Below, one piece after another: positions 1 to 64,000 of a DNA stretch of 64,000 nucleotides (position 1 is the stretch's first letter; every line of letters begins with the position of its first letter). The stretch covers positions 806,001 to 870,000 of the forward strand of contig CP160630.1 of the NCBI GenBank assembly GCA_038993745.2. The letters are read 5' to 3'. The notes under the pieces are model-generated. The model ran no database searches. It saw only the letters and a list, made by a program, of their open reading frames with translations, and was not told where the DNA came from. The position numbers and the translations under genes are program-made. The stretch is from Aliivibrio fischeri. Lineage in GTDB: Bacteria > Pseudomonadota > Gammaproteobacteria > Enterobacterales > Vibrionaceae.

Positions 1-1871
1 AGTAAGTCAGATACTTCTTTAAAACGTGCAGGTGCAACACCATGAAGATCCTCTAACGCAGTCGTTAACTTGTCACTCTCAAAGACCATTTCACCTGTTA
101 CGGTACCAAATAAAACGTATTCACTGCGTTTGACAATCAATTCCGCTTTTTTAGAACTCAATTCAACGGTATCACCATACAATTTTATGGCTTCGTTAAT
201 CTCATCAATCGCTTTACTGTAAAAATGCGTTTTAGCATGTTCATCAACCGAACTAATAACTTGATTTAATACTTGTTTAGGTAAAACATAAGCATAGTAA
301 TATGAGTTTGCTTGGCTTTTAATCCAAGATTTACGCATATATTCCTCTACTCCTTTGCTGTCTCCTAACATCACATTTTTAGCTAGCGCTTCATCTTCTA
401 GCATCGAAGAATAATTGTATTTTTGATGTTCTAATTTAAGATTATTTACGCTTGCCATTAATTTTGTTAATCGTCGATCTACAGATGATGATAAAACAAC
501 ATTGCGATCCAGGTAATCACGCAAGATAATCATATCTTTATGAATCGAATCTAGTTCCGTAAATTGATTCACTTGGCTCAAACGCTCTTTTTTTAGCTCT
601 TCTTGTTCTTGCCCATACCAAATACGTAACTGGCTGTTTTGAACATCAACCGCTTCACGATAGGGAGCTAGCGATACAACATCAGATGAGTTGTTATCTA
701 ATGCATTTTCAATTTCCCATGGGGGCTGAGATAAAAAAGTAGCAGCTTGAGCTGGTTTTATTCGAGATGACGTATCAGATAAAGAAACAGCATTATTATC
801 AGCTACCGTAAAAGCAAAGCTTTTTAATAAAACAGTAAATGTAATCAAGCACAAACACGCAGCTAAGCTCGCTTCCAAATATTTGAATCGCCCTAAACGA
901 AAAACATCATACTTACTACTTTTTCTCAGCACTAAATCTGCATTTCTTAACTGAGTAAACAAAGGCGCATTGTGACTTCCTTGCATTACATTGATATCAA
1001 TGTGAGCAAGCGCTTGAGCAAATGAAATAGGTGTTAAGCCATGCGTTCTTGGCTTTGTCACAACTAAACGAAGTAAATTCCATACTGTTTTAGGAATTGT
1101 ATGCGGACGCTTACGCTGCTGTAAGAGGGATTTCCAGTCGTTATTATCTGAATAGCCGTTAAATAAAGCACAAGCTAACAATGCCATTGAATAAACATCG
1201 TCTTGTGGCACCGCTTTTCCTGATTCTATATATTTAGGTGAAGCATACGAAAGACTAGCTTCGTTATATTCTTTTGAATCATTAATATATTGAGCAGCAC
1301 CAAAATCAATCAGTTTAATACTGTCATCTTCACAAATAATTATATTAGATGGTTTGATATCTAAATGACAAATACCTTTAGTGTGAATGTATTCTAATGC
1401 TCCAGCTAATTGATAAATTAACCATGCAATGTGATCATGACGAAAACTTTTATATTTATGGCGAGTCAGCTTTTCAGCTACAGATTCCCCTTCGGCCCAT
1501 TTATACATAAAATATGGGCGATCAAACTCATTACCTAGTTTAATGAAATCAATTATACTCGGGTGTTGAGCAACTTCTAAATGCGTCGCTTCTGCAACGA
1601 ACATATCTTGAATATGTTCAGGTTGCTCTGAATTCAATACTTTACAACAGATCTGCTTTTCAGGTTCATCTTTCTTTGCTAAGCGGTATAACGTTGTTTT
1701 CTGATTATGGGACTCAATAGTTTCTAATACATCAAACTGTGAAAATAAGACATGCTCTAGCCTTGGCTTTAATTTATTCGCCAATGTTTGTTCATTCTTT
1801 TTTTTCTTTTCGATCGCTTTAACAACTAACTGATTAATAAAGTCGTTAGTTGATCCCTGCAATTCAGACAC
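1..1871 (-). CDS. PpkA-type Ser/Thr protein kinase (partial, 3' end beyond left edge)
   Basis: The minus-strand frame stays open from a GTG at 1871 to the window edge (about 623 codons). An AAAGAG ribosome site lies about 7 bases upstream and an in-frame stop lies just before, so GTG is the only credible start. The N-terminal ~290 residues are a Hanks-type kinase: an invariant-lysine candidate in KQICCKVL (~residue 77), the catalytic loop CHLDIKPSN (~167) and the DFG motif in IDFGAAQY (~187). The glycine loop is poorly conserved. One hydrophobic transmembrane segment (~322-345) follows, then a charged, probably periplasmic helical region that is cut off. This layout matches PpkA-like kinases that control T6SS assembly by threonine phosphorylation; no Fha or phosphatase partner is visible here. 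It lies 153 bases downstream of the KAS-like gene and may have its own promoter. The kinase call is firm; the T6SS role rests on context. Confidence 0.88.
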   Translation of the reverse strand, partial: MSELQGSTNDFINQLVVKAIEKKKKNEQTLANKLKPRLEHVLFSQFDVLETIESHNQKTTLYRLAKKDEPEKQICCKVLNSEQPEHIQDMFVAEATHLEVAQHPSIIDFIKLGNEFDRPYFMYKWAEGESVAEKLTRHKYKSFRHDHIAWLIYQLAGALEYIHTKGICHLDIKPSNIIICEDDSIKLIDFGAAQYINDSKEYNEASLSYASPKYIESGKAVPQDDVYSMALLACALFNGYSDNNDWKSLLQQRKRPHTIPKTVWNLLRLVVTKPRTHGLTPISFAQALAHIDINVMQGSHNAPLFTQLRNADLVLRKSSKYDVFRLGRFKYLEASLAACLCLITFTVLLKSFAFTVADNNAVSLSDTSSRIKPAQAATFLSQPPWEIENALDNNSSDVVSLAPYREAVDVQNSQLRIWYGQEQEELKKERLSQVNQFTELDSIHKDMIILRDYLDRNVVLSSSVDRRLTKLMASVNNLKLEHQKYNYSSMLEDEALAKNVMLGDSKGVEEYMRKSWIKSQANSYYYAYVLPKQVLNQVISSVDEHAKTHFYSKAIDEINEAIKLYGDTVELSSKKAELIVKRSEYVLFGTVTGEMVFESDKLTTALEDLHGVAPARFKEVSDL

Positions 1872-1924
1872 TGAATACTCTTTATAGCCACTTATTTAAT
1901 TGGTACACAATATTAATAAGTATG

Positions 1925-2012
1925 GGTGTTATTTTTCAATGCTATAAAACAAAACGAACACTTTCTCTAGACATTTAGTTAAAGTGACTACGCAAATAGA
2001 AAAAATAACACC
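1925..2012. repeat. nested inverted repeat between KAS-like and kinase genes
   Basis: GGTGTTATTTTTC (1925-1937) is matched by GAAAAAATAACACC (1999-2012), with one extra A. An inner pair CACTTT/AAAGTG lies between the arms. The structure occupies most of the gap between the KAS-like stop and the kinase start. It could be an RNA hairpin that attenuates or processes the operon transcript, or a protein-binding palindrome. No typical T-run terminator follows it in the operon direction. Confidence 0.5.
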
Positions 2013-2024
2013 ATGCTCTTCTTT

Positions 2025-2966
2025 TTATTTTTCTCTATTTAATATAAACAAAGAACGAGTATTATTTTGATCAAATAAAAAAGCAGTAGATAATACACCT
2101 ACGGTGCTTAAATGGTTCATGGTTGCTAGTGTTGCAATACCTGAACCACCTCCAATCGTTCCCCAAAACTCATTAGTTAAAGTCACTTGTTGAGCATAAG
2201 GGATCACTTCGCTTCTTGCTCCAATAGCAAAACCATAATCTTCCGTATGTGCACGTTCATTTGTCATGTCGCTATAAATAGGCCCTAAATTATCATGATG
2301 TTTACTTGCCGCACGAATCAATCGAGCACAACCTCTTCTGTCACTCGAGTGCCAATCAAATTGTGAATACACGATTTTACTTTGTGGTATCAACTTTAGT
2401 GTATCAAGCACATTCCGTTTAGTTAACACCATGCCAGCACCTCCCTCACTAGGTAATACTCCCCATGGATTAGTCCCTGACATTGCATCTTTAGAAGAAA
2501 TCAATGCTTCTTTTTTGTCATATAGACTATCAATAGCAATACACATGATTGCATCTGGTTCAGCTAAACTATTTAAGCATTCTTGTAAAAAAGCATTCCC
2601 GCTATTTTGACTGAATTTTATATTAGATAAATAATCTGAAAAGTCGCTCTCATCAATCCAATTACGCAAATCATGTTCTGAGATTTCTTGGGGAACCGAT
2701 AATAATAATGGTAAGGGTTTTAATGATATATGTAGTCTATCTAATAGCGGTGTAATTAATACATTTAGTGTTTCTTGTACCTTAGCCATTAGACACGTCT
2801 GATCAACAAATTCTAAAGACGCTACAGTATATTTTTCATTGCCGTCTTCATAAGTTGCAAAACGATCAATATCGGCTCGGGCAATTGCAATGGCTAACTC
2901 TGTATTCATTCCTGTTGGAACAACAATATCAGAGTCTAAAATATATTGATGTTGATATATACTCAT
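2025..2966 (-). CDS. thiolase-fold / beta-ketoacyl-synthase-like protein, T6SS-associated
   Basis: This 313-residue protein has the pattern of the ketoacyl-synthase (thiolase) superfamily: an N-terminal GxN-like segment, CIAIDSL where KAS enzymes have the GGVDSL strand, SEGGAGMVL, TEDYGFAIG and a C-terminal GTIGGGSGIATL glycine-rich loop. The nucleophilic cysteine motif that normally precedes the central helix is not recognisable (FSQNSGNAFLQECL at the expected place), so catalysis is doubtful. KAS-like proteins of this kind are found beside DUF2169 genes in T6SS clusters, where their role is not settled. The start codon overlaps the DUF2169 stop by one base, so the two are translationally coupled. 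The fold call is moderate to good; the function is unknown. Confidence 0.7.
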   Translation of the reverse strand: MSIYQHQYILDSDIVVPTGMNTELAIAIARADIDRFATYEDGNEKYTVASLEFVDQTCLMAKVQETLNVLITPLLDRLHISLKPLPLLLSVPQEISEHDLRNWIDESDFSDYLSNIKFSQNSGNAFLQECLNSLAEPDAIMCIAIDSLYDKKEALISSKDAMSGTNPWGVLPSEGGAGMVLTKRNVLDTLKLIPQSKIVYSQFDWHSSDRRGCARLIRAASKHHDNLGPIYSDMTNERAHTEDYGFAIGARSEVIPYAQQVTLTNEFWGTIGGGSGIATLATMNHLSTVGVLSTAFLFDQNNTRSLFILNREK

Positions 2967-3943
2967 TAAGACAATTCCACTAGATATGATGACGTCAACA
3001 AATGCTCTCTATTTTGGCAAGGAAACGCCGCTGTATATGTCGCCTCAATACGTTTATTTTCAGTATCAATCCATAATGTATACATCGGCATATTTATTTT
3101 TTCTTCTTTGCCATTAAAGACCGCAACCGCTTGAAATTTTTCGCTTGGGATCCGAAAAGACAGTGCATCATTATGACAAAACCCACTCACCATTAATCGC
3201 TCACCACCTTGTAAATAGCCATTACATTGCTGATCTTGCGGTGCCGATTGATAAAAACGAGCATCAAAATCTAAAGGCCAAACTGGACGTCTTTCTTCAA
3301 ACCATTTTTCATCAAACGTTCCAGCCCATTTAGCTCTGTCATGAAAAAATGGAGGCATAGGACCAAATCCTGCCACTTTTACTTTTTTACTGCTTGCTTG
3401 CCAATTTTGATCTGGATAAAAAATAGAAGGAACCTTTGCTTTTAAAAGTTCAGCATTAGTCTCTGCGGCACCACCACCAATTCTGTTTCGCTCATCGCCA
3501 CCAATAGCATTTGAATAATCAATATCACGCTCAATAAATGGCTGCGTCGTAGATACTGTAATACTGCCACTATGATCAACCCAATGCCTCTCACCCACAA
3601 CTTTAAGAGTTTTATCGATATGTTCATCGATCAATACACGACATAATTGACTATGTACTGGTTTCTTCGCGTAACTGCGAGCCTTCCCGTAAATTAATAC
3701 ATCTGTGTTTTTTTTATAAATAGGAAAGTCATGGTCAGCAACCATTGCAGAAAAGCCAGGTTCACCAAGATAAATTGGATCATCATTTAGCTCGAGATTA
3801 TCGACTTCTTCGCTCCAACTACCATCTAAAAAAGTCCAAGCTCTTTTCATACTCAGAATCCAAACTTCATGACCTTCTGAATCACGTTGAAAACGCCCCT
3901 TTAGAGTAAATGGTGACTCAGAATCAATATCCCACAGTTGCAT
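2966..3943 (-). CDS. DUF2169 family protein (T6SS adaptor/chaperone-like)
   Basis: This 325-residue soluble protein has the features of DUF2169: the N-terminal segment FTLKGRFQRDSEGHEVWILS, the motif VLIYGKARSY, SAIGG-like YSNAIGGDERN near residue 150, and a C-terminal FRIPSEKFQAVAVF segment followed by MYTLWIDTENKRIEATYTA. DUF2169 proteins are encoded with VgrG, PAAR or effector genes in many T6SS loci and are thought to help load effectors onto the spike. Here it sits in the hcp-vgrG operon, overlapping the helical-repeat gene upstream by 20 bases and touching the KAS-like gene downstream. No PAAR gene is visible in the window, so its cargo may be encoded elsewhere. The family call is confident; the role is taken from the family. 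Confidence 0.8.
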   Translation of the reverse strand: MQLWDIDSESPFTLKGRFQRDSEGHEVWILSMKRAWTFLDGSWSEEVDNLELNDDPIYLGEPGFSAMVADHDFPIYKKNTDVLIYGKARSYAKKPVHSQLCRVLIDEHIDKTLKVVGERHWVDHSGSITVSTTQPFIERDIDYSNAIGGDERNRIGGGAAETNAELLKAKVPSIFYPDQNWQASSKKVKVAGFGPMPPFFHDRAKWAGTFDEKWFEERRPVWPLDFDARFYQSAPQDQQCNGYLQGGERLMVSGFCHNDALSFRIPSEKFQAVAVFNGKEEKINMPMYTLWIDTENKRIEATYTAAFPCQNREHLLTSSYLVELS

Positions 3944-5249
3944 GCTTACCTCTTAAATTAAATCGCTCTCTCACTAATGGAATCGATTGAATATTATCAA
4001 AAAGGCCTTCCTGATCTTGTAAAGACAATTGAGGATGCCAATAAAAATGCACTCGGCTCATAATACATAGCTCTCGCCATAACCACTCACGTAAACTGGA
4101 TGACAACTCAGAGCTTTTCATTGCTTTGATTGAAGCATCAAAGGTTAATTTCTGCCCCATTCGAAACGGAACTGGTTTAACAACCTCAATTTGTTCTTGC
4201 CATTCAACAATTTCATGCAATGCATCTTGCCATTCAATGGTATTACCTAATTTTGAAGGTAAAAATGGAAACTCTTCTCCATAAACAAGAAATAAACCTT
4301 CACACCAAAGCTGCGCATCCACTTCATCTAATTGCATAAGATGCTCGATAATCAACGGCACTAGTTCAGTATCCCCACTTAAAATAAAATGGATAACCGC
4401 TTGTTCTTTTTCTATATCAAATAGTGAAAATTCTTTAAGCGTTAATAGCTTTGAATACGTATTTGCTGTTTCTGATGAGATTGTATCAACGGAATATTGT
4501 TGCCTAAACCACGTTGCTCTATCTTCTTTTAATATCAAGTTTTCAAATAATAAATCATCAACATTCGTTAATTCTTGAAGCCATTCAATACTACTACCTA
4601 CATTCATCAAAGCTAAATAAGAATGAAGCATCTTTTCTGGTAATTTTTTATCTTCAAGCCAATGCTTAATTAATGAAACACTAACACTTTGATTTATTAC
4701 TAAACAACGATAATAAAGCTCTCGCTTACTCGCGCCACCTTCAATAAAGCGAGCTAATAATTTATGAATATGATTAGAATTCGAACGAAGAATTAGAGAC
4801 ATTGCTAACTCAGGATCTAGCTGATCAATAATACCGATCCCTAACAGAGCTAGCTCATCATTTTCATGTTGACTCTCGATATTCTTACTTAAGCACAACC
4901 ATGCTAAAACTTCCGGATACTCACTATAAACAACATAAACAAAGCCACGGTGAATACGCAATAATGCAATAAATACTTTTTCAATTCCACTAAGTTGAGT
5001 GTCTAAAAGTGTAAGATAATCAATCTCTTTAGCTGGATATCCATTTTGATGAAAACGATATTGTTGTTTAATATAAAACGATGCAGTCTCTGCAGCTAAA
5101 ATGGCTTTTGTATAAAGAAAATTAACCATATTTTCGGAAAAAGAACTCAATTGCTCTTGCGCTAATGCGATATCAGCCATTGCTTGCTGTTTATCTGCAT
5201 CTGTCAGAGTTTTTTTTACATCATCAACTAAATAGCGGTATCGATTCAT
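3924..5249 (-). CDS. T6SS-operon helical-repeat protein (HEAT-like)
   Basis: This 441-residue protein has no signal peptide or membrane segment and is dominated by short amphipathic helices, for example ILRIHRGFVYVVYSEYPEVL and the run of Leu-rich helices from ~120 to 330. That suggests an alpha-solenoid of the HEAT type. It resembles in position and character the helical-repeat proteins (such as the TIGR02270 group) found beside DUF2169 and VgrG genes, but I cannot confirm family membership. It starts 9 bases after the DUF6484-like stop and its end overlaps the DUF2169 start by 20 bases, so it is tightly coupled in the hcp-vgrG operon. A scaffold or adaptor role for effector loading is a guess from context. 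Confidence 0.6.
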   Translation of the reverse strand: MNRYRYLVDDVKKTLTDADKQQAMADIALAQEQLSSFSENMVNFLYTKAILAAETASFYIKQQYRFHQNGYPAKEIDYLTLLDTQLSGIEKVFIALLRIHRGFVYVVYSEYPEVLAWLCLSKNIESQHENDELALLGIGIIDQLDPELAMSLILRSNSNHIHKLLARFIEGGASKRELYYRCLVINQSVSVSLIKHWLEDKKLPEKMLHSYLALMNVGSSIEWLQELTNVDDLLFENLILKEDRATWFRQQYSVDTISSETANTYSKLLTLKEFSLFDIEKEQAVIHFILSGDTELVPLIIEHLMQLDEVDAQLWCEGLFLVYGEEFPFLPSKLGNTIEWQDALHEIVEWQEQIEVVKPVPFRMGQKLTFDASIKAMKSSELSSSLREWLWRELCIMSRVHFYWHPQLSLQDQEGLFDNIQSIPLVRERFNLRGKHATVGY

Positions 5250-5257
5250 ATATCATC

Positions 5258-5761
5258 CTAATTAACTGCAATGGTAGAACCTTGAATTTTTTGCGCTTTT
5301 TCTGCTTGTGAAGTAATGTATTTCGCTTGAGTTGTCACTCTTCCATCACGACCGCTATATTTGGTTTGCGTCGCACCACTTCTTACTATCAATTCATTTT
5401 CAGCTTCAATAATCAATGATTTTGCTCTTAATATGACAGGCTGATCATCATCGAGTAACGAGAAAAAGATATCAGTTAAAACAGGCAATGTAATATCACC
5501 ATTTAAAAACTCAATACGACAAGTTAAGCCACTTTCAATAGCGAATTCCAATTCCGATTTACGAAATAAACGACCAATTTTAGCCAAAGCAGTGCTGCCC
5601 GTAGCTAAACCATCAAACTCAACGTAAATACGGTCAGACATTGTTGGATGTAAAGATATCACTTTCCCAAAACGAGGAACGCAAGCTAATGATTCAGCTT
5701 GCGAATTTTCGTCTATGGTACCAGTAACTTCTATTGAATTAGTTAACTGCAACCTTACCAC
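5258..5761 (-). CDS. DUF6484-like VgrG-linked protein
   Basis: This 167-residue protein has an SH3/OB-like beta-rich centre (GKVISLHPTMSDRIYVEFDG, then ALAKIG). The C-terminal half, VILRAKSLIIEAENELIVRSG, looks like a strand of VgrG beta-helix. This arrangement matches DUF6484-type proteins encoded directly after VgrG. The gene overlaps the vgrG 3' end by 23 bases, and both proteins end in the residues AVN. It probably acts with the VgrG spike, perhaps as an extension or adaptor at its tip; that role is inference. Confidence 0.6.
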   Translation of the reverse strand: MVRLQLTNSIEVTGTIDENSQAESLACVPRFGKVISLHPTMSDRIYVEFDGLATGSTALAKIGRLFRKSELEFAIESGLTCRIEFLNGDITLPVLTDIFFSLLDDDQPVILRAKSLIIEAENELIVRSGATQTKYSGRDGRVTTQAKYITSQAEKAQKIQGSTIAVN

Positions 5762-7817
5762 CTTTCACTGTTACGGTACTTGAACCTTCAATAGTAATCG
5801 CATTACCTGCTAATTTAATAGTGCCGTCACTGCTCATGACTAAAGAAGAACTTCCTGTTTGCAATACAATTTTACTGCCACTAATAATTTGCGTTGCGCC
5901 ATCAGTCTTATAAGATGTATTTCCTTGGACAGAAACCGTTAAATTTCCTCCAACGGTTTGATTATCATCGGCAGAAATATCACTATTACGAGATGCCCCA
6001 ACCGACAAATTACTATTTTCTGTTACGCTCAAGTCATCATTTTTACCAATACTTGTTGTACGGTTGTCACCAATATCTAATGTTGAATTATTGGTTACTG
6101 ATTGCGTTTCATTTGCATTGTATTTAACCGTTACATCTTGTTCGACCGTTTCAGTAAACGTACTATTAACCGTTGTTGTTTTATGTCCTTCAATCGTTTC
6201 TTTGTGATCGCCTTTCACTTCATTGGTTTGATGACGTTCGACAATTAAAAACTCATCTTGACCAATAGTTCTATAGCGATTATTCAAGACTTTGGTCGAC
6301 ATGTCTTTTTGTGCGTGAATATAAACTTCTTCTTGGTTAGCTTCATCTTCAAAGCTTAACTCGTTATACCCTGTTCCTTTATGAGTTTGAGTTCTAAAGG
6401 TTGTGCGTGTTTTATTTTCAGGTAAAGAATATGGCGGGTAATGAAGCCCGTTATATACCGCACCTGTAACTAATGGACGGTCAGGATCCCCCTCTAAAAA
6501 AGCAACGACTACTTCATGACCAATTCTTGGTAAATATACAGCGCCCCATGTCGGAGCTGCCATTGACTGACTAACACGGATCCAACAACTTGAATGCTCA
6601 TCACTTTGGCCATAACGATCCCAATGAAATTGCACTTTGATACGCCCAAGCTTATCAGTATAAATTTCTTCACCAGCTGGGCCAACAACAACAGCGGTTT
6701 GCGGGCCATCAACAACAGGAGCTGCAATCTTAGGTGCCTTAAATTCAATATCACGCGGTAAACAACTAAACTGATTTTGATATGTGGTTGGCATTTCATT
6801 GGCTTCATCTTCATGAACTTGAGGATCATAACCACTGTGCGTTACCGTCAAAATTGTATAATCTCGATTAAGCCCTCTTCTTGGGTGTTTATCTAAAATA
6901 AAACTGTACCCCGGAATTAATCGCATTACATTACTTGCAGCTTCAATCTGATAATTATCAACAATACTTTCAGCCATCAGCTCATCAGCACGAACCAAAC
7001 CTTGAGACGGCTCGATATAACGTCCAGGATAATCAAAAAAAGCTAAGTCAGTATCAATTAGGCCCGAGCTTTCCATTTTTTGAGGAATTCGTGGCTGTTC
7101 ATAATTATAATCAGTATGAGTTACATGGCCGGTACGTACTCGATTAATTGATTCTAAATCAAAGATATGTTCTCTATCCGCATTGCCACCACCATCAGCT
7201 TGGTAGATAACAGGGCCAACATATGAAGAATTTAACGGAGTATTTTCCAACTCTGCAATAGCGTCATTTTTATCAACAATAACCATTGTGTGATTAGCTG
7301 CTGTATGTTCAAAGTAGTACCATAGGCCGTGCTCAGCCAACAAACGCTGTACAAAATGACTATCACTTTCTCGATATTGTAAAACGTATTCTTTTGTCTG
7401 ATATAAAGCCGAAATATCAAATCGATAATCAGTTACTGCTGCACCATCTAATACTTCAGTAACAATATCAACCACTGATTTTTCTTGGAAAATACGACAA
7501 TCTTGACGTTGCGTTAAAAACCACAACTGCGGTACTAACGTAATTTGATAACGTGAAAAACGACGTCCTTCACCTAAATAACGAACTTCATTCACGACAC
7601 CATGAAACTGACGTGCAGTTCCAACACCTTGACCAAATATACTTAATAATGCAGGTTTTCTGATCAATTCATCAAACGTAATATCTGCATCAAGTGAAAG
7701 TAATGATAAGCTGACATGAAACGGTTTAGACAGCTCCTCAACTACATTAAAGCTCTCGACACGAAATTCGTGTTCTGTGCCAAGAACTTCAAACTTAAAT
7801 TCTATATCGCTAACCAT
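5739..7817 (-). CDS. vgrG: VgrG spike protein of the T6SS (TssI)
   Basis: This 692-residue protein is the trimeric spike that caps the Hcp tube. The N-terminal ~480 residues form the gp27/gp5-like base (YQITLVPQLWFLTQRQDCRI; YRESDSHFVQRLLAEHGLWY). Then come the OB-fold segment (EEIYTDKLGRIKVQFHWDR and CWIRVSQSMAAPTWGAVYLP) and a long beta-helix with repeats rich in TV, SV and N, ending in GGKVAVN. There is no C-terminal effector extension, so it is a plain VgrG close in length to V. cholerae VgrG-2. It lies 68 bases after hcp in the same operon. Effectors are probably carried by adaptors such as the DUF2169 protein. Confidence 0.97.
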   Translation of the reverse strand: MVSDIEFKFEVLGTEHEFRVESFNVVEELSKPFHVSLSLLSLDADITFDELIRKPALLSIFGQGVGTARQFHGVVNEVRYLGEGRRFSRYQITLVPQLWFLTQRQDCRIFQEKSVVDIVTEVLDGAAVTDYRFDISALYQTKEYVLQYRESDSHFVQRLLAEHGLWYYFEHTAANHTMVIVDKNDAIAELENTPLNSSYVGPVIYQADGGGNADREHIFDLESINRVRTGHVTHTDYNYEQPRIPQKMESSGLIDTDLAFFDYPGRYIEPSQGLVRADELMAESIVDNYQIEAASNVMRLIPGYSFILDKHPRRGLNRDYTILTVTHSGYDPQVHEDEANEMPTTYQNQFSCLPRDIEFKAPKIAAPVVDGPQTAVVVGPAGEEIYTDKLGRIKVQFHWDRYGQSDEHSSCWIRVSQSMAAPTWGAVYLPRIGHEVVVAFLEGDPDRPLVTGAVYNGLHYPPYSLPENKTRTTFRTQTHKGTGYNELSFEDEANQEEVYIHAQKDMSTKVLNNRYRTIGQDEFLIVERHQTNEVKGDHKETIEGHKTTTVNSTFTETVEQDVTVKYNANETQSVTNNSTLDIGDNRTTSIGKNDDLSVTENSNLSVGASRNSDISADDNQTVGGNLTVSVQGNTSYKTDGATQIISGSKIVLQTGSSSLVMSSDGTIKLAGNAITIEGSSTVTVKGGKVAVN

Positions 7818-7885
7818 ATCTTTTACCTGATACTAATATGCAAAATAGGGCCAACAATGTGCCCCTTGTATTAATTACGAAACGA

Positions 7886-8404
7886 TTACGCTTCGCGTGG
7901 TGTACGCCAGTCGTCGTTACCCGCAGTACCACATGTTTCATGAGTCACTTCAATTGCACGGTAAGTAAACTTAAGCACTTCTTCAGTTACGCGATCAGCC
8001 ATTGCAGCATCTTGACAGTGAGCCATGCGAGTTTGCATATCAACTAGTAGTGCATCAATCAGTTTAATTGTGTAGTAATGCTCTTGCTTACCTGAAGTCG
8101 ACGTACGGTAGAAGTTGATGCTACATTCAGGCAGTTTTTCACCAGATACAAGAGCATTGAATAGTAATGGAGAACAACGGTCTTGTTGTTTAGTTACAAC
8201 TACAGGACGGTGTACACGTTGACCAGTTGGTTGACCACTTTGAGGATCACGTGGAACAGTTAAAACATGGTCAAGTTCTTGAACAAGGAATTCATCAACG
8301 TGTGCTTCTTGCCATACGTTACCAACTGAATCTGCTGAATAAGCATCTTTAGTAATATCGCCTTGAGTTTCACCTTTAATTGACATATATGCTGGAGTTG
8401 GCAT
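7886..8404 (-). CDS. hcp: Hcp tube protein of the T6SS (TssD)
   Basis: This 172-residue protein has the same length as V. cholerae Hcp and clear family motifs: the start MPTPAYMSIKGETQGDIT, then VPRDPQSGQPTGQRVHRPVV, YRTSTSGKQEHYYTIKL, MAHCQDAAMADRV, and the end GNDDWRTPREA. It forms hexameric rings stacked into the inner tube and is secreted. The ATG is preceded by AAAGGA at good spacing. It is the first gene of the leftward operon, about 70 bases downstream of a predicted sigma-54 promoter start, and codon use is more regular than in neighbours, which suits a highly expressed protein. Confidence 0.97.
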   Translation of the reverse strand: MPTPAYMSIKGETQGDITKDAYSADSVGNVWQEAHVDEFLVQELDHVLTVPRDPQSGQPTGQRVHRPVVVTKQQDRCSPLLFNALVSGEKLPECSINFYRTSTSGKQEHYYTIKLIDALLVDMQTRMAHCQDAAMADRVTEEVLKFTYRAIEVTHETCGTAGNDDWRTPREA

Positions 8405-8868
8405 GCTATTATCCTTTCATTAATAATTATTTAAATTTGTTTAAGTTTACCAAATCGTTTATCACTACGATTGTAATTGAGATATTGCAACTGGCATGCC
8501 AATTTTTAAACCCTTTAAATTCAAAAAGTTACAAACCTCAATCTATTTACGCCCAATTTATTGAAACAATTTATTGTTTATTTTTCCAATAAATTGGATA
8601 GAAGAAAACATTCTATCTTCAAATAAACATAATGATAGGTGATATAAATATCAAATAAGAAAAAAGTCATAATGACATGTATTTTAGTTATTATAACTAC
8701 AATAAAAATCACAATAACTACACTGTATAAATAATAACGTTAATAATAGATTTAATTATCTATATTTCATCTAAAACTAGGCCTTATAAATAGGCTTTCA
8801 AAAAAAGTTTATTTTATATTTAGTATAATCAGCCAAATTTTTACTCTGGCTAATGATTGAAACTAACT
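8405..8868. other. divergent intergenic region between hcp and clpV
   Basis: This stretch of about 460 bases is strongly AT-rich and holds no convincing gene. It contains the sigma-54 promoter for hcp and presumably the promoter for clpV and upstream activator sites for VasH. I found no sigma-54 motif with correct spacing facing clpV. Confidence 0.6.
8484..8502 (-). promoter_or_regulatory. sigma-54 (-24/-12) promoter of the hcp operon
   Basis: On the minus strand the sequence reads TTGGCATGCCAGTTGCAA. The -24 GG (8500-8499) and -12 GC (8488-8487) are separated by exactly 10 bases, as sigma-54 RNA polymerase requires, and both elements match the YTGGCA-N6-TTGC consensus. Transcription should begin near 8475, about 70 bases before the hcp ATG. 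A VasH-type activator with an intact GAFTGA loop is encoded nearby, and VasH/RpoN control of hcp operons is known in V. cholerae. Confidence 0.8.
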
Positions 8869-11535
8869 ATGATAAATATAAATCTCTCTTCTTTAATACA
8901 ACGTCTACACCCTATTACAAAGGTAGCTCTTGAAGATGCAGCTGCATTAGCTGTTTCTGAACGTGCATCTGAAGTACAAATCGAACACTTTTTATTAAGC
9001 TTGCTTGAACGCCCAAATAGCGATTTTGACCAACTACTCGCTCATTTTGAATGTTCTGAAAATTTATTGCGCCAAGCAATCAAATCAACGCTAGAAAACA
9101 GTCATAAAAGCAATGGTGGCAAACCAGTATTTTCAGCAATGCTAATTGAATGGTTACAAGAAGCATGGTTAGTTTCATCACTTGACTTATCAGAAACTCA
9201 AATTCGCTCTGGTGCATTACTGCTTACATTAATTAGCAATCCATTAAGATATGGTCAACATGGTTACTCTTCTCTGTTGGAGAACATCAATCCAGAAACT
9301 CTGAAACGTAACTTTGCTGAATTAACATCACGTTCAATTGAATCTCAAGTCGCTACATCAGAACAAACTCATGCTCGCGAAGATGGCTCAGCATTAAGTA
9401 AATTCACGACAGACTTTACAGGCAAAGCACGTAAAGGGGAAATTGACCCTGTATTCTGTCGTGACCAAGAAATTCGACAAATCATTGATATCCTAGCGCG
9501 TCGACGTAAAAACAACCCTATCGCGGTTGGTGAACCAGGCGTTGGTAAAACAGCCGTAGTTGAAGGTTTAGCACTTAAAATTGTTCAAGGCGAAGTTCCT
9601 GATTGCTTAAAAGGTGTTGAGCTTTACGGTTTAGACATGGGATTACTTCAAGCAGGCGCAAGTGTAAAAGGTGAATTTGAAAAACGTCTAAACGCTGTGC
9701 TAGACGAAGTTAAGAATTCTCCAACCCCAATTATTCTCTTTATTGATGAAGCGCATACGCTTGTTGGTGGCGGTAATCAAGCTGGTGGTAGTGATGCCGC
9801 TAACTTATTAAAACCTGCGCTTGCTCGCGGTGAAGTAAAAACCATTGCAGCAACAACTTGGTCAGAGTATAAAAAATATTTTGAAAAAGACCCTGCTTTA
9901 GCACGTCGATTCCAATTAGTTAAACTGGATGAGCCATCAACTGAACAAGCAGCTTTAATCATTCGTGGCCTGCGCGCTGTTTATGAAAAATCGCACAATG
10001 TTTATGTTCGTGATGATGCAATAACTGCTGCAGCAACCCTATCGGACCGTTATATTTCTGGTCGCCAACTACCAGATAAAGCCATTGATGTATTAGATAC
10101 AGCATGTGCTCGTGTAAACATCAGTTTAAACGCCATTCCAGCACCAATCGAAACTTTACAACAAGAAATTGCAGCTCTAGAGCGTGAACTTGACGCATTA
10201 GAACGAGATCAGTTACAGCAAACAGGTGATCGCCATGCCCTTGCTGCAATTCCTGAATTAAAAGCTCGTATGGATGAAGCGCTGGAAGAACAATCAATAC
10301 TTCAACATCAGTGGAAAAAAGAGCAAGCTCTAATTAATGAAATGATTGAGCTACGTGCACACTTGCATGACCTAACATTAGGTACACCTTCTACTGAAGA
10401 AGTTGATGATGAAAATAACCAAGACAAACCTGCATGCTCTCAGTTTACAGAAGAAGAAACGCGTCAAGCAATTCATACTTGTAACGAACAACTAGAGGCT
10501 GCTCGTGGTAATAGCCCTCTTGTTCACTTCGAGGTAGGTCCTGATGAAATCAGTCATGTTATTTCAGATTGGACAGGCATTCCTATGGGCAAAATGCTAC
10601 AAGATGAAGCAGAAACAACGTTAAATCTAGTATCGTCATTAACTGAAAGCATCAAAGGTCAACCTTATGCTATTGAAGCTTTAGCTGAAGGATTACAAAC
10701 AGCGAAAGCTGGATTGGTTAATCCAGATGCGCCAACCGGTGTATTCTTACTTGTTGGCCCAAGTGGTGTTGGTAAAACTGAAACCGCACGAGCAATTGCA
10801 GATCAAATGTTTGGTGGCGAACGCTTCATGACGACCATTAACATGTCAGAATTCCAAGAAAAACATACGGTTTCACGTTTAATTGGTTCACCTCCAGGTT
10901 ATGTAGGTTATGGCGAAGGTGGCATGTTAACGGAAGCTGTGCGTCAACGTCCTTATTCTGTTGTTCTACTGGATGAAGTTGAAAAAGCAGATCCAGAAGT
11001 ATTGAATTTATTCTACCAAGTATTCGATAAAGGCACATTAAATGACGGTGAAGGTCGAACTATCGACTTTAAGAACACCTTAATCATTATGACAAGTAAC
11101 CTTGCAACTCATGAAATTGAATCTTTAGTACAACAATCGAAAGATATCGATGCAAATATTGTTGCAGAGGCCATTCGCCCGACGTTAAACAACCACTTTA
11201 AGCCAGCGTTATTAGCTCGTATGAACGTATTACCGTTCTTACCTCTAAATGATGAAGCAATGACTGATATCATCATTCATAAGCTTAATAAAGTATCTAA
11301 ACGCTTAGAGAAGCACCATAAGTTAACCTTAAGCTATAACGATGAGCTAGTGTCATTCATTCTTGCTAATTGTCGCCTTGCGGAAACTGGTGCTCGTAAT
11401 ATTGATGCTGTAATTAACCGTCAGCTATTACCTCAACTTTCAACTCAATTATTAGCACACGATAAAGATGATACACATACTCAAATCGTGATTTCAATTG
11501 ATGAGCAAGGAACACTAGGTTATGTCTTTAGCTAA
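8869..11535 (+). CDS. clpV: ClpV AAA+ ATPase of the T6SS (TssH)
   Basis: ClpV disassembles the contracted TssB/TssC sheath so that it can be recycled. The ATG at 8869 gives 888 residues and places [18 protein letters not shown] like the N-terminus of known ClpV proteins; a TTG four codons upstream is less likely. An N-terminal Clp-N domain (~1-150) is followed by AAA+ domain 1 (Walker A GEPGVGKT, Walker [11 protein letters not shown]), a ClpB-type coiled-coil middle domain (~400-520), AAA+ domain 2 ([25 protein letters not shown]) and the ClpB D2 small domain. The stop overlaps the start of vasH by 14 bases. Everything needed for activity appears present. Confidence 0.96.
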
Positions 11536-13126
11536 GTCAGACAGCCTAAATAATGCTCTACTTGCGATCAGCCAATCTTTGGCTGATCGCAGCCAATTAG
11601 CGTTGACACTCGACGCTATTTTGGCCGCAGCTCGTCAATTGACGTTTGCAGATCATGGTATTATTTATGTATTAGATCAAACAGGGCAAGCTTTACTTCC
11701 AAGTGTTGTACATCATAATGAACATATTTTGGCAGACCATCCATGGCAACCGCTTACCCTAGAGAGTATTGATGAAACAGACCCGTTTAGTTTTGCAATT
11801 CAAAACGGCGAAGTGGTTCTTATCAATGATCTTTACCAATATAACGGCTACCAATGTGATGAAATTTACCAAAATGAATCTATTTTAAATCGTAAGAGTA
11901 AAAATCTTCTTGCATGGCCACTGATTGATAATGAAAAAAATACCGTTGGCTTATTAGTATTATTTGATCTAAATGTGATTAATGATGAAGCAAGCTTAAC
12001 CTGCTTTTGTCAAATGGCTGCCACCAATATTCGCCAAGCAGTATGGCTTGAAAAATATGGTTACATGATTAAAGAGCTATCTGAAGATAATGCAAGTTTA
12101 ACTCGTGAAAATAATCAATTAAAACAACGTAAACAAAGCAAATATAATGGGCCAATTGCCGAAAGTGAAGTAATGATAAATGCTTTAGCACGTTTAAATA
12201 AAGTGCTACTACTTCCTGTCGACGTCCTTATCCGCGGAGAAACAGGAGTTGGTAAAGAAGTTATAGCTAAATATATTCATGAGAACTCTAATCGATCTAA
12301 ACAGGCTTTAATTGTTCAGAACTGTGCAGCGATTCCAGAGCAACTACTAGAATCTGAACTATTTGGACATAAAAAAGGGGCGTTTACCGGTGCTGATAAA
12401 GATAAAATAGGATTATTTGAAGCGGCTGATGGCGGCACACTTTTCTTAGATGAAATTGGCGATATGCCTCTTTTATTACAAGCTAAATTATTACGTGTTT
12501 TACAAGAACGTAAATTCAGACCTATTGGCAGTAATAAAGAAATTTCAGTTGATGTTCGAGTGTTAGCAGCAACGCATGCAAATTTACTGAGTAAAATCAA
12601 AAAAAATGAATTTAGAGCGGATTTATTCTACCGTTTAAATGTATTTCCGATTACTATTCCGCCACTAAGGGAAAGACAAGAAGATATTATTCCTTTATCC
12701 GAGCATTTCATTAAATTAATTAGTGAAAGCATGAATATAGAACCACCAGTACTCAATCAACAAGTTCGTAAGCACCTACTTGAATATTCATATCCAGGTA
12801 ATGTGCGTGAATTAAAAAATATAGTCGAACGTTCCGTCTTTTTATCGGATTTTGAAACCATTTCCTCTATTGAATTTGGAGAAAATGAAATAATTCAAGA
12901 TACCGAAATAAAACCTGAGATAAACACGAATATCAATGAAAACAGTTTACCAGAAATGAGTTCATTGAAGAACATTGTCGGCAACTACGAAAAAAACGTA
13001 TTAATTGATTGTTTAAATGCCTGTAATTGGCAAACAAAACGCGTGGCTGAGCATCTTGCTTTACCATTAAGTACCCTTAACCACAAAATGAAAAAACATA
13101 ATATTTCATCTGAACAGATACTTTAA
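11522..13126 (+). CDS. vasH: VasH-type sigma-54-dependent activator
   Basis: This 534-residue regulator has an N-terminal GAF-like sensor domain (~20-175) and a short coiled linker (LTRENNQLKQRKQSK). The central AAA+ sigma-54 interaction domain carries Walker A GETGVGKE, the GAFTGA loop that contacts sigma-54, LFLDEIGDMPL and the arginine-containing FRADLFYRLNVFPI. The C-terminal Fis-type helix-turn-helix is near 500-534 (NWQTKRVAEHLALPLSTLNHKM). It overlaps clpV and is immediately followed by the lipoprotein gene, forming one operon. VasH proteins switch on hcp/vgrG operons with RpoN; the predicted sigma-54 promoter upstream of hcp is its likely target. Confidence 0.93.
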   Translation: MSLAKSDSLNNALLAISQSLADRSQLALTLDAILAAARQLTFADHGIIYVLDQTGQALLPSVVHHNEHILADHPWQPLTLESIDETDPFSFAIQNGEVVLINDLYQYNGYQCDEIYQNESILNRKSKNLLAWPLIDNEKNTVGLLVLFDLNVINDEASLTCFCQMAATNIRQAVWLEKYGYMIKELSEDNASLTRENNQLKQRKQSKYNGPIAESEVMINALARLNKVLLLPVDVLIRGETGVGKEVIAKYIHENSNRSKQALIVQNCAAIPEQLLESELFGHKKGAFTGADKDKIGLFEAADGGTLFLDEIGDMPLLLQAKLLRVLQERKFRPIGSNKEISVDVRVLAATHANLLSKIKKNEFRADLFYRLNVFPITIPPLRERQEDIIPLSEHFIKLISESMNIEPPVLNQQVRKHLLEYSYPGNVRELKNIVERSVFLSDFETISSIEFGENEIIQDTEIKPEINTNINENSLPEMSSLKNIVGNYEKNVLIDCLNACNWQTKRVAEHLALPLSTLNHKMKKHNISSEQIL

Positions 13127-13627
13127 ATGAAACCATACTTACTATTATTACCAGCAGCGCTTATTGTTACTGGTTGTTCCAATCAAACATCAGTTCCTGA
13201 CCCATTGGCTCCTTATAAAAATGTGCACATTATAGGAAACAAAAAACAAAGTATTGGTTCATTTAACTACTTATCTAAAGATGTCGATGGGCATACAGAT
13301 AAACAAGTGATTGTTTATTTTAACGAGATCCCTTTCACTAGCACGTTCAATTTATGTGCAGATAAAGGTGTCTATATTGCTAACTGCAAAAGTACAGTAA
13401 GTATATTCCCAAGTAAAAACAAAGGTGTTATTTTCAACTACGATTTAAATTTTTATAATGGTAGCTACCCCGCAAGAGTTGGCAGTATGAATATACTACT
13501 ACCAAGTACAACCACTCGTAAAATGGATAACCTAACCCAATACACGTCGGCAAAATTCAGTGAAGAGCAATTCTTAGAAAGTGAAACACTAGAAGAAGCT
13601 ACATTTATTTTGATGCCGTCATCTTAA
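13127..13627 (+). CDS. small lipoprotein at the end of the clpV-vasH operon
   Basis: This 166-residue protein begins with a lipoprotein signal peptide (hydrophobic LLLLPAALIV, lipobox VTGC, Cys at residue 17). The residue after the cysteine is Ser, which favours sorting to the outer membrane. The mature part is small and beta-rich, with two further cysteines in NLCADKGVYIANC that may form a disulfide. I do not recognise the family. Its ATG directly abuts the vasH stop, so it is co-transcribed, and a strong terminator follows. It occupies the place of vasI in V. cholerae but shows no clear resemblance. A T6SS accessory role is inferred only from position. Confidence 0.75.
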   Translation: MKPYLLLLPAALIVTGCSNQTSVPDPLAPYKNVHIIGNKKQSIGSFNYLSKDVDGHTDKQVIVYFNEIPFTSTFNLCADKGVYIANCKSTVSIFPSKNKGVIFNYDLNFYNGSYPARVGSMNILLPSTTTRKMDNLTQYTSAKFSEEQFLESETLEEATFILMPSS

Positions 13628-13656
13628 TTCATGTAATTCACTCTTTTTCTATCGAC

Positions 13657-13683
13657 AAAAAAACCGCCCGAAGGCGGTTTTTT
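13657..13683. terminator. bidirectional rho-independent terminator
   Basis: AAAAAACCGCC and GGCGGTTTTTT pair around a CGAA tetraloop, with T-runs on both strands. It ends the clpV-vasH-lipoprotein operon and, on the other strand, the first A-B-C module. Confidence 0.93.
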
Positions 13684-13692
13684 ATTAAGAAA

Positions 13693-16600
13693 TCAACTTA
13701 TACCTTGTTCAGATGGTGCAGATCGAGTTTCAGTTTTATCTTTTATCCAACCTTTCAACCATTTTTTCTGTTCTTCTTTACCTTTTTTCTGCAAAGATTC
13801 CCATTTTGTTTGAGCCGATATATTGACCTTATCTAATTTATTTCCTACTTGAGTCCAAGGTAAATTCCCCTCATAAAAACTCTTACTTTCTGGTAATGCT
13901 ATTGATAATGGAGAACCTGATAAATATTTACTTTCAACCTTATCAATACCTTCTTGGTATAAGCCAAAAAGACGTAATTCAGAAGAATAAATTTCACCGG
14001 TGTCATCATCTAGTATCGGTCCAAACGGTCTTAATCCTTTTACCTTTTTGCCTGTTGGGGATATATAGTCTAAATCGAATTTCATGATATAAACTTTTCT
14101 AGTTCGCGTCCCTACATGCAGCATTGATTGTGGCGCACCTTTAACTCTTTCAAACACTTGAGAAGCAAAATTTACAAAGGATTGCTTCTCTTCAGTTTGA
14201 GCATCAAATTCAACATAATTAGAGTCTATATCTTTATAGGTATTGCCTTTCGAATATTTCACTATATTTTCAAGCTCATAATTAATGTCCATAACATGGA
14301 AAACAGAACTAAAATAACTTGGCCCTTTTCCCTTTGAGTCAGCCTTTCCAATAATTGAATCCTGTTCCTCAATACTTAACTTTAGCTGCATAGTGATTTT
14401 ATCAAGATTGAAACCAATACTCTTATAATCTTCACTATTATCTTTATCTGCTAATAAAGCCACATAAATCGATGCTGATTGCTCTTTACCCCAATTAAAT
14501 TGTTGCGAATTTATTGGTTTTTGCTTATCAAACCACTCAAATTTATTTCCTATATTTAGTGCAGCAAGCGGGGTGACATGCCCTTCTATATATGGTTTTT
14601 TACCAGCACCTTTAGTACTTTCATTCGCTTTAACAAAGCTTTCAACGAGCAAATCAGCTTCATTAATTACCGCACTTTGATTACCTAATCCATCAAAGAG
14701 ATATAACGGTTTAGTTGATGTATCAACACTCCCATCACTATGACATTGAAGCCCATAGGTATTATTATCATCAATGCCATACTTCATGTGTGAAGCAATA
14801 TTTTTCATTTGCTTGATTTCAGAAAGCGTTTGTCCCATCGAACCGATAGTTTTCATCTCAATACCTTTTGAACTAGGTATTTCAATTGAGGTATCGAGTA
14901 TCAATAAATTATTATTAAGCTTAAAGAAATATGACAGCGCTTTATATTTATCGTCTTTTTTCCATGAATCAAAGCTTTCCCACTGCGAATAACCAGAAAA
15001 CAAAGGCTTAAGACCGGGAATTTCATACTCACCGAACCAATAAGTGGGTTCAAACTCAACAGCAGTTAACGTTTGTGTTCCTTCTTTATCCGCAACATAG
15101 TTATCACCTAATTGTTGTGTGTAATATGAAATCAGCTCATTATCTGAAGTCCCACACACAGTTAAATCAGACACTTCTTTTGCCGATAACAAAACTTGAT
15201 ATTGAGGGCCATTAACATCAAGCCAACCGCGATCACAACCATAACTTAATGTTGCTTTAAAGAACTTCTTCGCATCTTCTGAAGCGTTTTTAGTTAATAC
15301 GACTTGTAATTTAACACGAGTAAATGGTGTGATACGGTTCGTTTTACCTTCTTCTTTCCACTTTGAATAAGGAGTCCATGATTTGTCATCATCTCGGTCT
15401 TTAAGTACCAATAAACGACTAAAACCAATATCATCAGATTTCACGTCTTGAGCTTTATTGTCAAACAACTTAGCAAAATCCACAAAACCACTCTCTTTAT
15501 CATCCATATACAAACTGGTCTGCACTGGAAATCCAGTCGTAAACTTACCTTGAATTTTAGCTCGCTTAGCCAAATGTTTTGTTCGTGAATATTCTGAATG
15601 GTAAGAATATTCATTCACTTGTTGCCCATAAAAATAATTAGCGCCCGACGATGACTTACTGACGTTATCATTTCTCACTTGGTTCAACCAATTCTGAGCC
15701 ATGGTGTTATAAGAAGATAAAGGTGCTTCCCAATTATCATTAAGAATATACGTCTCTATATAGTCTTGAACTCGATCGCTTGTGAGTTCTTTTTTATAGT
15801 CACTATTTGAACTGCTACCTAATGAAATTCTGGCAAGTAATTCAATTAAACCATTTAATGCTAATGCTCGAAGCAAGAAGCGTTTTTGTAACTCACGAGA
15901 TGTTTTTTGTGCCTTTAAAAATTCAACTATTTTATTTTTATCAGTATATCTTTTACTTACAATGTCTTCTTGCAAGCCGCGATACAGCTGCAATACCTCA
16001 ATGTGAATCTTACCTAGCTGATTTAACTCATTAATATTCTTATATTTAGCTTTAAAATCCTTGTAAGCCCCTTCAGTTAACATTGAATCTAAAAAGCTTA
16101 ATCCGCTATCAGCAATACTGGCTCCTTCTTTTATCAATAGAACCCCAGCTGCAACTGGAGCAATAGGTGTTAACATTGCTACACCCATTAAAGAATTGAA
16201 TACCGCTGATACTTGCTCTTTTTGATTATTATCTAATCCTAAATCAAAAGCTTGCTTGGCTTGACGAATTTTTTCTAAATCAATCATACCAGTCCGACTC
16301 GGCGGCAAAGCTAACGAATAAAGAGGTGGCAATAAACTGATTTCAACACGTCTATCAATAGCTAATGCTGAGTCATCCCCTGTTTCACTCATATCTACTT
16401 TGGCATTGTCAGCACTCATAGGTTGAGTGTTGCCATGTGACAAAGTAATAATACGTTCAGATAATGTTTTATCATCGGCTTTAATTATTATCGCGTTTTT
16501 AATTTCATCAGCACGATTAAATGCAACGAGGTTATTTGCCTTATTACTGCCTATTCGTCCAGCATGACCTTCAATTTGAATTCGATAATCTGGATGTGCT

Positions 16601-18626
16601 TTTAATAATTCAGCAATTCTTTCACAAACCATATCAATATCACTTCGTAATGTCGTACCGGTATTCGGTAGTTCCCACGAATTGAACTTAAAATTGATAT
16701 GAATAATTACTTGCGAATTTTTTGACACAATACGAGCTATTTGCTCTTTGCCTTTATTATTCAGAATCGATGTTGCATCAAGAAGTTGTTGGGCCCAATC
16801 AGCCTCGGCTTTTACCATCACAATTTTTTGCAAATAGTCTGTAGCGGCACTATCAAAGTTATCTTGTTCTTTGGCCGACTGTTTCTCCAACTTACCTTGT
16901 TTATCTACCAGTTGATAAAAATCATACATACTGCCAATACTATCTACAATAGGTAAGCCTTTAGCCAGTTTTGTATAAGCTCTTCCTTCAAACCAGCTTG
17001 CAGCAAGGTTTCGAGTACTAACAGATGCTCCTTGGTTTTGAAAGTTTTCTTTCATTTCTTTTAGCGCATTCTGCATAAACGGTTTATTAATAACACTTTT
17101 ACGAACCATTCTTTCTATAGTTTGCGTGGTTGTTAAATTAAATCGTTGTACTCTTTCAGTTACCTTAACCGCTTTTGTAAACGCATTACGAGCCTCTTTA
17201 ACTGATTGCAGCCCAAATAAAAAACTCGCTCCTGCAGTAAGTGGCTCAGGTAAAACACCCTCAACGGTTAATTTACCCCAAATATTTTTTGCCACACTGG
17301 TCGCAATTTGCTGGCTAGATAAATCACCAAACACACCAATGCCTTTTGTCGCAAAACCTTGAGCGTAAGATTGCGCTGTCTTTTGCACTGCGGATGCAAC
17401 ACCAAGCGTGGCTATACCAGTGCCTTTTAACGCCACTGTATTTCCTTGCTGTGTCATAAAATCAGAATAGCTAGGTAATGCCGTTGGGTATTGATAAATT
17501 AAACACTCTTCAAGAGAGATCAAATCACCACACACCATAGCCAACTTACCAAAACCGCTTATTGGTTTAAAAGTGACTTTTTCATGCAGTTCATAAGTAT
17601 AAACGTCTTGTACCGTTTTGCTGTCAGGATGCTCAATACTAGCTTCAAATTTTAGTTGCCCTTGCTTTACTGAATCAGGAAAAGTAACTTCTATACCTTC
17701 ATCTAAAATTGCTTTCTGTCGCTCTAAATATTCTTCGACCCAAAAACGCGTACGAAGCAGAAAATAACCATCATCAATCAATTTAGGATCAAAATTAAAC
17801 ACGACACTAGGTGTTATTTTCTTATAATCTTCTGGGTTACTTGTTTTATCATCACTTGGATCAGGTTTAGTGACAAAACTCGTGGCCAAGACTTTTTCTA
17901 CTTCACCTGAATTGTCTTGTTTTGATTTCACTTTAATAAGAGAAACTTCTGCTCCCACATACAAATCACTGCTGAACACCACCCCAAGCGAGTGAAAAAC
18001 AGGAGTAATGATGCCTTGAATCTCTTTTACTTCACTCGCTATAATTTTGTCATACCAAGCATTGTAATCATTCTGTTGATCTGTCAGCGGTTTACCGGGT
18101 TCTTTTTCATAAGGTTCAGCTAACTGGCTAACTTTGATTTTACTGATAGTAAATTCAATTAATTTGGAATATTTTTCTTCAACTTTTAATTTATTGGAAT
18201 AAATATCTTTTAGTGAATCGTTTAACGCTTTAACACTGGTGTGTGTTTCAGCCAGTTGTCCAATCACATTCAATGGCGGAAACATTAATGAATATGGTTT
18301 ATCTAAATTTAATTCACTAACAGTTAATGGCTGCTTATGACGCAAAAAGGTTTGTTTTTTTGCTACGGCTTCAGGTGCTGTATTCTCATCAAAATAACCT
18401 AGCTGACACAATAAACCGTCTTTGTTCGTGCCCATAATACAGGGCTTTCAGTATCATCAACCAAAACAGGTGTGAAAGGAATTGGGCGTATATTGTGTAA
18501 ATCATCCTCAGTTAAATCAGATGATTGATGCCAAGTTCTAAATTCTTTTTTCCGTCCGTTATCATGCAGATCAAAATATGCTCCTAACAGATAAACACTA
18601 TGGTCATAAGTTTTTAAAGCAGACAT
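13693..18626 (-). pseudogene. giant OmpA-domain protein, module copy 1 (C1), one frameshift
   Basis: Two frames join to make one gene. The N-terminal 75 codons start at 18626 (MSALKTYDHSVYLLGAYFD...) and the remaining ~1570 codons read on from about 18431 (GTNKDGLLCQ...). The intact paralogue C2 reads IWGTDK at this point, while here TTATGGGCACG lacks one G needed for LWGTNK. Restored length is about 1644 residues. The protein has a conserved N-terminal region (NIRPIPFTPVLV), helical middle parts, an internal OmpA-like domain (~635-775; motif IQIEGHAGRIGSNKANN), a hydrophobic segment (~810-847) and a long C-terminal beta-rich half. It has no signal peptide. It follows lipoprotein B1 with a one-base TAATG overlap. 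It is either a decayed copy or an intact gene with a sequencing deletion. Function unknown; T6SS association inferred. Confidence 0.75.
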
Positions 18627-19716
18627 TAGTTATTCCCCTTAAACCACAGACCATTGTTCGCTAATCCATTATATAAAATTGCATCTCCTGATAGCGCACC
18701 GTAATAGAATGCGCGCCATGACCACACACGGTCTCCAACACGATCAACAATTCTAACTTTAGCAAAGCTATCTAGTGCACTAAAATGAGCGTCTTTCCCT
18801 AAAATTTGAGCAGGCGTATAGTCTGTTGTCATCTGCTTTACAGTTCCTTTTTCTATATCAAAAAAGAATCCAAAAGAAGGGTTAGATCCCCATGCATAAC
18901 GACCTTCAGGATCAATTGAAGTTACATCTAATGAACGTTCATCCATTGACAGTGAACGATCGACACCAATCCAGTTGAGCTCGTCATTGGTATTCGCATT
19001 TTCAACCAAAACGCCAAAATCTAAAACAGTCGTTCGCTTTCCACCAAAGTTCACTGCTGTGGTTCTTACATCGAAATCAACCTCACTAATCTCACCCGTC
19101 TCAGAATCCCAACGAGAATAACGATTACGATATCTTTCATGATACAAATAGCGACTGTCTTCAGACCAAAGCATATCAAGTGGCGAAGTCGTATTCTGTA
19201 TAACTGTCACCTTACCCGTTTTTAAATCATACACACCTTTCTGACCACCTGAACCTGCCCAAGCAACGTAACGATTATTTGGTGAACGAGCTAAATTACG
19301 AATAGATGCAAAACCAATGGTGGCATCCGTCACTAAACGTAAATCAGTACCATCGTTTTCATGCTCCAAATTTTAAGCCCGCTCTCATATTCATCTTTTG
19401 AGCTTGAGTTAGCCCACGCAAATTGAAAACGCGGTAAATCGTATGAGCTGGCATCATTAAGGTCTTCTTTTGGCCACTCTTTGGCTTTTTCAATAAAGTA
19501 ACGTGGGAAATCTTGATACATTACTTTTAAATCTTTTTTTGTTGTGAATTGAATATCACCACTGCTTTCCATTGTGTAATAGTTATTCTCACCCACATAA
19601 GTACGATCTGGGTGTTGCTCTGCTCTTAATTGAGCTGCTTCTGCTGCCACACTTTCAGGGTCATTACACCCCATTAGAGTGATACTAAATAGTGCAAGTA
19701 ATAGTATTTTTTTCAT
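18626..19716 (-). pseudogene. beta-propeller-like lipoprotein, module copy 1 (B1), one frameshift
   Basis: The gene starts at 19716 with a lipoprotein signal (LLALFSITLMGC, Cys 17) and runs in one frame to KIWSMKT. It continues one frame over as DGTDLRLVTD to 18626. The intact paralogue B2 reads KIWSIKTDGTDLRLVTD without a break, so one base is missing near 19355. Restored length is 363 residues. The body has WD/TolB-like repeats such as SPNNRYVAWAG...GVYDLKTGKVTVI, SEDSRYLYHE...RWDSETGEISEV and DPEGRYAWGS...FFDIEKGTVKQM, suggesting a periplasmic or outer-membrane beta-propeller. It lies 4 bases after A1 and overlaps C1 by one base. An immunity or envelope-docking role is a guess. Confidence 0.75.
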
Positions 19717-19720
19717 TGTT

Positions 19721-21418
19721 CTAGCCTATTAATTCTGAAATTTTAATTTTTGTTTTCAAAACGGATAATTCGTATTCTGTTGTCCCTAAATCAGCACTTG
19801 CGCCGCGAATAATATCCACTTCTTCAACTTCTTTTGGCCAACCAGAAAAAGGGAGATTTAAGAAACCTTCATCGTCAGCTTTTGCTTGTCTGAAATAAAC
19901 TTTCTGTGACCATTCTTGCTCTTCATTTCTTAACATCATGAAATCATCAGGCTGGTCTGTTGTTCTGCAAATTCGGTAGCGTAATGTGATTTGATTTTTT
20001 GGTGGCATAACAGCGATTGCAGCAATATTGCTATCATTCTGCTCATTAATAATATGAGCCCCAAATGAACTACTTTTTGCTAAAGGAAGTGCATATATAT
20101 GTTCTCCTTCAAACGCTTGTTGCTGACTATAAACCGACATTTCATCAATAGACACTGCGATATTCGCATAATTAGCTTCTAGCGAACTTATTTCTGAATC
20201 GGATAATGAGGTTTGGCTGTAATACACATAACAATCAGCCTGAACTTCACCTAACAATTTATAAGGCAACCATACATGAGGCATTGGATAACTCATCGCT
20301 TGGCGTTCGTTAGAAGCACTGTTTTTTATTGGACTTTCAAAAGTAGTAAGAAGAATTTCATTGTGATCAAAGTCCACAAATTTCAATTCAACTTCTTCTG
20401 CAACTAAATTAAATACTCTTGATTGTTCACATACATCCAACTCACCTGAAAATACTTTTTGGCCTTCTTGATATAATTCAAATTTTTCAAAGGACATATT
20501 GGCTTCAGGGAAAAATTCAGATGCATTAATATTCACATGTCGTGTTGGCAGAGGTTCTTGTCTTTCATGCTGTATATCAAGATCACAAAAGTAACCATTG
20601 GAATCAATCGTAATTTCTCGCCATACTTTTCCATTCCAAATTACATAAAAATAACCAGTTTGATGTAAAGAATACTCTTCACCTAACTTCTTCATTGGTA
20701 CAACAGGCACCAATACCGTATCCCACTCATCCATTTCAGTCTCTTTATCAACAGGCTGAATATTTTCTGCAAGCAGAAGTTTTAATGGTTGTGGAGTACC
20801 ATTCATTGGAATAGTGAGATAAAGGTTTCTCAGCTCTGGTTCTAAATCTTTAAATGTCGCAATACTACGATGTGAAGCATGAATATCGGCTCTTGGTTTC
20901 GCTATTTTCTCTTTTTGCTCACCTGATTTAGCCAATAAAAGTGACGCCGCATTATTTGGCCACTGACCTGCAAACTCAATAGAAATCTTGTGTTCTGGCG
21001 ATGGCTCAACGGGTGTAAATAACAGATTACGAACCAAAGGCACATCATCAGTAACAGGTTTATAATTTGCTTTAACAAACTTAGCAGGTTGAGTTGTTTC
21101 AACTCTATCTATTTGCTTCTTCAGTTGTGGATATTGTGCAAGCTGGGTATCACTTACCCCCGTTTTTCTTATCGTTGTAGATACAGCGATCCACTCAGCT
21201 TTTGTTAACTTTTGGTTTAAAGAAAATAGCAGTGATTGTACGCTCTTACTTGCGGAGATAGACAAAGATTGGCGTAGTTGCACAGGTAATTGATTGATGA
21301 TGCTCTGTGAATTTTTCCCACGCGAAAGCAACCTAACGTATTCATCAGGCGTAAGGATATATTCAAGCTCTTTGTGTGATAAAGAAGAGCTGGGAATAAG
21401 CTTGCAGTTAAAATGCAT
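19721..21418 (-). CDS. MIX-motif-like T6SS-associated protein, module copy 1 (A1)
   Basis: The ATG at 21418 has GGAGA 8 bases upstream and matches the start of paralogue A2 (CKLIP...YILTP), giving 565 residues; an upstream ATG at 21442 is unlikely. There is no signal peptide. Around residues 230-262 the segment VLVPVVPMKK, then LHQTGYFYVIWNGKVWREI, resembles the MIX motif of T6SS effectors (shPxhh, then hRxGhhYhh), although the usual Arg is Gln. The conserved C-terminus ends WSQKVYFRQA...FSGWPKEV...ISELIG. A block IEFAGQWPNNAAS is shared with A2. It is the first gene of the A1-B1-C1 module, with a spacing of 4 bases to B1. It could be an effector, a carrier or a cytoplasmic partner of the giant C protein. 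Confidence 0.7.
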   Translation of the reverse strand: MHFNCKLIPSSSLSHKELEYILTPDEYVRLLSRGKNSQSIINQLPVQLRQSLSISASKSVQSLLFSLNQKLTKAEWIAVSTTIRKTGVSDTQLAQYPQLKKQIDRVETTQPAKFVKANYKPVTDDVPLVRNLLFTPVEPSPEHKISIEFAGQWPNNAASLLLAKSGEQKEKIAKPRADIHASHRSIATFKDLEPELRNLYLTIPMNGTPQPLKLLLAENIQPVDKETEMDEWDTVLVPVVPMKKLGEEYSLHQTGYFYVIWNGKVWREITIDSNGYFCDLDIQHERQEPLPTRHVNINASEFFPEANMSFEKFELYQEGQKVFSGELDVCEQSRVFNLVAEEVELKFVDFDHNEILLTTFESPIKNSASNERQAMSYPMPHVWLPYKLLGEVQADCYVYYSQTSLSDSEISSLEANYANIAVSIDEMSVYSQQQAFEGEHIYALPLAKSSSFGAHIINEQNDSNIAAIAVMPPKNQITLRYRICRTTDQPDDFMMLRNEEQEWSQKVYFRQAKADDEGFLNLPFSGWPKEVEEVDIIRGASADLGTTEYELSVLKTKIKISELIG

Positions 21419-22183
21419 GTAGGTCTCCACAACCATAAACAAAAATACAGTAATTGGTTGTAGTGATAATTAAGCTGATAAGGCTTAGGTATAACGATTT
21501 GGTGAGGCGATTTTACTTATTTTTCCTCTATCATTCAATTCACTCACACGAATTAATTCACATCCAATTAATCATATGAAATTTATGTGATCTTAAGTCA
21601 GGTATTCATCTATTTTTATTTTATATAAGCCAACGACAATAGACCGTAACAATACTTTATGTTTTGTTTATTCACACACTATGCTTTTAAATCTAATACC
21701 AACATATAAAAAACGTAATTTTGTTAACAAGCTCAAGACACCCTAGTTTAAAAATACAAATGATATGAAAAAATAAAACAAATAATTTACATAAAAATTA
21801 ATGGAAGCACTTACAACGCAATCAAAAGATAAGTTACCCTTATCATTTTTGAAATATAAGTTTACCAATCAGAATTAAAATAAACCCACCCATAGATTTG
21901 ACATTAAAAAATCACCTCTTTTAAAAAGTCAAAATAACAACAAAAAACTGACTTTTATGTCAAAAAAACAGACAACTAACATATTGCAGTCGCAATTCCA
22001 AGAATTACTTTCGAAGCAAGATCACACTTTGAAAAACTCTTGATATCCTTAAAAATTCTTCTGGTTAGAATGCTCGAAAATTCAATTCAGCTATTAATTT
22101 GATATTAATAAATGAATTTTGCGTGGTTCGATTCGAGGTTTTTGCCTAATTATAGTGGTTTAGGAATTAACCTTTTCGTAACA

Positions 22184-22211
22184 GAATGAACTCCTTTTAA
22201 ACGGTTCATTC
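22184..22211. repeat. 8-bp inverted repeat upstream of chitinase gene
   Basis: GAATGAAC (22184-22191) and GTTCATTC (22204-22211) form a perfect inverted repeat with a 12-base loop. It lies about 100 bases before the chitinase start and just before a possible leader ORF. It may be an operator or an mRNA hairpin. There is no T-run after it, so it is not a normal terminator. Confidence 0.5.
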
Positions 22212-22231
22212 AATCATAGGCAAGGAAGCGA

Positions 22232-22267
22232 ATGATGATGAAATCTATCCATCGCACACCTTTATAA
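22232..22267 (+). CDS. possible 11-residue leader peptide
   Basis: Three consecutive ATG codons follow a strong AAGGAAG ribosome site and open a frame for MMMKSIHRTPL, then TAA. It sits 46 bases before the chitinase GTG and just after the inverted repeat at 22184-22211. The ribosome site is better than that of the chitinase gene itself, suggesting translational coupling or attenuation. There is no homology evidence; it may be chance. Confidence 0.3.
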   Translation: MMMKSIHRTPL

Positions 22268-22313
22268 TTAATAAATTTATCTAGATAAGATAAATAAAAA
22301 AGAAGAAAAAGCA

Positions 22314-25300
22314 GTGATAAAATTAAATAAAATAACAGCCGCTATTACTAGCGTCATGTTCAGCGGATATTTATACGCCGCTGATGCAAGTGCAACTTCT
22401 AACATTGTTACTTTTGTTCCTGGTGAAACAAAAGTTCAAAATGGAGATATGGTTTCTTTCAATGGCGACTGTTTTATTGCTAAAAATAACCCAGGTGTTT
22501 GGGAATCTCCTACCGCGGATTCATGGTTTTGGGATGTTGCTGAATGTTCAGGTGAACCAAATCCAGGTCCGGGTCCAAATCCAGGACCAAACCCGACTCC
22601 AGATCCTGATTTAGGCGATATTATTCCGTTTATTCCAGGTAAAACTCAAGTTGAGAATGGCGATGTAGTTTCATACGAAAACCAATGTTTCATTGCTCAA
22701 AACAACCCAGGTGTTTGGGAAACACCAAGTGCAAGTTCTTGGTTCTGGACGCTAACAGAATGTTCTGACGAACCGGTAAATCCTGAGCCAGAAGTGACTG
22801 AACTGTCTATCCTTGCTCCAACGGCTGGACAAGTGTTAACCGCTAATGAAGCTATCTCAATCAATGCACATGTTGATGGTAACTTAGCTGCTAAAGTTGA
22901 ATTTTGGGCGAACAATACCAAGCTTTCTGAAAAAACAGTAAACCAAAACAACACTCAATACTCTCAAACTTGGACGCCAAGTGAAGAAGGTAATGCGACG
23001 ATTAACGTATTTGTTTTCGATAAAAATAACCAAAAGATCGAGCAAAAGTCAGTATCAGTTACTGTAAAAGCAGAAGTAACTGAAGATTTCGTTGCGCCTG
23101 TAGTTAAGTTTGTTACTCCAGCTAATGGTTCAACAATCAACGTTACTGAGAGCCTTTCAATTTCAGTGAATGCAACAGATGCTGATAACGATTTAGCGAC
23201 ACTGGTTGTTAAAGCAAACAACAAAGAAATCTGTTCATTTGACGCAGCAAATACAGACACATTTGCGTGTGACTGGCAACCAACTCAAGCTGGTAATGTA
23301 ACTCTGAATGCTATCGCTACTGATGCACAAGATCTTTCTTCTACAGCAACAGTAAAAATCACTGTTGAAGAAGATGTGGTAGAGCCACCAGTAGAGCCGC
23401 CTGTAACTCCAGGTGACTTATGTAAAGACTTTAATGTTTATCCTGATTGGACTCGTGGTGATCACGCAACAGGTGGTGACATTATGGTTCATGATAACAT
23501 CGCTTACTCAGCAATCTACTGGACTAAAACCATTCCAGGTAGTGATGACTCATGGGCTCTTCATCTAAATTGTGATGGTACTGAACCGGGCACTGCTCCG
23601 CTTCTTTCTCTACCAAACCCAATGGATCCAGTACGTCTAGAAGTTGCTGGCTGGCCAAATACATTAGTTGTTGCGAGCCCTGCTACTTCAGCACCAACGA
23701 CATTAACGATCCAAGCAAGTAACAGTGCTGATTTAGCTGATTTCGATAAACTAACAAGCACATTTGTATCTATCATTAATGCTGCTGCACAAGCGGGTTC
23801 AGCATCTATTATCATCAACTCTGATGTTCTTGATAAGGCGACTCGTGATAATGCGTTATCTTCAAGCAGTATTTCTGTTAAAGAAGCACTAACACAAGCG
23901 ATGGATATCACTGGTAATAAGATTGATATTGATGACATCAACGCTCTAAGCAATGATTTAAAAGGTTGGGCAAACGCTCATCACCTAATCATCTCTACTC
24001 TTGCGCCAGAAGCAAGCTACGGCTGGTCTCTAAGCATTGGTGACTTTGCTTTTGATACGCACTCAGGTAGACAATCTGTTTGGGATGAGGCGTCTAGTTT
24101 CTCTGCGGACTTACTGAATAAATTAGAGCTTTATAAAGCTGAACTAGCAACAAAAGCTGACTTTATTGCGTTCACAAAATCAAACACGACTGAAGCGTTA
24201 TCAAGTGACCAATGGCACAATGCTTTGGAATACGTTAAGCAAGTTTCTGATTACGTGAAAACACCGGTAATGCTAAACAACATCCCAACAGATCAAGCTT
24301 CTGCTTACTTCATGGGTGACAAGTCTAGCAAACCACAAATCCGTAAAGCAGCATTCAGCAACGTGTTCGCAATTCTGTTTGATAAAAACACGGCTGAACT
24401 AACAGCTAAAATTGAACGCTACCAAGATGCTAAAATGCCACTGTACTACGTTGGTAAAACAACAGAAAACGGCAAACTAACGGTTATTGATGAACTAAAT
24501 AATCAATTAGCAAATGCTGAAGACGCAATGAACAACACTGCATTCTTGTATGAAACGCCTCAATCACAATGGATTCCGTCTACGGTTTACAAGTGGGCAG
24601 ACTTCATGGAAGGCTTGAATGCAATGCATAACATTGGTGTTGCAGGTAACAAGTTCTGGCTATTAGATGAAAACGTTGATGATGCTACAAACATCAAATA
24701 TGCAAAAGTAGCGATTGCTGCGTTCCTAGCTCAAAGTATGCAAGAAACCATTCGTTACAATGCGTGTGATGAGAATAACTGGTCTGAAATCAAATACGGT
24801 GCTCCTGCTGATTACCCAATGTCTGCAAGCTGTGGTCAACTTGGTCAAAAATACGCAGATTACGGTGTTAACCCTATTTCAGGTTTAGATCACGCTTACT
24901 CTTGTCCTCGTGATGACAAAATGGAAGTAAGTGCCCTAACCCATGCGAAATGGTACGGTGCTCCAGCTCCTGTATTTGCTGCACCTGATGCTGTTCTTGA
25001 AGAGCGTGGTTTACTTGTAAACGGAAGTGTGGGTCGTTGGACAAACAACGGTCACTGTAATGATGTACCAACGGCTGTAGATACGTCTAAGCAAGTATGG
25101 GAACGTGATACATGTAAAACTTACGTTGATCAAAAAGCGGGTAGCTTTATTTGGGATGGCAGCAGCCAAGAAAGCGTTCAAGGTTGTGGCTGGTGGGGCC
25201 GTGGTGTAATTCAAACTACAGGTCGTCAAAACTTCGGTACACTTAACCACTACTTAGGCCGTTCACACGTTGATCCTGAGACAATTGGTAAAACAATTGA

Positions 25301-25673
25301 TGGTGTTGTTGTTGAAGCGCCACCAGAGAACCCGCTATACGCTGAACTGGATTTCTGTTCAAACCCAGGCTTAATTTGTAGCTCTGAAGAGAACAAAGAA
25401 ATCAAGTGGATTGCTGGTCTATTCTACTGGGTTACATCAGTACAAGCGTACCCTGATGAGTCTGGTCAATACGGTAACTGGAACTACCACAACGAGCTTA
25501 AGAAGTATGTTGATGGTGGTATGAAAGGTACTGAGTTTATCGATGATGTATCTGGTATCGTAAACCGTGGTTGTCCTGATTTAGTGTGTTCTACTGGTGA
25601 AGTACATAACGTTAAAGAACGTCGTGCTAACTTTAAACTGGTACTAGAGCAATTAGGCCTTAACCCACAATAA
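22314..25673 (+). CDS. multidomain secreted GH19 chitinase
   Basis: A GTG start preceded by an AAGAAGAAAAA purine run gives 1119 residues. A signal peptide ends near residue 22 (YLYAADA). Two chitin-binding modules of the CBM5/12 type follow (~28-80 and ~103-152; both contain NNPGVWE and a SSWFW/DSWFW core), joined by a Pro-Gly linker. Two Ig/cadherin-like beta domains (~157-252, ~262-350) and a third CBM5/12-like module (~368-420; PDWTRGDHATGGD, TIPGSDDSWAL) come next. Residues ~430-745 are an unassigned alpha/beta region. The C-terminal ~370 residues resemble GH19 chitinases: a candidate catalytic Glu in AQSMQETIR (~812) and WGRGVIQTTGRQNFG (~960). It should hydrolyse chitin outside the cell. 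It stands alone between the two A-B-C modules. Confidence 0.88.
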   Translation: MIKLNKITAAITSVMFSGYLYAADASATSNIVTFVPGETKVQNGDMVSFNGDCFIAKNNPGVWESPTADSWFWDVAECSGEPNPGPGPNPGPNPTPDPDLGDIIPFIPGKTQVENGDVVSYENQCFIAQNNPGVWETPSASSWFWTLTECSDEPVNPEPEVTELSILAPTAGQVLTANEAISINAHVDGNLAAKVEFWANNTKLSEKTVNQNNTQYSQTWTPSEEGNATINVFVFDKNNQKIEQKSVSVTVKAEVTEDFVAPVVKFVTPANGSTINVTESLSISVNATDADNDLATLVVKANNKEICSFDAANTDTFACDWQPTQAGNVTLNAIATDAQDLSSTATVKITVEEDVVEPPVEPPVTPGDLCKDFNVYPDWTRGDHATGGDIMVHDNIAYSAIYWTKTIPGSDDSWALHLNCDGTEPGTAPLLSLPNPMDPVRLEVAGWPNTLVVASPATSAPTTLTIQASNSADLADFDKLTSTFVSIINAAAQAGSASIIINSDVLDKATRDNALSSSSISVKEALTQAMDITGNKIDIDDINALSNDLKGWANAHHLIISTLAPEASYGWSLSIGDFAFDTHSGRQSVWDEASSFSADLLNKLELYKAELATKADFIAFTKSNTTEALSSDQWHNALEYVKQVSDYVKTPVMLNNIPTDQASAYFMGDKSSKPQIRKAAFSNVFAILFDKNTAELTAKIERYQDAKMPLYYVGKTTENGKLTVIDELNNQLANAEDAMNNTAFLYETPQSQWIPSTVYKWADFMEGLNAMHNIGVAGNKFWLLDENVDDATNIKYAKVAIAAFLAQSMQETIRYNACDENNWSEIKYGAPADYPMSASCGQLGQKYADYGVNPISGLDHAYSCPRDDKMEVSALTHAKWYGAPAPVFAAPDAVLEERGLLVNGSVGRWTNNGHCNDVPTAVDTSKQVWERDTCKTYVDQKAGSFIWDGSSQESVQGCGWWGRGVIQTTGRQNFGTLNHYLGRSHVDPETIGKTIDGVVVEAPPENPLYAELDFCSNPGLICSSEENKEIKWIAGLFYWVTSVQAYPDESGQYGNWNYHNELKKYVDGGMKGTEFIDDVSGIVNRGCPDLVCSTGEVHNVKERRANFKLVLEQLGLNPQ

Positions 25674-25722
25674 TTTGGTTAAGCTAACTAGGTAATTAAT
25701 TATCTAATACAGTTAAATGAAT

Positions 25723-25757
25723 AAGAACCCTGCTTTTCGAAGTGGGGTTCTTTTTTT
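25723..25757 (+). terminator. rho-independent terminator after chitinase gene
   Basis: AAGAACCC pairs with GGGTTCTT around a short loop (TGCTTTTCGAAGTG), followed by a run of T. It lies about 50 bases after the chitinase stop. Confidence 0.88.
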
Positions 25758-25903
25758 GTAATAAACAAAGTAAGAATGAAGTGGACAAATCAGAAGTGGT
25801 TTTATAAAAATGACAGATACGAAAAAACACGCAATAAAGCGTTTAATTTTAAATAATTGGGAGTTTAAAACTAGAACAATCTCTAAGAAGGGGAAGCAAG
25901 AGA

Positions 25904-25978
<75 letters not shown>

Positions 25979-26116
25979 ACATCGTTGGAACGAGATAGAT
26001 AATGCCATACTGAGCGCTGAGGTAAAGCACTTTTTTACACTTAACTAATTGATTGCATGATATTTAAGCATAATATGCAAATTTTAATCTCTTCACACCA
26101 TACGATAGGTATAAAT

Positions 26117-26173
26117 AGTAAGCACCGTCAGCCTATTTGTTGCTAGTTTATCTGAACGATGCTTACTTTTTTA
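26117..26173. terminator. hairpin downstream of C2 (possible terminator)
   Basis: AGTAAGCACCGT (26117-26128) and ACGATGCTTACT (26156-26167) form a 12-bp stem with one mismatch that can pair as G-U on the minus-strand transcript. The better T-run is on the plus strand, so its use as the terminator for the leftward C2 gene is uncertain. Confidence 0.45.
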
Positions 26174-26175
26174 CA

Positions 26176-29100
26176 TTACAAAAATTGCTTAGACTTTAAT
26201 TCAATGGCGGTCGGTTGTTTCTCTATCCATTTTTTTATTCGCTGTATGCGTTGTTTTTCATCTAACCCATCCCACTCACTAGCAATATCTCCACTGACTC
26301 CCTGTTTACCCTTAGCTCCAGGTTCCATCCATGGCATGGTTTGATCATTTAACTGACTATGATTCAATGTCGGCATGGCTAACTTTAATGTTTTACCATC
26401 TAAAGACACGCCAGATTCTGTATTAAGCTGCTTAAGCTCAGTTACGTTTAAATTAAACAAGTGCTCCTTACTTTGTACAATGTCACCAAATGGACGTAAC
26501 CCCGACGCATTAATCCCTGTTGGCGTCATATACTTAAGGTTAAAGCTGATCACATGCACTGCGTATGCTTTCTTCTTATCCAATGAAGAAGAGCTATTAT
26601 TTAATTCATGGATAGACAGATTTAAAAAGGTACTGATTTTATCAGTTAATGTCTCTTTACTTTCTTTATCTATTGAAAGATTCCAAGCACCATTATGACA
26701 AATCTCCCCAACATAATTGAGTGTTGATTGATAAATTGGCCCACCCACTTTTTTGACATTAGCGTTTTTATTCAAATAACTTTCAGTATAAGAGGACGAA
26801 TTTTCAGTATGATTACTCGCTTGGTGATAATGGTACGATGTTTTTTCTTCCTCTGACACATAACCTGCTGTTTGTAATTGCACCATGGCGTCTACGCTTT
26901 TCCAATCCACCTTTAAGGTTTCATATTCGTCTTTATGGCTCTCACCGCAAACCAATATATGCAATGTCTCTAATTCATCCGCTTTATCCCATGAAAAACC
27001 ACCTATTGTTTGCTTTTCATTCTTGGGTTTAGCTAAGTAGCATTTGTTTTTGTAATCAACTCCTACCGCTTGATAAAGTACTTTATCGATGACATTTATA
27101 GAAACGCTTTCACCAACAGTCTGTGAATAAGTAAACTCTTCAACCTCTAATAATCGTCCTTCAGAAATAAAGTTAAGGGTTTGTGTCGAACCACTACTGC
27201 TGTCTTCCAGTATGACTTTATGGCTATTTTCACTGCGCACACCAATGTGAATTTCATCATTATTATTCTCATCAAACAATATGGCTTGATGATGCTTACT
27301 GTTCGGTTTTTGCAATTGCAGTTCGTAACGCATATGTCTAAAACCACCACTAGATACATATTCTTCAAAAGCGCTCTCTTTCACATTCAGTATTTTTTGC
27401 AACCCTAGCCAATGTATAGCATACAAGGATTCAACTCGCAGCTTACTTACTATCGGTTTTAAACCATAAATTCGTTGGTTACCAAAATAATAGAAAGGTT
27501 CAAATTCAATCGCAGTTAACGCTTTTTCTTGACCAAATACAGCCTTTAATTTCTCATCTTGATAGGTAAAATCAGACAATGCCATTGGTTTAAATAATAC
27601 GCTGAATTTTGGCCCTTCAATATTTGCACCATCAACTCGTTGATAGCCTATTTCATAAGGGAATACAGATTTATCTTCGCCACTTAAAACAATTTGTATT
27701 TTTAAACGGTGGAATGGCGATAAGCGATTAATCTTAACTCTTTGATTTTCTTTCTTCCATTTTGAATACTCAACCCACTCTTTACCTTCTTGATCTGAGA
27801 CTAATACTCGTTGAAGAGCTATCTCATCTAAATCAATGGCTGGCGGTAATGGAGAAAAGTTTTGTGCAAATTCTTCAAATAAATTGTTTCTTTCTTTGTT
27901 TTCACTTGGTAGTTCATACAATAATCCCTGAACAGGAAATGCACGGCTAAACTTTCCGCTCACTGTTCCTTTATCTTGTGGCGCTTGATATTGCAGATAA
28001 TTGAATGCAGGAACCGGTGTAGGTAAGGTTTGATAATGTAGGGTGATATCTTGCTTCTGTTTCTGTTTGCACTGATTGATCCAATCGGTCCCTAAATCAT
28101 TACTTTTAATCGTATTGACTGACCATGAATCATTTTGCAGATACTTTTCGATATAGCCCTTAATATCGTATTTATCTAACGTTAAATTTAAATTTTCACC
28201 TGATTGCATCTTCTGGTTTTCACTATGAGCGTAAAGCAAAACCATCATCAATCCGTTAAAAGCCAGTGCTCGTAATTGATAACGCTTTAGTATTTCATTT
28301 TTAGTTTCATCTTTAGTTAAATACGCGGTTAAGCTCTCATAACTCGTGAGTTTTGTTTCTAACTTACTGTCCCACTGTCTTAACTGACTTAATAATTCCA
28401 TTTGTATTTTGGCTAAATCAGCAAGATCGTCTTTCGCCCCTTCTGTTTTGACAATGGTTTCATAAGCGTAATCAAAAAGCATTTCATCTAAGAAAGCCAA
28501 ACCAGATTGAACAATATTAGAACCTTCCTTTATTAATAACATACCTCTTGCTGCGGGCCCTATAACAGGAATAAAACAAGCAACTCCTACGAGTGATTCT
28601 AACAACGCAAGTTGGGCAGCTAATATTGCATCATCCTCTTTTTGCATTGCATTTAGCGTAATTAGACGAGAACGTTCTAGCACCCCTATTCCACTTCTAC
28701 TTGGTGCATACACAATATCAAGAACCTTTAAGTAAGCTTTTATCTTTACTCTGCGGTTTACTTTTAATTTAAGATTATCTGATGAAACTTCTCGTCCTGT
28801 GGCCTCTACTAATGGCTGAGTTTCACCAAAGGCAATCACCGTTATTTTTTCTTGAAGTTTTTTAGGGAATAGATCAGCAACATTTTGTGCCCGTTGCTGC
28901 GATAAATTCATATTATATTGATTGGTGCCGACCTGACAGGTGTGGCCTTCAATAACGATATGAACATCAGGTTGCTTCTCTAAGAAAGAGACAATATCTG
29001 CAATACCTTGACGAACCATTGATGTATCTGCGGTTTTCTTATCAAACTCAAAAACCACTTCAATCCCAGAGCCGTAGTCGTCATTAAACAAGGTCTTATT

Positions 29101-30909
29101 TTTAATCGTTAATTGCTCAAAAGCCTGTTTATTTTCTTTATTTATTTCTAATTGCGTTTCCGTCCAAACTGGAATATGTTTCAAATATTCACTAGCAACC
29201 TCAGCCATATTGCCACGCGCTTTTTCTGCTTTTTTCTTTTGCTCAGCAATTTCTTTTCCGTGATTAAAAAGCGCGGCAATATTATTTAATGTATCAACGG
29301 CGACTAACCCTCGCCCAGCCAAATCAGCACCTTGCAGCCATGTTTTTGATAATCGACCAACTGCGGCTTTGTATTTTCCATCTTTAAATTCTTGGTTAGC
29401 CTTAGCGAGATATTCGGTAAATTGAGCATACTTCTCTTTATCAAAAATGGTGGATTTAAATAATGCCGATGCACCAAATTCAGCACGATAAGTCGCACTA
29501 CCAGCTTGTAATGCGGTTAGCTCTTTTAATTTACCAAGCCCTTCTCCCATTGATTGCAAGCCAAATAAAATTTCTCCCGTGGCTTGCATTGCTGTTGGTA
29601 AATTCTTATTTTTTATTTCTTCCCAATACAGCTTGGCAATATTATTTACCATTGCAGTTGGGCCATTATCTAGCTGTGGCGTTAAGCCATCCGCCAATAA
29701 ATCCATACCAAGCATCATGCTTACTTTGTTAGCTCCGGTTAATACCGCAAGGCTCGTTAAAGCAGGGCTTTCAAGGGCTTTTGTATTGGTTGCTTTTCCT
29801 TTTAAATGCGCAGTGAGATGCGAAAGATATTGTGGAAACTGGCAGATTAAAGATTCTTCAAGGGAAATCATATCCCCACACACAATGGCCATTTTTCCTA
29901 ATGGTGTGTGATTATCAAAACGTATGTATTCTCGGAGTTCGTATTGGTAGCTTGTAATACCATCAAGATCGACGATCTTTGTAATATTTGCATTAGTGAT
30001 ATATTCCGGAATACCACCATCAAAATTATCTGGGTGAAAATTTACTCGAATACTGTAATACCCTTCTTGGAAGGATTCAGGGTTAACATTGATAAGTGCA
30101 CTTGGGAAATCATCAGTACCCTCTTCAGGAAAAGCTACAGGGATATCACTTGCTATAGTTTCCCAGTTTGAACTTCCTTCTTTTGATATAAATTTCGATA
30201 CACTAATTCTTGCATTGATATACACTTTTGAAGAAAAAACGACACTGCATATCGCTTGTGATGGCAATAAAAACCCTTTTAAAGACTCTCCCTTTTTAGA
30301 TACCTCTTCATGCCATTGGTTATACTCTTTTTGCTCCTGAGATAATGACCCATTTAATGAGGGTTCAAATGGCTTAGCGAGTTGATCTACCCCTATCTCA
30401 GTTAAAGCAAATGTCACGTCACTATCTTTGTCTACCATAGAGGAATAACGGTATAACTCTTTTGCTATCTCTATGGGCGTGGTTTTGCTAATGGCCAAGC
30501 GACTTAAAATAGCTAACGGCGGAAAACACAATGAATACTGGTCATCATCTAAATGGTTGACCACACTTTTATGCTGAAGGTATTCAAAATCGCCACTTTC
30601 TTCAATCGTTTGTACGCCAGTATCAAGTGCATGGATCAGCCCATGTTTATCTGTTCCCCAAATGCCATTGGTTTCTTGATCTTCTACTCGTTCGCTTAAT
30701 TCTTTTATATTGGCAATTAAGGGAGTAAAAGGAACAGGGCGAATGTTATCTACACCATTATTTTTTCTATCATTTCCAAGAGTTACGATTTTTGGATTTG
30801 AATGCCAATCCTGATAAACATATCGACCTAGTTTTTCATCATTTTCCCCATAAAAATGCGTAGAAAATAAATAAATCCCTTCAGCTAGCGCCGTTTTATT
30901 ACTCATCAT
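26176..30909 (-). CDS. giant OmpA-domain protein, module copy 2 (C2)
   Basis: This intact 1577-residue paralogue of C1 has no signal peptide. The N-terminal region (DNIRPVPFTPLIANI, NGIWGTDKHGLIHAL) and a segment beginning GKMAIVCGDMISLEESLICQ are shared with C1. An OmpA-like peptidoglycan-binding domain lies internally (~605-725; VHIVIEGHTCQVGTNQYN and a C-terminal NRRVKIKAYL). Just after it is a hydrophobic stretch with Gly and Pro (~766-805; GVACFIPVIGPAARGMLLI). The C-terminal ~750 residues are beta-rich and unassigned, with repeated IEFEPFYYFGNQRIYGLKP-like parts. It overlaps the end of B2 by 4 bases. The internal domain and hydrophobic segment without a signal fit a large T6SS cargo that acts in a target envelope, but a cell-envelope structural role cannot be excluded. 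Confidence 0.75.
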   Translation of the reverse strand: MMSNKTALAEGIYLFSTHFYGENDEKLGRYVYQDWHSNPKIVTLGNDRKNNGVDNIRPVPFTPLIANIKELSERVEDQETNGIWGTDKHGLIHALDTGVQTIEESGDFEYLQHKSVVNHLDDDQYSLCFPPLAILSRLAISKTTPIEIAKELYRYSSMVDKDSDVTFALTEIGVDQLAKPFEPSLNGSLSQEQKEYNQWHEEVSKKGESLKGFLLPSQAICSVVFSSKVYINARISVSKFISKEGSSNWETIASDIPVAFPEEGTDDFPSALINVNPESFQEGYYSIRVNFHPDNFDGGIPEYITNANITKIVDLDGITSYQYELREYIRFDNHTPLGKMAIVCGDMISLEESLICQFPQYLSHLTAHLKGKATNTKALESPALTSLAVLTGANKVSMMLGMDLLADGLTPQLDNGPTAMVNNIAKLYWEEIKNKNLPTAMQATGEILFGLQSMGEGLGKLKELTALQAGSATYRAEFGASALFKSTIFDKEKYAQFTEYLAKANQEFKDGKYKAAVGRLSKTWLQGADLAGRGLVAVDTLNNIAALFNHGKEIAEQKKKAEKARGNMAEVASEYLKHIPVWTETQLEINKENKQAFEQLTIKNKTLFNDDYGSGIEVVFEFDKKTADTSMVRQGIADIVSFLEKQPDVHIVIEGHTCQVGTNQYNMNLSQQRAQNVADLFPKKLQEKITVIAFGETQPLVEATGREVSSDNLKLKVNRRVKIKAYLKVLDIVYAPSRSGIGVLERSRLITLNAMQKEDDAILAAQLALLESLVGVACFIPVIGPAARGMLLIKEGSNIVQSGLAFLDEMLFDYAYETIVKTEGAKDDLADLAKIQMELLSQLRQWDSKLETKLTSYESLTAYLTKDETKNEILKRYQLRALAFNGLMMVLLYAHSENQKMQSGENLNLTLDKYDIKGYIEKYLQNDSWSVNTIKSNDLGTDWINQCKQKQKQDITLHYQTLPTPVPAFNYLQYQAPQDKGTVSGKFSRAFPVQGLLYELPSENKERNNLFEEFAQNFSPLPPAIDLDEIALQRVLVSDQEGKEWVEYSKWKKENQRVKINRLSPFHRLKIQIVLSGEDKSVFPYEIGYQRVDGANIEGPKFSVLFKPMALSDFTYQDEKLKAVFGQEKALTAIEFEPFYYFGNQRIYGLKPIVSKLRVESLYAIHWLGLQKILNVKESAFEEYVSSGGFRHMRYELQLQKPNSKHHQAILFDENNNDEIHIGVRSENSHKVILEDSSSGSTQTLNFISEGRLLEVEEFTYSQTVGESVSINVIDKVLYQAVGVDYKNKCYLAKPKNEKQTIGGFSWDKADELETLHILVCGESHKDEYETLKVDWKSVDAMVQLQTAGYVSEEEKTSYHYHQASNHTENSSSYTESYLNKNANVKKVGGPIYQSTLNYVGEICHNGAWNLSIDKESKETLTDKISTFLNLSIHELNNSSSSLDKKKAYAVHVISFNLKYMTPTGINASGLRPFGDIVQSKEHLFNLNVTELKQLNTESGVSLDGKTLKLAMPTLNHSQLNDQTMPWMEPGAKGKQGVSGDIASEWDGLDEKQRIQRIKKWIEKQPTAIELKSKQFL

Positions 30910-32120
30910 TTACCCTCCTTGATAAATGCACCATTATTTGCAAAACCGTTGTATAACCAAGACAGTGTTGCGGAATGGCCTGAGCAGATTTGTCCCCAAT
31001 GCTGAGTTTGAGCAAATAACTTTTTATCTTTTGTTAATTTATATTGCCTTGCACTGCCTGCTGAAGCCGAACGAACATATTCGGCATTAAGTCCTAATAC
31101 ATCAAAAAATCGGTATTGGCTTTTTCTCTTACGATCAATTGTTTCTACCAATACATCTCGTGTTTCTGTATTAATGAGCACTCTATATTTTGTCGTTTCT
31201 CCCCAGACATACTTACCTTCAGGACTAATCGATTTATTTTTCCATTTAAATTCTGAGCTGTATTTTGAACCTTGCATAAATCGTTCATAATTTGCGTCAG
31301 TTTTTTGGGGATAACCTATACCATATAGTCTTTTATCCGTTTTTTCGTCATACACAATGACAGCAAAATCAGAGACCACATACCGCTTTCCACCGTATAT
31401 CACCCCAACTTCTGAGAAATGAAATTCATCGTCCATTTGAGTGGTTTTGCCTGTAGCAAGTTCGTATTTCCAATATTTGGCTCTGTCTTCAAAATATAAA
31501 TAGCTACTGTCTTCTGCCCAGAGAAATTGAGAATGGCCTCTGTCTGTACCTAAAACTGTCGACTCTTGGGTTTCTAAATCAAAAATAACTTTTTCAACGT
31601 TATTACTCCAAGCTAAGTAGCGATTATTAGGTGACCGACGCATCATTTTAACCGTTACCGCTCTGTTATGTGGCCTTGGCGGAACAACATCTAAAAAATC
31701 AGTCACTAATCGTAAATCGGTGCCATCTGTTTTTATGCTCCAAATTTTGTCTCTCGCTTCATAAATCGCTTTCTCATCTGATGAGGCATTAGTAAATTCA
31801 CCATTGTCCCACCTAAAATCCACTCTCGGTAAGTCATACGAATCCGCATTTGATAAATCTTCTCTTGGCCACTCTTTGGCGCTGTTCACCACAAAGCAAG
31901 GCTTCATTATTCCCGGAATTGTGCCATTGGCTTCTTTCATTAAGATATAATTGTCTTTAGTGACATAAACACGGTTATCATCCCACTCTTGCTTGTTAAG
32001 CAATTCGACGTCAGTTTTTGGTGGTTCGACGGCTGTACTTAACGTTGAGAATTCGTCTTGGTTGCATCCGTTTAGGAAAATAAGCGCAGATAATGCTGTC
32101 CATAGGTATTTTGAATTCAT
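30906..32120 (-). CDS. beta-propeller-like lipoprotein, module copy 2 (B2)
   Basis: This 404-residue protein has a lipoprotein signal peptide (LWTALSALIFLNGC, Cys 19; Asn follows). It shares with B1 the order lipobox, VYVTKDNY, AKEWPREDLSNADSYDLPR, KIWSIKTDGTDLRLVTD and propeller-like repeats (RRSPNNRYLAWSN...IFDLETQESTVLG; WAEDSSYLYFEDRAKYWKYELATGKTTQM; SPEGKYVWGETTKYRVLINTETRDVLV). It is probably anchored to the outer membrane facing the periplasm. It starts 8 bases after A2 stops and overlaps C2 by 4 bases, so the three are co-translated. It could be an immunity protein for the module or a docking factor; neither is shown. Confidence 0.75.
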   Translation of the reverse strand: MNSKYLWTALSALIFLNGCNQDEFSTLSTAVEPPKTDVELLNKQEWDDNRVYVTKDNYILMKEANGTIPGIMKPCFVVNSAKEWPREDLSNADSYDLPRVDFRWDNGEFTNASSDEKAIYEARDKIWSIKTDGTDLRLVTDFLDVVPPRPHNRAVTVKMMRRSPNNRYLAWSNNVEKVIFDLETQESTVLGTDRGHSQFLWAEDSSYLYFEDRAKYWKYELATGKTTQMDDEFHFSEVGVIYGGKRYVVSDFAVIVYDEKTDKRLYGIGYPQKTDANYERFMQGSKYSSEFKWKNKSISPEGKYVWGETTKYRVLINTETRDVLVETIDRKRKSQYRFFDVLGLNAEYVRSASAGSARQYKLTKDKKLFAQTQHWGQICSGHSATLSWLYNGFANNGAFIKEGK

Positions 32121-32127
32121 GGTGTCC

Positions 32128-33852
32128 CTACACTAATTCACTGATTGCAATGTCTTGGTAAATGATGATTGGCGGTTGCTCAGGGTGATACTCATTCCCT
32201 TTGTTTACTCGTTTTAACGTGACGGTTTTAACCTCACTTGGCCACCCCGTAAATCGAATAGATTGATAGCCATCATCCAGTGCTGAGGCTTGACCTAAGT
32301 ACACCTTTTGTGACCATTTGTACTCTGTATTAAATAACTCAAAGTAGTCATCAGGTTCATCGACTGTAGGATGTTGACAATAAGCAAAAACAATCTCATC
32401 TTGTGGTGATGATATAAGTAAAGCTGCAATACCTTGCTCGCTTTGCTTTTCAATTGACGCTGGTAAAGCCTGACTTGAAAGTGACGATTGAAGTGCAATA
32501 ACAGACGCTCTATCATCATTAAATTGTTGTAATTCAGTATAGCTATCAAGCCCTTCTATACGCTGTGCCATGGTCTCTGGATTACTGGCTAACTCAGATA
32601 ATTGATCATCAGTCAGCTGAGGCAAACTATGATATGCATAAAGGGTTTGAGGTTGACCTGCGATTTTGTAAGGTCCCCAAATATGTGGTAATGCGTGCCC
32701 AGAAACGGGGCGTATTTCACTTTGTTTTGAGCCAAATAAACTCTCTGTCGTTTCTAACTCGATTGAATAATGAGTTGGAGTTTGAGGCAACTCAATAATG
32801 ACTTTATCTTCCGTTAAATCAAAAACTCTTGCTTGCCCATAAACATCAAGCACGCCACTAAAAACCGTTTTTCCATTTTGTTTTACATCAAAAGGTTCAT
32901 CTGAAAAATAACAGCCGTATTCTGGATGTGTTAAGGCAATATCTACATATCGATTAGCTACTTTTTCACCAGAATTGGATTTGTTCTCACTCGTTAAATC
33001 GATATCCATAAACAGGTAATCTTTAGTGATTTTTAGTTCTCGCCAAACGTTATTATTCCACACTATATAAATATAACCGGATGGGTAAAGAGAAGCCTCT
33101 TGAGGAAGAAAATCACTATTTTTTGCTTTAAAAGGCACCATAGGCACTAACACATTATCCCACTCTGCCATTTCTGTTTCTTTGGTTACAGGAGGTAATG
33201 ATTCGCTCAGTAACAGGTTTATCTCTTTGGCTGAGTTCATACTTGGTAACGTCAAATACAGTGCTCGATTTCTATCATCTAAAGACGTAAATTCGACGAG
33301 ACTCCGGTGTCCATTTTTGTTGTCTTTTTTTGGCTTTACTGTCTTTTCATTGATGTTTTTTAATTTTGAAATCGAGATTGATGCCGCGTTATTAGGCCAT
33401 TGCCCTGCAAACTCGATGACGATTTTATTATCATTCTTTTTTTCAGAAATAAGAGTAATGGATGAGGCGTTTGAACTTGAACGAAGTAAGGTCGGTTTTA
33501 CTTTTAAACGAGAACGAGTAACCGAGGGGTTAACCACTTTATCAATACGTTTTTTTAGACCACTTCCTTGAGCTAAATGCAGAGTATCTATACTTCTATG
33601 TTGGTTCATTAACGATAATGCAGCCCACTCCCCCTGTTCAACTAATTGACGAATACGACTGACGGTTTGAAATACCCCTTGTGAATCACTAATTGCAGAA
33701 TGACGCTGTAAATTAATAGGTAACGACGCTTTTAATGAAGATAGATCAGTAAAACGATTAAGATGATCCAGTAATTCATTGGGAGTGAGTATATACGGCA
33801 AATCTTTTTGGGTAAGTAGGCGACCGGGGATAAGTTTAAATTGGCAGAGCAT
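32128..33852 (-). CDS. MIX-motif-like T6SS-associated protein, module copy 2 (A2)
   Basis: The ATG at 33852 (GGAG six bases before it) matches the start of A1 and gives 574 residues; the longer frame to 33933 is not needed. The protein is soluble and resembles A1 throughout: CQFKLIPGRLLTQKDLPYIL at the N-terminus, IEFAGQWPNNAASISIS near 170, the MIX-like block VLVPMVPFK followed by LYPSGYIYIVWNNNVWREL near 235-265, and the C-terminal EYKWSQKVYLGQA...FTGWPSEV...ISELV. It heads the A2-B2-C2 operon. The Arg typical of the MIX core is replaced by Pro, so the assignment is tentative. Conserved synteny with A1 makes a joint function of the three proteins likely. Confidence 0.7.
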   Translation of the reverse strand: MLCQFKLIPGRLLTQKDLPYILTPNELLDHLNRFTDLSSLKASLPINLQRHSAISDSQGVFQTVSRIRQLVEQGEWAALSLMNQHRSIDTLHLAQGSGLKKRIDKVVNPSVTRSRLKVKPTLLRSSSNASSITLISEKKNDNKIVIEFAGQWPNNAASISISKLKNINEKTVKPKKDNKNGHRSLVEFTSLDDRNRALYLTLPSMNSAKEINLLLSESLPPVTKETEMAEWDNVLVPMVPFKAKNSDFLPQEASLYPSGYIYIVWNNNVWRELKITKDYLFMDIDLTSENKSNSGEKVANRYVDIALTHPEYGCYFSDEPFDVKQNGKTVFSGVLDVYGQARVFDLTEDKVIIELPQTPTHYSIELETTESLFGSKQSEIRPVSGHALPHIWGPYKIAGQPQTLYAYHSLPQLTDDQLSELASNPETMAQRIEGLDSYTELQQFNDDRASVIALQSSLSSQALPASIEKQSEQGIAALLISSPQDEIVFAYCQHPTVDEPDDYFELFNTEYKWSQKVYLGQASALDDGYQSIRFTGWPSEVKTVTLKRVNKGNEYHPEQPPIIIYQDIAISELV

Positions 33853-34050
33853 CTGCATCTCCACATTCAGTGTATTGAAAATATCTAAAAATAAATTGCC
33901 TGCTATATAAATATGAACAGAGAACTCAGTCAAACCCTATTGCCCTTCACACTTATCTTCCTAGGTCGACGTCTCTTGTTTTTGTAAATATCCAACCTCT
34001 TAATTACATTCTTAGCTTTATACTCCGCTCTTCATGAATGAATGTGAAAC

Positions 34051-34080
34051 AAAAAACGGCCCAATTAAGGACCGTTTCAT
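34051..34080 (-). terminator. terminator after nhaC-like gene
   Basis: On the minus strand AAACGGTCC and GGGCCGTTT pair around TTAATT and are followed by a T-run, about 25 bases after the antiporter stop. Confidence 0.85.
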
Positions 34081-34103
34081 TGCTGTCATCTTTAGGTAAA
34101 CGT

Positions 34104-35644
34104 CTAGCCTAGCTGATTTCCAGCCACCAATTTGCTTTTATTGAACATATTCTCTGGAGTTAATTTAGCGAGTGTTACTACCAATGTAACCTGCGCTATT
34201 AACGCTAATATGAAAATAAGTGGGTTATCAAAAATGCCTGCAATTAGAAAGCTGACAAGTGCGATTCCACCATTTAATAATGCATAAGGGAGTTGTGTCT
34301 TAAAGTGTTCAAACTGATCACATCCTGCTCCTGTTGAAGATAAGATCGTTGTTTCAGAAATTGGTGAACAGTGATCGCCAAACAAACCACCAGAAAGTAC
34401 AGCACCAATACATACAAACATCGGCGCATCAATTGCGATAGCTGTCGGAATAACCAAATGCATCATAATCGCAAATGTTCCCCATGACGATCCCGTAGCA
34501 AATGAAATGATCGCTGCCAGTAAAAAAGATACCGCAGGCACTAACCAATATGGAAAGCCGTTTTGAGCTTGCTCTGCAATATAAGCTGCCGCACCTAACT
34601 CTTTACCCACTGAGCTCAGAGTCCATGCAAGAATAAGGATGATTGCAACTTGCATCATGTTACCCATTCCTTTCATGTACACAGAAATACCATCCGATAG
34701 ACTTCTTACCTTATTCATTGCCATTAAAATAATTAGTGTAAATGCGGCAAAGAAGTAAGCGGTAGACAAAGCAGAACGAAACACTGAACCAGAGACTTTT
34801 TCAAATGGGAAACCTAGAGGTGCAAGCATAAATACCAAAACAGCTCCCATCACCAATAGCGGTGCCCATACAAACGAGGCTTTTGCATTTTTATGCGTGA
34901 ATATTTCTTTTGAAATATCAGACGACGCATGAAGTTCGCCCTTACTTGCTATCGCTTCAGCTTTTGCCATTGGACCAAAATCCAATTTCTTTAATGCGAC
35001 AAGTGGAACAATCGCTATCGCTAAAATTGCGTAGAATTGATATGGAATTGCGCCTAAAAATGCATCCCAATCTGTAATATCAGTGACATTTAATGCAGTA
35101 AATTCTTTCTGAATTAACCCCATGATATACACACCCCAACCAATGAATGGAATTAAAATAGCCACAGGTGATGAGGTTGAATCAATAATGAAGGCCAGTT
35201 TTTGACGAGAGATTTTTAATTTATCGAAAAGAGGACGAAAAACTGGACCAACAATTAATGGCGTACCTAAATCAGAGAAGAAAATGATGATCCCCCTAGC
35301 CATGCCGAGGTTTGTGCCTGAAATTTACTTTTGACCCAAAGCGTTACTTTTTCTGCAAATGCAAGGCCACCACCCGACTTTTCCATTAGCGCAACAAACC
35401 CACCAATGAAAACCAGCAATACAATCACTCCGGCATTATAGCTATCTGTTAGTTGAGGAGAGATATAACTTTTAACCATAACACCAAATGTTTCAAACGG
35501 GTCAAGCGTGGTAAACAAACCGTTTAGCATTGCTACTCCACTCAAAACACCCGCAAAAAGACCAACCACCACATTACGCGTCGTTAACGAGATAATCAGC
35601 GTTATAGCAATGGGGATAAGGGAAGTAATGTCTGTCTGTTCCAT
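34104..35644 (-). pseudogene. NhaC-family Na+/H+ antiporter, one frameshift
   Basis: The first part starts at 35644 (GGAACG ribosome site, MEQTDITSLIPIAITLIISL) and reads to TSAWLGG. The second continues in another frame as IIIFFSDLGTPLIVGPVFRP to 34104. The break is in a run of five C on the plus strand (35292-35296); one more C would restore a single 513-residue protein with about 11-12 membrane helices and the conserved FATGSSWGTFAIM motif of NhaC/ArcD-type antiporters. Such carriers exchange Na+ for H+ or, in related members, organic or amino acids; the substrate cannot be read here. It stands alone with its own terminator. It may be a sequencing deletion rather than a dead gene. Confidence 0.85.
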
Positions 35645-35974
35645 AGTAACGTTCCTTTTTATACTGCAAAAGAGTAAATACTTATTCAATTAAATTGACT
35701 ATATATTTCACAATCACAAATGTATAGTTTTTTATTCACTTTTTATGAGTTTAAATTCATACATGTATCGAGAGTCTCATTTTAGAAACCACAAGACATT
35801 CACCAAAAAGCATTTCAAGTAAAAACCATTTACAAAACATATAAACGAAGGGTCGCCGATACTTTATTTTATAAAAGTGCTTGATTAGCAGCAATTTTAA
35901 GCTTTCACCTCTTTTCTATTAGCTACAGATATTCTTCAATCATTCATAAGCTGCTTAATTAAGAGAGCAAGGAT

Positions 35975-36445
35975 ATGCCTAGATTAATTACGTTAATGAT
36001 TATCTTATGTTTAGCATTTAATAGTTATGCAAAGGAAACCATTTGGACAGATGACAATATTCATTTCAATTCTCTAATCTATGCTCAAAATTCTGATGAT
36101 GCCTTCATCCAATCCGTAGTAACTTACGATTGCAAAAAAATTGAAATTTCGGTGGGATTTAATGAAGCGCCTCAATCATCTTTAACGGCAGTGATTAATA
36201 ACAAAACGATCAGACTCAATAAATTTGGGGTCAATTATTATGGATATGCCGTATACAAACCAAAAAGTGAAACGGCAGAAGAATTGTTATTAGATCAATT
36301 TAGACAAGAAGCACCGATTCATTTAGTCGATGCTCTTGGAGATAGCTATTACTTCACTACTCAATATTACTCTCAAGCAATGAAACATAGACTCACCGCA
36401 TGCTTAAAAAATAGAGATAAGTATTCACTGCAAGAAAGCAGTTAA
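35975..36445 (+). CDS. small exported protein of unknown function
   Basis: This 156-residue protein has a typical signal peptide (LITLMIILCLAFNSYA, cleavage after residue ~19). The mature part is small, mixed alpha/beta, with two cysteines (VTYDCKK and LTACLKN) that could form a disulfide in the periplasm. I do not recognise the family. The gene is monocistronic and is preceded by AGAGCAAGG as ribosome site. The ~330 bases between it and the divergent antiporter gene hold only AT-rich promoter-like DNA. Confidence 0.65.
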   Translation: MPRLITLMIILCLAFNSYAKETIWTDDNIHFNSLIYAQNSDDAFIQSVVTYDCKKIEISVGFNEAPQSSLTAVINNKTIRLNKFGVNYYGYAVYKPKSETAEELLLDQFRQEAPIHLVDALGDSYYFTTQYYSQAMKHRLTACLKNRDKYSLQESS

Positions 36446-36459
36446 TATCTTTAAATAGC

Positions 36460-36488
36460 AAAGCCGAATGCATAATACATTCGGCTTT
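36460..36488. terminator. bidirectional terminator
   Basis: AAAGCCGAATG and CATTCGGCTTT form a perfect 11-bp stem with a 7-base loop. It lies between two convergent genes and can serve both. Confidence 0.92.
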
Positions 36489-36509
36489 GTTACTACTATA
36501 AAATAAAAA

Positions 36510-37487
36510 TTAATTATCAGCCGGAAAAACCACACCTGTTTGCTTACGGATTTCTGTGGTTACTTTTGATATAAGCAATGAACGCTCAACCGCTTGCATA
36601 TCCATTTGATTCGATTCAACTTGCTCAGCAAATTTAAACGCTTCATAAAACATTGGGTTGGCGCTTTGTTCAAGGGTTAAGTCTTCTGTATCTCCACCAC
36701 GGTTTATTTTCGTTACTTTTTGGCCAATAGAGATCATCTCAGCTAAGATCGCCCCCTCTTCACCTTGGATCTCACTAGGTACATAAGAATCACTGGTCTT
36801 AGAGTGCATAACAACAACATCAAAGCCATCATAACCACAAATGATACTGCCGTTACCATCAACACCTGAATCTAGTAGATGCGCCTGTGCTTGAATGAAT
36901 GTTGGCTCACCAAATAGCTCAACCATAGAACCCACACAATAAAAACCGATGTCCATAATCGAGCCATTAGAAAACTCTGGATTAAAAGTATTTGGGTTTT
37001 CACCATTAAGGTATTTAGGGTAACGAGAAGAATACTGACAATAAGTGATGTGCGCTTTTCTAATCGCCCCTAAACTTGGCAAGTGCGACTTAATTTGCTG
37101 AAAGTTAGGTAAGTATGGCGACATAAAGGCTTCAAACAGCACCACGTTATTCTCTTGTGCGGTTTGATAAGCGAGTTGTGCTTCTTGGTAATTTGAAGCG
37201 ATTGGCTTTTCACAGATAACGTGTTTGCCCTGCTTCATCATCTTAATAGATTGTGGAGCATGAAATGAATTCGGACTTGCGATGTACACCGCATCTACTT
37301 CATCACACGCCGCTAATTTATCTAAACAATCAAAGGTTAAATTGACGCTAAATTTATCTGCAAATGCTTTAGCTTGTTCAAGTGAGCGTGAATACACTGC
37401 AGATAGTTGATATTTACCACTTTCTAGTGCAGCCGCTAAAAATCGTTCTGTGATCCAGTTAGTTCCAATAACAGCAAGTTTTATCAT
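36510..37487 (-). CDS. Gfo/Idh/MocA-family oxidoreductase
   Basis: This 325-residue NAD(P)-dependent oxidoreductase has an N-terminal Rossmann fold (KLAVIGTNWITERFLAAAL), the strand VDAVYIASPNSFHA and the family's EKP motif in GKHVICEKPIASN (Lys ~95, catalytic). The C-terminal alpha/beta domain contains GSIMDIGFYCVGSMVELFG. The substrate is probably a sugar or a related polyol, but it cannot be told from the sequence. It is followed on the same strand by no close gene. The HopJ-family gene lies 30 bases upstream and may be co-transcribed. Confidence 0.88.
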   Translation of the reverse strand: MIKLAVIGTNWITERFLAAALESGKYQLSAVYSRSLEQAKAFADKFSVNLTFDCLDKLAACDEVDAVYIASPNSFHAPQSIKMMKQGKHVICEKPIASNYQEAQLAYQTAQENNVVLFEAFMSPYLPNFQQIKSHLPSLGAIRKAHITYCQYSSRYPKYLNGENPNTFNPEFSNGSIMDIGFYCVGSMVELFGEPTFIQAQAHLLDSGVDGNGSIICGYDGFDVVVMHSKTSDSYVPSEIQGEEGAILAEMISIGQKVTKINRGGDTEDLTLEQSANPMFYEAFKFAEQVESNQMDMQAVERSLLISKVTTEIRKQTGVVFPADN

Positions 37488-37517
37488 GATCCTATCTCTT
37501 TATTGATTTTATTTTGT

Positions 37518-37865
37518 TTATTTCGCTTGAAGTGCCTGAGCTTTAAATTGAACACCCGCCCAACCAGTTACCATAAAATTGCGAATGTTTTGATGATCAT
37601 CTCCTTGTGGATTTTCTAATACATCCTGACGATAATATTGCCCAAAACACGCTAATGTTTGATCTACACTGAGTTGATTTAATAAAGCGAAAGCAAAAAT
37701 CTTACATGAGCCATTATTTTGATCAGCCAAATTAACCGTATTACCATTCGCAAATTCTGTTGGCGTAAAGTCATAGTGAGACTCAATCACGGCCATGGTT
37801 TCTGTAAATTCAATCAATTCAGGCTGTGTGCTTAGTTTTACAATAAATGCGTTTAACGTCATCAT
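37518..37865 (-). CDS. HopJ-type III effector family protein
   Basis: This 115-residue protein matches the HopJ family: FTETMAVIESHYDFTPTEFANG, NNGSCKIFAFALLNQLS, LACFGQYYRQDVL and IRNFMVTGWAGVQF. The family name comes from a Pseudomonas effector, but most members are housekeeping proteins of unknown role in free-living gamma-proteobacteria, so no secretion should be assumed. It ends 30 bases before the oxidoreductase gene starts and is likely in one transcript with it. Confidence 0.8.
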   Translation of the reverse strand: MMTLNAFIVKLSTQPELIEFTETMAVIESHYDFTPTEFANGNTVNLADQNNGSCKIFAFALLNQLSVDQTLACFGQYYRQDVLENPQGDDHQNIRNFMVTGWAGVQFKAQALQAK

Positions 37866-37909
37866 GACTTCCTTTTATCAACTGGTTTCTATCTAAATCC
37901 AATACAAAA

Positions 37910-37938
37910 AAACCTAGATAGACGTTCTACCTAGGTTT
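37910..37938 (-). terminator. terminator after GNAT pseudogene
   Basis: AAACCTAG and CTAGGTTT pair around a 13-base loop, with a run of seven T on the minus strand. Confidence 0.8.
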
Positions 37939-37941
37939 CAA

Positions 37942-38219
37942 TTATTTCGCTAATACATCTTGCCACTGCGGATTTTTATTCATGTAATGAACCACATAAG
38001 AGCAGACAGGCACAATCAATAAATTGGATGTTCTCATCTCATGTAAGAGCGACTCCATCATTACTTTGCCGTAGCCTTTTCCTTGTAGCTCATCAGGGAT
38101 CCGCGTGCTTATTACATCGAGAATATTGCCTTTCTTTCGTAATACACTTTAGCAACTGCCTCTCCCTCAAGTGCTATGTGATAACACTTATTATCAGGAT
38201 CATGAGTTATCATATTCAT
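37942..38219 (-). pseudogene. small GNAT-like acetyltransferase, one frameshift
   Basis: The frame begins at 38219 (MNMITHDPDNKCYHIALEGE, then AVAKVYYERK) and hits TAA after ERKAIFSM. One frame over it continues DVISTRIPDELQGKGYGKVMM to a C-terminal VPVCSYVVHYMNKNPQWQDVLAK and stops at 37942. Adding one base in the AAAGG run near 38129-38133 gives a 92-residue protein with ERKGNILDV and the acetyl-CoA-binding GKGYGK loop. This matches the short YjdJ-type GNAT family. Function within the family is poorly known. It may be a sequencing deletion; too short to appear as an intact gene as it stands. Confidence 0.8.
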
Positions 38220-38259
38220 GCCTACATTCCCTCTTCCTTCTTAAGTACAACTACTTTAA

Positions 38260-39438
38260 TCAGTTCCACTTAAAAATGCGAGTTTCGTTTCCTTCTTGTG
38301 GTGCTTCTGGGATATTTAACGACAATAAGAATGAAATAAAGGCCATTCCAGCACCTACGTAAAACACAGCGGCAGGTGATACAAGCCATATCAAGCCAAA
38401 GCTAACAGGGATAACCACAGCTGCAATATGGTTGATAGTAAAGGCCACACCCGCCGTTGATGCCATATCAGCAGGATCGGCAATTTTTTGAAAATAGGTT
38501 TTAATCGCTAATGCTAAAGCAAAAAACAGATGGTCGATAATGTATAGTGCTGCCGCCATTTCTGAGGTTTGTACCAATGCATAGCCAACAAAAACAAAAA
38601 TCAGACCAATGTATTCAAACATCAGTGCTTTGCGCTCACCAACAACACCAATCCAACGTCCAATCTTTTTAGCAAATAACCAGTTAAATACGTAGTTGGC
38701 TAAAAACAATAACGTGATTTCAGAAGCCGAATAACCGAACTTCTCAACCATTAAGAAGCCAGCAAACACCATAAAGATCTGACGACGAGCACCACTCATA
38801 AAGGTTAATGCGTAGTACAACCAATAACGTTTACGTAGTACCAATTTCTTAGTTTGTTGTGTTTCGGTTTCAAAGTTTGGAAACGATAACCACATAAAGA
38901 TCGTCACAATTAATGCAATTGAACCTGCAATCAGATAGATCCATTTAAATTCTAATTGCACTAATTCAAGCAATACCCACAGCACGCCATAAGTACATAA
39001 AGAAGCCAACGCACCGATAGAGATAAGTTTACCTAGCATCTCTGGTGCTTCTTCTTTGGTTAACCATTGCAGCGATAGAGACTGTTTTAAGGTTTCAAAA
39101 TAGTGGAAACCTACCGACATCAATAATGTTGTGCATAATAAGCCATACACACTTGGGAAGAAGCCAGTAATCGCAACACCTACCGCCAACATCACCAAAG
39201 AGAGGATCATGAACTTCTGCTCACGAATAAAAAGAAGAACGAATACAGCGGTAAATGCAAGAAAGCCTGGGATCTCACGCACACTTTGTAATAAACCAAT
39301 GTCCGCACCAGTAAAGGCGGCTTTTTCGATAACAAAGTTATTTAAAAGTGCATTCCATGTAGAGAAAGCAATAGGAACAACAATAGATATTAAAATCAAA
39401 AACGTTTTGGGATTTCTCCACTGAGCTAAGCTCGACAT
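38260..39438 (-). CDS. MFS transporter
   Basis: This 392-residue inner-membrane protein has about 12 hydrophobic helices and a central cytoplasmic loop (FETETQQTKKLVLRKRYW), the layout of the major facilitator superfamily. The A-like motif between helices 2 and 3 is weak. Substrate is not evident. The LysR gene 84 bases upstream on the same strand and the divergent GH13 alpha-glucosidase gene suggest, but do not prove, a link to sugar or oligosaccharide use. Confidence 0.82.
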   Translation of the reverse strand: MSSLAQWRNPKTFLILISIVVPIAFSTWNALLNNFVIEKAAFTGADIGLLQSVREIPGFLAFTAVFVLLFIREQKFMILSLVMLAVGVAITGFFPSVYGLLCTTLLMSVGFHYFETLKQSLSLQWLTKEEAPEMLGKLISIGALASLCTYGVLWVLLELVQLEFKWIYLIAGSIALIVTIFMWLSFPNFETETQQTKKLVLRKRYWLYYALTFMSGARRQIFMVFAGFLMVEKFGYSASEITLLFLANYVFNWLFAKKIGRWIGVVGERKALMFEYIGLIFVFVGYALVQTSEMAAALYIIDHLFFALALAIKTYFQKIADPADMASTAGVAFTINHIAAVVIPVSFGLIWLVSPAAVFYVGAGMAFISFLLSLNIPEAPQEGNETRIFKWN

Positions 39439-39522
39439 GATAGTGACTCTTATTAATATTTAGATTTACACACTGTAACATATTTCGTTGAAACATCGTC
39501 TTAGCGCATGGCGATCTTTACT

Positions 39523-40410
39523 TTATTTACCTTTTAATAATGAGACTAAGTACTGAATACTTTCTGATACTTGTTCTGTTTTGGTATAAATCCCAACACT
39601 GCCTGATTTTTCTGATCCTTGTGGAAGCGTCACAATTCCCAACTCCGCCATTTTTTCTTTAACTTGATCGGTATAAGGCATGATCGCATCACTGGTTTTT
39701 AGCATATCAATACTGGCTTTTAAGGAGTTAAGTTCATACACAACTCCTGTTTTTTGCTGTTTAAGATTGAACGCTTCCATACCTTCATCATTCAAAATCT
39801 TCGTGTGTCTGATGTGATCAGGAGTAACTTTTATTAAAGGGTAATTATCCAACTCATTTGATGTTAGATCATTTGATAACAATGGATGCCCTTCCCTTAC
39901 AAACCACGCTTCTTGTTCGATAAATAAAGGCATAAACAATACACGATGTCTTGGATCGATATTTTCGATTTCATGACCGATAAAAAGATCAATATCACCA
40001 TTGAGTAATTGATTTAGCATAGAGAGACCATTACCAAACTCGATATACATTGAGTTATTTGGATGCTGCTCCACAAATTGTTTAATTACTTCAGAGGCAA
40101 AACACTCCCACCACGCCTCACCAATTCCTAACTTTATCTTACCCTGACTTCTGGCTTTCATGTCGGTCAGTTGATGCATCATTTGACTGTGTTTTTCAAA
40201 CAAATCTTGTACATAACGATAATAGAGCCAGCCAGAGCTTGTCAGTTCAACCCCTTTGGATTTTCGATGAAACAAAATCACATCTAAGTTTTCTTCTAGT
40301 TTCTTAATTGCTGTCGTTAATGTCGGTTGACTAATAAACAGTTTTTCAGAAGCGCCTTTAATGCTGCCTTGACGAGCCACTTCGTAAAAATAGCGTGATG
40401 ATTTATCCAT
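39523..40410 (-). CDS. LysR-family transcription regulator
   Basis: The ATG at 40410 gives 295 residues and places the helix-turn-helix correctly (YFYEVARQGSIKGASEKLFI, then SQPTLTTAIKKLEENL). The effector-binding domain (~90-295) follows, with the usual KIKLGIGEAWWE start. It lies between a same-strand MFS gene and the divergent GH13 gene, with a 144-base promoter region, so either may be its target. Confidence 0.88.
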   Translation of the reverse strand: MDKSSRYFYEVARQGSIKGASEKLFISQPTLTTAIKKLEENLDVILFHRKSKGVELTSSGWLYYRYVQDLFEKHSQMMHQLTDMKARSQGKIKLGIGEAWWECFASEVIKQFVEQHPNNSMYIEFGNGLSMLNQLLNGDIDLFIGHEIENIDPRHRVLFMPLFIEQEAWFVREGHPLLSNDLTSNELDNYPLIKVTPDHIRHTKILNDEGMEAFNLKQQKTGVVYELNSLKASIDMLKTSDAIMPYTDQVKEKMAELGIVTLPQGSEKSGSVGIYTKTEQVSESIQYLVSLLKGK

Positions 40411-40554
40411 AATAAACACTCAGTAATTATTCTGACTTCACAATACCCATGATATAAATTTTTTCTATATCAGAGTTCAAATTATCAATTATTCATCACC
40501 GTTTTTTTTCGCTATATTGCGTTTAATTTCTTTTAGTTAGTGGAATAAAAAAAT

Positions 40555-42186
40555 ATGGAAAAGCGTTGGTGGCATAACAGTGTTGTATATCAAATTTACC
40601 CTCGTAGCTTCTGTGACTCAAATAATGATGGTATTGGTGATCTACAAGGTATTATTAGTAAACTGGATTACTTGCAAGGTCTTGGAATTGATGTCATTTG
40701 GCTTTCTCCTGTTTATCAATCTCCAATGGATGATAACGGTTACGATATCTCTGATTATCAAGCGATTGCGGCTGAATTTGGCACCATGGAAGACATGAAG
40801 CGTTTAATGCAGCAAGCTGAAGATCGCGGCATTAAAGTGGTAATGGATTTAGTGGTTAACCACACATCGGACGAACACGCTTGGTTTGTTGAAGCAAAAA
40901 GCGATAAAAATAGTCAATATCGTGATTTTTATATCTGGCGTGATGCGGATGAAAACGGCGAAGCACCCAGTGACATTGGATCCATTTTTGGTGGTTCAGC
41001 ATGGCAATGGGATGAAGAGAATCAACAATACTATTTTCACTTATTCTCTAAACGCCAACCAGATTTAAACTGGGAGAACCCAGAAGTTCACCAAAAAGTA
41101 TTTGATATGATGAACTGGTGGATTGACCAAGGTATTGGTGGCTTCCGTTTAGATGTTATCGATTTAATTGGCAAAGAAGTCGACAAAAAAATTACGGGTG
41201 ATGGTGAGCGTTTGCATCCGCTTCTTCAAAAAATGAATCAAGCGACATTCGGTGATAAAGATTTGCTTACGGTGGGCGAAACATGGGGAGCAACACCTAA
41301 AAGTGCTCAACTTTATAGTGATCCAGCTCGTAATGAGCTATCAATGGTGTTCCAGTTTGAGCACATTACCCTGCTTTGGGAAGATGGCGATAAATGGAAG
41401 CCTAAGCCGCTTGATCTCGCCTTATTTAAGCAAGTGATGACCAAATGGCAAGTAGAGCTAAACAATAAGGGTTGGAACTCGCTATTTTGGAATAACCACG
41501 ATTTACCTCGAGTTGTCTCTAAATACGGTTGTGATGGTCAATATCGTGTTGAGTCGGCAAAAATGCTGGCAACCACTCTGCATATGATGAAAGGCACGCC
41601 TTATATTTTCCAAGGTGAAGAGATCGGCATGACGAACGTCGCATTCGATACGTTAGAAGAGTACAAAGACATTGAAACGTTGAACTTCTATCGAGTAAAA
41701 ACCGAATCAGGTGTAAGTCATGAGAGCATGATGAAAGGGATCCATGCCAATAGCCGTGACAATGCACGCACACCAATGCACTGGGATAACTCTGATAATG
41801 CAGGATTTACTCAAGGTACACCTTGGATCAAACTGAACCCGAATTACCCTGAGATCAACGTTGCCGCAGCGCTAGAAGATAAAAATTCAATCTTCTATCA
41901 CTATCAAAAACTGATCGCCCTAAGAAAACAGAACCCAGTGATTGTCTACGGTGATTTTATTCCTCTGTTTGAAACGCACTCTGCCGTGTTTGCTTATGAG
42001 CGTAAAGATGCAGACCAACACTTAGTCGTGCTAAATAACTTTAGTGCAGAGCCACAAACATTAGCATTGCCTGAGCATATTGCTAACCGCTCTGTGGAGT
42101 GCTTAATCAGTAATCTTGAGCCAACAACACAATTAGGTTCAGATCTGACGTTAGCACCTTATCAAAGCTTGGTTTTAGCGCTTTAA
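40555..42186 (+). CDS. GH13 alpha-glucosidase (oligo-1,6-glucosidase / TreC-like)
   Basis: This 543-residue cytoplasmic enzyme belongs to glycoside hydrolase family 13 of the oligo-1,6-glucosidase type. Conserved regions are seen in order: VVYQIYPRSFCDSNNDGIGD, VMDLVVNHTSDEH (region I, ~100), GGFRLDVIDLI (nucleophile Asp, ~200), LTVGETWG (acid/base Glu, ~240) and WNNHDLPR (~312). A C-terminal beta domain ends the protein. No signal peptide is present. It should release glucose from isomaltose-like, maltose-like or trehalose-6-phosphate substrates; which one cannot be settled by sequence reading. It diverges from the LysR gene. Confidence 0.92.
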   Translation: MEKRWWHNSVVYQIYPRSFCDSNNDGIGDLQGIISKLDYLQGLGIDVIWLSPVYQSPMDDNGYDISDYQAIAAEFGTMEDMKRLMQQAEDRGIKVVMDLVVNHTSDEHAWFVEAKSDKNSQYRDFYIWRDADENGEAPSDIGSIFGGSAWQWDEENQQYYFHLFSKRQPDLNWENPEVHQKVFDMMNWWIDQGIGGFRLDVIDLIGKEVDKKITGDGERLHPLLQKMNQATFGDKDLLTVGETWGATPKSAQLYSDPARNELSMVFQFEHITLLWEDGDKWKPKPLDLALFKQVMTKWQVELNNKGWNSLFWNNHDLPRVVSKYGCDGQYRVESAKMLATTLHMMKGTPYIFQGEEIGMTNVAFDTLEEYKDIETLNFYRVKTESGVSHESMMKGIHANSRDNARTPMHWDNSDNAGFTQGTPWIKLNPNYPEINVAAALEDKNSIFYHYQKLIALRKQNPVIVYGDFIPLFETHSAVFAYERKDADQHLVVLNNFSAEPQTLALPEHIANRSVECLISNLEPTTQLGSDLTLAPYQSLVLAL

Positions 42187-42210
42187 ACCTATATTTTGAA
42201 CTGCCTACTA

Positions 42211-42248
42211 GCGCCCTATTACTTTCATTGGTATAGGGCGTTATTTTT
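42211..42248. terminator. terminator between GH13 gene and LytTR operon
   Basis: CGCCCTATTAC pairs with GTATAGGGCG around TTTCATTG, followed by a T-rich run on the plus strand. It lies between convergent genes. Confidence 0.85.
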
Positions 42249-42255
42249 TGCTTTA

Positions 42256-43059
42256 TCACATCCCTTTAAACAAACTTTGAGCGCTTCTGCTTACGGGTAA
42301 TTTCACACCACCAATGTGAACACACAAATGCCCAAGTAAATCCTTTTTCACTTTTTCTATTTGAGCAACATTCACGAGACTTGAACGGTGAATTTGCCAA
42401 AAATGATCTGGATTGATCTTTTGTTGTAACTCTTTTAGCGAACTGCGAATAAGGTACTCCGTTATATCGATATCATTTTGCTTGGCATAAACCGAAACGT
42501 ATTTATCCTCCGCTTTAAAATACAAAACATCTGAAACAGAAATTAAATGTAGATCTTCACCTTTGTACGCTTTAATCCAACATAAATATTCTGGTTGTTG
42601 TTGTGCAGACAGTTGCTGTATCTGAGCAAAAAGATCACTCAATACATCTTGATTTTGTTTAGGCGCTGAGTGTTTATCTTGCTGAGTTAACCTTTGTTTT
42701 AGTTTTTCACAGGTGGCTTCAAGTCTGGTTTCAGAGATGGGTTTTAACACATAATCAATCGCATTGGTTTCAAACGCTTTTACCGCAAATTCATCGTAAG
42801 CGGTAATGAAGACAATTAACGGCGCTACGGTACTTTTTTGTAATTTTGCTGCCAATGCCATGCCATCTAATTCTGGCATTTTTATATCTAAAAAAGCGAT
42901 ATCCGGTTGGTGTTGCTCTATTGCATCAAGCGCTTCTTTACCGTTAGCACATACCGCTACAATATCTAAATCAAACCAAAGATCGGATAACATTTTTTCT
43001 AAATGAAAGCGTAATAATGGCTCATCATCGGCAATAATGGCGGTAATGGATTGACTCAT
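42256..43059 (-). CDS. LytTR-family response regulator
   Basis: This 267-residue regulator has an N-terminal receiver domain (acidic DDEPLLRF, phospho-acceptor Asp in IAFLDIKMPELDG near 58, VFITAYDEFAVKAFE) and a C-terminal LytTR DNA-binding domain (~160-267; LYFKAEDKYVSVY, FWQIHRSSLVNVAQI, LPVSRSAQSLFKG). It overlaps the histidine kinase gene by 4 bases, and the pair forms a two-component system. It is last in a seven-gene operon for an envelope transport system, which it probably regulates. Confidence 0.92.
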   Translation of the reverse strand: MSQSITAIIADDEPLLRFHLEKMLSDLWFDLDIVAVCANGKEALDAIEQHQPDIAFLDIKMPELDGMALAAKLQKSTVAPLIVFITAYDEFAVKAFETNAIDYVLKPISETRLEATCEKLKQRLTQQDKHSAPKQNQDVLSDLFAQIQQLSAQQQPEYLCWIKAYKGEDLHLISVSDVLYFKAEDKYVSVYAKQNDIDITEYLIRSSLKELQQKINPDHFWQIHRSSLVNVAQIEKVKKDLLGHLCVHIGGVKLPVSRSAQSLFKGM

Positions 43060-44108
43060 GAATACTCCCTATTTAATTGAAGTAATTTATCCAATGGAAT
43101 TGTCAGCTCTGCATTTACACCACCGTCTTTATTTTCTGTAATGCGAACTGAAGCACTGCCATCGAACAAATCATGCAATCGCTGTTTGATATTATTTAAG
43201 CTCATTCCATGTCCTTTACTCGGTGATACTGACTTCAATCCAATGCCATTATCAGAGATGACAACAAAAAACTGGTTATTCTCTTGCTTAAACTGAATCA
43301 TAAGGTGCCTTCCCTGCGCACTCGGCTCTATACCGTGAGTAATGGCATTTTCAACCAGAGGCTGAATTAACAAAGGTGGCAAAGAAATAGGCTCAACTAT
43401 CTGTTTATCAATCTCATACGTTAAACGCTCCCCTAAGCGGATCTGTTGAATCGATAAATAGGCATTTAATAGCTCAATTTCTTGCTCAATGGTAATTAAT
43501 GGATTTCGGTTTGTTTTTAACGATCCTCGAAGTAAATCCGCCAGCTTCTCTAGCATCAATTTTGCTTTGTTGCTGTCTAACTCAATTAACGCGCTGATAT
43601 TCGCTAAGGTATTAAATAAAAAATGTGGCTCAATTTGACTTTGAAGCTGACTTAACTGGCTTAATACTAGCGCCTTTTCTTGCTCTAACTGTTTACGCTT
43701 AGAGAGTGCCAACGCTTGCTCTGCTAACATGGTTTTCTCGGCTACGTGAAAGTAATAGAAACAGATAGCGGTAAAGATCAACCCTAATAATACAATGGGT
43801 TGAAGTGCTTCTAAGGTGGCGAAATCCTCATATTTATTTAGCCATAATGATGCGTGAAACGTACCTAATGTGATAGAAAGCACCATAGCTAATACGGTGG
43901 AATAGGCTTTTTTTAAAGTGGGAAAATTATTCTCTAAGACAAATGAGCATAAAACGGCACTGTAGCCATAACCTAAACTAATAGTGATATGCTCATAAAA
44001 TGGTGATGGCCAAATATTGCTCGTCATCATGGCAATAACTGTACAAAACAGCGTAGTAATCAGCAAACTTTTCACTAATTGCAGTATCGTTTCTTTTCGC
44101 TCACTCAT
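43056..44108 (-). CDS. LytS/YehU-type sensor histidine kinase
   Basis: This 350-residue protein has about four N-terminal membrane helices (~15-125), a coiled linker, the His_kinase motif IEPHFLFNTLANISALIEL with the phospho-acceptor His near 165, and an HATPase domain with LIQPLVENAITHGIEPSAQG, ISDNGIGLKS and GHGMSLNNIKQRL. It partners with the overlapping LytTR regulator. No extracytoplasmic sensor domain of size is present, so the membrane part itself may sense the signal, perhaps the state of the adjacent ABC transporter. Confidence 0.92.
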   Translation of the reverse strand: MSERKETILQLVKSLLITTLFCTVIAMMTSNIWPSPFYEHITISLGYGYSAVLCSFVLENNFPTLKKAYSTVLAMVLSITLGTFHASLWLNKYEDFATLEALQPIVLLGLIFTAICFYYFHVAEKTMLAEQALALSKRKQLEQEKALVLSQLSQLQSQIEPHFLFNTLANISALIELDSNKAKLMLEKLADLLRGSLKTNRNPLITIEQEIELLNAYLSIQQIRLGERLTYEIDKQIVEPISLPPLLIQPLVENAITHGIEPSAQGRHLMIQFKQENNQFFVVISDNGIGLKSVSPSKGHGMSLNNIKQRLHDLFDGSASVRITENKDGGVNAELTIPLDKLLQLNREYS

Positions 44109-45370
44109 TAGAATCGTCCTTTTATATTCAGTAATAGCATATGCTTATCGGATAAATTTGCATACGCTGAGTCGCTTTTTCCTGTCAAAAAACGCGCGGC
44201 AAGTTCCATTTCTACACTTGAATCACCTGAATCATGAAGCAAATAATTTAGCCATTGTGTTGCTATCACTCCGTTATCTTCTGGTGAGTAAAGCACATCA
44301 AATGTTGGGGTAAATTGACTTAACCATAAGATATCTTTACTCCACTGCCACCTTGTCCATGCGTTAGGATCTAAGCTCCAATGAAACATCATGTTATGTT
44401 GAACCATATTGACATGATTAAAACCTTGTTGATATGACGGTGTTGCTACAGTAAACGCATTATTCCACTCGTTTTTACTCCATGCTCGACTGTCATACCA
44501 ATACTCTAAAACGACACTACTACCGATTTCATTTGCCCAAGTTAACCCTACTAGCGCTTGATAGGCATTCTCTTCTTTTTCTAAAGTGACAAGATAACGT
44601 GTGATACTTAGCTGCTGATAAGAAAGATACTTGGATTGATACACTGCCGAGCCATGAAACTCCCACGCGGTATCTAGCACAGTAACAACACTGGCACCTA
44701 ATAACCCTTGTCGAACATCATCATAATAAGCAACCCATTGGTATTCTGTATCTCCCACTAACGCATAACGTCTTATGCCAATTCCTTGCTGTTCACTTTG
44801 CTCTTCTAACTCACTTCCTTCTTGTTGCGTCCATGATGAATCGGTATAAATTAACGACCATTCACCTTGATCATCAAAATAAGAGACCGAAGCGACACCT
44901 GCCCCTTCCTCTACCTGTATACCAACAGGGTTTCGACGATAAGGGGTAAAAATATCCAGCGGGCGATAACCATAACCAACACCCCAATCGACTCTTACTT
45001 TACCCAACTGTAAATCCAATGGAATATCGGCAATATCAATGCTGCTTTGCCAAAATAATTCACTGACAATCAGCTCACCTTCTGCACTTTTATCTTCTGA
45101 TTGATTGCTAGATTGGGAATAAAGATCATTACCTTTAAGAGCCACCACCGCATTCCAGTTCTGATAACCGATTTGAACATCCAGTAATCCATTAAACGAC
45201 TCTTGGTGTTCATTGTCTGTCATTGGAGAAAAAACCGTCTCTCGCTGTTGAACCGTTTCGGCACTCAGCATCCAATCCCACTCGAAAGTCATCTCAGAGG
45301 CTTGAGCGCTTAAAGAAGCCGCCCAAGCACTACAATATACTAGCCGTTCTAGCCAAGGTTTCATGATCAC
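44108..45370 (-). CDS. outer-membrane beta-barrel-like protein
   Basis: This 420-residue protein has an N-terminal signal (YCSAWAASLSAQA) and then alternating hydrophobic/polar strands rich in Trp and Tyr, such as WDWMLSAETVQQ, VDWGVGYGYRPL and DTEYQWVAYYDDV. It ends in ...HMLLLNIKGRF; a terminal Phe is the usual signal for the BAM machinery. The family is not certain; it resembles porin-like proteins paired with LolA-like periplasmic proteins. It overlaps the LolA-like gene by 4 bases and the kinase gene by 1 base. Confidence 0.68.
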   Translation of the reverse strand: MIMKPWLERLVYCSAWAASLSAQASEMTFEWDWMLSAETVQQRETVFSPMTDNEHQESFNGLLDVQIGYQNWNAVVALKGNDLYSQSSNQSEDKSAEGELIVSELFWQSSIDIADIPLDLQLGKVRVDWGVGYGYRPLDIFTPYRRNPVGIQVEEGAGVASVSYFDDQGEWSLIYTDSSWTQQEGSELEEQSEQQGIGIRRYALVGDTEYQWVAYYDDVRQGLLGASVVTVLDTAWEFHGSAVYQSKYLSYQQLSITRYLVTLEKEENAYQALVGLTWANEIGSSVVLEYWYDSRAWSKNEWNNAFTVATPSYQQGFNHVNMVQHNMMFHWSLDPNAWTRWQWSKDILWLSQFTPTFDVLYSPEDNGVIATQWLNYLLHDSGDSSVEMELAARFLTGKSDSAYANLSDKHMLLLNIKGRF

Positions 45371-46164
45371 AAATCCAACTGTTTGGTGCGTGACAGATAA
45401 GCAGGGTTATAATATTTATCGGCAATCTCTGTTGATGTAATTTCTTTATATTCAATCACCGTTTTTTGATTGGTTTGAATTTGATCGTTTAACACCATTG
45501 AAATCACTTTGGTTTCGCCTTCCCTTACCCCTTTAATAAACCACGCTTCTTTGGCCATTTTTCCTGAACGCAAATACAAATCGGCTTTAATCGGAAAACC
45601 CGTTCCTTGCTCTAACCATAAATCGATAGTGAAATAACTCGCGCCTTTTGTTGTCGCTTTTAGTTTAATCTTCTCAGTTTGAATCGCTTGACCATCGGTT
45701 AGCTCGAACGTTGTCGATTCAACCCACTCACCTTGATAATCCTCACTCCACGTTAACGTTGAAATGTCACCCACAGAGGCTTCACCGAGTAACTTTTGCA
45801 TCGGTGTAATGCGGATTGGTCGGCGACTTTTCGGCATGAGTAACCAATAGTTATCCCCTAGCATCAGCATCTTTTGTCCGGCTTCCACTTGAGAATTAAA
45901 CAACACCAAAGATTCTCGATCTTCTCGTGTGTATACCGTGTATTGGCGAGTTTTATCTAGCTCGTCATTTTTGTATAGCTTAACCTCAGAAACCACTTTT
46001 GCTGAACTTTCACCTAAGCGAAAATCATCGGCCTTTTTCACCAGTTGTTTAACTTGAACCTCGGTTAGGCTGTTTGTATTATCCATATGTTGCGTTGTTG
46101 CGATTGCGGTCGATTGGAAGCCAACAAGCACGAACAGAATAAATAAGTGAGATAATTTAGACAT
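45367..46164 (-). CDS. LolA-like outer-membrane lipoprotein-sorting protein
   Basis: This 265-residue periplasmic protein has a signal peptide (LFILFVLVGFQSTAIA) and the half-barrel pattern of the LolA/LppX superfamily: VSEVKLYKNDELDKTRQYTV, SLVLFNSQVEAGQKMLMLGD, NYWLLMPKSRRPIRI and YFTIDLWLEQGTGFPIKADL. Proteins of this subgroup often sit beside MacB/FtsX permeases and are thought to carry hydrophobic cargo across the periplasm. Its start overlaps the restored end of the permease gene by 8 bases. Confidence 0.82.
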   Translation of the reverse strand: MSKLSHLFILFVLVGFQSTAIATTQHMDNTNSLTEVQVKQLVKKADDFRLGESSAKVVSEVKLYKNDELDKTRQYTVYTREDRESLVLFNSQVEAGQKMLMLGDNYWLLMPKSRRPIRITPMQKLLGEASVGDISTLTWSEDYQGEWVESTTFELTDGQAIQTEKIKLKATTKGASYFTIDLWLEQGTGFPIKADLYLRSGKMAKEAWFIKGVREGETKVISMVLNDQIQTNQKTVIEYKEITSTEIADKYYNPAYLSRTKQLDL

Positions 46165-47424
46165 AAATAAGCGCCTCTGTAATGGGTTTTTTCACGCCTT
46201 TTTTGGCAGATAAGTACGCTGCCAGTAAACAAATACACACAACACCAACGCCTGCATAAGCCACTAATTCAAATGAGAAATAAATATTCAGTGGGTAACC
46301 GTCCGTTCTTCCCGAGGTGGTGGCATCTGCACATCAATCACTAACAGCAGTATTGTCGTTAAGGCTGTCATTACTGCACCAAGCATCACACCTATTACCG
46401 CAAGCAAGCCCGCTTCTCGTAAGAATGAGTGAATGATCTCGTTAGGATAGCTGCCTAATGCGGATAACGTGCCGATCTCACGCGTTCTTTCTGTTACGGA
46501 CATCGTCATGGTATTAAATAACGCCACAAATACCACTAGCCCCATAACAAAGCCCATCACACCAAAGATAAGATCATATAAATCTTTCACTTTGTTGTAG
46601 AAAAAAGCATGCTCTTGCCATGGAGTGATTTCAACGTCGTAATCAAGTGGCATCGTTTCTAACTCTTGATCTAATCGCTGGTGTAACTCGGCTGTTTTCT
46701 CAGTATCAAATAAAAAGACCGATAAGGTGCTTACTTTCTCTGATAACAGTAACTCTTGTGCAGAATCAATATGAATATAAAGCTGACGTTTATCTAACTC
46801 GGGAACCCCCGTTGAATAGGTGCCATGCACTTTAAAATCAAACGCGTTAAGTGCCCCTTCGCTGGTGGTTGCCAGTAAAGTTACCCAATCACCCACACTG
46901 ACGTTGAGGTTTCTCGCTAAATCCACCCCAAGCATAATTTCAGGCTCCATGACATCGTATCGACTTGAGGTAATGTCGGTTAACGTTTTGCCCGATCTCA
47001 TATCTAAAAATGGGCCCTTCATATCGAACTCTCGATCGTTCACCCCAGTTCCCATGAAAATCGTCGATTTTACGCCATTAGAAATTAGCCCTGTAAAATC
47101 AATTCGAGGTTGTACGCCTCTTACTTCATCGTATTTCATCATGGTGCGAATTAATTCTGATGTCTCTGATAATCCATTACTTAATGGCATCTCTTCATCA
47201 CTTTCAAAATAACCTGGTTGACTTAATGTAAGATGACCCGTATCTCTTGCTGTGGATTCTTTTAATGAGTCATAAGTATATAAACCAAACCCACCCGCAC
47301 TGGTCAATGCAAATACGGCAATCGTAATAATTAAGATAGAAAGTGCGCTACGACGGCCGTTTCGCAATAAATTCAACCACGCTAAACGCAGAGAATAAGG
47401 TAATAGTGAGATTAACTTGCCCAT
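46157..47424 (-). CDS. FtsX/MacB-type ABC permease with one frameshift near the 3' end
   Basis: The open frame runs from 47424 and would end at 46288 after MPPPREERTVTH. One frame over it continues GRTDGYPLNIYFSFELVAY through a fourth membrane helix to a stop at 46157. Adding one base at about 46313 gives MPPPPGRTDGYPL and a normal 422-residue permease: an N-terminal helix (SALSILIITIAVFALTSAGG), a large periplasmic domain and three C-terminal helices. Without it the last helix is lost. It overlaps the ATPase gene by 13 bases. It resembles lipoprotein or peptide exporters of the LolCDE/MacB type. I count it as a gene that is probably intact in life. Confidence 0.85.
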
Positions 47425-48098
47425 GACACGGCCTCCTTGCTGATGGTTCCATCCAATAAGTTAATGCAAGTATCACAATGTTGCGCCATTCGATAATCAT
47501 GCGTTGCAACAATAAAGGTGGTGCCAATTTCCTTCCCGAGCGCTTTCATAATATCAATCACGGTCTCTGCGGTTTGGCTATCTAAACTGGCTGTTGGTTC
47601 ATCCGCAATAACCAAACTTGGTTTATGAACTAAAGCACGTGCAATGGCGACACGTTGCTGTTGTCCACCAGAAAGGTTATCAGGTCGATGGTGAATAACA
47701 TCGCCTAGTCCCACTTTTTCTAACATCTCAGTGGCTAAGATCCTTTGCTCTTTACTGCTGTATCCATTTAACACTAGTGGGTATGCTACGTTCTCTAATG
47801 CGGTCATCACGGGGACTAAATTAAAACGCTGAAACACAAAGCCCAGTTGGTGACGTCGTAACTTAGCGGCTTCAATAGGGTCTTTAGGGTAAAACTCACC
47901 ATCCATTTTAATTTCTCCCTGATAATCCATATCAAGTAAGCCTAAAATGTTTAATAAGGTACTTTTTCCTGAACCGGATGGCCCGCATAACGCCACCATG
48001 CTGCCTTTTATGATAAAACCATCGACTTGTTTCAAAGCCTCCACACGCTGTGAACCGAGCTGATAAGTTTTTTCTATTCCTTTAAAACTGATCATCAT
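47412..48098 (-). CDS. ABC transporter ATPase (LolD/MacB type)
   Basis: This 228-residue ATPase contains Walker A GPSGSGKST (~38), the Q loop VFQRFNLVPVMTALENV, the signature LSGGQQQRVAIARALVHKPS, Walker B VIADEPTASLDS and the H-loop His in VATHDYRMAQHC. Its size and motifs place it with LolD/MacB/FtsE-like ATPases. It partners with the overlapping FtsX-type permease. It begins 7 bases after the TPR-like gene ends. Confidence 0.95.
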   Translation of the reverse strand: MMISFKGIEKTYQLGSQRVEALKQVDGFIIKGSMVALCGPSGSGKSTLLNILGLLDMDYQGEIKMDGEFYPKDPIEAAKLRRHQLGFVFQRFNLVPVMTALENVAYPLVLNGYSSKEQRILATEMLEKVGLGDVIHHRPDNLSGGQQQRVAIARALVHKPSLVIADEPTASLDSQTAETVIDIMKALGKEIGTTFIVATHDYRMAQHCDTCINLLDGTISKEAVSWAS

Positions 48099-48104
48099 TA
48101 TCTC

Positions 48105-48746
48105 CTAATTACTTGCAGTAATAAGCGATTGAGCGTTAAGGGATTCTGGATGGGTGTTATCTTGTTTTAGCATCACAGCGAGCCACTCTTCGGCTTGCGC
48201 TGTGTCTTCTGCTCTAAGTGCTGCTTGTACTGCGTATCCGTATATCCAAGCCGTCGCTTCATAAGGCTGCTGTTGGAATGTTGGCTCTGAAAGTAGAGCT
48301 AAATAGAGATCATAACCACGCTCAAAGTGATTAAACATATCAGGAAGTTGTGAATAGGTTGCTGCCGCTAGGGCACGAGTAAGATAAGACTCAGGCAAAC
48401 CAGAAACTATCGTCTGTTCTTCAATTGGTGCATTTTCTGTCGCGAGTAAATTTAACCCTTTCCCTATTTTCGCTAGTCCTTGCTCAACGTATTTCATTGC
48501 GGTCCATGGCATCATGGCATCTCGACCTTTTAGGGTTTCTGCACTTCCTAAATAGACAAGTGTCAGTGGTGTTGCTCCATCTGTTTGAATCAATTCCTCA
48601 AAACGATCATAAGCCTGCTCGACAAGCTGTTCATTTCCGGCTGCCGCTTGGTTATATACAGAAATGTCTTCATCCGTTAACGCCGCTTGAGTTGAAAACG
48701 TCATGACACTTATTAATAAACTTACCATTGCTGTTATTCGTTTCAT
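48105..48746 (-). CDS. exported TPR-like protein heading the ABC/LytTR operon
   Basis: The ATG at 48746 gives 213 residues and puts a signal peptide at the N-terminus (ITAMVSLLISVMTFSTQAA); the longer frame to 48785 is less likely. The rest is all-helical, with TPR-like pairs such as NEQLVEQAYDRFEELIQTDG and DTAQAEEWLAVMLKQDNTHP. It is the first gene of the seven-gene leftward operon. No function is known; binding of a partner or substrate in the periplasm is a guess. Confidence 0.7.
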   Translation of the reverse strand: MKRITAMVSLLISVMTFSTQAALTDEDISVYNQAAAGNEQLVEQAYDRFEELIQTDGATPLTLVYLGSAETLKGRDAMMPWTAMKYVEQGLAKIGKGLNLLATENAPIEEQTIVSGLPESYLTRALAAATYSQLPDMFNHFERGYDLYLALLSEPTFQQQPYEATAWIYGYAVQAALRAEDTAQAEEWLAVMLKQDNTHPESLNAQSLITASN

Positions 48747-48931
48747 CTGTCTGTCCTTAATTAAATGATCCTGTTTGATGTTCACAGGTTAACTAAGACA
48801 AAAACAAAAAAACGTTGAATGCGACGAACGGTAAATAGAGAGGATGAATGGTAATAATGAGTTTAAATACTTGTCATCGATACCTATTCTGGTTAAGTTT
48901 AACGCTTACTAATTAAACAAGGATACGTGTA

Positions 48932-49426
48932 ATGGAAATAGTGATTCGCCGAACAGAAGTAAAAGACGTTGATGGGTTGTGTGAATTATACAGCCAACCT
49001 CAAGCTCAGGCGCAAACTCTCCAACTCCCTATTCCATCACGTGCTCTCTGGGAAAAACGACTCTCAGCAATACCTGACAATGTTTACAGCTATGTTGCCC
49101 TTATTGATGGGAAAATTGTAGGGAATATTGGCTTTGAACACGTAACACGCCCAAGAACCCAACATGTTGCGCACTTTGGTATGGGGGTTCATGATGACTA
49201 TCACGGTCGTGGTGTTGGAAGTAAATTATTAGAAACGGTGTTAGATCTTGCTGACAACTGGCTCAATGTGAGACGCATTGAAATTGATGCGTTTGTCGAT
49301 AATCACGCAGCTCTAAGGCTATATAAAAAATTCGGGTTTGTTATTGAAGGAGAAGCTATTGATTCTGCGTTTAGAAATGGTGAATTCATCAACACCTATT
49401 ATTTGGCTCGCATTAATCGTAACTAA
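48932..49426 (+). CDS. GNAT N-acetyltransferase (YhhY-like)
   Basis: This 164-residue protein covers a full GNAT fold: IRRTEVKDVDGLCELYSQP at the start, VGNIGFEHVTRPRTQHVAHF, the acetyl-CoA loop GRGVGSKLLETVLDLADNWL (~90) and VDNHAALRLYKKFGFVIEGE. It is most like the YhhY group, which acetylates amino-acid or aminoacyl-nucleotide compounds. It is monocistronic, diverging from the ABC operon, with AAGGA ahead of the ATG. Confidence 0.88.
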   Translation: MEIVIRRTEVKDVDGLCELYSQPQAQAQTLQLPIPSRALWEKRLSAIPDNVYSYVALIDGKIVGNIGFEHVTRPRTQHVAHFGMGVHDDYHGRGVGSKLLETVLDLADNWLNVRRIEIDAFVDNHAALRLYKKFGFVIEGEAIDSAFRNGEFINTYYLARINRN

Positions 49427-49502
49427 CTTCTCTCTTCTTTTTGGTAGTAAACTTAATTAAACGTGGCGGTCTGTTTCTGAATATTAGGAGCAACCGCCAT
49501 AC

Positions 49503-49772
49503 TTAGCGTAATTGACTGTCTTTACTTGCTCTGCGGTTATAAGCACTGAATGCTTTTTCACGCGCATCTTCTTTTGCCTGACATTCAACACACAACTCTA
49601 CACCTGGTATTATGTTTCGTCGTGCTTCTGGAATTAATTCCCCACACTCTAAACAATAATTCGTATCATTGTGCTCATGATGAAGATGCGAACGAGCACG
49701 GTTAATTGCATCAATTACAGTGGCATCTATTTGTTCTTGAACGCCACCATCTCTTGTAAATCCATTAGCCAT
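49503..49772 (-). CDS. DksA/TraR-family C4 zinc-finger protein (YbiI-like)
   Basis: This 89-residue protein has the C4 zinc finger of the DksA/TraR family (CLECGELIPEARRNIIPG, then ELCVECQ) and a short N-terminal helix, but it lacks DksA's long coiled coil. The size and sequence match YbiI-like proteins, which may act on RNA polymerase. It lies near ybiB, and in E. coli the two are also close. No other gene is in its transcript. Confidence 0.87.
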   Translation of the reverse strand: MANGFTRDGGVQEQIDATVIDAINRARSHLHHEHNDTNYCLECGELIPEARRNIIPGVELCVECQAKEDAREKAFSAYNRRASKDSQLR

Positions 49773-49898
49773 AATGGTCTCCAGTTAATGAAATAACGAC
49801 TAGGAGAGCATTATCTATTATTTACAGTACTCTGATAATAGCGCCAAATGTGAATTACTATTACATTTGTGTAATAAACAAAATTAAGGGGATATTAA

Positions 49899-49927
49899 AA
49901 AAGCCGCAAAATTAACTTACGGCTTTC
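49899..49927 (-). terminator. terminator after ybiB
   Basis: AAAGCCG and CGGCTTT pair around a 13-base loop, with a TTTTTT run on the minus strand, about 30 bases after the ybiB stop. Confidence 0.82.
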
Positions 49928-49955
49928 ATTCATAGCTAGAACATTAAATGTGTCG

Positions 49956-50960
49956 TTAAGCGATAGTTTTTACATACTCTTCCCAATATTGAGTAGCAAC
50001 CTTAATCGCCTCTTCTCTTGGGTAGTTTTCTGCTCGTTTATTTGCCCACAATACATTAGCCACATTAAAAATAACGGTGTTCGCCATTAACTGTAATTGT
50101 TCTGATTTAGTACCTAACAAACAAGATTGAGGGACTGGTAAGTCATTAATTAGAGCTTCTTCCCAATACAGTTCTTCACACTCTCCTTTTGATGCACACC
50201 ATAGAGACTGGCTAACTTTAGGGTTAAATTCAGATTCTCCACCCATACCTTTAAAACACAATGCTAATTCAGAGCAGTCATCAGTTGCTTGTTGTAAGCG
50301 AGATTCCGCTTCACCATGCAGTTGTGGTAAGCCTGGGTGGAAGCTTCCACGTAATGAAATTGGCGCTGATGCTGGGTTTAGCATACGTGCACAGGTATTC
50401 GCAGGGGTACGTAAACCATATTCATGTTGCCATAACAGCATGGTTTCTACTTGCGGTGCATAAACCGATAGAGGCAAATAAGCGATATTGCCTTCATCTA
50501 GTGCTTTTTGTGTCTCTGCAATACTTGTGCAACTTGGAATATTTAACTTATCAATTACTTGAGATACGTGCTCTCGAGTGCTGCCCAGCTGTAAGTGACC
50601 ATGAATTAACACTCTATAGCCTTTGTTCGCAAGAATTTGTGCTGCGTACAACTGCCACGAAGGTCCTTGAACCTGACGCTTGCCTGCAAAACACGCCCAA
50701 TCAATATCAACATTAAGATCTTTTAATTCAGGAGTCTGAACATTACGAACAAATTCACGAATAGCCGTGGTAAAGCCACTTATCTCATCAACCGTTTCAT
50801 TCTGAACTCGGATAAGCATCATCAACATCGCCATTTTATCATTGCTAATGTCGCCAGAAAGATACTCTTTCATTACTTGATAAGCTTGTTCAAACGTCAA
50901 TGGTTTGCGGCTGCGTTCGCCACGCCCTACGGTTCTAATGCATTCTATAATTGAGCTCAT
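49956..50960 (-). CDS. ybiB: YbiB, anthranilate-phosphoribosyltransferase-like protein
   Basis: The ATG at 50960 gives MSSIIECIRTVGRGERSRKP and 334 residues, close to E. coli YbiB; the longer frame to 51074 is not supported. The protein has the TrpD-like fold: LTFEQAYQVMKEYLSGDISN, QLYAAQILANKGYRVLIHGH and LRTPANTCARMLNPASAPIS. It lacks the enzyme's GTGGD motif. Such proteins bind nucleic acid rather than act in tryptophan synthesis. It is followed by its own terminator. Confidence 0.87.
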   Translation of the reverse strand: MSSIIECIRTVGRGERSRKPLTFEQAYQVMKEYLSGDISNDKMAMLMMLIRVQNETVDEISGFTTAIREFVRNVQTPELKDLNVDIDWACFAGKRQVQGPSWQLYAAQILANKGYRVLIHGHLQLGSTREHVSQVIDKLNIPSCTSIAETQKALDEGNIAYLPLSVYAPQVETMLLWQHEYGLRTPANTCARMLNPASAPISLRGSFHPGLPQLHGEAESRLQQATDDCSELALCFKGMGGESEFNPKVSQSLWCASKGECEELYWEEALINDLPVPQSCLLGTKSEQLQLMANTVIFNVANVLWANKRAENYPREEAIKVATQYWEEYVKTIA

Positions 50961-51014
50961 GACTGTCCTTGTATTTTCTTTATAATTTTCAACTACACAG
51001 ACGTTATCACATAA

Positions 51015-51061
51015 ACAAAAAAAGCCAAGAAATTCATAATAATCTACAAACCTCTTGGCTA
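51015..51061 (-). terminator. terminator after FUSC-like gene
   Basis: AGCCAAGA and TCTTGGCT form a stem of about 8 bp with a 21-base loop, followed on the minus strand by a run of seven T. It ends the efflux operon. Confidence 0.78.
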
Positions 51062-51082
51062 TTTTCTTAATCATTCAATGTC

Positions 51083-52108
51083 TTAATGCACTTTCTCTTC
51101 TCGCTCGACACCTCGAAAGAAAATAGGAAACAACTTAATTAATCGATAACAGATCCAAATTAAAATACTTGTGACAATAACAGCAACAACAATAGACGAC
51201 ACTCGATATAAAATAGAGAAGAATGCGTCTTTTTGTCCCGGAATGGCACCTGTAATAGGTATTGTTAATGCTGCCATCGCAGAGAACCCAATTCCTTTAA
51301 TCGCAGGATTTTCACTGGCTAACCATTTACAAAAGTAACCTGATGCAATCGCAAAACTTAATATATATAAGATTGGATTATCGTATAAATCATATAACAC
51401 TAACTGAATAGCCATGGCTGCCACACAACCAGCTAACGTTCCTACAATTCGGATACGAGCCATCATCAATGATCCTACTAATGTCATTGGCGAAAGCATA
51501 ATTAGCATCGACGCTTGAGCGGATAGTGAATCATTTAAATTTGCGATTTCGAAAATCAAAAACACAATCATGGCGACCATCCACCCCAAAGCAGTTTGCT
51601 CTAGCATGTCTCTTGGATCTTTACTTTGCCCTTCTACTTTCAAGATTGGAGTGTGCGCTTCAATTGGATCAGGAAACAAATAAAAAGCCATGGCGCAAAT
51701 TGGCACCATCATAATGGCAGCAACCCATACCCCAATAATAAAGTTCTCTAAATCAAAAGTTGGATATGACCCAAAATTCAACAAAATTGAACCTACCAAT
51801 AGCCCTGTGTATCCGAATAGATAACTGGCTTTATAATGCATGGCGTGACATTTAAAAAGCAGCATAATACCAACGGCAACGGTCATCAGTAATGGGTATG
51901 GCTGTAAAAAGCCAACGATCAATGACACTTGAATCCCTACCCAAAAAATACTGATTAACAGCTGTATGAACATCTGGGCATTCCAGCGGTTCAAATTAGA
52001 TAAAATAAACAATGGGAACAAGGTACCAAACATACCATTCGACCAGCCAAATACCGTGCACATGGCAAATCCAACAACACAACCAAACCAAATTCGTAAT
52101 GCTTTCAT
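51083..52108 (-). CDS. DUF2955/FUSC-like inner-membrane efflux protein
   Basis: This 341-residue integral membrane protein has about 10 helices in two similar halves, typical of the FUSC/aromatic-acid exporter group (AaeB, YccS) and the DUF2955 subfamily: LRIWFGCVVGFAMCTVFGWS at the start, LVGSILLNFGSYPTFDLENF, and a second half beginning LGWMVAMIVFLIFEIANLND. It ends 12 bases after the HlyD-like gene in the same operon, so the two probably form one exporter. The substrate is unknown. Confidence 0.82.
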   Translation of the reverse strand: MKALRIWFGCVVGFAMCTVFGWSNGMFGTLFPLFILSNLNRWNAQMFIQLLISIFWVGIQVSLIVGFLQPYPLLMTVAVGIMLLFKCHAMHYKASYLFGYTGLLVGSILLNFGSYPTFDLENFIIGVWVAAIMMVPICAMAFYLFPDPIEAHTPILKVEGQSKDPRDMLEQTALGWMVAMIVFLIFEIANLNDSLSAQASMLIMLSPMTLVGSLMMARIRIVGTLAGCVAAMAIQLVLYDLYDNPILYILSFAIASGYFCKWLASENPAIKGIGFSAMAALTIPITGAIPGQKDAFFSILYRVSSIVVAVIVTSILIWICYRLIKLFPIFFRGVEREEKVH

Positions 52109-52120
52109 GTAAGCCTCACA

Positions 52121-53188
52121 CTAATAAATGTAATGTAAATAGCTGATCATGGTAATTAAACTATGGCCAATGTAATCAATCACACTGTTTCCTGAAGTGT
52201 AAATAATTACGGTTGCACGCGAACCAACAAATAATCTCGGAGACAATGGTTCATCGCTTGTTAAATTAACGCGTACACGTTGTGCATCTCGCACCCAACG
52301 ATTACTGACTTCAACACTACTTAATTGACCATTGGCTTTTTGTTGTGCAGAAGCAACACCATAATCACGACTCTCTACAATTAATGGAAATACCTCGCCA
52401 GGCATCGCATCGTAAGCGACCTCTGCTCTCATTCCTTTAACCATTTCTGAAGTCGCTTTCTCACGGTAATCGGCAGAAACCCACAGGGAATCCGTTGGGA
52501 TAAAAGTCAATAATGGCTGGTTAGCATTTGCGAACACACCTACATGCAATTGCATATTGGTAATGATCCCTTCATTCTGAGCAACCACTTGCGTATGCTC
52601 TAAATCTAACTCTGCTTGTTTCAAGCTATTTTTCGCTGATAACACAGCACTGCTTTGCCCATTACCTTTGCCTAACTTCACTTCAAGAGCATGAACTTTC
52701 TGTTTTGCTGCCATTAAGTTCGCCGCCGCTTGATCTCGTTTAGTTAGTGCTGAATCTAAACCTGAAGCTGAAACTGCGCCAGAATTCGCTAAACGCTTAA
52801 TACGATGATATTCACGGTTGGCATTATTCGATGTCACTTGTGTTGTCTTTACATTTGATCGTGCAGCCTCTATATCTGCAACTAATGATGCTTCTTGTTC
52901 TTTTGCTTGCGCTAACGCTATCTTCGCTTTTTGCACAGCAAGTAGATATTTTTCATCATCAATTTTAAATAACAACTCCCCCTTCTTAACCAACTGATTA
53001 TTTGTATGGTTAACTTCAACAATACGGCCTGACACCTCAGGAGAAATTTGAACAACAAACCCTTGGACTTTGCTTTGAGTCGTTAATGGTGTGAGTCTAT
53101 CCGCCATCACTAAATAAGCGGTAACGATAAGAAACAATACAATTAGAATTCGCATCCATTGTTTAAATTTTTGTTCTGCAGCTTGCAT
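52121..53188 (-). CDS. HlyD/EmrA-type membrane fusion protein
   Basis: The ATG at 53188 (MQAAEQKFKQWMRILIV; GAGAA just upstream) gives 355 residues. The TTG at 53209 is less likely. A single N-terminal membrane helix is followed by a lipoyl/barrel-sandwich domain (VQISPEVSGRIVEVNHTNNQ), a coiled-coil hairpin (~80-180), the second lipoyl half and a beta-barrel (LWVSADYREKATSEMVKGMR). It is the adaptor for the FUSC-like exporter gene that follows. A LysR gene diverges 115 bases upstream and probably controls the pair. Confidence 0.9.
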   Translation of the reverse strand: MQAAEQKFKQWMRILIVLFLIVTAYLVMADRLTPLTTQSKVQGFVVQISPEVSGRIVEVNHTNNQLVKKGELLFKIDDEKYLLAVQKAKIALAQAKEQEASLVADIEAARSNVKTTQVTSNNANREYHRIKRLANSGAVSASGLDSALTKRDQAAANLMAAKQKVHALEVKLGKGNGQSSAVLSAKNSLKQAELDLEHTQVVAQNEGIITNMQLHVGVFANANQPLLTFIPTDSLWVSADYREKATSEMVKGMRAEVAYDAMPGEVFPLIVESRDYGVASAQQKANGQLSSVEVSNRWVRDAQRVRVNLTSDEPLSPRLFVGSRATVIIYTSGNSVIDYIGHSLITMISYLHYIY

Positions 53189-53302
53189 ATATATTCTCGA
53201 TAAAATCAAAATTGACGTGATCTAGCTCTCATTATAAGGCGTGATTTCAAAACGAATAGATGGCAAAATAGAACACATAAGACCTATAAATAGGACAATA
53301 AC

Positions 53303-54190
53303 GTGTACGAAAACCGTAAATCTTTGCCTTCATTTGATGATATTTATCTTTTTGTCCTTGTCGTAAGGCACAAAGGGATAAGTGCTGCTGCACAATTCTC
53401 AGGCCTACAACGCTCGAAAGTCAGCCGTCGGTTACAAGAATTAGAAAAGGCGTTAGGTCATCAATTATTAATCAGAACCACTAGATCAATTGAGTTAACC
53501 AAACAAGGAGAATGGTTATATCAACAAGCATCAAACCCAATTAACACCTTAGTTGACGCAAGTTTATTGATGAGAGATCACCATGTAACACCAAGAGGAA
53601 CATTAAGAGTAGCAATACCTCCTGCTCTTGGTATGACAGAAGTATTCTCTACTCTTATTGAAAAATACATAGAAGAAAACACTGAGGTTAAATTAGAAAT
53701 TGAGCATCACGTTCAATCATTAGACTTACGCAGAAGCAATATAGATTTGCAAATATTGCCAAGTTATATCGAGCCATTGCATAACGATTACATCCAACAA
53801 CGTTTAATTCAAATCCCATATAGCATGGTTGCGTCTCCAAATTATTTACGTGTTAATGGTCACCCAGATAACGTTACTCAGTTGGATCAATTCCATTTAT
53901 TAGCAAGTCGATATAATAAAAGTTTATTGCCTCAAGGATTAAATTATCAGCTATTTAGTGATGATCTGAATTTATTACAAAAATTAGCAATATCAGGAAA
54001 AGGAATCGCTTTACTGCCATCTATTCTAATTGAAGAAGATATTAAGCAAGGGTTGCTTGTTGAAGTATTACCCAGAAAATCATTTACCGATTTAACTATT
54101 ACTCTAATTTATCCAACACCGCATTATTTACCTGAAAAAACACGAGCAATGGTAAATTTATTCAGAGCCACCTTCTCAGATTTACCTTAA
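53303..54190 (+). CDS. LysR-family regulator of the efflux operon
   Basis: This 295-residue LysR protein has a standard winged helix (FDDIYLFVLVVRHKGISAAA, then GLQRSKVSRRLQELEKALG) and a substrate-binding domain beginning GTLRVAIPPALGMTEVFSTL. It diverges from the HlyD/FUSC operon, the usual position of a LysR regulator of an efflux pump. The inducer is not known. Confidence 0.9.
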   Translation: MYENRKSLPSFDDIYLFVLVVRHKGISAAAQFSGLQRSKVSRRLQELEKALGHQLLIRTTRSIELTKQGEWLYQQASNPINTLVDASLLMRDHHVTPRGTLRVAIPPALGMTEVFSTLIEKYIEENTEVKLEIEHHVQSLDLRRSNIDLQILPSYIEPLHNDYIQQRLIQIPYSMVASPNYLRVNGHPDNVTQLDQFHLLASRYNKSLLPQGLNYQLFSDDLNLLQKLAISGKGIALLPSILIEEDIKQGLLVEVLPRKSFTDLTITLIYPTPHYLPEKTRAMVNLFRATFSDLP

Positions 54191-54520
54191 AAATCAGTAA
54201 AATAACTGATAACCACTCAAATATTAGCATTTTAAATAGAATCGAAAATTAAAATGCTATGTTCTAGATTTTCGAGCAATATATTATTAACCACATGAAT
54301 AGGACGGGTTAGCAAAAACGGAAATAAATGTCCATAAATGCTACAACCTTTGTCTCAAAAATACGATTTTTTTGACAGTTTGTCAGAAAGATAACCAAAT
54401 TTAGGGCACGTTATTTTTTATTATAACTACTCAACTAGCCCAAGTGAGCCCTAAATATAAAGCCAATATCATCAAATGATATTGGCTTTATTCTTTTTAC
54501 TTAAACAGTAAACTAAATAA
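54191..54520. other. intergenic region between LysR and bioD
   Basis: This stretch of 330 bases separates the convergent LysR and bio genes. No gene is visible. It holds a short ATCAGT/ACTGAT palindrome just after the LysR stop, a TGACA/TGTCA inverted repeat, and the bio operon terminator. Confidence 0.6.
54459..54489. terminator. terminator after bioBFCD
   Basis: AAAGCCAATATCAT and ATGATATTGGCTTT form a perfect 14-bp stem with a CAA loop, about 30 bases after the bioD stop; T-rich flanks lie on both sides. Confidence 0.9.
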
Positions 54521-55200
54521 TTAATTATCTAGAGCTTCAAGATGAATGTACTTACCCATATTTTTGCGTTTTACACTTGGCATGTATGGAATTTCACCTA
54601 ATTTTGGTGCAGGCATTTTATCTTCTAACATCTTAATGATTTCAGCGTAGTTTTCTGTACCTGGGTTTACTCGGTTAGCTACCCAACCAATAATATCTAA
54701 ACCATCATGTTGAATCGCTTCAGCAGTTAGCATTGCATGACTTAAACAACCGAGTTTAATCCCAACAACCAATACCACTGGCAATTTTTCTTGCTGTACC
54801 CATGTTGATAAACAATCATCTTTAGATACAGGAACACGCCATCCACCAGCACCTTCAACTAAAACAACATCTGATTTCTCTTTTAATGAAGCTAAACCTT
54901 CAGATAATACGGAGTAATCAATAACCACATTTTCTGCTTCTGCTGCAATATGTGGTGACGCTGGCATTAATAACGCATATGGGTTTACTTCTTCATAGCG
55001 TAATTCAACATTGGCTACAGCACGTAAATGGATTGCATCAGAGTTTTGAACGCCTTCGCCTTTGTCTTCTGAGCCTGCTGCTACTGGTTTATAAGCAGCA
55101 GTTCGTAAACCTTTCATGTTTAACGCATCTAAAATCGCTTTTGAAGCAACGGTTTTACCCACATCTGTATCTGTTCCTGCAATAAAAATGCATCAATCAT
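54521..55200 (-). CDS. bioD: dethiobiotin synthetase BioD, frameshift near the start
   Basis: BioD makes dethiobiotin from diaminopelargonic acid, CO2 and ATP. An ATG at 55200, overlapping the bioC stop by 8 bases, opens MIDAF, but a run of five A on the plus strand (55184-55188) shifts the frame. One more A gives [17 protein letters not shown] and an intact P-loop of the family (GTDTDVGKT). Restored length is 226 residues, close to E. coli BioD. As written the open frame only begins inside the P-loop (54521-55162). Further motifs are [24 protein letters not shown] and [12 protein letters not shown] sequencing deletion is much more likely than loss, because the rest is perfectly conserved. 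Confidence 0.9.
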
Positions 55201-56014
55201 TACTTATAACTCCGTAGCCTACCTGATATGTAGCAGGTAAGTGGTTTAATTCACTTCTAAATATTTGATACGCTTCTTCCACTGCTAATAGCTTTTCTTT
55301 GCTCAATAATCCTGAGCTGCGACCATTAGGTAAATGCGTTGCTCCAATTCCTTTTAAATCTTTCATTAAAGCAAGAGCGGAAGAATACGTCATCTCGACA
55401 GACGTGCAGTGTAGTGTAAAGTTGTTGCATTCAGATTGCGCTAACGCAATTTTTACCATAGATGGCGTAATAAAATCGTTAACATGTTGATATAAATCAA
55501 CCTTTGACCATGCCTTTTTCAATTCAAACAGTGAGCCATCTAACAAAGTTGAGAAAATAACCTTGCTTTTATTATGGCTAATTCGTTTCATTTCTCTTAA
55601 TGGGACCGATAAATCTTGGCACCATTGCAGCGCTAAACTGGATACGACACCATCAAATTCATCATCCATGAACGGAAGATCTTCAGCATCACCTTGAATA
55701 TAGGTAATATTGTGATCACCACATCGTTCTTTCGCTTTCTCTAACATGACAGACGATAAATCAAACGCTACGACGCATGCTCCCCGTTTTAACAAGGCTT
55801 CGCAACAATAACCAGTCCCACACCCCACATCTAAAATTCGTAGCCCAGTTAGATCGGTTGGTAAATAAGACAAAAGCGTATCTGCCACTTGGCGTTGAAA
55901 TTCTGCTGAACGATCATAGGTATGCGCCGCTTTACTAAATGCAGCTTGAATCGCTTGTTTTTCTTTATTTGATGTTGAATTAAACATATCGATGGCAACT
56001 GCTGGATTCACCAT
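55193..56014 (-). CDS. bioC: malonyl-ACP O-methyltransferase BioC
   Basis: This 273-residue SAM-dependent methyltransferase starts biotin precursor synthesis by methylating malonyl-ACP. Motif I is RILDVGCGTGYCCEALLKRG (~60); AFDLSSVMLEKAKER, YIQGDAEDLPFMDDEFD and VVSSLALQWCQDLSVPLREM follow, as in BioC. An in-frame ATG a few codons downstream (MFNSTSNKEKQAIQAAFSKA) is an alternative start. It begins 6 bases after bioF ends. No bioH is present in the window. Confidence 0.94.
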   Translation of the reverse strand: MVNPAVAIDMFNSTSNKEKQAIQAAFSKAAHTYDRSAEFQRQVADTLLSYLPTDLTGLRILDVGCGTGYCCEALLKRGACVVAFDLSSVMLEKAKERCGDHNITYIQGDAEDLPFMDDEFDGVVSSLALQWCQDLSVPLREMKRISHNKSKVIFSTLLDGSLFELKKAWSKVDLYQHVNDFITPSMVKIALAQSECNNFTLHCTSVEMTYSSALALMKDLKGIGATHLPNGRSSGLLSKEKLLAVEEAYQIFRSELNHLPATYQVGYGVISND

Positions 56015-56020
56015 AACACC

Positions 56021-57172
56021 TCATCCTAATTCGTTTATCGCTTGTGTCAGCGCTGAAATATCTGCTGATGAATGATTGGCACTTAAGGTCACTCTTATTC
56101 GAGCTGAACCGACTGGAACCGTTGGTGGACGAATTGCTGTTGTCCATAACCCTCGCTCTTTTAACAAATCAGCGAGTATCATCGCATCGGTTGCTTCACC
56201 TATGATAATAGGCTTAATTGGCGTTGGTGTTTTTTCTGCACCCACAAAATTCATTAATTCAGACTCAAATTGTTGATTTAATTCTTTGAGTTTGTCACGT
56301 CGCCATTCTTGTTGTTGGATCATCAATAAGGCATGAGATAACGCATGAGCTTGAGCAGGCGGCATTGCCGTAGAATAAACATGATGACGTGCAAATTGCG
56401 ATAAATAATCACCACACTCTTGATTGCAAAGCACAGCCGCACCAGACAATCCGAACCCTTTTCCGAAAGTAACAATTAATATATCCGGCGTTATCGAATA
56501 AACATCACAACAGCCTTTACCATTACTACCTAACACTCCACACCCATGGGCATCATCCACCATTAGCCAAGCATCATTTTCCTTAGTGAGGGTTGCAATA
56601 TCGGCTAATGGAGAAAGATCCCCATCCATACTAAATACGCCTTCCGTCACCACCAATGTTGGCTCATCTGATGAACGCTTTAACAAACTATTTAAGTGGT
56701 CAACATCATTGTGTTTAAAGCGTTTCATCACTGCGGGAGATAACATTCCCGCTTCCATTAGTGAGGCATGATTCAATTTATCTTGTAATAAGGTGTCACC
56801 CTTTTCTAATAATGAAAAGAGTACCGCTTGATTGGCACTAAAACCTGAATTAAACAAAATCGCACAATCAAAGCCAAGCCATTCTGCCAACTGAGATTCT
56901 AAATTGGCATGCGGCTTTGAGTAACCAGTGACTAATGGAGAGGCGCCACTGCCACTTCCGTATAAAGATAGTCCCTCTTGCCACGCTTCCATCAACTCTT
57001 TGCTACTCGCCAAGCCTAAATAATCATTTCCAGAAAAATTCAAATAGCTTTTTCCATCAACAACTAATGTGGCCTGATTTCCTTGCGACACCACTCGACG
57101 TGAGCGATTTAGCCCTGCTTGCTTACGTTGATTAAGCGCAGAGCGAATACGTTGATTAAACGCTTGCTTCAT
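56021..57172 (-). CDS. bioF: 8-amino-7-oxononanoate synthase BioF
   Basis: The ATG at 57172 ([20 protein letters not shown]) gives 383 residues, like E. coli BioF, and overlaps the bioB end by 17 bases; the longer frame to 57235 is not supported. This PLP-dependent enzyme joins pimeloyl-ACP and alanine. Motifs are [29 protein letters not shown], the aspartate in [14 protein letters not shown] and the PLP lysine in [15 protein letters not shown]. It is in the bioBFCD operon. Confidence 0.95.
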
Positions 57173-58208
57173 AGAACAAGTCATCTTTATTTGGACGAGC
57201 TGCAACACGTTCTGCCACTCTATCAAGCAATTCATGCTCTTGAATTTGATCAGGTTTTTGCGCTACTTGCTCACTGTTCACACCCAATTTTTTGAAAAGT
57301 TGCATGTCTGTGTCTTCATCTGGATTTGGCGTAGTTAGCAACTTACATCCATAAAAAACCGAATTGGCACCAGCCATAAAGCATAATGCTTGCATTTGCT
57401 CATTCATGCTTTCGCGTCCTGCAGAAAGACGTACAGCAGATTCAGGCATCATGATGCGAGCAACGGCGATCAAACGAATGAAATCAAATGGATCAACGTC
57501 TTCAGCGTCTTCTAATGGGGTTCCTTTTACTTTTACCAACATATTCACAGGAACAGATTCTGGATGTTGAGGTAGATTCGCTAATTCAACAAATAGACCA
57601 GCACGATCACTTGCACTTTCCCCCATACCAATGATGCCACCAGAACAAATTTTCATCCCAGCATCACGAACGTGAGATAGCGTATCTAAACGATCTTGAT
57701 AAGTTCGAGTGGTAATAATATTGCCGTAAAATTCAGGAGAAGTATCGAGGTTATGGTTATAGTAATCTAAGCCTGCTTCGGATAATTCACCGGCTTGCTC
57801 GGCGGTGATCATGCCTAGCGTCATACATGTCTCAAGGCCCATTTCTTTCACGCCTTTAATCATGTCCAATAGATATGGCATATCACGTTCTTTTGGGTTC
57901 TTCCAAGCAGCCCCCATACAAAAACGAGTCGAACCTGAATTTTTTGCTTTTTTCGCAGCGTCTAAAACACTCTCCACTTCCATTAAACGTTCACGATCAA
58001 CATCAGTGCGGTAGTGAGCACTCTGCGGGCAATACTTACAGTCTTCAGGACAGGCTCCTGTTTTAATTGAAAGTAGTGTGCTCACCTGTACATGATTAGC
58101 TTGTTGATATTTTCTATGTACTAATTGAGCCTCAAAGATCAAATCCATAAACGGTTTATCCATCAAGGTTTGTACTTCAGCTACGGTCCAGTTATGTCTC
58201 ACTTCCAC
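57156..58208 (-). CDS. bioB: biotin synthase BioB
   Basis: This 350-residue radical-SAM enzyme inserts sulfur into dethiobiotin. The CxxxCxxC cluster motif is in [13 protein letters not shown] (~53-60). Cys residues near 97 ([10 protein letters not shown]) and 128 (GLETCMTLG), and Cys/Arg residues of the [2Fe-2S] site ([19 protein letters not shown]) are present. It is first in the leftward operon, transcribed from the BirA-controlled promoter. The start ATG has AAGGAA upstream. Confidence 0.97.
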
Positions 58209-58265
58209 GTGTAAATTCCTTTATTATTTTATGGCTCAACAACCATGTAATGACTGTTTTTATAC

Positions 58266-58299
58266 TTGGCTAGTCTACGGTTAAACGATACACTGTCAA
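58266..58299. promoter_or_regulatory. divergent promoters of bioA and bioB
   Basis: Rightward: TTGGCT (58266-58271), 17 bases, TACACT (58289-58294) for bioA. Leftward: TTGACA (58299-58294 on the minus strand), 16 bases, TAGACT (58277-58272) for bioB. The two promoters face each other and overlap, and the leftward -35 lies within the BirA box. Confidence 0.6.
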
Positions 58300-58325
58300 C
58301 CTAAAGAAAAGAATAAAGTTTACAA
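58293..58325. promoter_or_regulatory. BirA operator (biotin repressor box)
   Basis: On the minus strand TTGTAAACT, 15 bases, GGTTGACAG matches the enterobacterial BirA consensus TTGTAAACC-N(14-16)-GGTTTACAA with three differences. It overlaps the -35 of the bioB promoter and the start region of the bioA transcript, so BirA with biotinyl-AMP should shut down both directions. Confidence 0.85.
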
Positions 58326-58336
58326 TTGGTGAATAA

Positions 58337-59617
58337 ATGAGCATTAACGTCGATTTGGATTTTGACCGTCAACACATCTGGCACCCATATACTTCAACAT
58401 TAAACCCACTGGCTTGCTATCCTGTCACTCATGCAAAAGGGGTTAATATTTATCTAGAAAATGGGACCAAACTTGTTGATGGCATGTCGTCATGGTGGTC
58501 TACCATACATGGATACTGCCACCCTCACCTGAATCAAGCATTAAAAGATCAAACCGACAAAATGGCACACGTGATGTTCGGAGGCATTACTCATCAACCT
58601 GCTGTTGAACTTTGTAAGAAACTGGTCGAACTCAGTCCATCTCGATTAGAACAAGTATTTTTAGCCGATTCAGGTTCAGTAGCCGTTGAAGTCAGTTTAA
58701 AAATGGCACTTCAATATTGGCACGCGAAAGATCAGCCTAGATCTAAATTCTTAACCGTGCGTCATGGTTATCACGGTGATACCTTCGCTGCCATGTCAGT
58801 AACCGATCCTGACAATTCCATGCATGGACTTTATAAAGGCTTTTTACCTGAGCATCTGTTTGTTGAATCACCAAGCAGTAAGTTCGGTGGAGTGTGGAAC
58901 CCTGATGATATCCTTCCGTTAGAAGCCATGTTAGCAGAGCGACACAATGACATTGCAGCAATGATCCTTGAACCCATTGTTCAGGGCGCTGGCGGGATGC
59001 GCTTATACCATCCCCAATATCTGAAAGAAGTACGCCGCTTGTGTGATAAATATGGCTTACTTTTGATTTTAGATGAGATAGCAACAGGTTTCGGCCGAAC
59101 AGGAAAGTTATTTGCTTGCGAGCATGCCGAGATTGAACCCGATATTATGTGTATTGGTAAAGCACTCACTGGGGGCTACATGACGCTTTCAGCAACACTC
59201 ACCAGTAAAGTGGTTGCAGACACGGTATGCAGTGGTGATGCGGGATGTTTTATGCATGGTCCTACATTTATGGGCAACCCACTTGCTTGTGCCGTTGCCA
59301 ATGCCAGCCTAGAACTAATCCAACAAAATCATTGGCAAACTCAAACCAAACAGATAGAAACCTGCTTTTCTGAATTATTACCTCAACTTAAAAAACATAA
59401 CGTTGTAGCAGATGTTAGATGGCTAGGCGCTATTGGTGTAGTAGAGCTAACCACGCCCGTTGATATGGAGAAAATTCAAGCACATTTTGTTGAACAAGGG
59501 GTTTGGATAAGGCCATTTGGGAAACTCATTTATATGATGCCTCCATTCATTTCTCAACCTGAGCACATTACTAAGCTTGTTAACTCTATTGATAGTGCCC
59601 TAGAAACTCTGTTCTAA
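58337..59617 (+). CDS. bioA: adenosylmethionine-8-amino-7-oxononanoate aminotransferase BioA
   Basis: This 426-residue class-III aminotransferase uses SAM to make diaminopelargonic acid. Seen are [78 protein letters not shown] (PLP-binding Asp) and the PLP lysine in [20 protein letters not shown]. It diverges from bioB under common BirA control. Confidence 0.96.
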
Positions 59618-59623
59618 TAATAA

Positions 59624-59661
59624 AAAAACCGATGCCTTTACAATAAAGGTATCGGTTTTTT
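59624..59661. terminator. terminator after bioA
   Basis: AAAACCGATGCCTTTA pairs with TAAAGGTATCGGTTTT (one G-T), small loop, T-run on the plus strand. It may also end the leftward small membrane protein gene transcript. Confidence 0.92.
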
Positions 59662-59692
59662 AGACGCACAAATTCAACGTCGATATTTGCCG

Positions 59693-59902
59693 TTATTTAA
59701 CTTTAGGCTCATTAGTAAAATCATCTTCTACTAACTTATAAATAATAAAGATAGCGAGCTCGAGTAATGCAGTAAGAATCAAGCTCATGATCACGTAGCG
59801 TTCAGCAAAAACACCAATACCGTGTAAGATTGTTGATTGAATAACAAACGCGCCAACTACGCCTAAAATCAACAGCTGTAAAAATTTAATAAACTTCAGC
59901 AT
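59693..59902 (-). CDS. small inner-membrane protein, two membrane helices
   Basis: This 69-residue protein has two hydrophobic helices (LLILGVVGAFVIQSTIL and VIMSLILTALLELAIFIIY) and a charged C-terminal tail (VEDDFTNEPKVK). AAGGAA lies just before the ATG. I do not recognise the family. The gene is between bioA and the GNAT gene and has no evident partner. Confidence 0.65.
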   Translation of the reverse strand: MLKFIKFLQLLILGVVGAFVIQSTILHGIGVFAERYVIMSLILTALLELAIFIIYKLVEDDFTNEPKVK

Positions 59903-60045
59903 TTAAATTCCTTCTTTATCATTATCTTAAATAATTGAAATCAACCTTTATAGAGTACACCAAAATAGTGATGACATAATGATTAATTTCAATAAGATGC
60001 TTTATCTTGTCCTTTAGAAGCGACTTTTCTTACTTTTATGACGTA

Positions 60046-60603
60046 TTACTCTGGCTTCCAATCATCATTAATTTTAGACGTTAAGATGTGATCTTCCCAT
60101 GCACCATTAATATATAAGTACTTTTTCGCTTCACCTTCTTTAACAAAACCAAGTGCAGCAAGTACTTTTGCGCTCTTTTCGTTACGTGGAATATAAGCGG
60201 CCATGATTCGATGTAAATTTTGAGCTTTAAACATCCAATCAATAGTGACATTCACCGCTCGTCTCATGATCCCTTTTCCTTGATACTCTGAATCCAAAGA
60301 ATAGCCAACATGCCCAGCATGAAAAGGAAAACGAGTGATATTACTGTAACTCACCGTCCCTATTATCTTATGCTCGTTTTTATCAACCACCACAAAATAA
60401 AAGGCCAAGTTATGTTTATGCAATTCCACAAGCTGCAATAAACGCTGCTTCCAGCCTTCAGGTGTAAAAAAAGCGTGGCTTCGTTTAGGCTCCCACGGAG
60501 CAAGATGATGACGATTACGCATAAAATAGTTGGCAATCGTCACTGCGTCACTGCTTTTTATTAAACGAACTTGGTAATGCTCAAACTCAAAACTTACATC
60601 CAT
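60046..60603 (-). CDS. RimJ/RimL-type N-acetyltransferase
   Basis: This 185-residue GNAT is of the ribosomal-protein acetyltransferase group: VRLIKSSDAVTIANYFMRNR, HHLAPWEPKR, VGYSLDSEYQGKGIMRRAVN (acetyl-CoA loop) and RIMAAYIPRNEKSAKVLAAL. The substrate may be a ribosomal or other protein N-terminus, but it is not proven. It starts 12 bases after tyrR ends and may be co-transcribed with it. Confidence 0.87.
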   Translation of the reverse strand: MDVSFEFEHYQVRLIKSSDAVTIANYFMRNRHHLAPWEPKRSHAFFTPEGWKQRLLQLVELHKHNLAFYFVVVDKNEHKIIGTVSYSNITRFPFHAGHVGYSLDSEYQGKGIMRRAVNVTIDWMFKAQNLHRIMAAYIPRNEKSAKVLAALGFVKEGEAKKYLYINGAWEDHILTSKINDDWKPE

Positions 60604-60614
60604 GTCGTTTCTCT

Positions 60615-62162
60615 CTATTTTTTACCAATTCCATAATCACGCAATTTATTTGCAATTGCAGTATGTGATACACCTAAACGCTTGGCTAACTTACGACTCG
60701 ATGGAAATTCATTATATAAACTAGATAAAATACTCGACTCATAAGATTTCATGATTTCATCCAGTGAACCATCAGTATTAATATTAAGACTTCTTGGCGC
60801 ATTTTTATCAACAATTGGAAGCATAAAATGAGAGGTAGATAGTTGATTTCTATCCATTTGCGTTAATGCTTTTAATGTTGTGCTTCTAAGCTGGCGTACA
60901 TTACCCGGCCATGTGTAACTGGCTAAATAATCGTATACTTCTTCGTCTATGCTTGGCTTAACAATTCCTAGCTCTTTACTTAGTTGCGCTACAAAAAAAT
61001 CAAACAAGGTTGCCACATCAGAAATACGATCACGCAATGGCGGTATCTCTAAAAACAGCACGTTTAGACGGTAATACAAATCTTCACGGAATAAGCCTTG
61101 CTCTACCAACTCAAGTAGCTCTTTTTTACTTGCACCGATAATACCGACATCAACATGGATCTCTTTTTCTTCACCTACTCGACGGAAATTACCATCTTGA
61201 ATAAAGCGTAAAAGTTTAATTTGAAGTAGCGGACTCATCTCACTGATTTCATCAAAGAAAACCGTACCACCATCAGCTTGTTCAATGATGCCTTTCTTAC
61301 CTTCTGGCATATTAGGGAACGCACCTGGTGCATAACCGAACAACTCTGTTTCAGCCACATCATCAGGCATCGCTGCACAGTTCACCACCATAAAAGCCTT
61401 ACCTGAACGGATAGATGCATTATGACATGCGCGAGCCAACATCTCTTTACCCGTTCCTGTCTCACCTTGGATCAATAATGATTGATCAATGTCAGACAGT
61501 TTTTTAGCTTGAGAAATAAGTTGTTTATATTTAGTTGATGAACCGACAAAGTGCTCAAAACCTAAATTTGATGATTCAGGTATAAATGGGCGTGCGTTTT
61601 GCGCCTCGATAGCGGGTTTGATAATGACAACTGCACTGGTCAAAATTGAGGTGTTACTGTCATCTGTAATGTAAACTGGCATGATCTCCATGATGTAGTT
61701 CATGCCATCAATCAACATAGGTTCACGTTGTCGAATACGAGATTCTTCTAACCATAATTGAACATTAAAATCTGGCAATAAAACCGTTGCTGATTGGCCA
61801 ATAAGCGACGTTTTATCCAATTTAAAAAGTGACACTACCGCATCATTAATTGTATCTATCTTGCCTTTTAAATTGATAGAGAAAACAGGGTCTGGCAAGG
61901 TACTTAATACGGCTAATAGTTCAGTATTTCGACGTTCACTTGGTAAAAATTGAATTTTTCTGACATCCATCACACCATCAAGTCGACGAATTTTCGCCAT
62001 TAATTGACTAAACTCATCGAAATCGATTTCTGGGAAGTTAAGATAGATTAAGCCTGACTTATCAATTTCAATGTCACGTAAATCAATATGTTGAGAAGCT
62101 AAAATATCTAATAACTCGCGAGTAAGACCTAAGCGATCCTTGCATTGCACTTCAAGACGCAC
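60615..62162 (-). CDS. tyrR: TyrR, aromatic amino-acid regulator
   Basis: A GTG start with GAGGA upstream gives 515 residues, like E. coli TyrR (513). An ACT domain (MRLEVQCKDRLGLTRELLDI) binds aromatic amino acids. A PAS domain (~80-190) and an AAA+ domain follow (Walker A GETGTGKE, VFFDEISEMSPLLQIKLLR). The C-terminal HTH is SSRKLAKRLGVSHTAIANKL. The sigma-54 contact loop reads GAFPNM instead of GAFTGA, which is known for TyrR and explains its action with sigma-70 instead. It controls aromatic biosynthesis and transport genes. Confidence 0.96.
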   Translation of the reverse strand: MRLEVQCKDRLGLTRELLDILASQHIDLRDIEIDKSGLIYLNFPEIDFDEFSQLMAKIRRLDGVMDVRKIQFLPSERRNTELLAVLSTLPDPVFSINLKGKIDTINDAVVSLFKLDKTSLIGQSATVLLPDFNVQLWLEESRIRQREPMLIDGMNYIMEIMPVYITDDSNTSILTSAVVIIKPAIEAQNARPFIPESSNLGFEHFVGSSTKYKQLISQAKKLSDIDQSLLIQGETGTGKEMLARACHNASIRSGKAFMVVNCAAMPDDVAETELFGYAPGAFPNMPEGKKGIIEQADGGTVFFDEISEMSPLLQIKLLRFIQDGNFRRVGEEKEIHVDVGIIGASKKELLELVEQGLFREDLYYRLNVLFLEIPPLRDRISDVATLFDFFVAQLSKELGIVKPSIDEEVYDYLASYTWPGNVRQLRSTTLKALTQMDRNQLSTSHFMLPIVDKNAPRSLNINTDGSLDEIMKSYESSILSSLYNEFPSSRKLAKRLGVSHTAIANKLRDYGIGKK

Positions 62163-62300
62163 AAAAATTCCTCAATAATAAGGGTGTCAAAATATGTTTA
62201 CACCAGTTTGCGTGAGAGAAAAAAAAGAGTCAAGAAAGAAGTGATCTAAAAACTGTTTTAATTCGTTATACTTTTTAGTACATGGATGGGGGAAATTATC

Positions 62301-63245
62301 ATGACTATTAATGTTGGCATCAGTTCTTGTGTTATCGGAGAAAGTGTTCGTTTTGATGGCGGGCACAAGAGCAATAAATTCGCATCAAAAGTATTATCAC
62401 CATATTTTAATTACATACCAATCTGCCCAGAAGTAGGAAGCGGTATGTCTGTACCACGACCAACCATCAGATTAATGACAAACGATGAACGCATCGCCTT
62501 AGTTGATTCTAAGGATTCAAGTATTGATTACACGGATTCCATGCTTGAATTCTCAAATAAAACCGTTGATGCCCTGATGGATGCAGATCTATGTGGTTAC
62601 ATTGTCTGTGCCAATTCACCAAGTTGTGGCATGGAACGCGTTAAAGTTTACAGTAAGAACAATGCCACTAAAAATGGCGTTGGCTTGTATACCGGAACGC
62701 TAATGAAAAAAATGCCGTGGTTACCTGTTGAAGAAGACGGTCGATTAAATGATCCCGTTTTAAAAGAAAACTTCATTACACGTGTTTTTTGCTTACACGA
62801 TTTATATCAGTCTATGGATGGACAACCTACCGCAGGAAAAATTGTCGCTTTCCATTCTCGTTATAAATACACATTAATGTCCCACTCTACTGTCGGCTAT
62901 AAAAACCTTGGTAAATTGGTGGCTCGTGTTGCTGAATACGATATTCACGAATTTTTCAATCTATACCGAACTCAGTTAATGCAGACTATGAGTATTCGAG
63001 CTACCCGTAAAAATAACACCAACGTATTAATGCACTTACAAGGTTATTTCAAGAAAGATTTAGATTCACCTCAGAAGCAGGCTTTAGCTGAGCTCATTCA
63101 AGAGTATAATCAAGGTTTATTGCCTTTGTTGTCTCCTATCACTTTGATTAAACACCATTTAAGTATGCACAATAATGATTACTTAAAACAACAATCTTTC
63201 TTAAACCCTTACCCACAAGAGCTAAGATTACGCTATGGATTATAA
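62301..63245 (+). CDS. DUF523-DUF1722 protein (YbgA-like C-terminus)
   Basis: The ATG at 62301 has GGGGGAA upstream and gives 314 residues; the ATG at 62286 would lie within that ribosome site. DUF523 is at the N-terminus (VGISSCVIGESVRFDGGHKS, CPEVGSGMSVPRPTIRL, CANSPSCGMERVKVY), with conserved Cys. DUF1722 (YbgA) follows from ~180 (FHSRYKYTLMSHSTVGYKNL, NVLMHLQGYFKKDLDSPQKQ). It overlaps phrB by 11 bases. In E. coli ybgA also precedes phrB, so a link to DNA photorepair or light stress is suggested; the function is unknown. Confidence 0.9.
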   Translation: MTINVGISSCVIGESVRFDGGHKSNKFASKVLSPYFNYIPICPEVGSGMSVPRPTIRLMTNDERIALVDSKDSSIDYTDSMLEFSNKTVDALMDADLCGYIVCANSPSCGMERVKVYSKNNATKNGVGLYTGTLMKKMPWLPVEEDGRLNDPVLKENFITRVFCLHDLYQSMDGQPTAGKIVAFHSRYKYTLMSHSTVGYKNLGKLVARVAEYDIHEFFNLYRTQLMQTMSIRATRKNNTNVLMHLQGYFKKDLDSPQKQALAELIQEYNQGLLPLLSPITLIKHHLSMHNNDYLKQQSFLNPYPQELRLRYGL

Positions 63246-64000
63246 ACACAACTTACAATGTGTTTGGTTCCGACACGATTTGCGAACCATTGATAACCCA
63301 GCATTACAGGCTGCTATTGAGAATCAGCAGCCTACTTTTGCTCTATTTATTTATTCTGAATCTCAATGGAAAAAACACAATAAAGCGCCGATTCAAATCG
63401 ATTTAATCAAAAGGCGGTTAGTGGAATTAAAAAATGAATTAGAGCAACTCAATATTCCATTAATCATTATTTCTAGCCCTTTATTTTCAGAGATACCAGC
63501 GAAGATAACTGCGCTATTTAGTGAACTCAGTGTTAATGCATTATTTGCAAACAAAGAATACGAGCATGATGAACGACTTCGTGATACTCAAGTATACGAA
63601 TCATTACTCAATACAAACTGCTATTTTTTCGACGCCAAATGCATACTACCCGTTGGTACTATCATTAACCGAACTCAACAGCCTTATAAAGTATTCACGC
63701 CATTTAAAAAAGCGTGGAAAGCCTCGTTTTATCAACAACAGCCACACATTACCAAAACCGGGAGATCCGTTCTGTGTGACCCCAAATTGATTAAAAAGCT
63801 ATTCCTAAATAATGATGACTCTTTTGCTTTTTCATCTTCAAATGAAAGTGGAAGTTGGCCGGTTTCGACAAAAGCAATTATTGATATATTACGTCAATTT
63901 TGCCGTCAAAAAGTAAGCCAATACCATAACAATCGAGATTATCTCGAGATACAAGGCACAAGTCAGTTATCCCCTTATTTGGCCATCGGCGCTATATCAG
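63235..64000 (+). CDS. phrB: deoxyribodipyrimidine photolyase PhrB (partial, 3' end beyond right edge)
   Basis: The frame from ATG 63235 (MDYKHNLQCVWFRHDLRTID) stays open to the window end, 255 codons. The N-terminal photolyase alpha/beta antenna domain is plain: VWFRHDLRTIDNPAL, ANKEYEHDERLRD, VFTPFKKAWK, and the start of the FAD-binding domain with SQLSPYLAIGAIS. It repairs UV cyclobutane dimers using blue light. It overlaps the DUF523-DUF1722 gene by 11 bases, so they are co-translated. Confidence 0.95.
   Translation, partial: MDYKHNLQCVWFRHDLRTIDNPALQAAIENQQPTFALFIYSESQWKKHNKAPIQIDLIKRRLVELKNELEQLNIPLIIISSPLFSEIPAKITALFSELSVNALFANKEYEHDERLRDTQVYESLLNTNCYFFDAKCILPVGTIINRTQQPYKVFTPFKKAWKASFYQQQPHITKTGRSVLCDPKLIKKLFLNNDDSFAFSSSNESGSWPVSTKAIIDILRQFCRQKVSQYHNNRDYLEIQGTSQLSPYLAIGAIS

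What the first reader, a model, noticed from the sequence alone, without database searches (positions are those of the whole stretch)
13693..33852. A three-gene module (MIX-like protein, propeller lipoprotein, giant OmpA protein) present twice
A1-B1-C1 and A2-B2-C2 have the same order, strand, tight spacing (4-8 bases A to B, overlapping B to C) and clear protein similarity, yet they are diverged and separated by a chitinase gene and a tRNA. The first copy lies directly against the clpV-vasH operon. I know no described system with exactly this trio. The layout (cytoplasmic motif protein, lipoprotein, very large peptidoglycan-binding-domain protein without signal) would fit a T6SS-delivered weapon with its adaptor and immunity, or a new envelope machine. 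This is the best candidate for an undescribed system in the window.
Basis: partly seen in the sequence, partly recalled or inferred. Interest (0 to 1): 0.85.

Follow-up and report, generated by a model that had tools for sequence, protein, structure and literature searches.

The report
Twin T6SS binary effector modules
The repeated three-gene unit is an Aliivibrio version of a weapon already described in Vibrio: a carrier protein and a very large toxin fired together by the type VI secretion system, with a lipoprotein that probably protects the shooter; what may be new is which part of the toxin the protector recognises.

Summary
The trio is real and present twice, but not undescribed. It matches the "binary effector module" of Vibrio parahaemolyticus: VP1388 (MIX co-effector), VP1389 (immunity), VP1390 (OmpA_C toxin). 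In V. coralliilyticus BAA-450 the homologs stand as A-B-C beside vasH-clpV-hcp-vgrG, and that strain's published T6SS1 secretome lists a VP1390-like effector and a MIX co-effector. Additions: copy 1 has a frame break in both B1 and C1, and in a close relative C1 is split by an integrase-core ORF. C's OmpA domain lacks the canonical Asp in all 27 aligned C proteins. Silent-site mosaics in module 2 show B changing together with C residues about 201-350, while 51-200 stays nearer background. I propose that C's N-terminal beta-rich region is recognised by the immunity protein. The toxic activity remains unknown.

The parts
32128..33933 (-). A2: MIX-type co-effector, VP1388-like (likely start near 33852-33858)
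   Evidence: homolog in L015 stands where the published co-effector would be
33037..33078 (-). A2 residues 286-299, the G-Y-x-Y...W-R-E stretch taken as the MIX motif (motif recalled, not from a call)
   Evidence: G286, Y289, W292, W297, R298, E299 invariant in 17 aligned sequences
30906..32120 (-). B2: lipoprotein with lipobox (LNGC, +2 Asn), proposed immunity protein, VP1389 position
26176..30909 (-). C2: 1577-aa effector, VP1390-like
29860..30309 (-). C2 residues 201-350: mosaic block that changes together with B2; proposed part of the immunity-recognition region
   Evidence: predicted beta-rich
28735..29061 (-). C2 OmpA_C-like domain (about 617-725); canonical Asp replaced by Cys658, Arg673 and Asn666 kept
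28531..28593 (-). C2 residues 773-793: most hydrophobic stretch by family average, in a low-confidence helical region
19721..21442 (-). A1: MIX-type co-effector of copy 1, open ORF
18626..19716 (-). B1: immunity lipoprotein gene of copy 1, split by a frame break; intact copies exist in relatives
13693..18626 (-). C1: effector gene of copy 1, frame break near its 5' end; OmpA domain at 16387-16692
11522..13126 (+). VasH-like sigma-54 activator of the T6SS cluster
8857..11535 (+). ClpV/TssH of the T6SS cluster
7886..8404 (-). Hcp/TssD
5739..7817 (-). VgrG/TssI, the presumed carrier of the A-C pair
2966..3943 (-). DUF2169 protein in the VgrG gene group (a known T6SS adaptor family)
   Evidence: adaptor role from passages of PMC10673891
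25904..25978 (-). tRNA-Gly(TCC) between the two modules; V. fischeri T6SS2 islands are described as ending at a tRNA-Gly

Best explanation
Each A-B-C unit is a T6SS binary effector module of the VP1388-VP1389-VP1390 kind. [quoted passage not shown] B, a lipoprotein facing the shooter's own periplasm, binds C and neutralises it. In this Aliivibrio the units stand on both sides of a tRNA-Gly at the edge of the T6SS2 gene group. Copy 2 is open throughout; copy 1 lacks an intact B and an intact C as sequenced. I propose that B recognises C's N-terminal beta-rich region (clearest for residues about 201-350) and not the OmpA domain. Shown here: homology, synteny, co-occurrence, mosaics, domain layout, damage. 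Inferred from published homologs: loading, co-secretion, periplasmic toxicity, immunity. Inferred by me: the site of recognition.
For: L015 (V. coralliilyticus BAA-450) has A-B-C-B' then vasH-clpV-hcp-vgrG; the paper on that strain reports T6SS1-secreted VP1390-like WP_006961156.1 (VIC_RS16350) and MIX co-effector WP_006961158.1 (VIC_RS16360) (passage). V. alginolyticus and V. proteolyticus homologs are also T6SS1-secreted (passages). VP1388/89/90 roles: passages. A-B-C strictly consecutive on one strand in 13 of 19 named Vibrionaceae loci, with extra B genes, a stub or a split C in 3 more. C in 61, A in 62, both in 60 of 329 genomes; same-strand A within 5 kb of C in 57 of 61; ClpV over cut-off in 59 of 61 versus 138 of 268 without C, Fisher p 7e-13. 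Extra B genes in 5 of 19 loci. Recognition region.
Against: No secretion, binding or toxicity was tested for Aliivibrio. VP1390 itself was not compared letter by letter (the primary paper is not held), and locus tags were not available in L015. ClpV lies within 20 kb of a C in only 44 of 61 genomes (some contigs end early, but G013, G200 and G121 are far), and G003 keeps module 2 while its one ClpV over cut-off is of another type. The MIX profile match is weak (E 0.027). In the correlation test the windows that pass the 99% level are 1-40 and 141-180; windows inside 201-350 reach only 0.22-0.33 and do not pass; 1-40 touches the B gene, where linkage alone could explain it; two of three groups peak elsewhere.
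Confidence: 0.9

Rival explanations
1. A new cell-envelope machine not fired by the T6SS, with C as a peptidoglycan-anchored scaffold.
For: OmpA fold in C; B is a lipoprotein; module 2 persists in G003, whose one ClpV over cut-off is of another type.
Against: Homologs are T6SS1-secreted in three published secretomes (passages); 59 of 61 C genomes have ClpV over cut-off; A-type N-termini are fused to Rhs and Ntox3 proteins in relatives.
Confidence: 0.04
2. C kills by acting on peptidoglycan through its OmpA domain, and B blocks that domain.
For: A review files VP1390 under peptidoglycan-targeting effectors and another says its OmpA_C domain mediates peptidoglycan binding; Arg673 and Asn666 are invariant in 27 of 27.
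Against: The canonical Asp is Cys in 17 and Gly in 10 of 27, while 5 of the 6 other OmpA domains of this genome that my pattern caught have Asp (8 loci searched of 14 other OmpA places); the OmpA region shows no positive co-variation with B (windows 601-740, r -0.36 to -0.01).
Confidence: 0.3
3. C kills by inserting into or permeabilising a membrane with the helical region after the OmpA domain (about 738-1020).
For: Hydrophobic stretch 773-793 (family mean hydropathy 1.68) and predicted helices; swelling and lysis reported for VP1390 (passage).
Against: Model confidence there is low; the stretch passes the single-sequence TM threshold in C2 and C1 but in none of the six other C proteins tested, P0014, P0015, P0016, P0018, P0026, P0028; no fold match was obtained for it.
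Confidence: 0.3
4. The B/C mosaic is plain linkage: recombination carried B and whatever lay next to it, without any fit between B and C's N-terminal region.
For: C's first 50 codons, touching B, are as divergent as the block; in copy 1 the tract shared by the window and L026 runs on from B into C; windows inside 201-350 do not pass in the correlation test.
Against: In module 2 codons 51-200 keep pS 0.15-0.23 between two more divergent stretches (0.37-0.57 and 0.43-0.47) in all three window comparisons, and the pair with a largely shared B (G002-L009) shows no extra divergence in the block, 0.15.
Confidence: 0.35
5. The frame breaks in copy 1 are sequencing errors and copy 1 is intact.
For: One base each, at or near short runs; C1 still shows purifying selection, dN/dS 0.11 against G002; B1 is one open ORF in G002.
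Against: No frame-changing gap in A1, A2, the chitinase gene, vasH, clpV or the rest of C1, and C2 and B2 are open; C1 is split by an integrase-core ORF in G002.
Confidence: 0.35

Closest known systems
Binary effector module VP1388-VP1389-VP1390 of V. parahaemolyticus T6SS1 (Dar et al. 2022; not read, known here only through passages of other papers)
   Same: Gene order co-effector-immunity-toxin, OmpA_C domain in the toxin, encoded in the T6SS cluster
   Different: Here two diverged copies flank a tRNA-Gly; C proteins of other clades are about 19-38% identical to C2; copy 1 is broken as sequenced; host is an Aliivibrio
Va01565/Va01560/Va01555 of V. alginolyticus T6SS1 and Vpr01s_06_00050/60/70 of V. 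proteolyticus (passages)
   Same: MIX I protein, small immunity gene, OmpA_C VP1390 homolog (1539 aa in V. proteolyticus)
   Different: Other species; no second copy is mentioned in the passages seen
Polymorphic MIX effectors
   Same: A-type N-terminal region (about 1-300) occurs fused to Rhs, Ntox3 and LysM/PF20249 proteins in relatives
   Different: A1 and A2 matched no toxin domain over cut-off
Sequential displacement of effector-immunity genes in V. cholerae (PMC5361080, listing only)
   Same: Extra immunity genes and effector stubs beside the active unit
   Different: Here breakpoints also fall inside A (near residue 240-260) and inside C

Membership tests
T6SS binary effector module (VP1388-1389-1390) | Adjacent co-effector, immunity and toxin genes on one strand | tested here: met
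   both window copies; 13 of 19 named loci strictly, 3 more with extras
T6SS binary effector module (VP1388-1389-1390) | Toxin homologous to VP1390 with OmpA_C domain | tested here: met
   with the BAA-450 VP1390-like effector; the VP1390 sequence itself was not aligned
T6SS binary effector module (VP1388-1389-1390) | Co-effector homologous to the MIX protein VP1388 | tested here: met
   the A homolog of BAA-450 stands where the published MIX co-effector would be; VP1388 itself was not aligned
T6SS binary effector module (VP1388-1389-1390) | Encoded with a T6SS | tested here: met
T6SS binary effector module (VP1388-1389-1390) | Mutually dependent secretion and VgrG1 binding | not testable with these tools
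   published for VP1388/VP1390 (passages)
T6SS binary effector module (VP1388-1389-1390) | Middle gene gives immunity | not testable with these tools
   published for VP1389 and Va01560; here only co-variation and extra copies
MIX domain proteins | MIX profile match | tested here: inconclusive
   A1 to NF047924 (VPA1263) E 0.027 over 42 residues, far under its cut-off; A2 no match
OmpA_C peptidoglycan-binding domain | OmpA_C fold | tested here: met
OmpA_C peptidoglycan-binding domain | Asp of the TD..G motif and Arg of LS..RA (ligand role recalled, not from a call) | tested here: not met
   Asp in 0 of 27 (Cys 17, Gly 10); Arg in 27 of 27
Beta-propeller fold for B | Propeller domain | tested here: inconclusive
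   sub-cut-off Pfam hits for B1's second piece, best E 0.001, none for B2; no solved-structure match for B2; B was not folded
TasL cell-contact lipoprotein of V. fischeri T6SS2 | Lipoprotein over 380 kDa | tested here: not met
   B2 is 404 aa; TasL size from a passage
Zorya ZorB | Whole-protein ZorB match | tested here: not met
   best hit PDLC00609 covers residues 523-729 of C2's 1577

The most novel reading that the evidence does not exclude
The VP1390-type effector is a polymorphic toxin built the other way round: its exchangeable, immunity-matched part lies in the N-terminal beta-rich region (clearest at about 201-350) and is swapped together with the immunity gene between Aliivibrio strains, while an OmpA domain without the canonical Asp serves as something other than a standard peptidoglycan clamp. 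Strains would then fall into compatibility types set by a short cassette, a testable basis for strain exclusion in the squid light-organ symbiont.
Probability: 0.38. Interest if true: 0.6.

Novelty: new member of a known kind. Interest (0 to 1): 0.42.

Why it matters
A 2023 review states that, to its authors' knowledge, no T6SS effector had been functionally characterised in Vibrio fischeri (passage), although strains use T6SS2 against each other in squid. Modules beside this T6SS2 are concrete candidates, and the region of C that changes with B gives a direct hypothesis for which strains tolerate each other. The missing canonical Asp also questions the statement that VP1390's OmpA_C domain mediates peptidoglycan binding.

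Tried and rejected
TasL was considered for B and rejected on size. The Zorya ZorB hit is confined to the OmpA/MotB region; no other PADLOC match was convincing. Solved-structure searches: all 60 rows shown of 62 for C match the OmpA region; A none; B2 none. The N-terminal beta region, both helical regions and the C-terminal region are barely tested, and no claim of a new fold is made. The third protein search, with the C profile, added only two fragments. The lipobox pattern hit 23 of 33 B proteins; the 10 misses include window B2, whose LNGC is visible, so the pattern was too strict. In the genome searches few candidates per genome were scored (2, up to 12), so copy numbers per genome are lower bounds. 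The place lists were copied by hand and leave out second segments of the same gene and short fragments; genome tallies agree with those calls. Sixteen of the 30 loci L030-L059 repeat named loci, and the 27 C proteins include seven pairs over 90% identical. Papers: passages only were seen of PMC10673891, PMC12724144, PMC9765294, PMC11371242, PMC9040878, PMC9515649, PMC9972734, PMC8861277, PMC10433429, PMC4549250, PMC12826047, PMC5666596; PMC12195295 was searched without a hit; PMC5361080 is known only from a listing. Searches behind any 'not in print' impression; Dar et al. 2022 could not be read, so a mapping of C may already exist there.
Full report
WHAT IS THERE. The window lies on the second contig of a 4.35-Mb two-contig genome. 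The closest relatives of C2 are named Aliivibrio fischeri (96% identity, P0006) and A. sifiae, so the host is most likely an Aliivibrio. Six genes on the minus strand form two A-B-C units. A1/A2, B1/B2 and C1/C2 are homologous. Copy 1 stands next to a 166-aa ORF, VasH and ClpV; Hcp, VgrG and a DUF2169 protein follow. A tRNA-Gly and a chitinase-like gene separate the copies. V. fischeri T6SS2 islands are described as lying between manA and a tRNA-Gly, with OmpA proteins among the variable genes after vasH (passages). From this I infer that copy 1 is inside the island and copy 2 just beyond its tRNA; manA was not looked for.

COPY 1 IS DAMAGED. B1 is split over two frames, and the 5' end of C1 is out of frame with the rest; against L026 each shows one internal one-base break. 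A1, A2, the chitinase gene, vasH, clpV and the rest of C1 show no frame-changing gap against G002; C2 and B2 show only compensating alignment gaps in divergent stretches and are open. G002, a close relative, has the same order antiporter-A2-B2-C2-tRNA-chitinase-A1-B1-C1-ORF-VasH-ClpV, with B1 open but C1 split around a reverse ORF with an integrase core. A. sifiae (G005) has both modules open. Copy 1 is probably decaying in this clade, although a sequencing error in the window cannot be excluded.

WHAT IT IS. A scan of the genome collection with an alignment of 12 C proteins gave 21 loci, 19 of them Vibrionaceae (the other two, L028 and L029, match only in the OmpA region). In 13 of the 19, A, B and C are strictly consecutive on one strand (counting the ORFs that it lists). 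L017 and L020 have extra B genes or a stub in between and L025 has C in two ORFs; L011 shows no A, L012 starts inside B at a contig end, and L024 has A on the other strand. VasH lies next to C or one gene beyond in 8 of 19. In all 30 best-scoring loci L030-L059 of the genome survey, the window's own included, a B gene lies directly before C; 16 of these repeat named loci. L015 is V. coralliilyticus ATCC BAA-450, where the unit stands against vasH-clpV-hcp-vgrG; the survey's copy of that stretch (L048 of G137, contained in L015) comes from a genome with one C place and one A gene found, few candidates being scored. The published T6SS1 secretome of BAA-450 contains a 'VP1390-like' protein and a 'MIX domain-containing co-effector' with locus numbers 16350 and 16360 (passage). 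V. alginolyticus Va01565/Va01560/Va01555 and V. proteolyticus Vpr01s_06_00050/60/70 are the same arrangement (passages; the 2015 paper then did not think Va01555 an antibacterial effector, for want of an immunity gene). Reviews report that VP1388 and VP1390 interact, depend on each other for secretion, coprecipitate with VgrG1, that VP1390 lyses cells from the periplasm and that VP1389 gives immunity (passages). The trio is therefore a known kind of system.

SURVEY. Of 329 Vibrionaceae genomes, C was found in 61 (E <= 1e-20), A in 62 (E <= 1e-12) and both in 60; C only in G008 (a fragment with nine stops), A only in G098 and G319. ClpV over the curated cut-off: 197 of 329 and 59 of 61 with C (misses G008, G077), hence 138 of 268 without C; Fisher p 7e-13. 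The genomes are related, so the p-value is only indicative. A same-strand A lies within 5 kb of a C in 57 of 61; ClpV within 20 kb in 44 of 61, within 10 kb in 39. The 17 others include short contigs, but also real distance (G013 244 kb, G121 69 kb, G200 721 kb, G043 26 kb, G186 33 kb).

MODULARITY OF A. A. fischeri P0036 is 95-98% identical to A2 over residues 1-240 and then turns into an A1-type tail (59-100% by window); P0048 is 95-98% identical to A1 over 1-240 and then has a tail like neither. On A. sifiae chromosome 1 an A-type N-terminus with another tail precedes an unrelated 1209-aa ORF. A-type N-termini are fused to Rhs repeats (L069), Ntox3 (L068) and LysM/PF20249 domains (P0049). 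The N-terminal ~300 residues thus behave as a delivery region, as expected for a MIX co-effector; the direct profile match is weak.

MODULARITY OF B AND C. Between the window and G002, dS is 0.09-0.22 for A1, A2, C1 (rest) and C2, but 0.80 for B2 and 0.45 and 0.63 for the two B1 pieces (vasH, 0.47, is also high). Along C2, pS for codons 1-50, 51-200, 201-350, 351-800, 801-1577 is 0.57, 0.23, 0.46, 0.14, 0.15 against G002; 0.49, 0.15, 0.47, 0.13, 0.12 against L009; 0.37, 0.17, 0.43, 0.14, 0.17 against L010. G002 and L009, whose B2 proteins agree at 96-100% per 50 residues except 86% at the start and 41% around 251-300, show 0.57, 0.17, 0.15, 0.14, 0.14. At protein level P0011 shares its block with P0008/P0009 (96-97%) though 83-84% alike in 801-1577, and the window shares its block with P0006 fully though 92% alike there. 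In copy 1 the window and L026 share the second B1 piece and roughly the first 400 codons of the open part of C1 (pS up to 0.24), then diverge. Across 33 non-duplicate modules (of 52 found) and 53 within-group pairs, B identity, corrected for overall C identity, correlates best with C residues 1-40 (0.58) and 141-180 (0.57), above the 99% level of permuted maxima (0.54); every window up to 360 is positive, and beyond that none exceeds 0.22. Against a simple reading: windows inside 201-350 reach only 0.22-0.33 and do not pass; 1-40 touches B; the Vibrio group of seven peaks at 1141-1180 and then 81-120, and the copy-1 group at 521-560 (0.84) ahead of 121-160 (0.78). I read this as B matching C's N-terminal region, most clearly 201-350 in the Aliivibrio module 2, with moderate confidence.

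LIMITS. No experiment was done; Dar et al. 2022 was not readable; the toxic activity of C stays unknown. Membrane action and peptidoglycan action are both open.

Noticed in passing
L066:7511-14529 (A. sifiae-like genome G005, chromosome 1): An A-type N-terminus with a different tail precedes a 1209-aa ORF without Pfam match and a 472-aa leucine-rich-repeat protein: a possible further co-effector unit with other cargo.
   Followed up: partly
L069:3892-12665 (G098): A MIX-like N-terminus fused to an Rhs protein lies beside an 861-aa C-like protein that matches C2 310-771 only, so the C-terminal half of C may be dispensable.
   Followed up: partly
L070 and L071 (G003, whose contig length equals that of L009, A. 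fischeri emors.2.1): Module 2 is present although the one ClpV over cut-off is of a different type; module 2 may be orphaned or use another T6SS.
   Followed up: partly
window 13127-13627: A 166-aa ORF directly after vasH, conserved beside vasH in the Aliivibrio relatives L026, L061 and L062, without a Pfam or NCBIfam match.
   Followed up: no
L065:16354-18801 (G013): A truncated A, a second B and a short C-like stub lie beside the open units, as if an older unit had been displaced.
   Followed up: partly
window 22314-25673: Protein with Ig-like and chitin-binding domains; its C-terminal part carries what I recall as a GH19 chitinase signature, but no Pfam catalytic domain was reported.
   Followed up: partly
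window 46288-47424: Permease weakly similar to LolC/E lipoprotein-release proteins, far under that model's cut-off.
   Followed up: no
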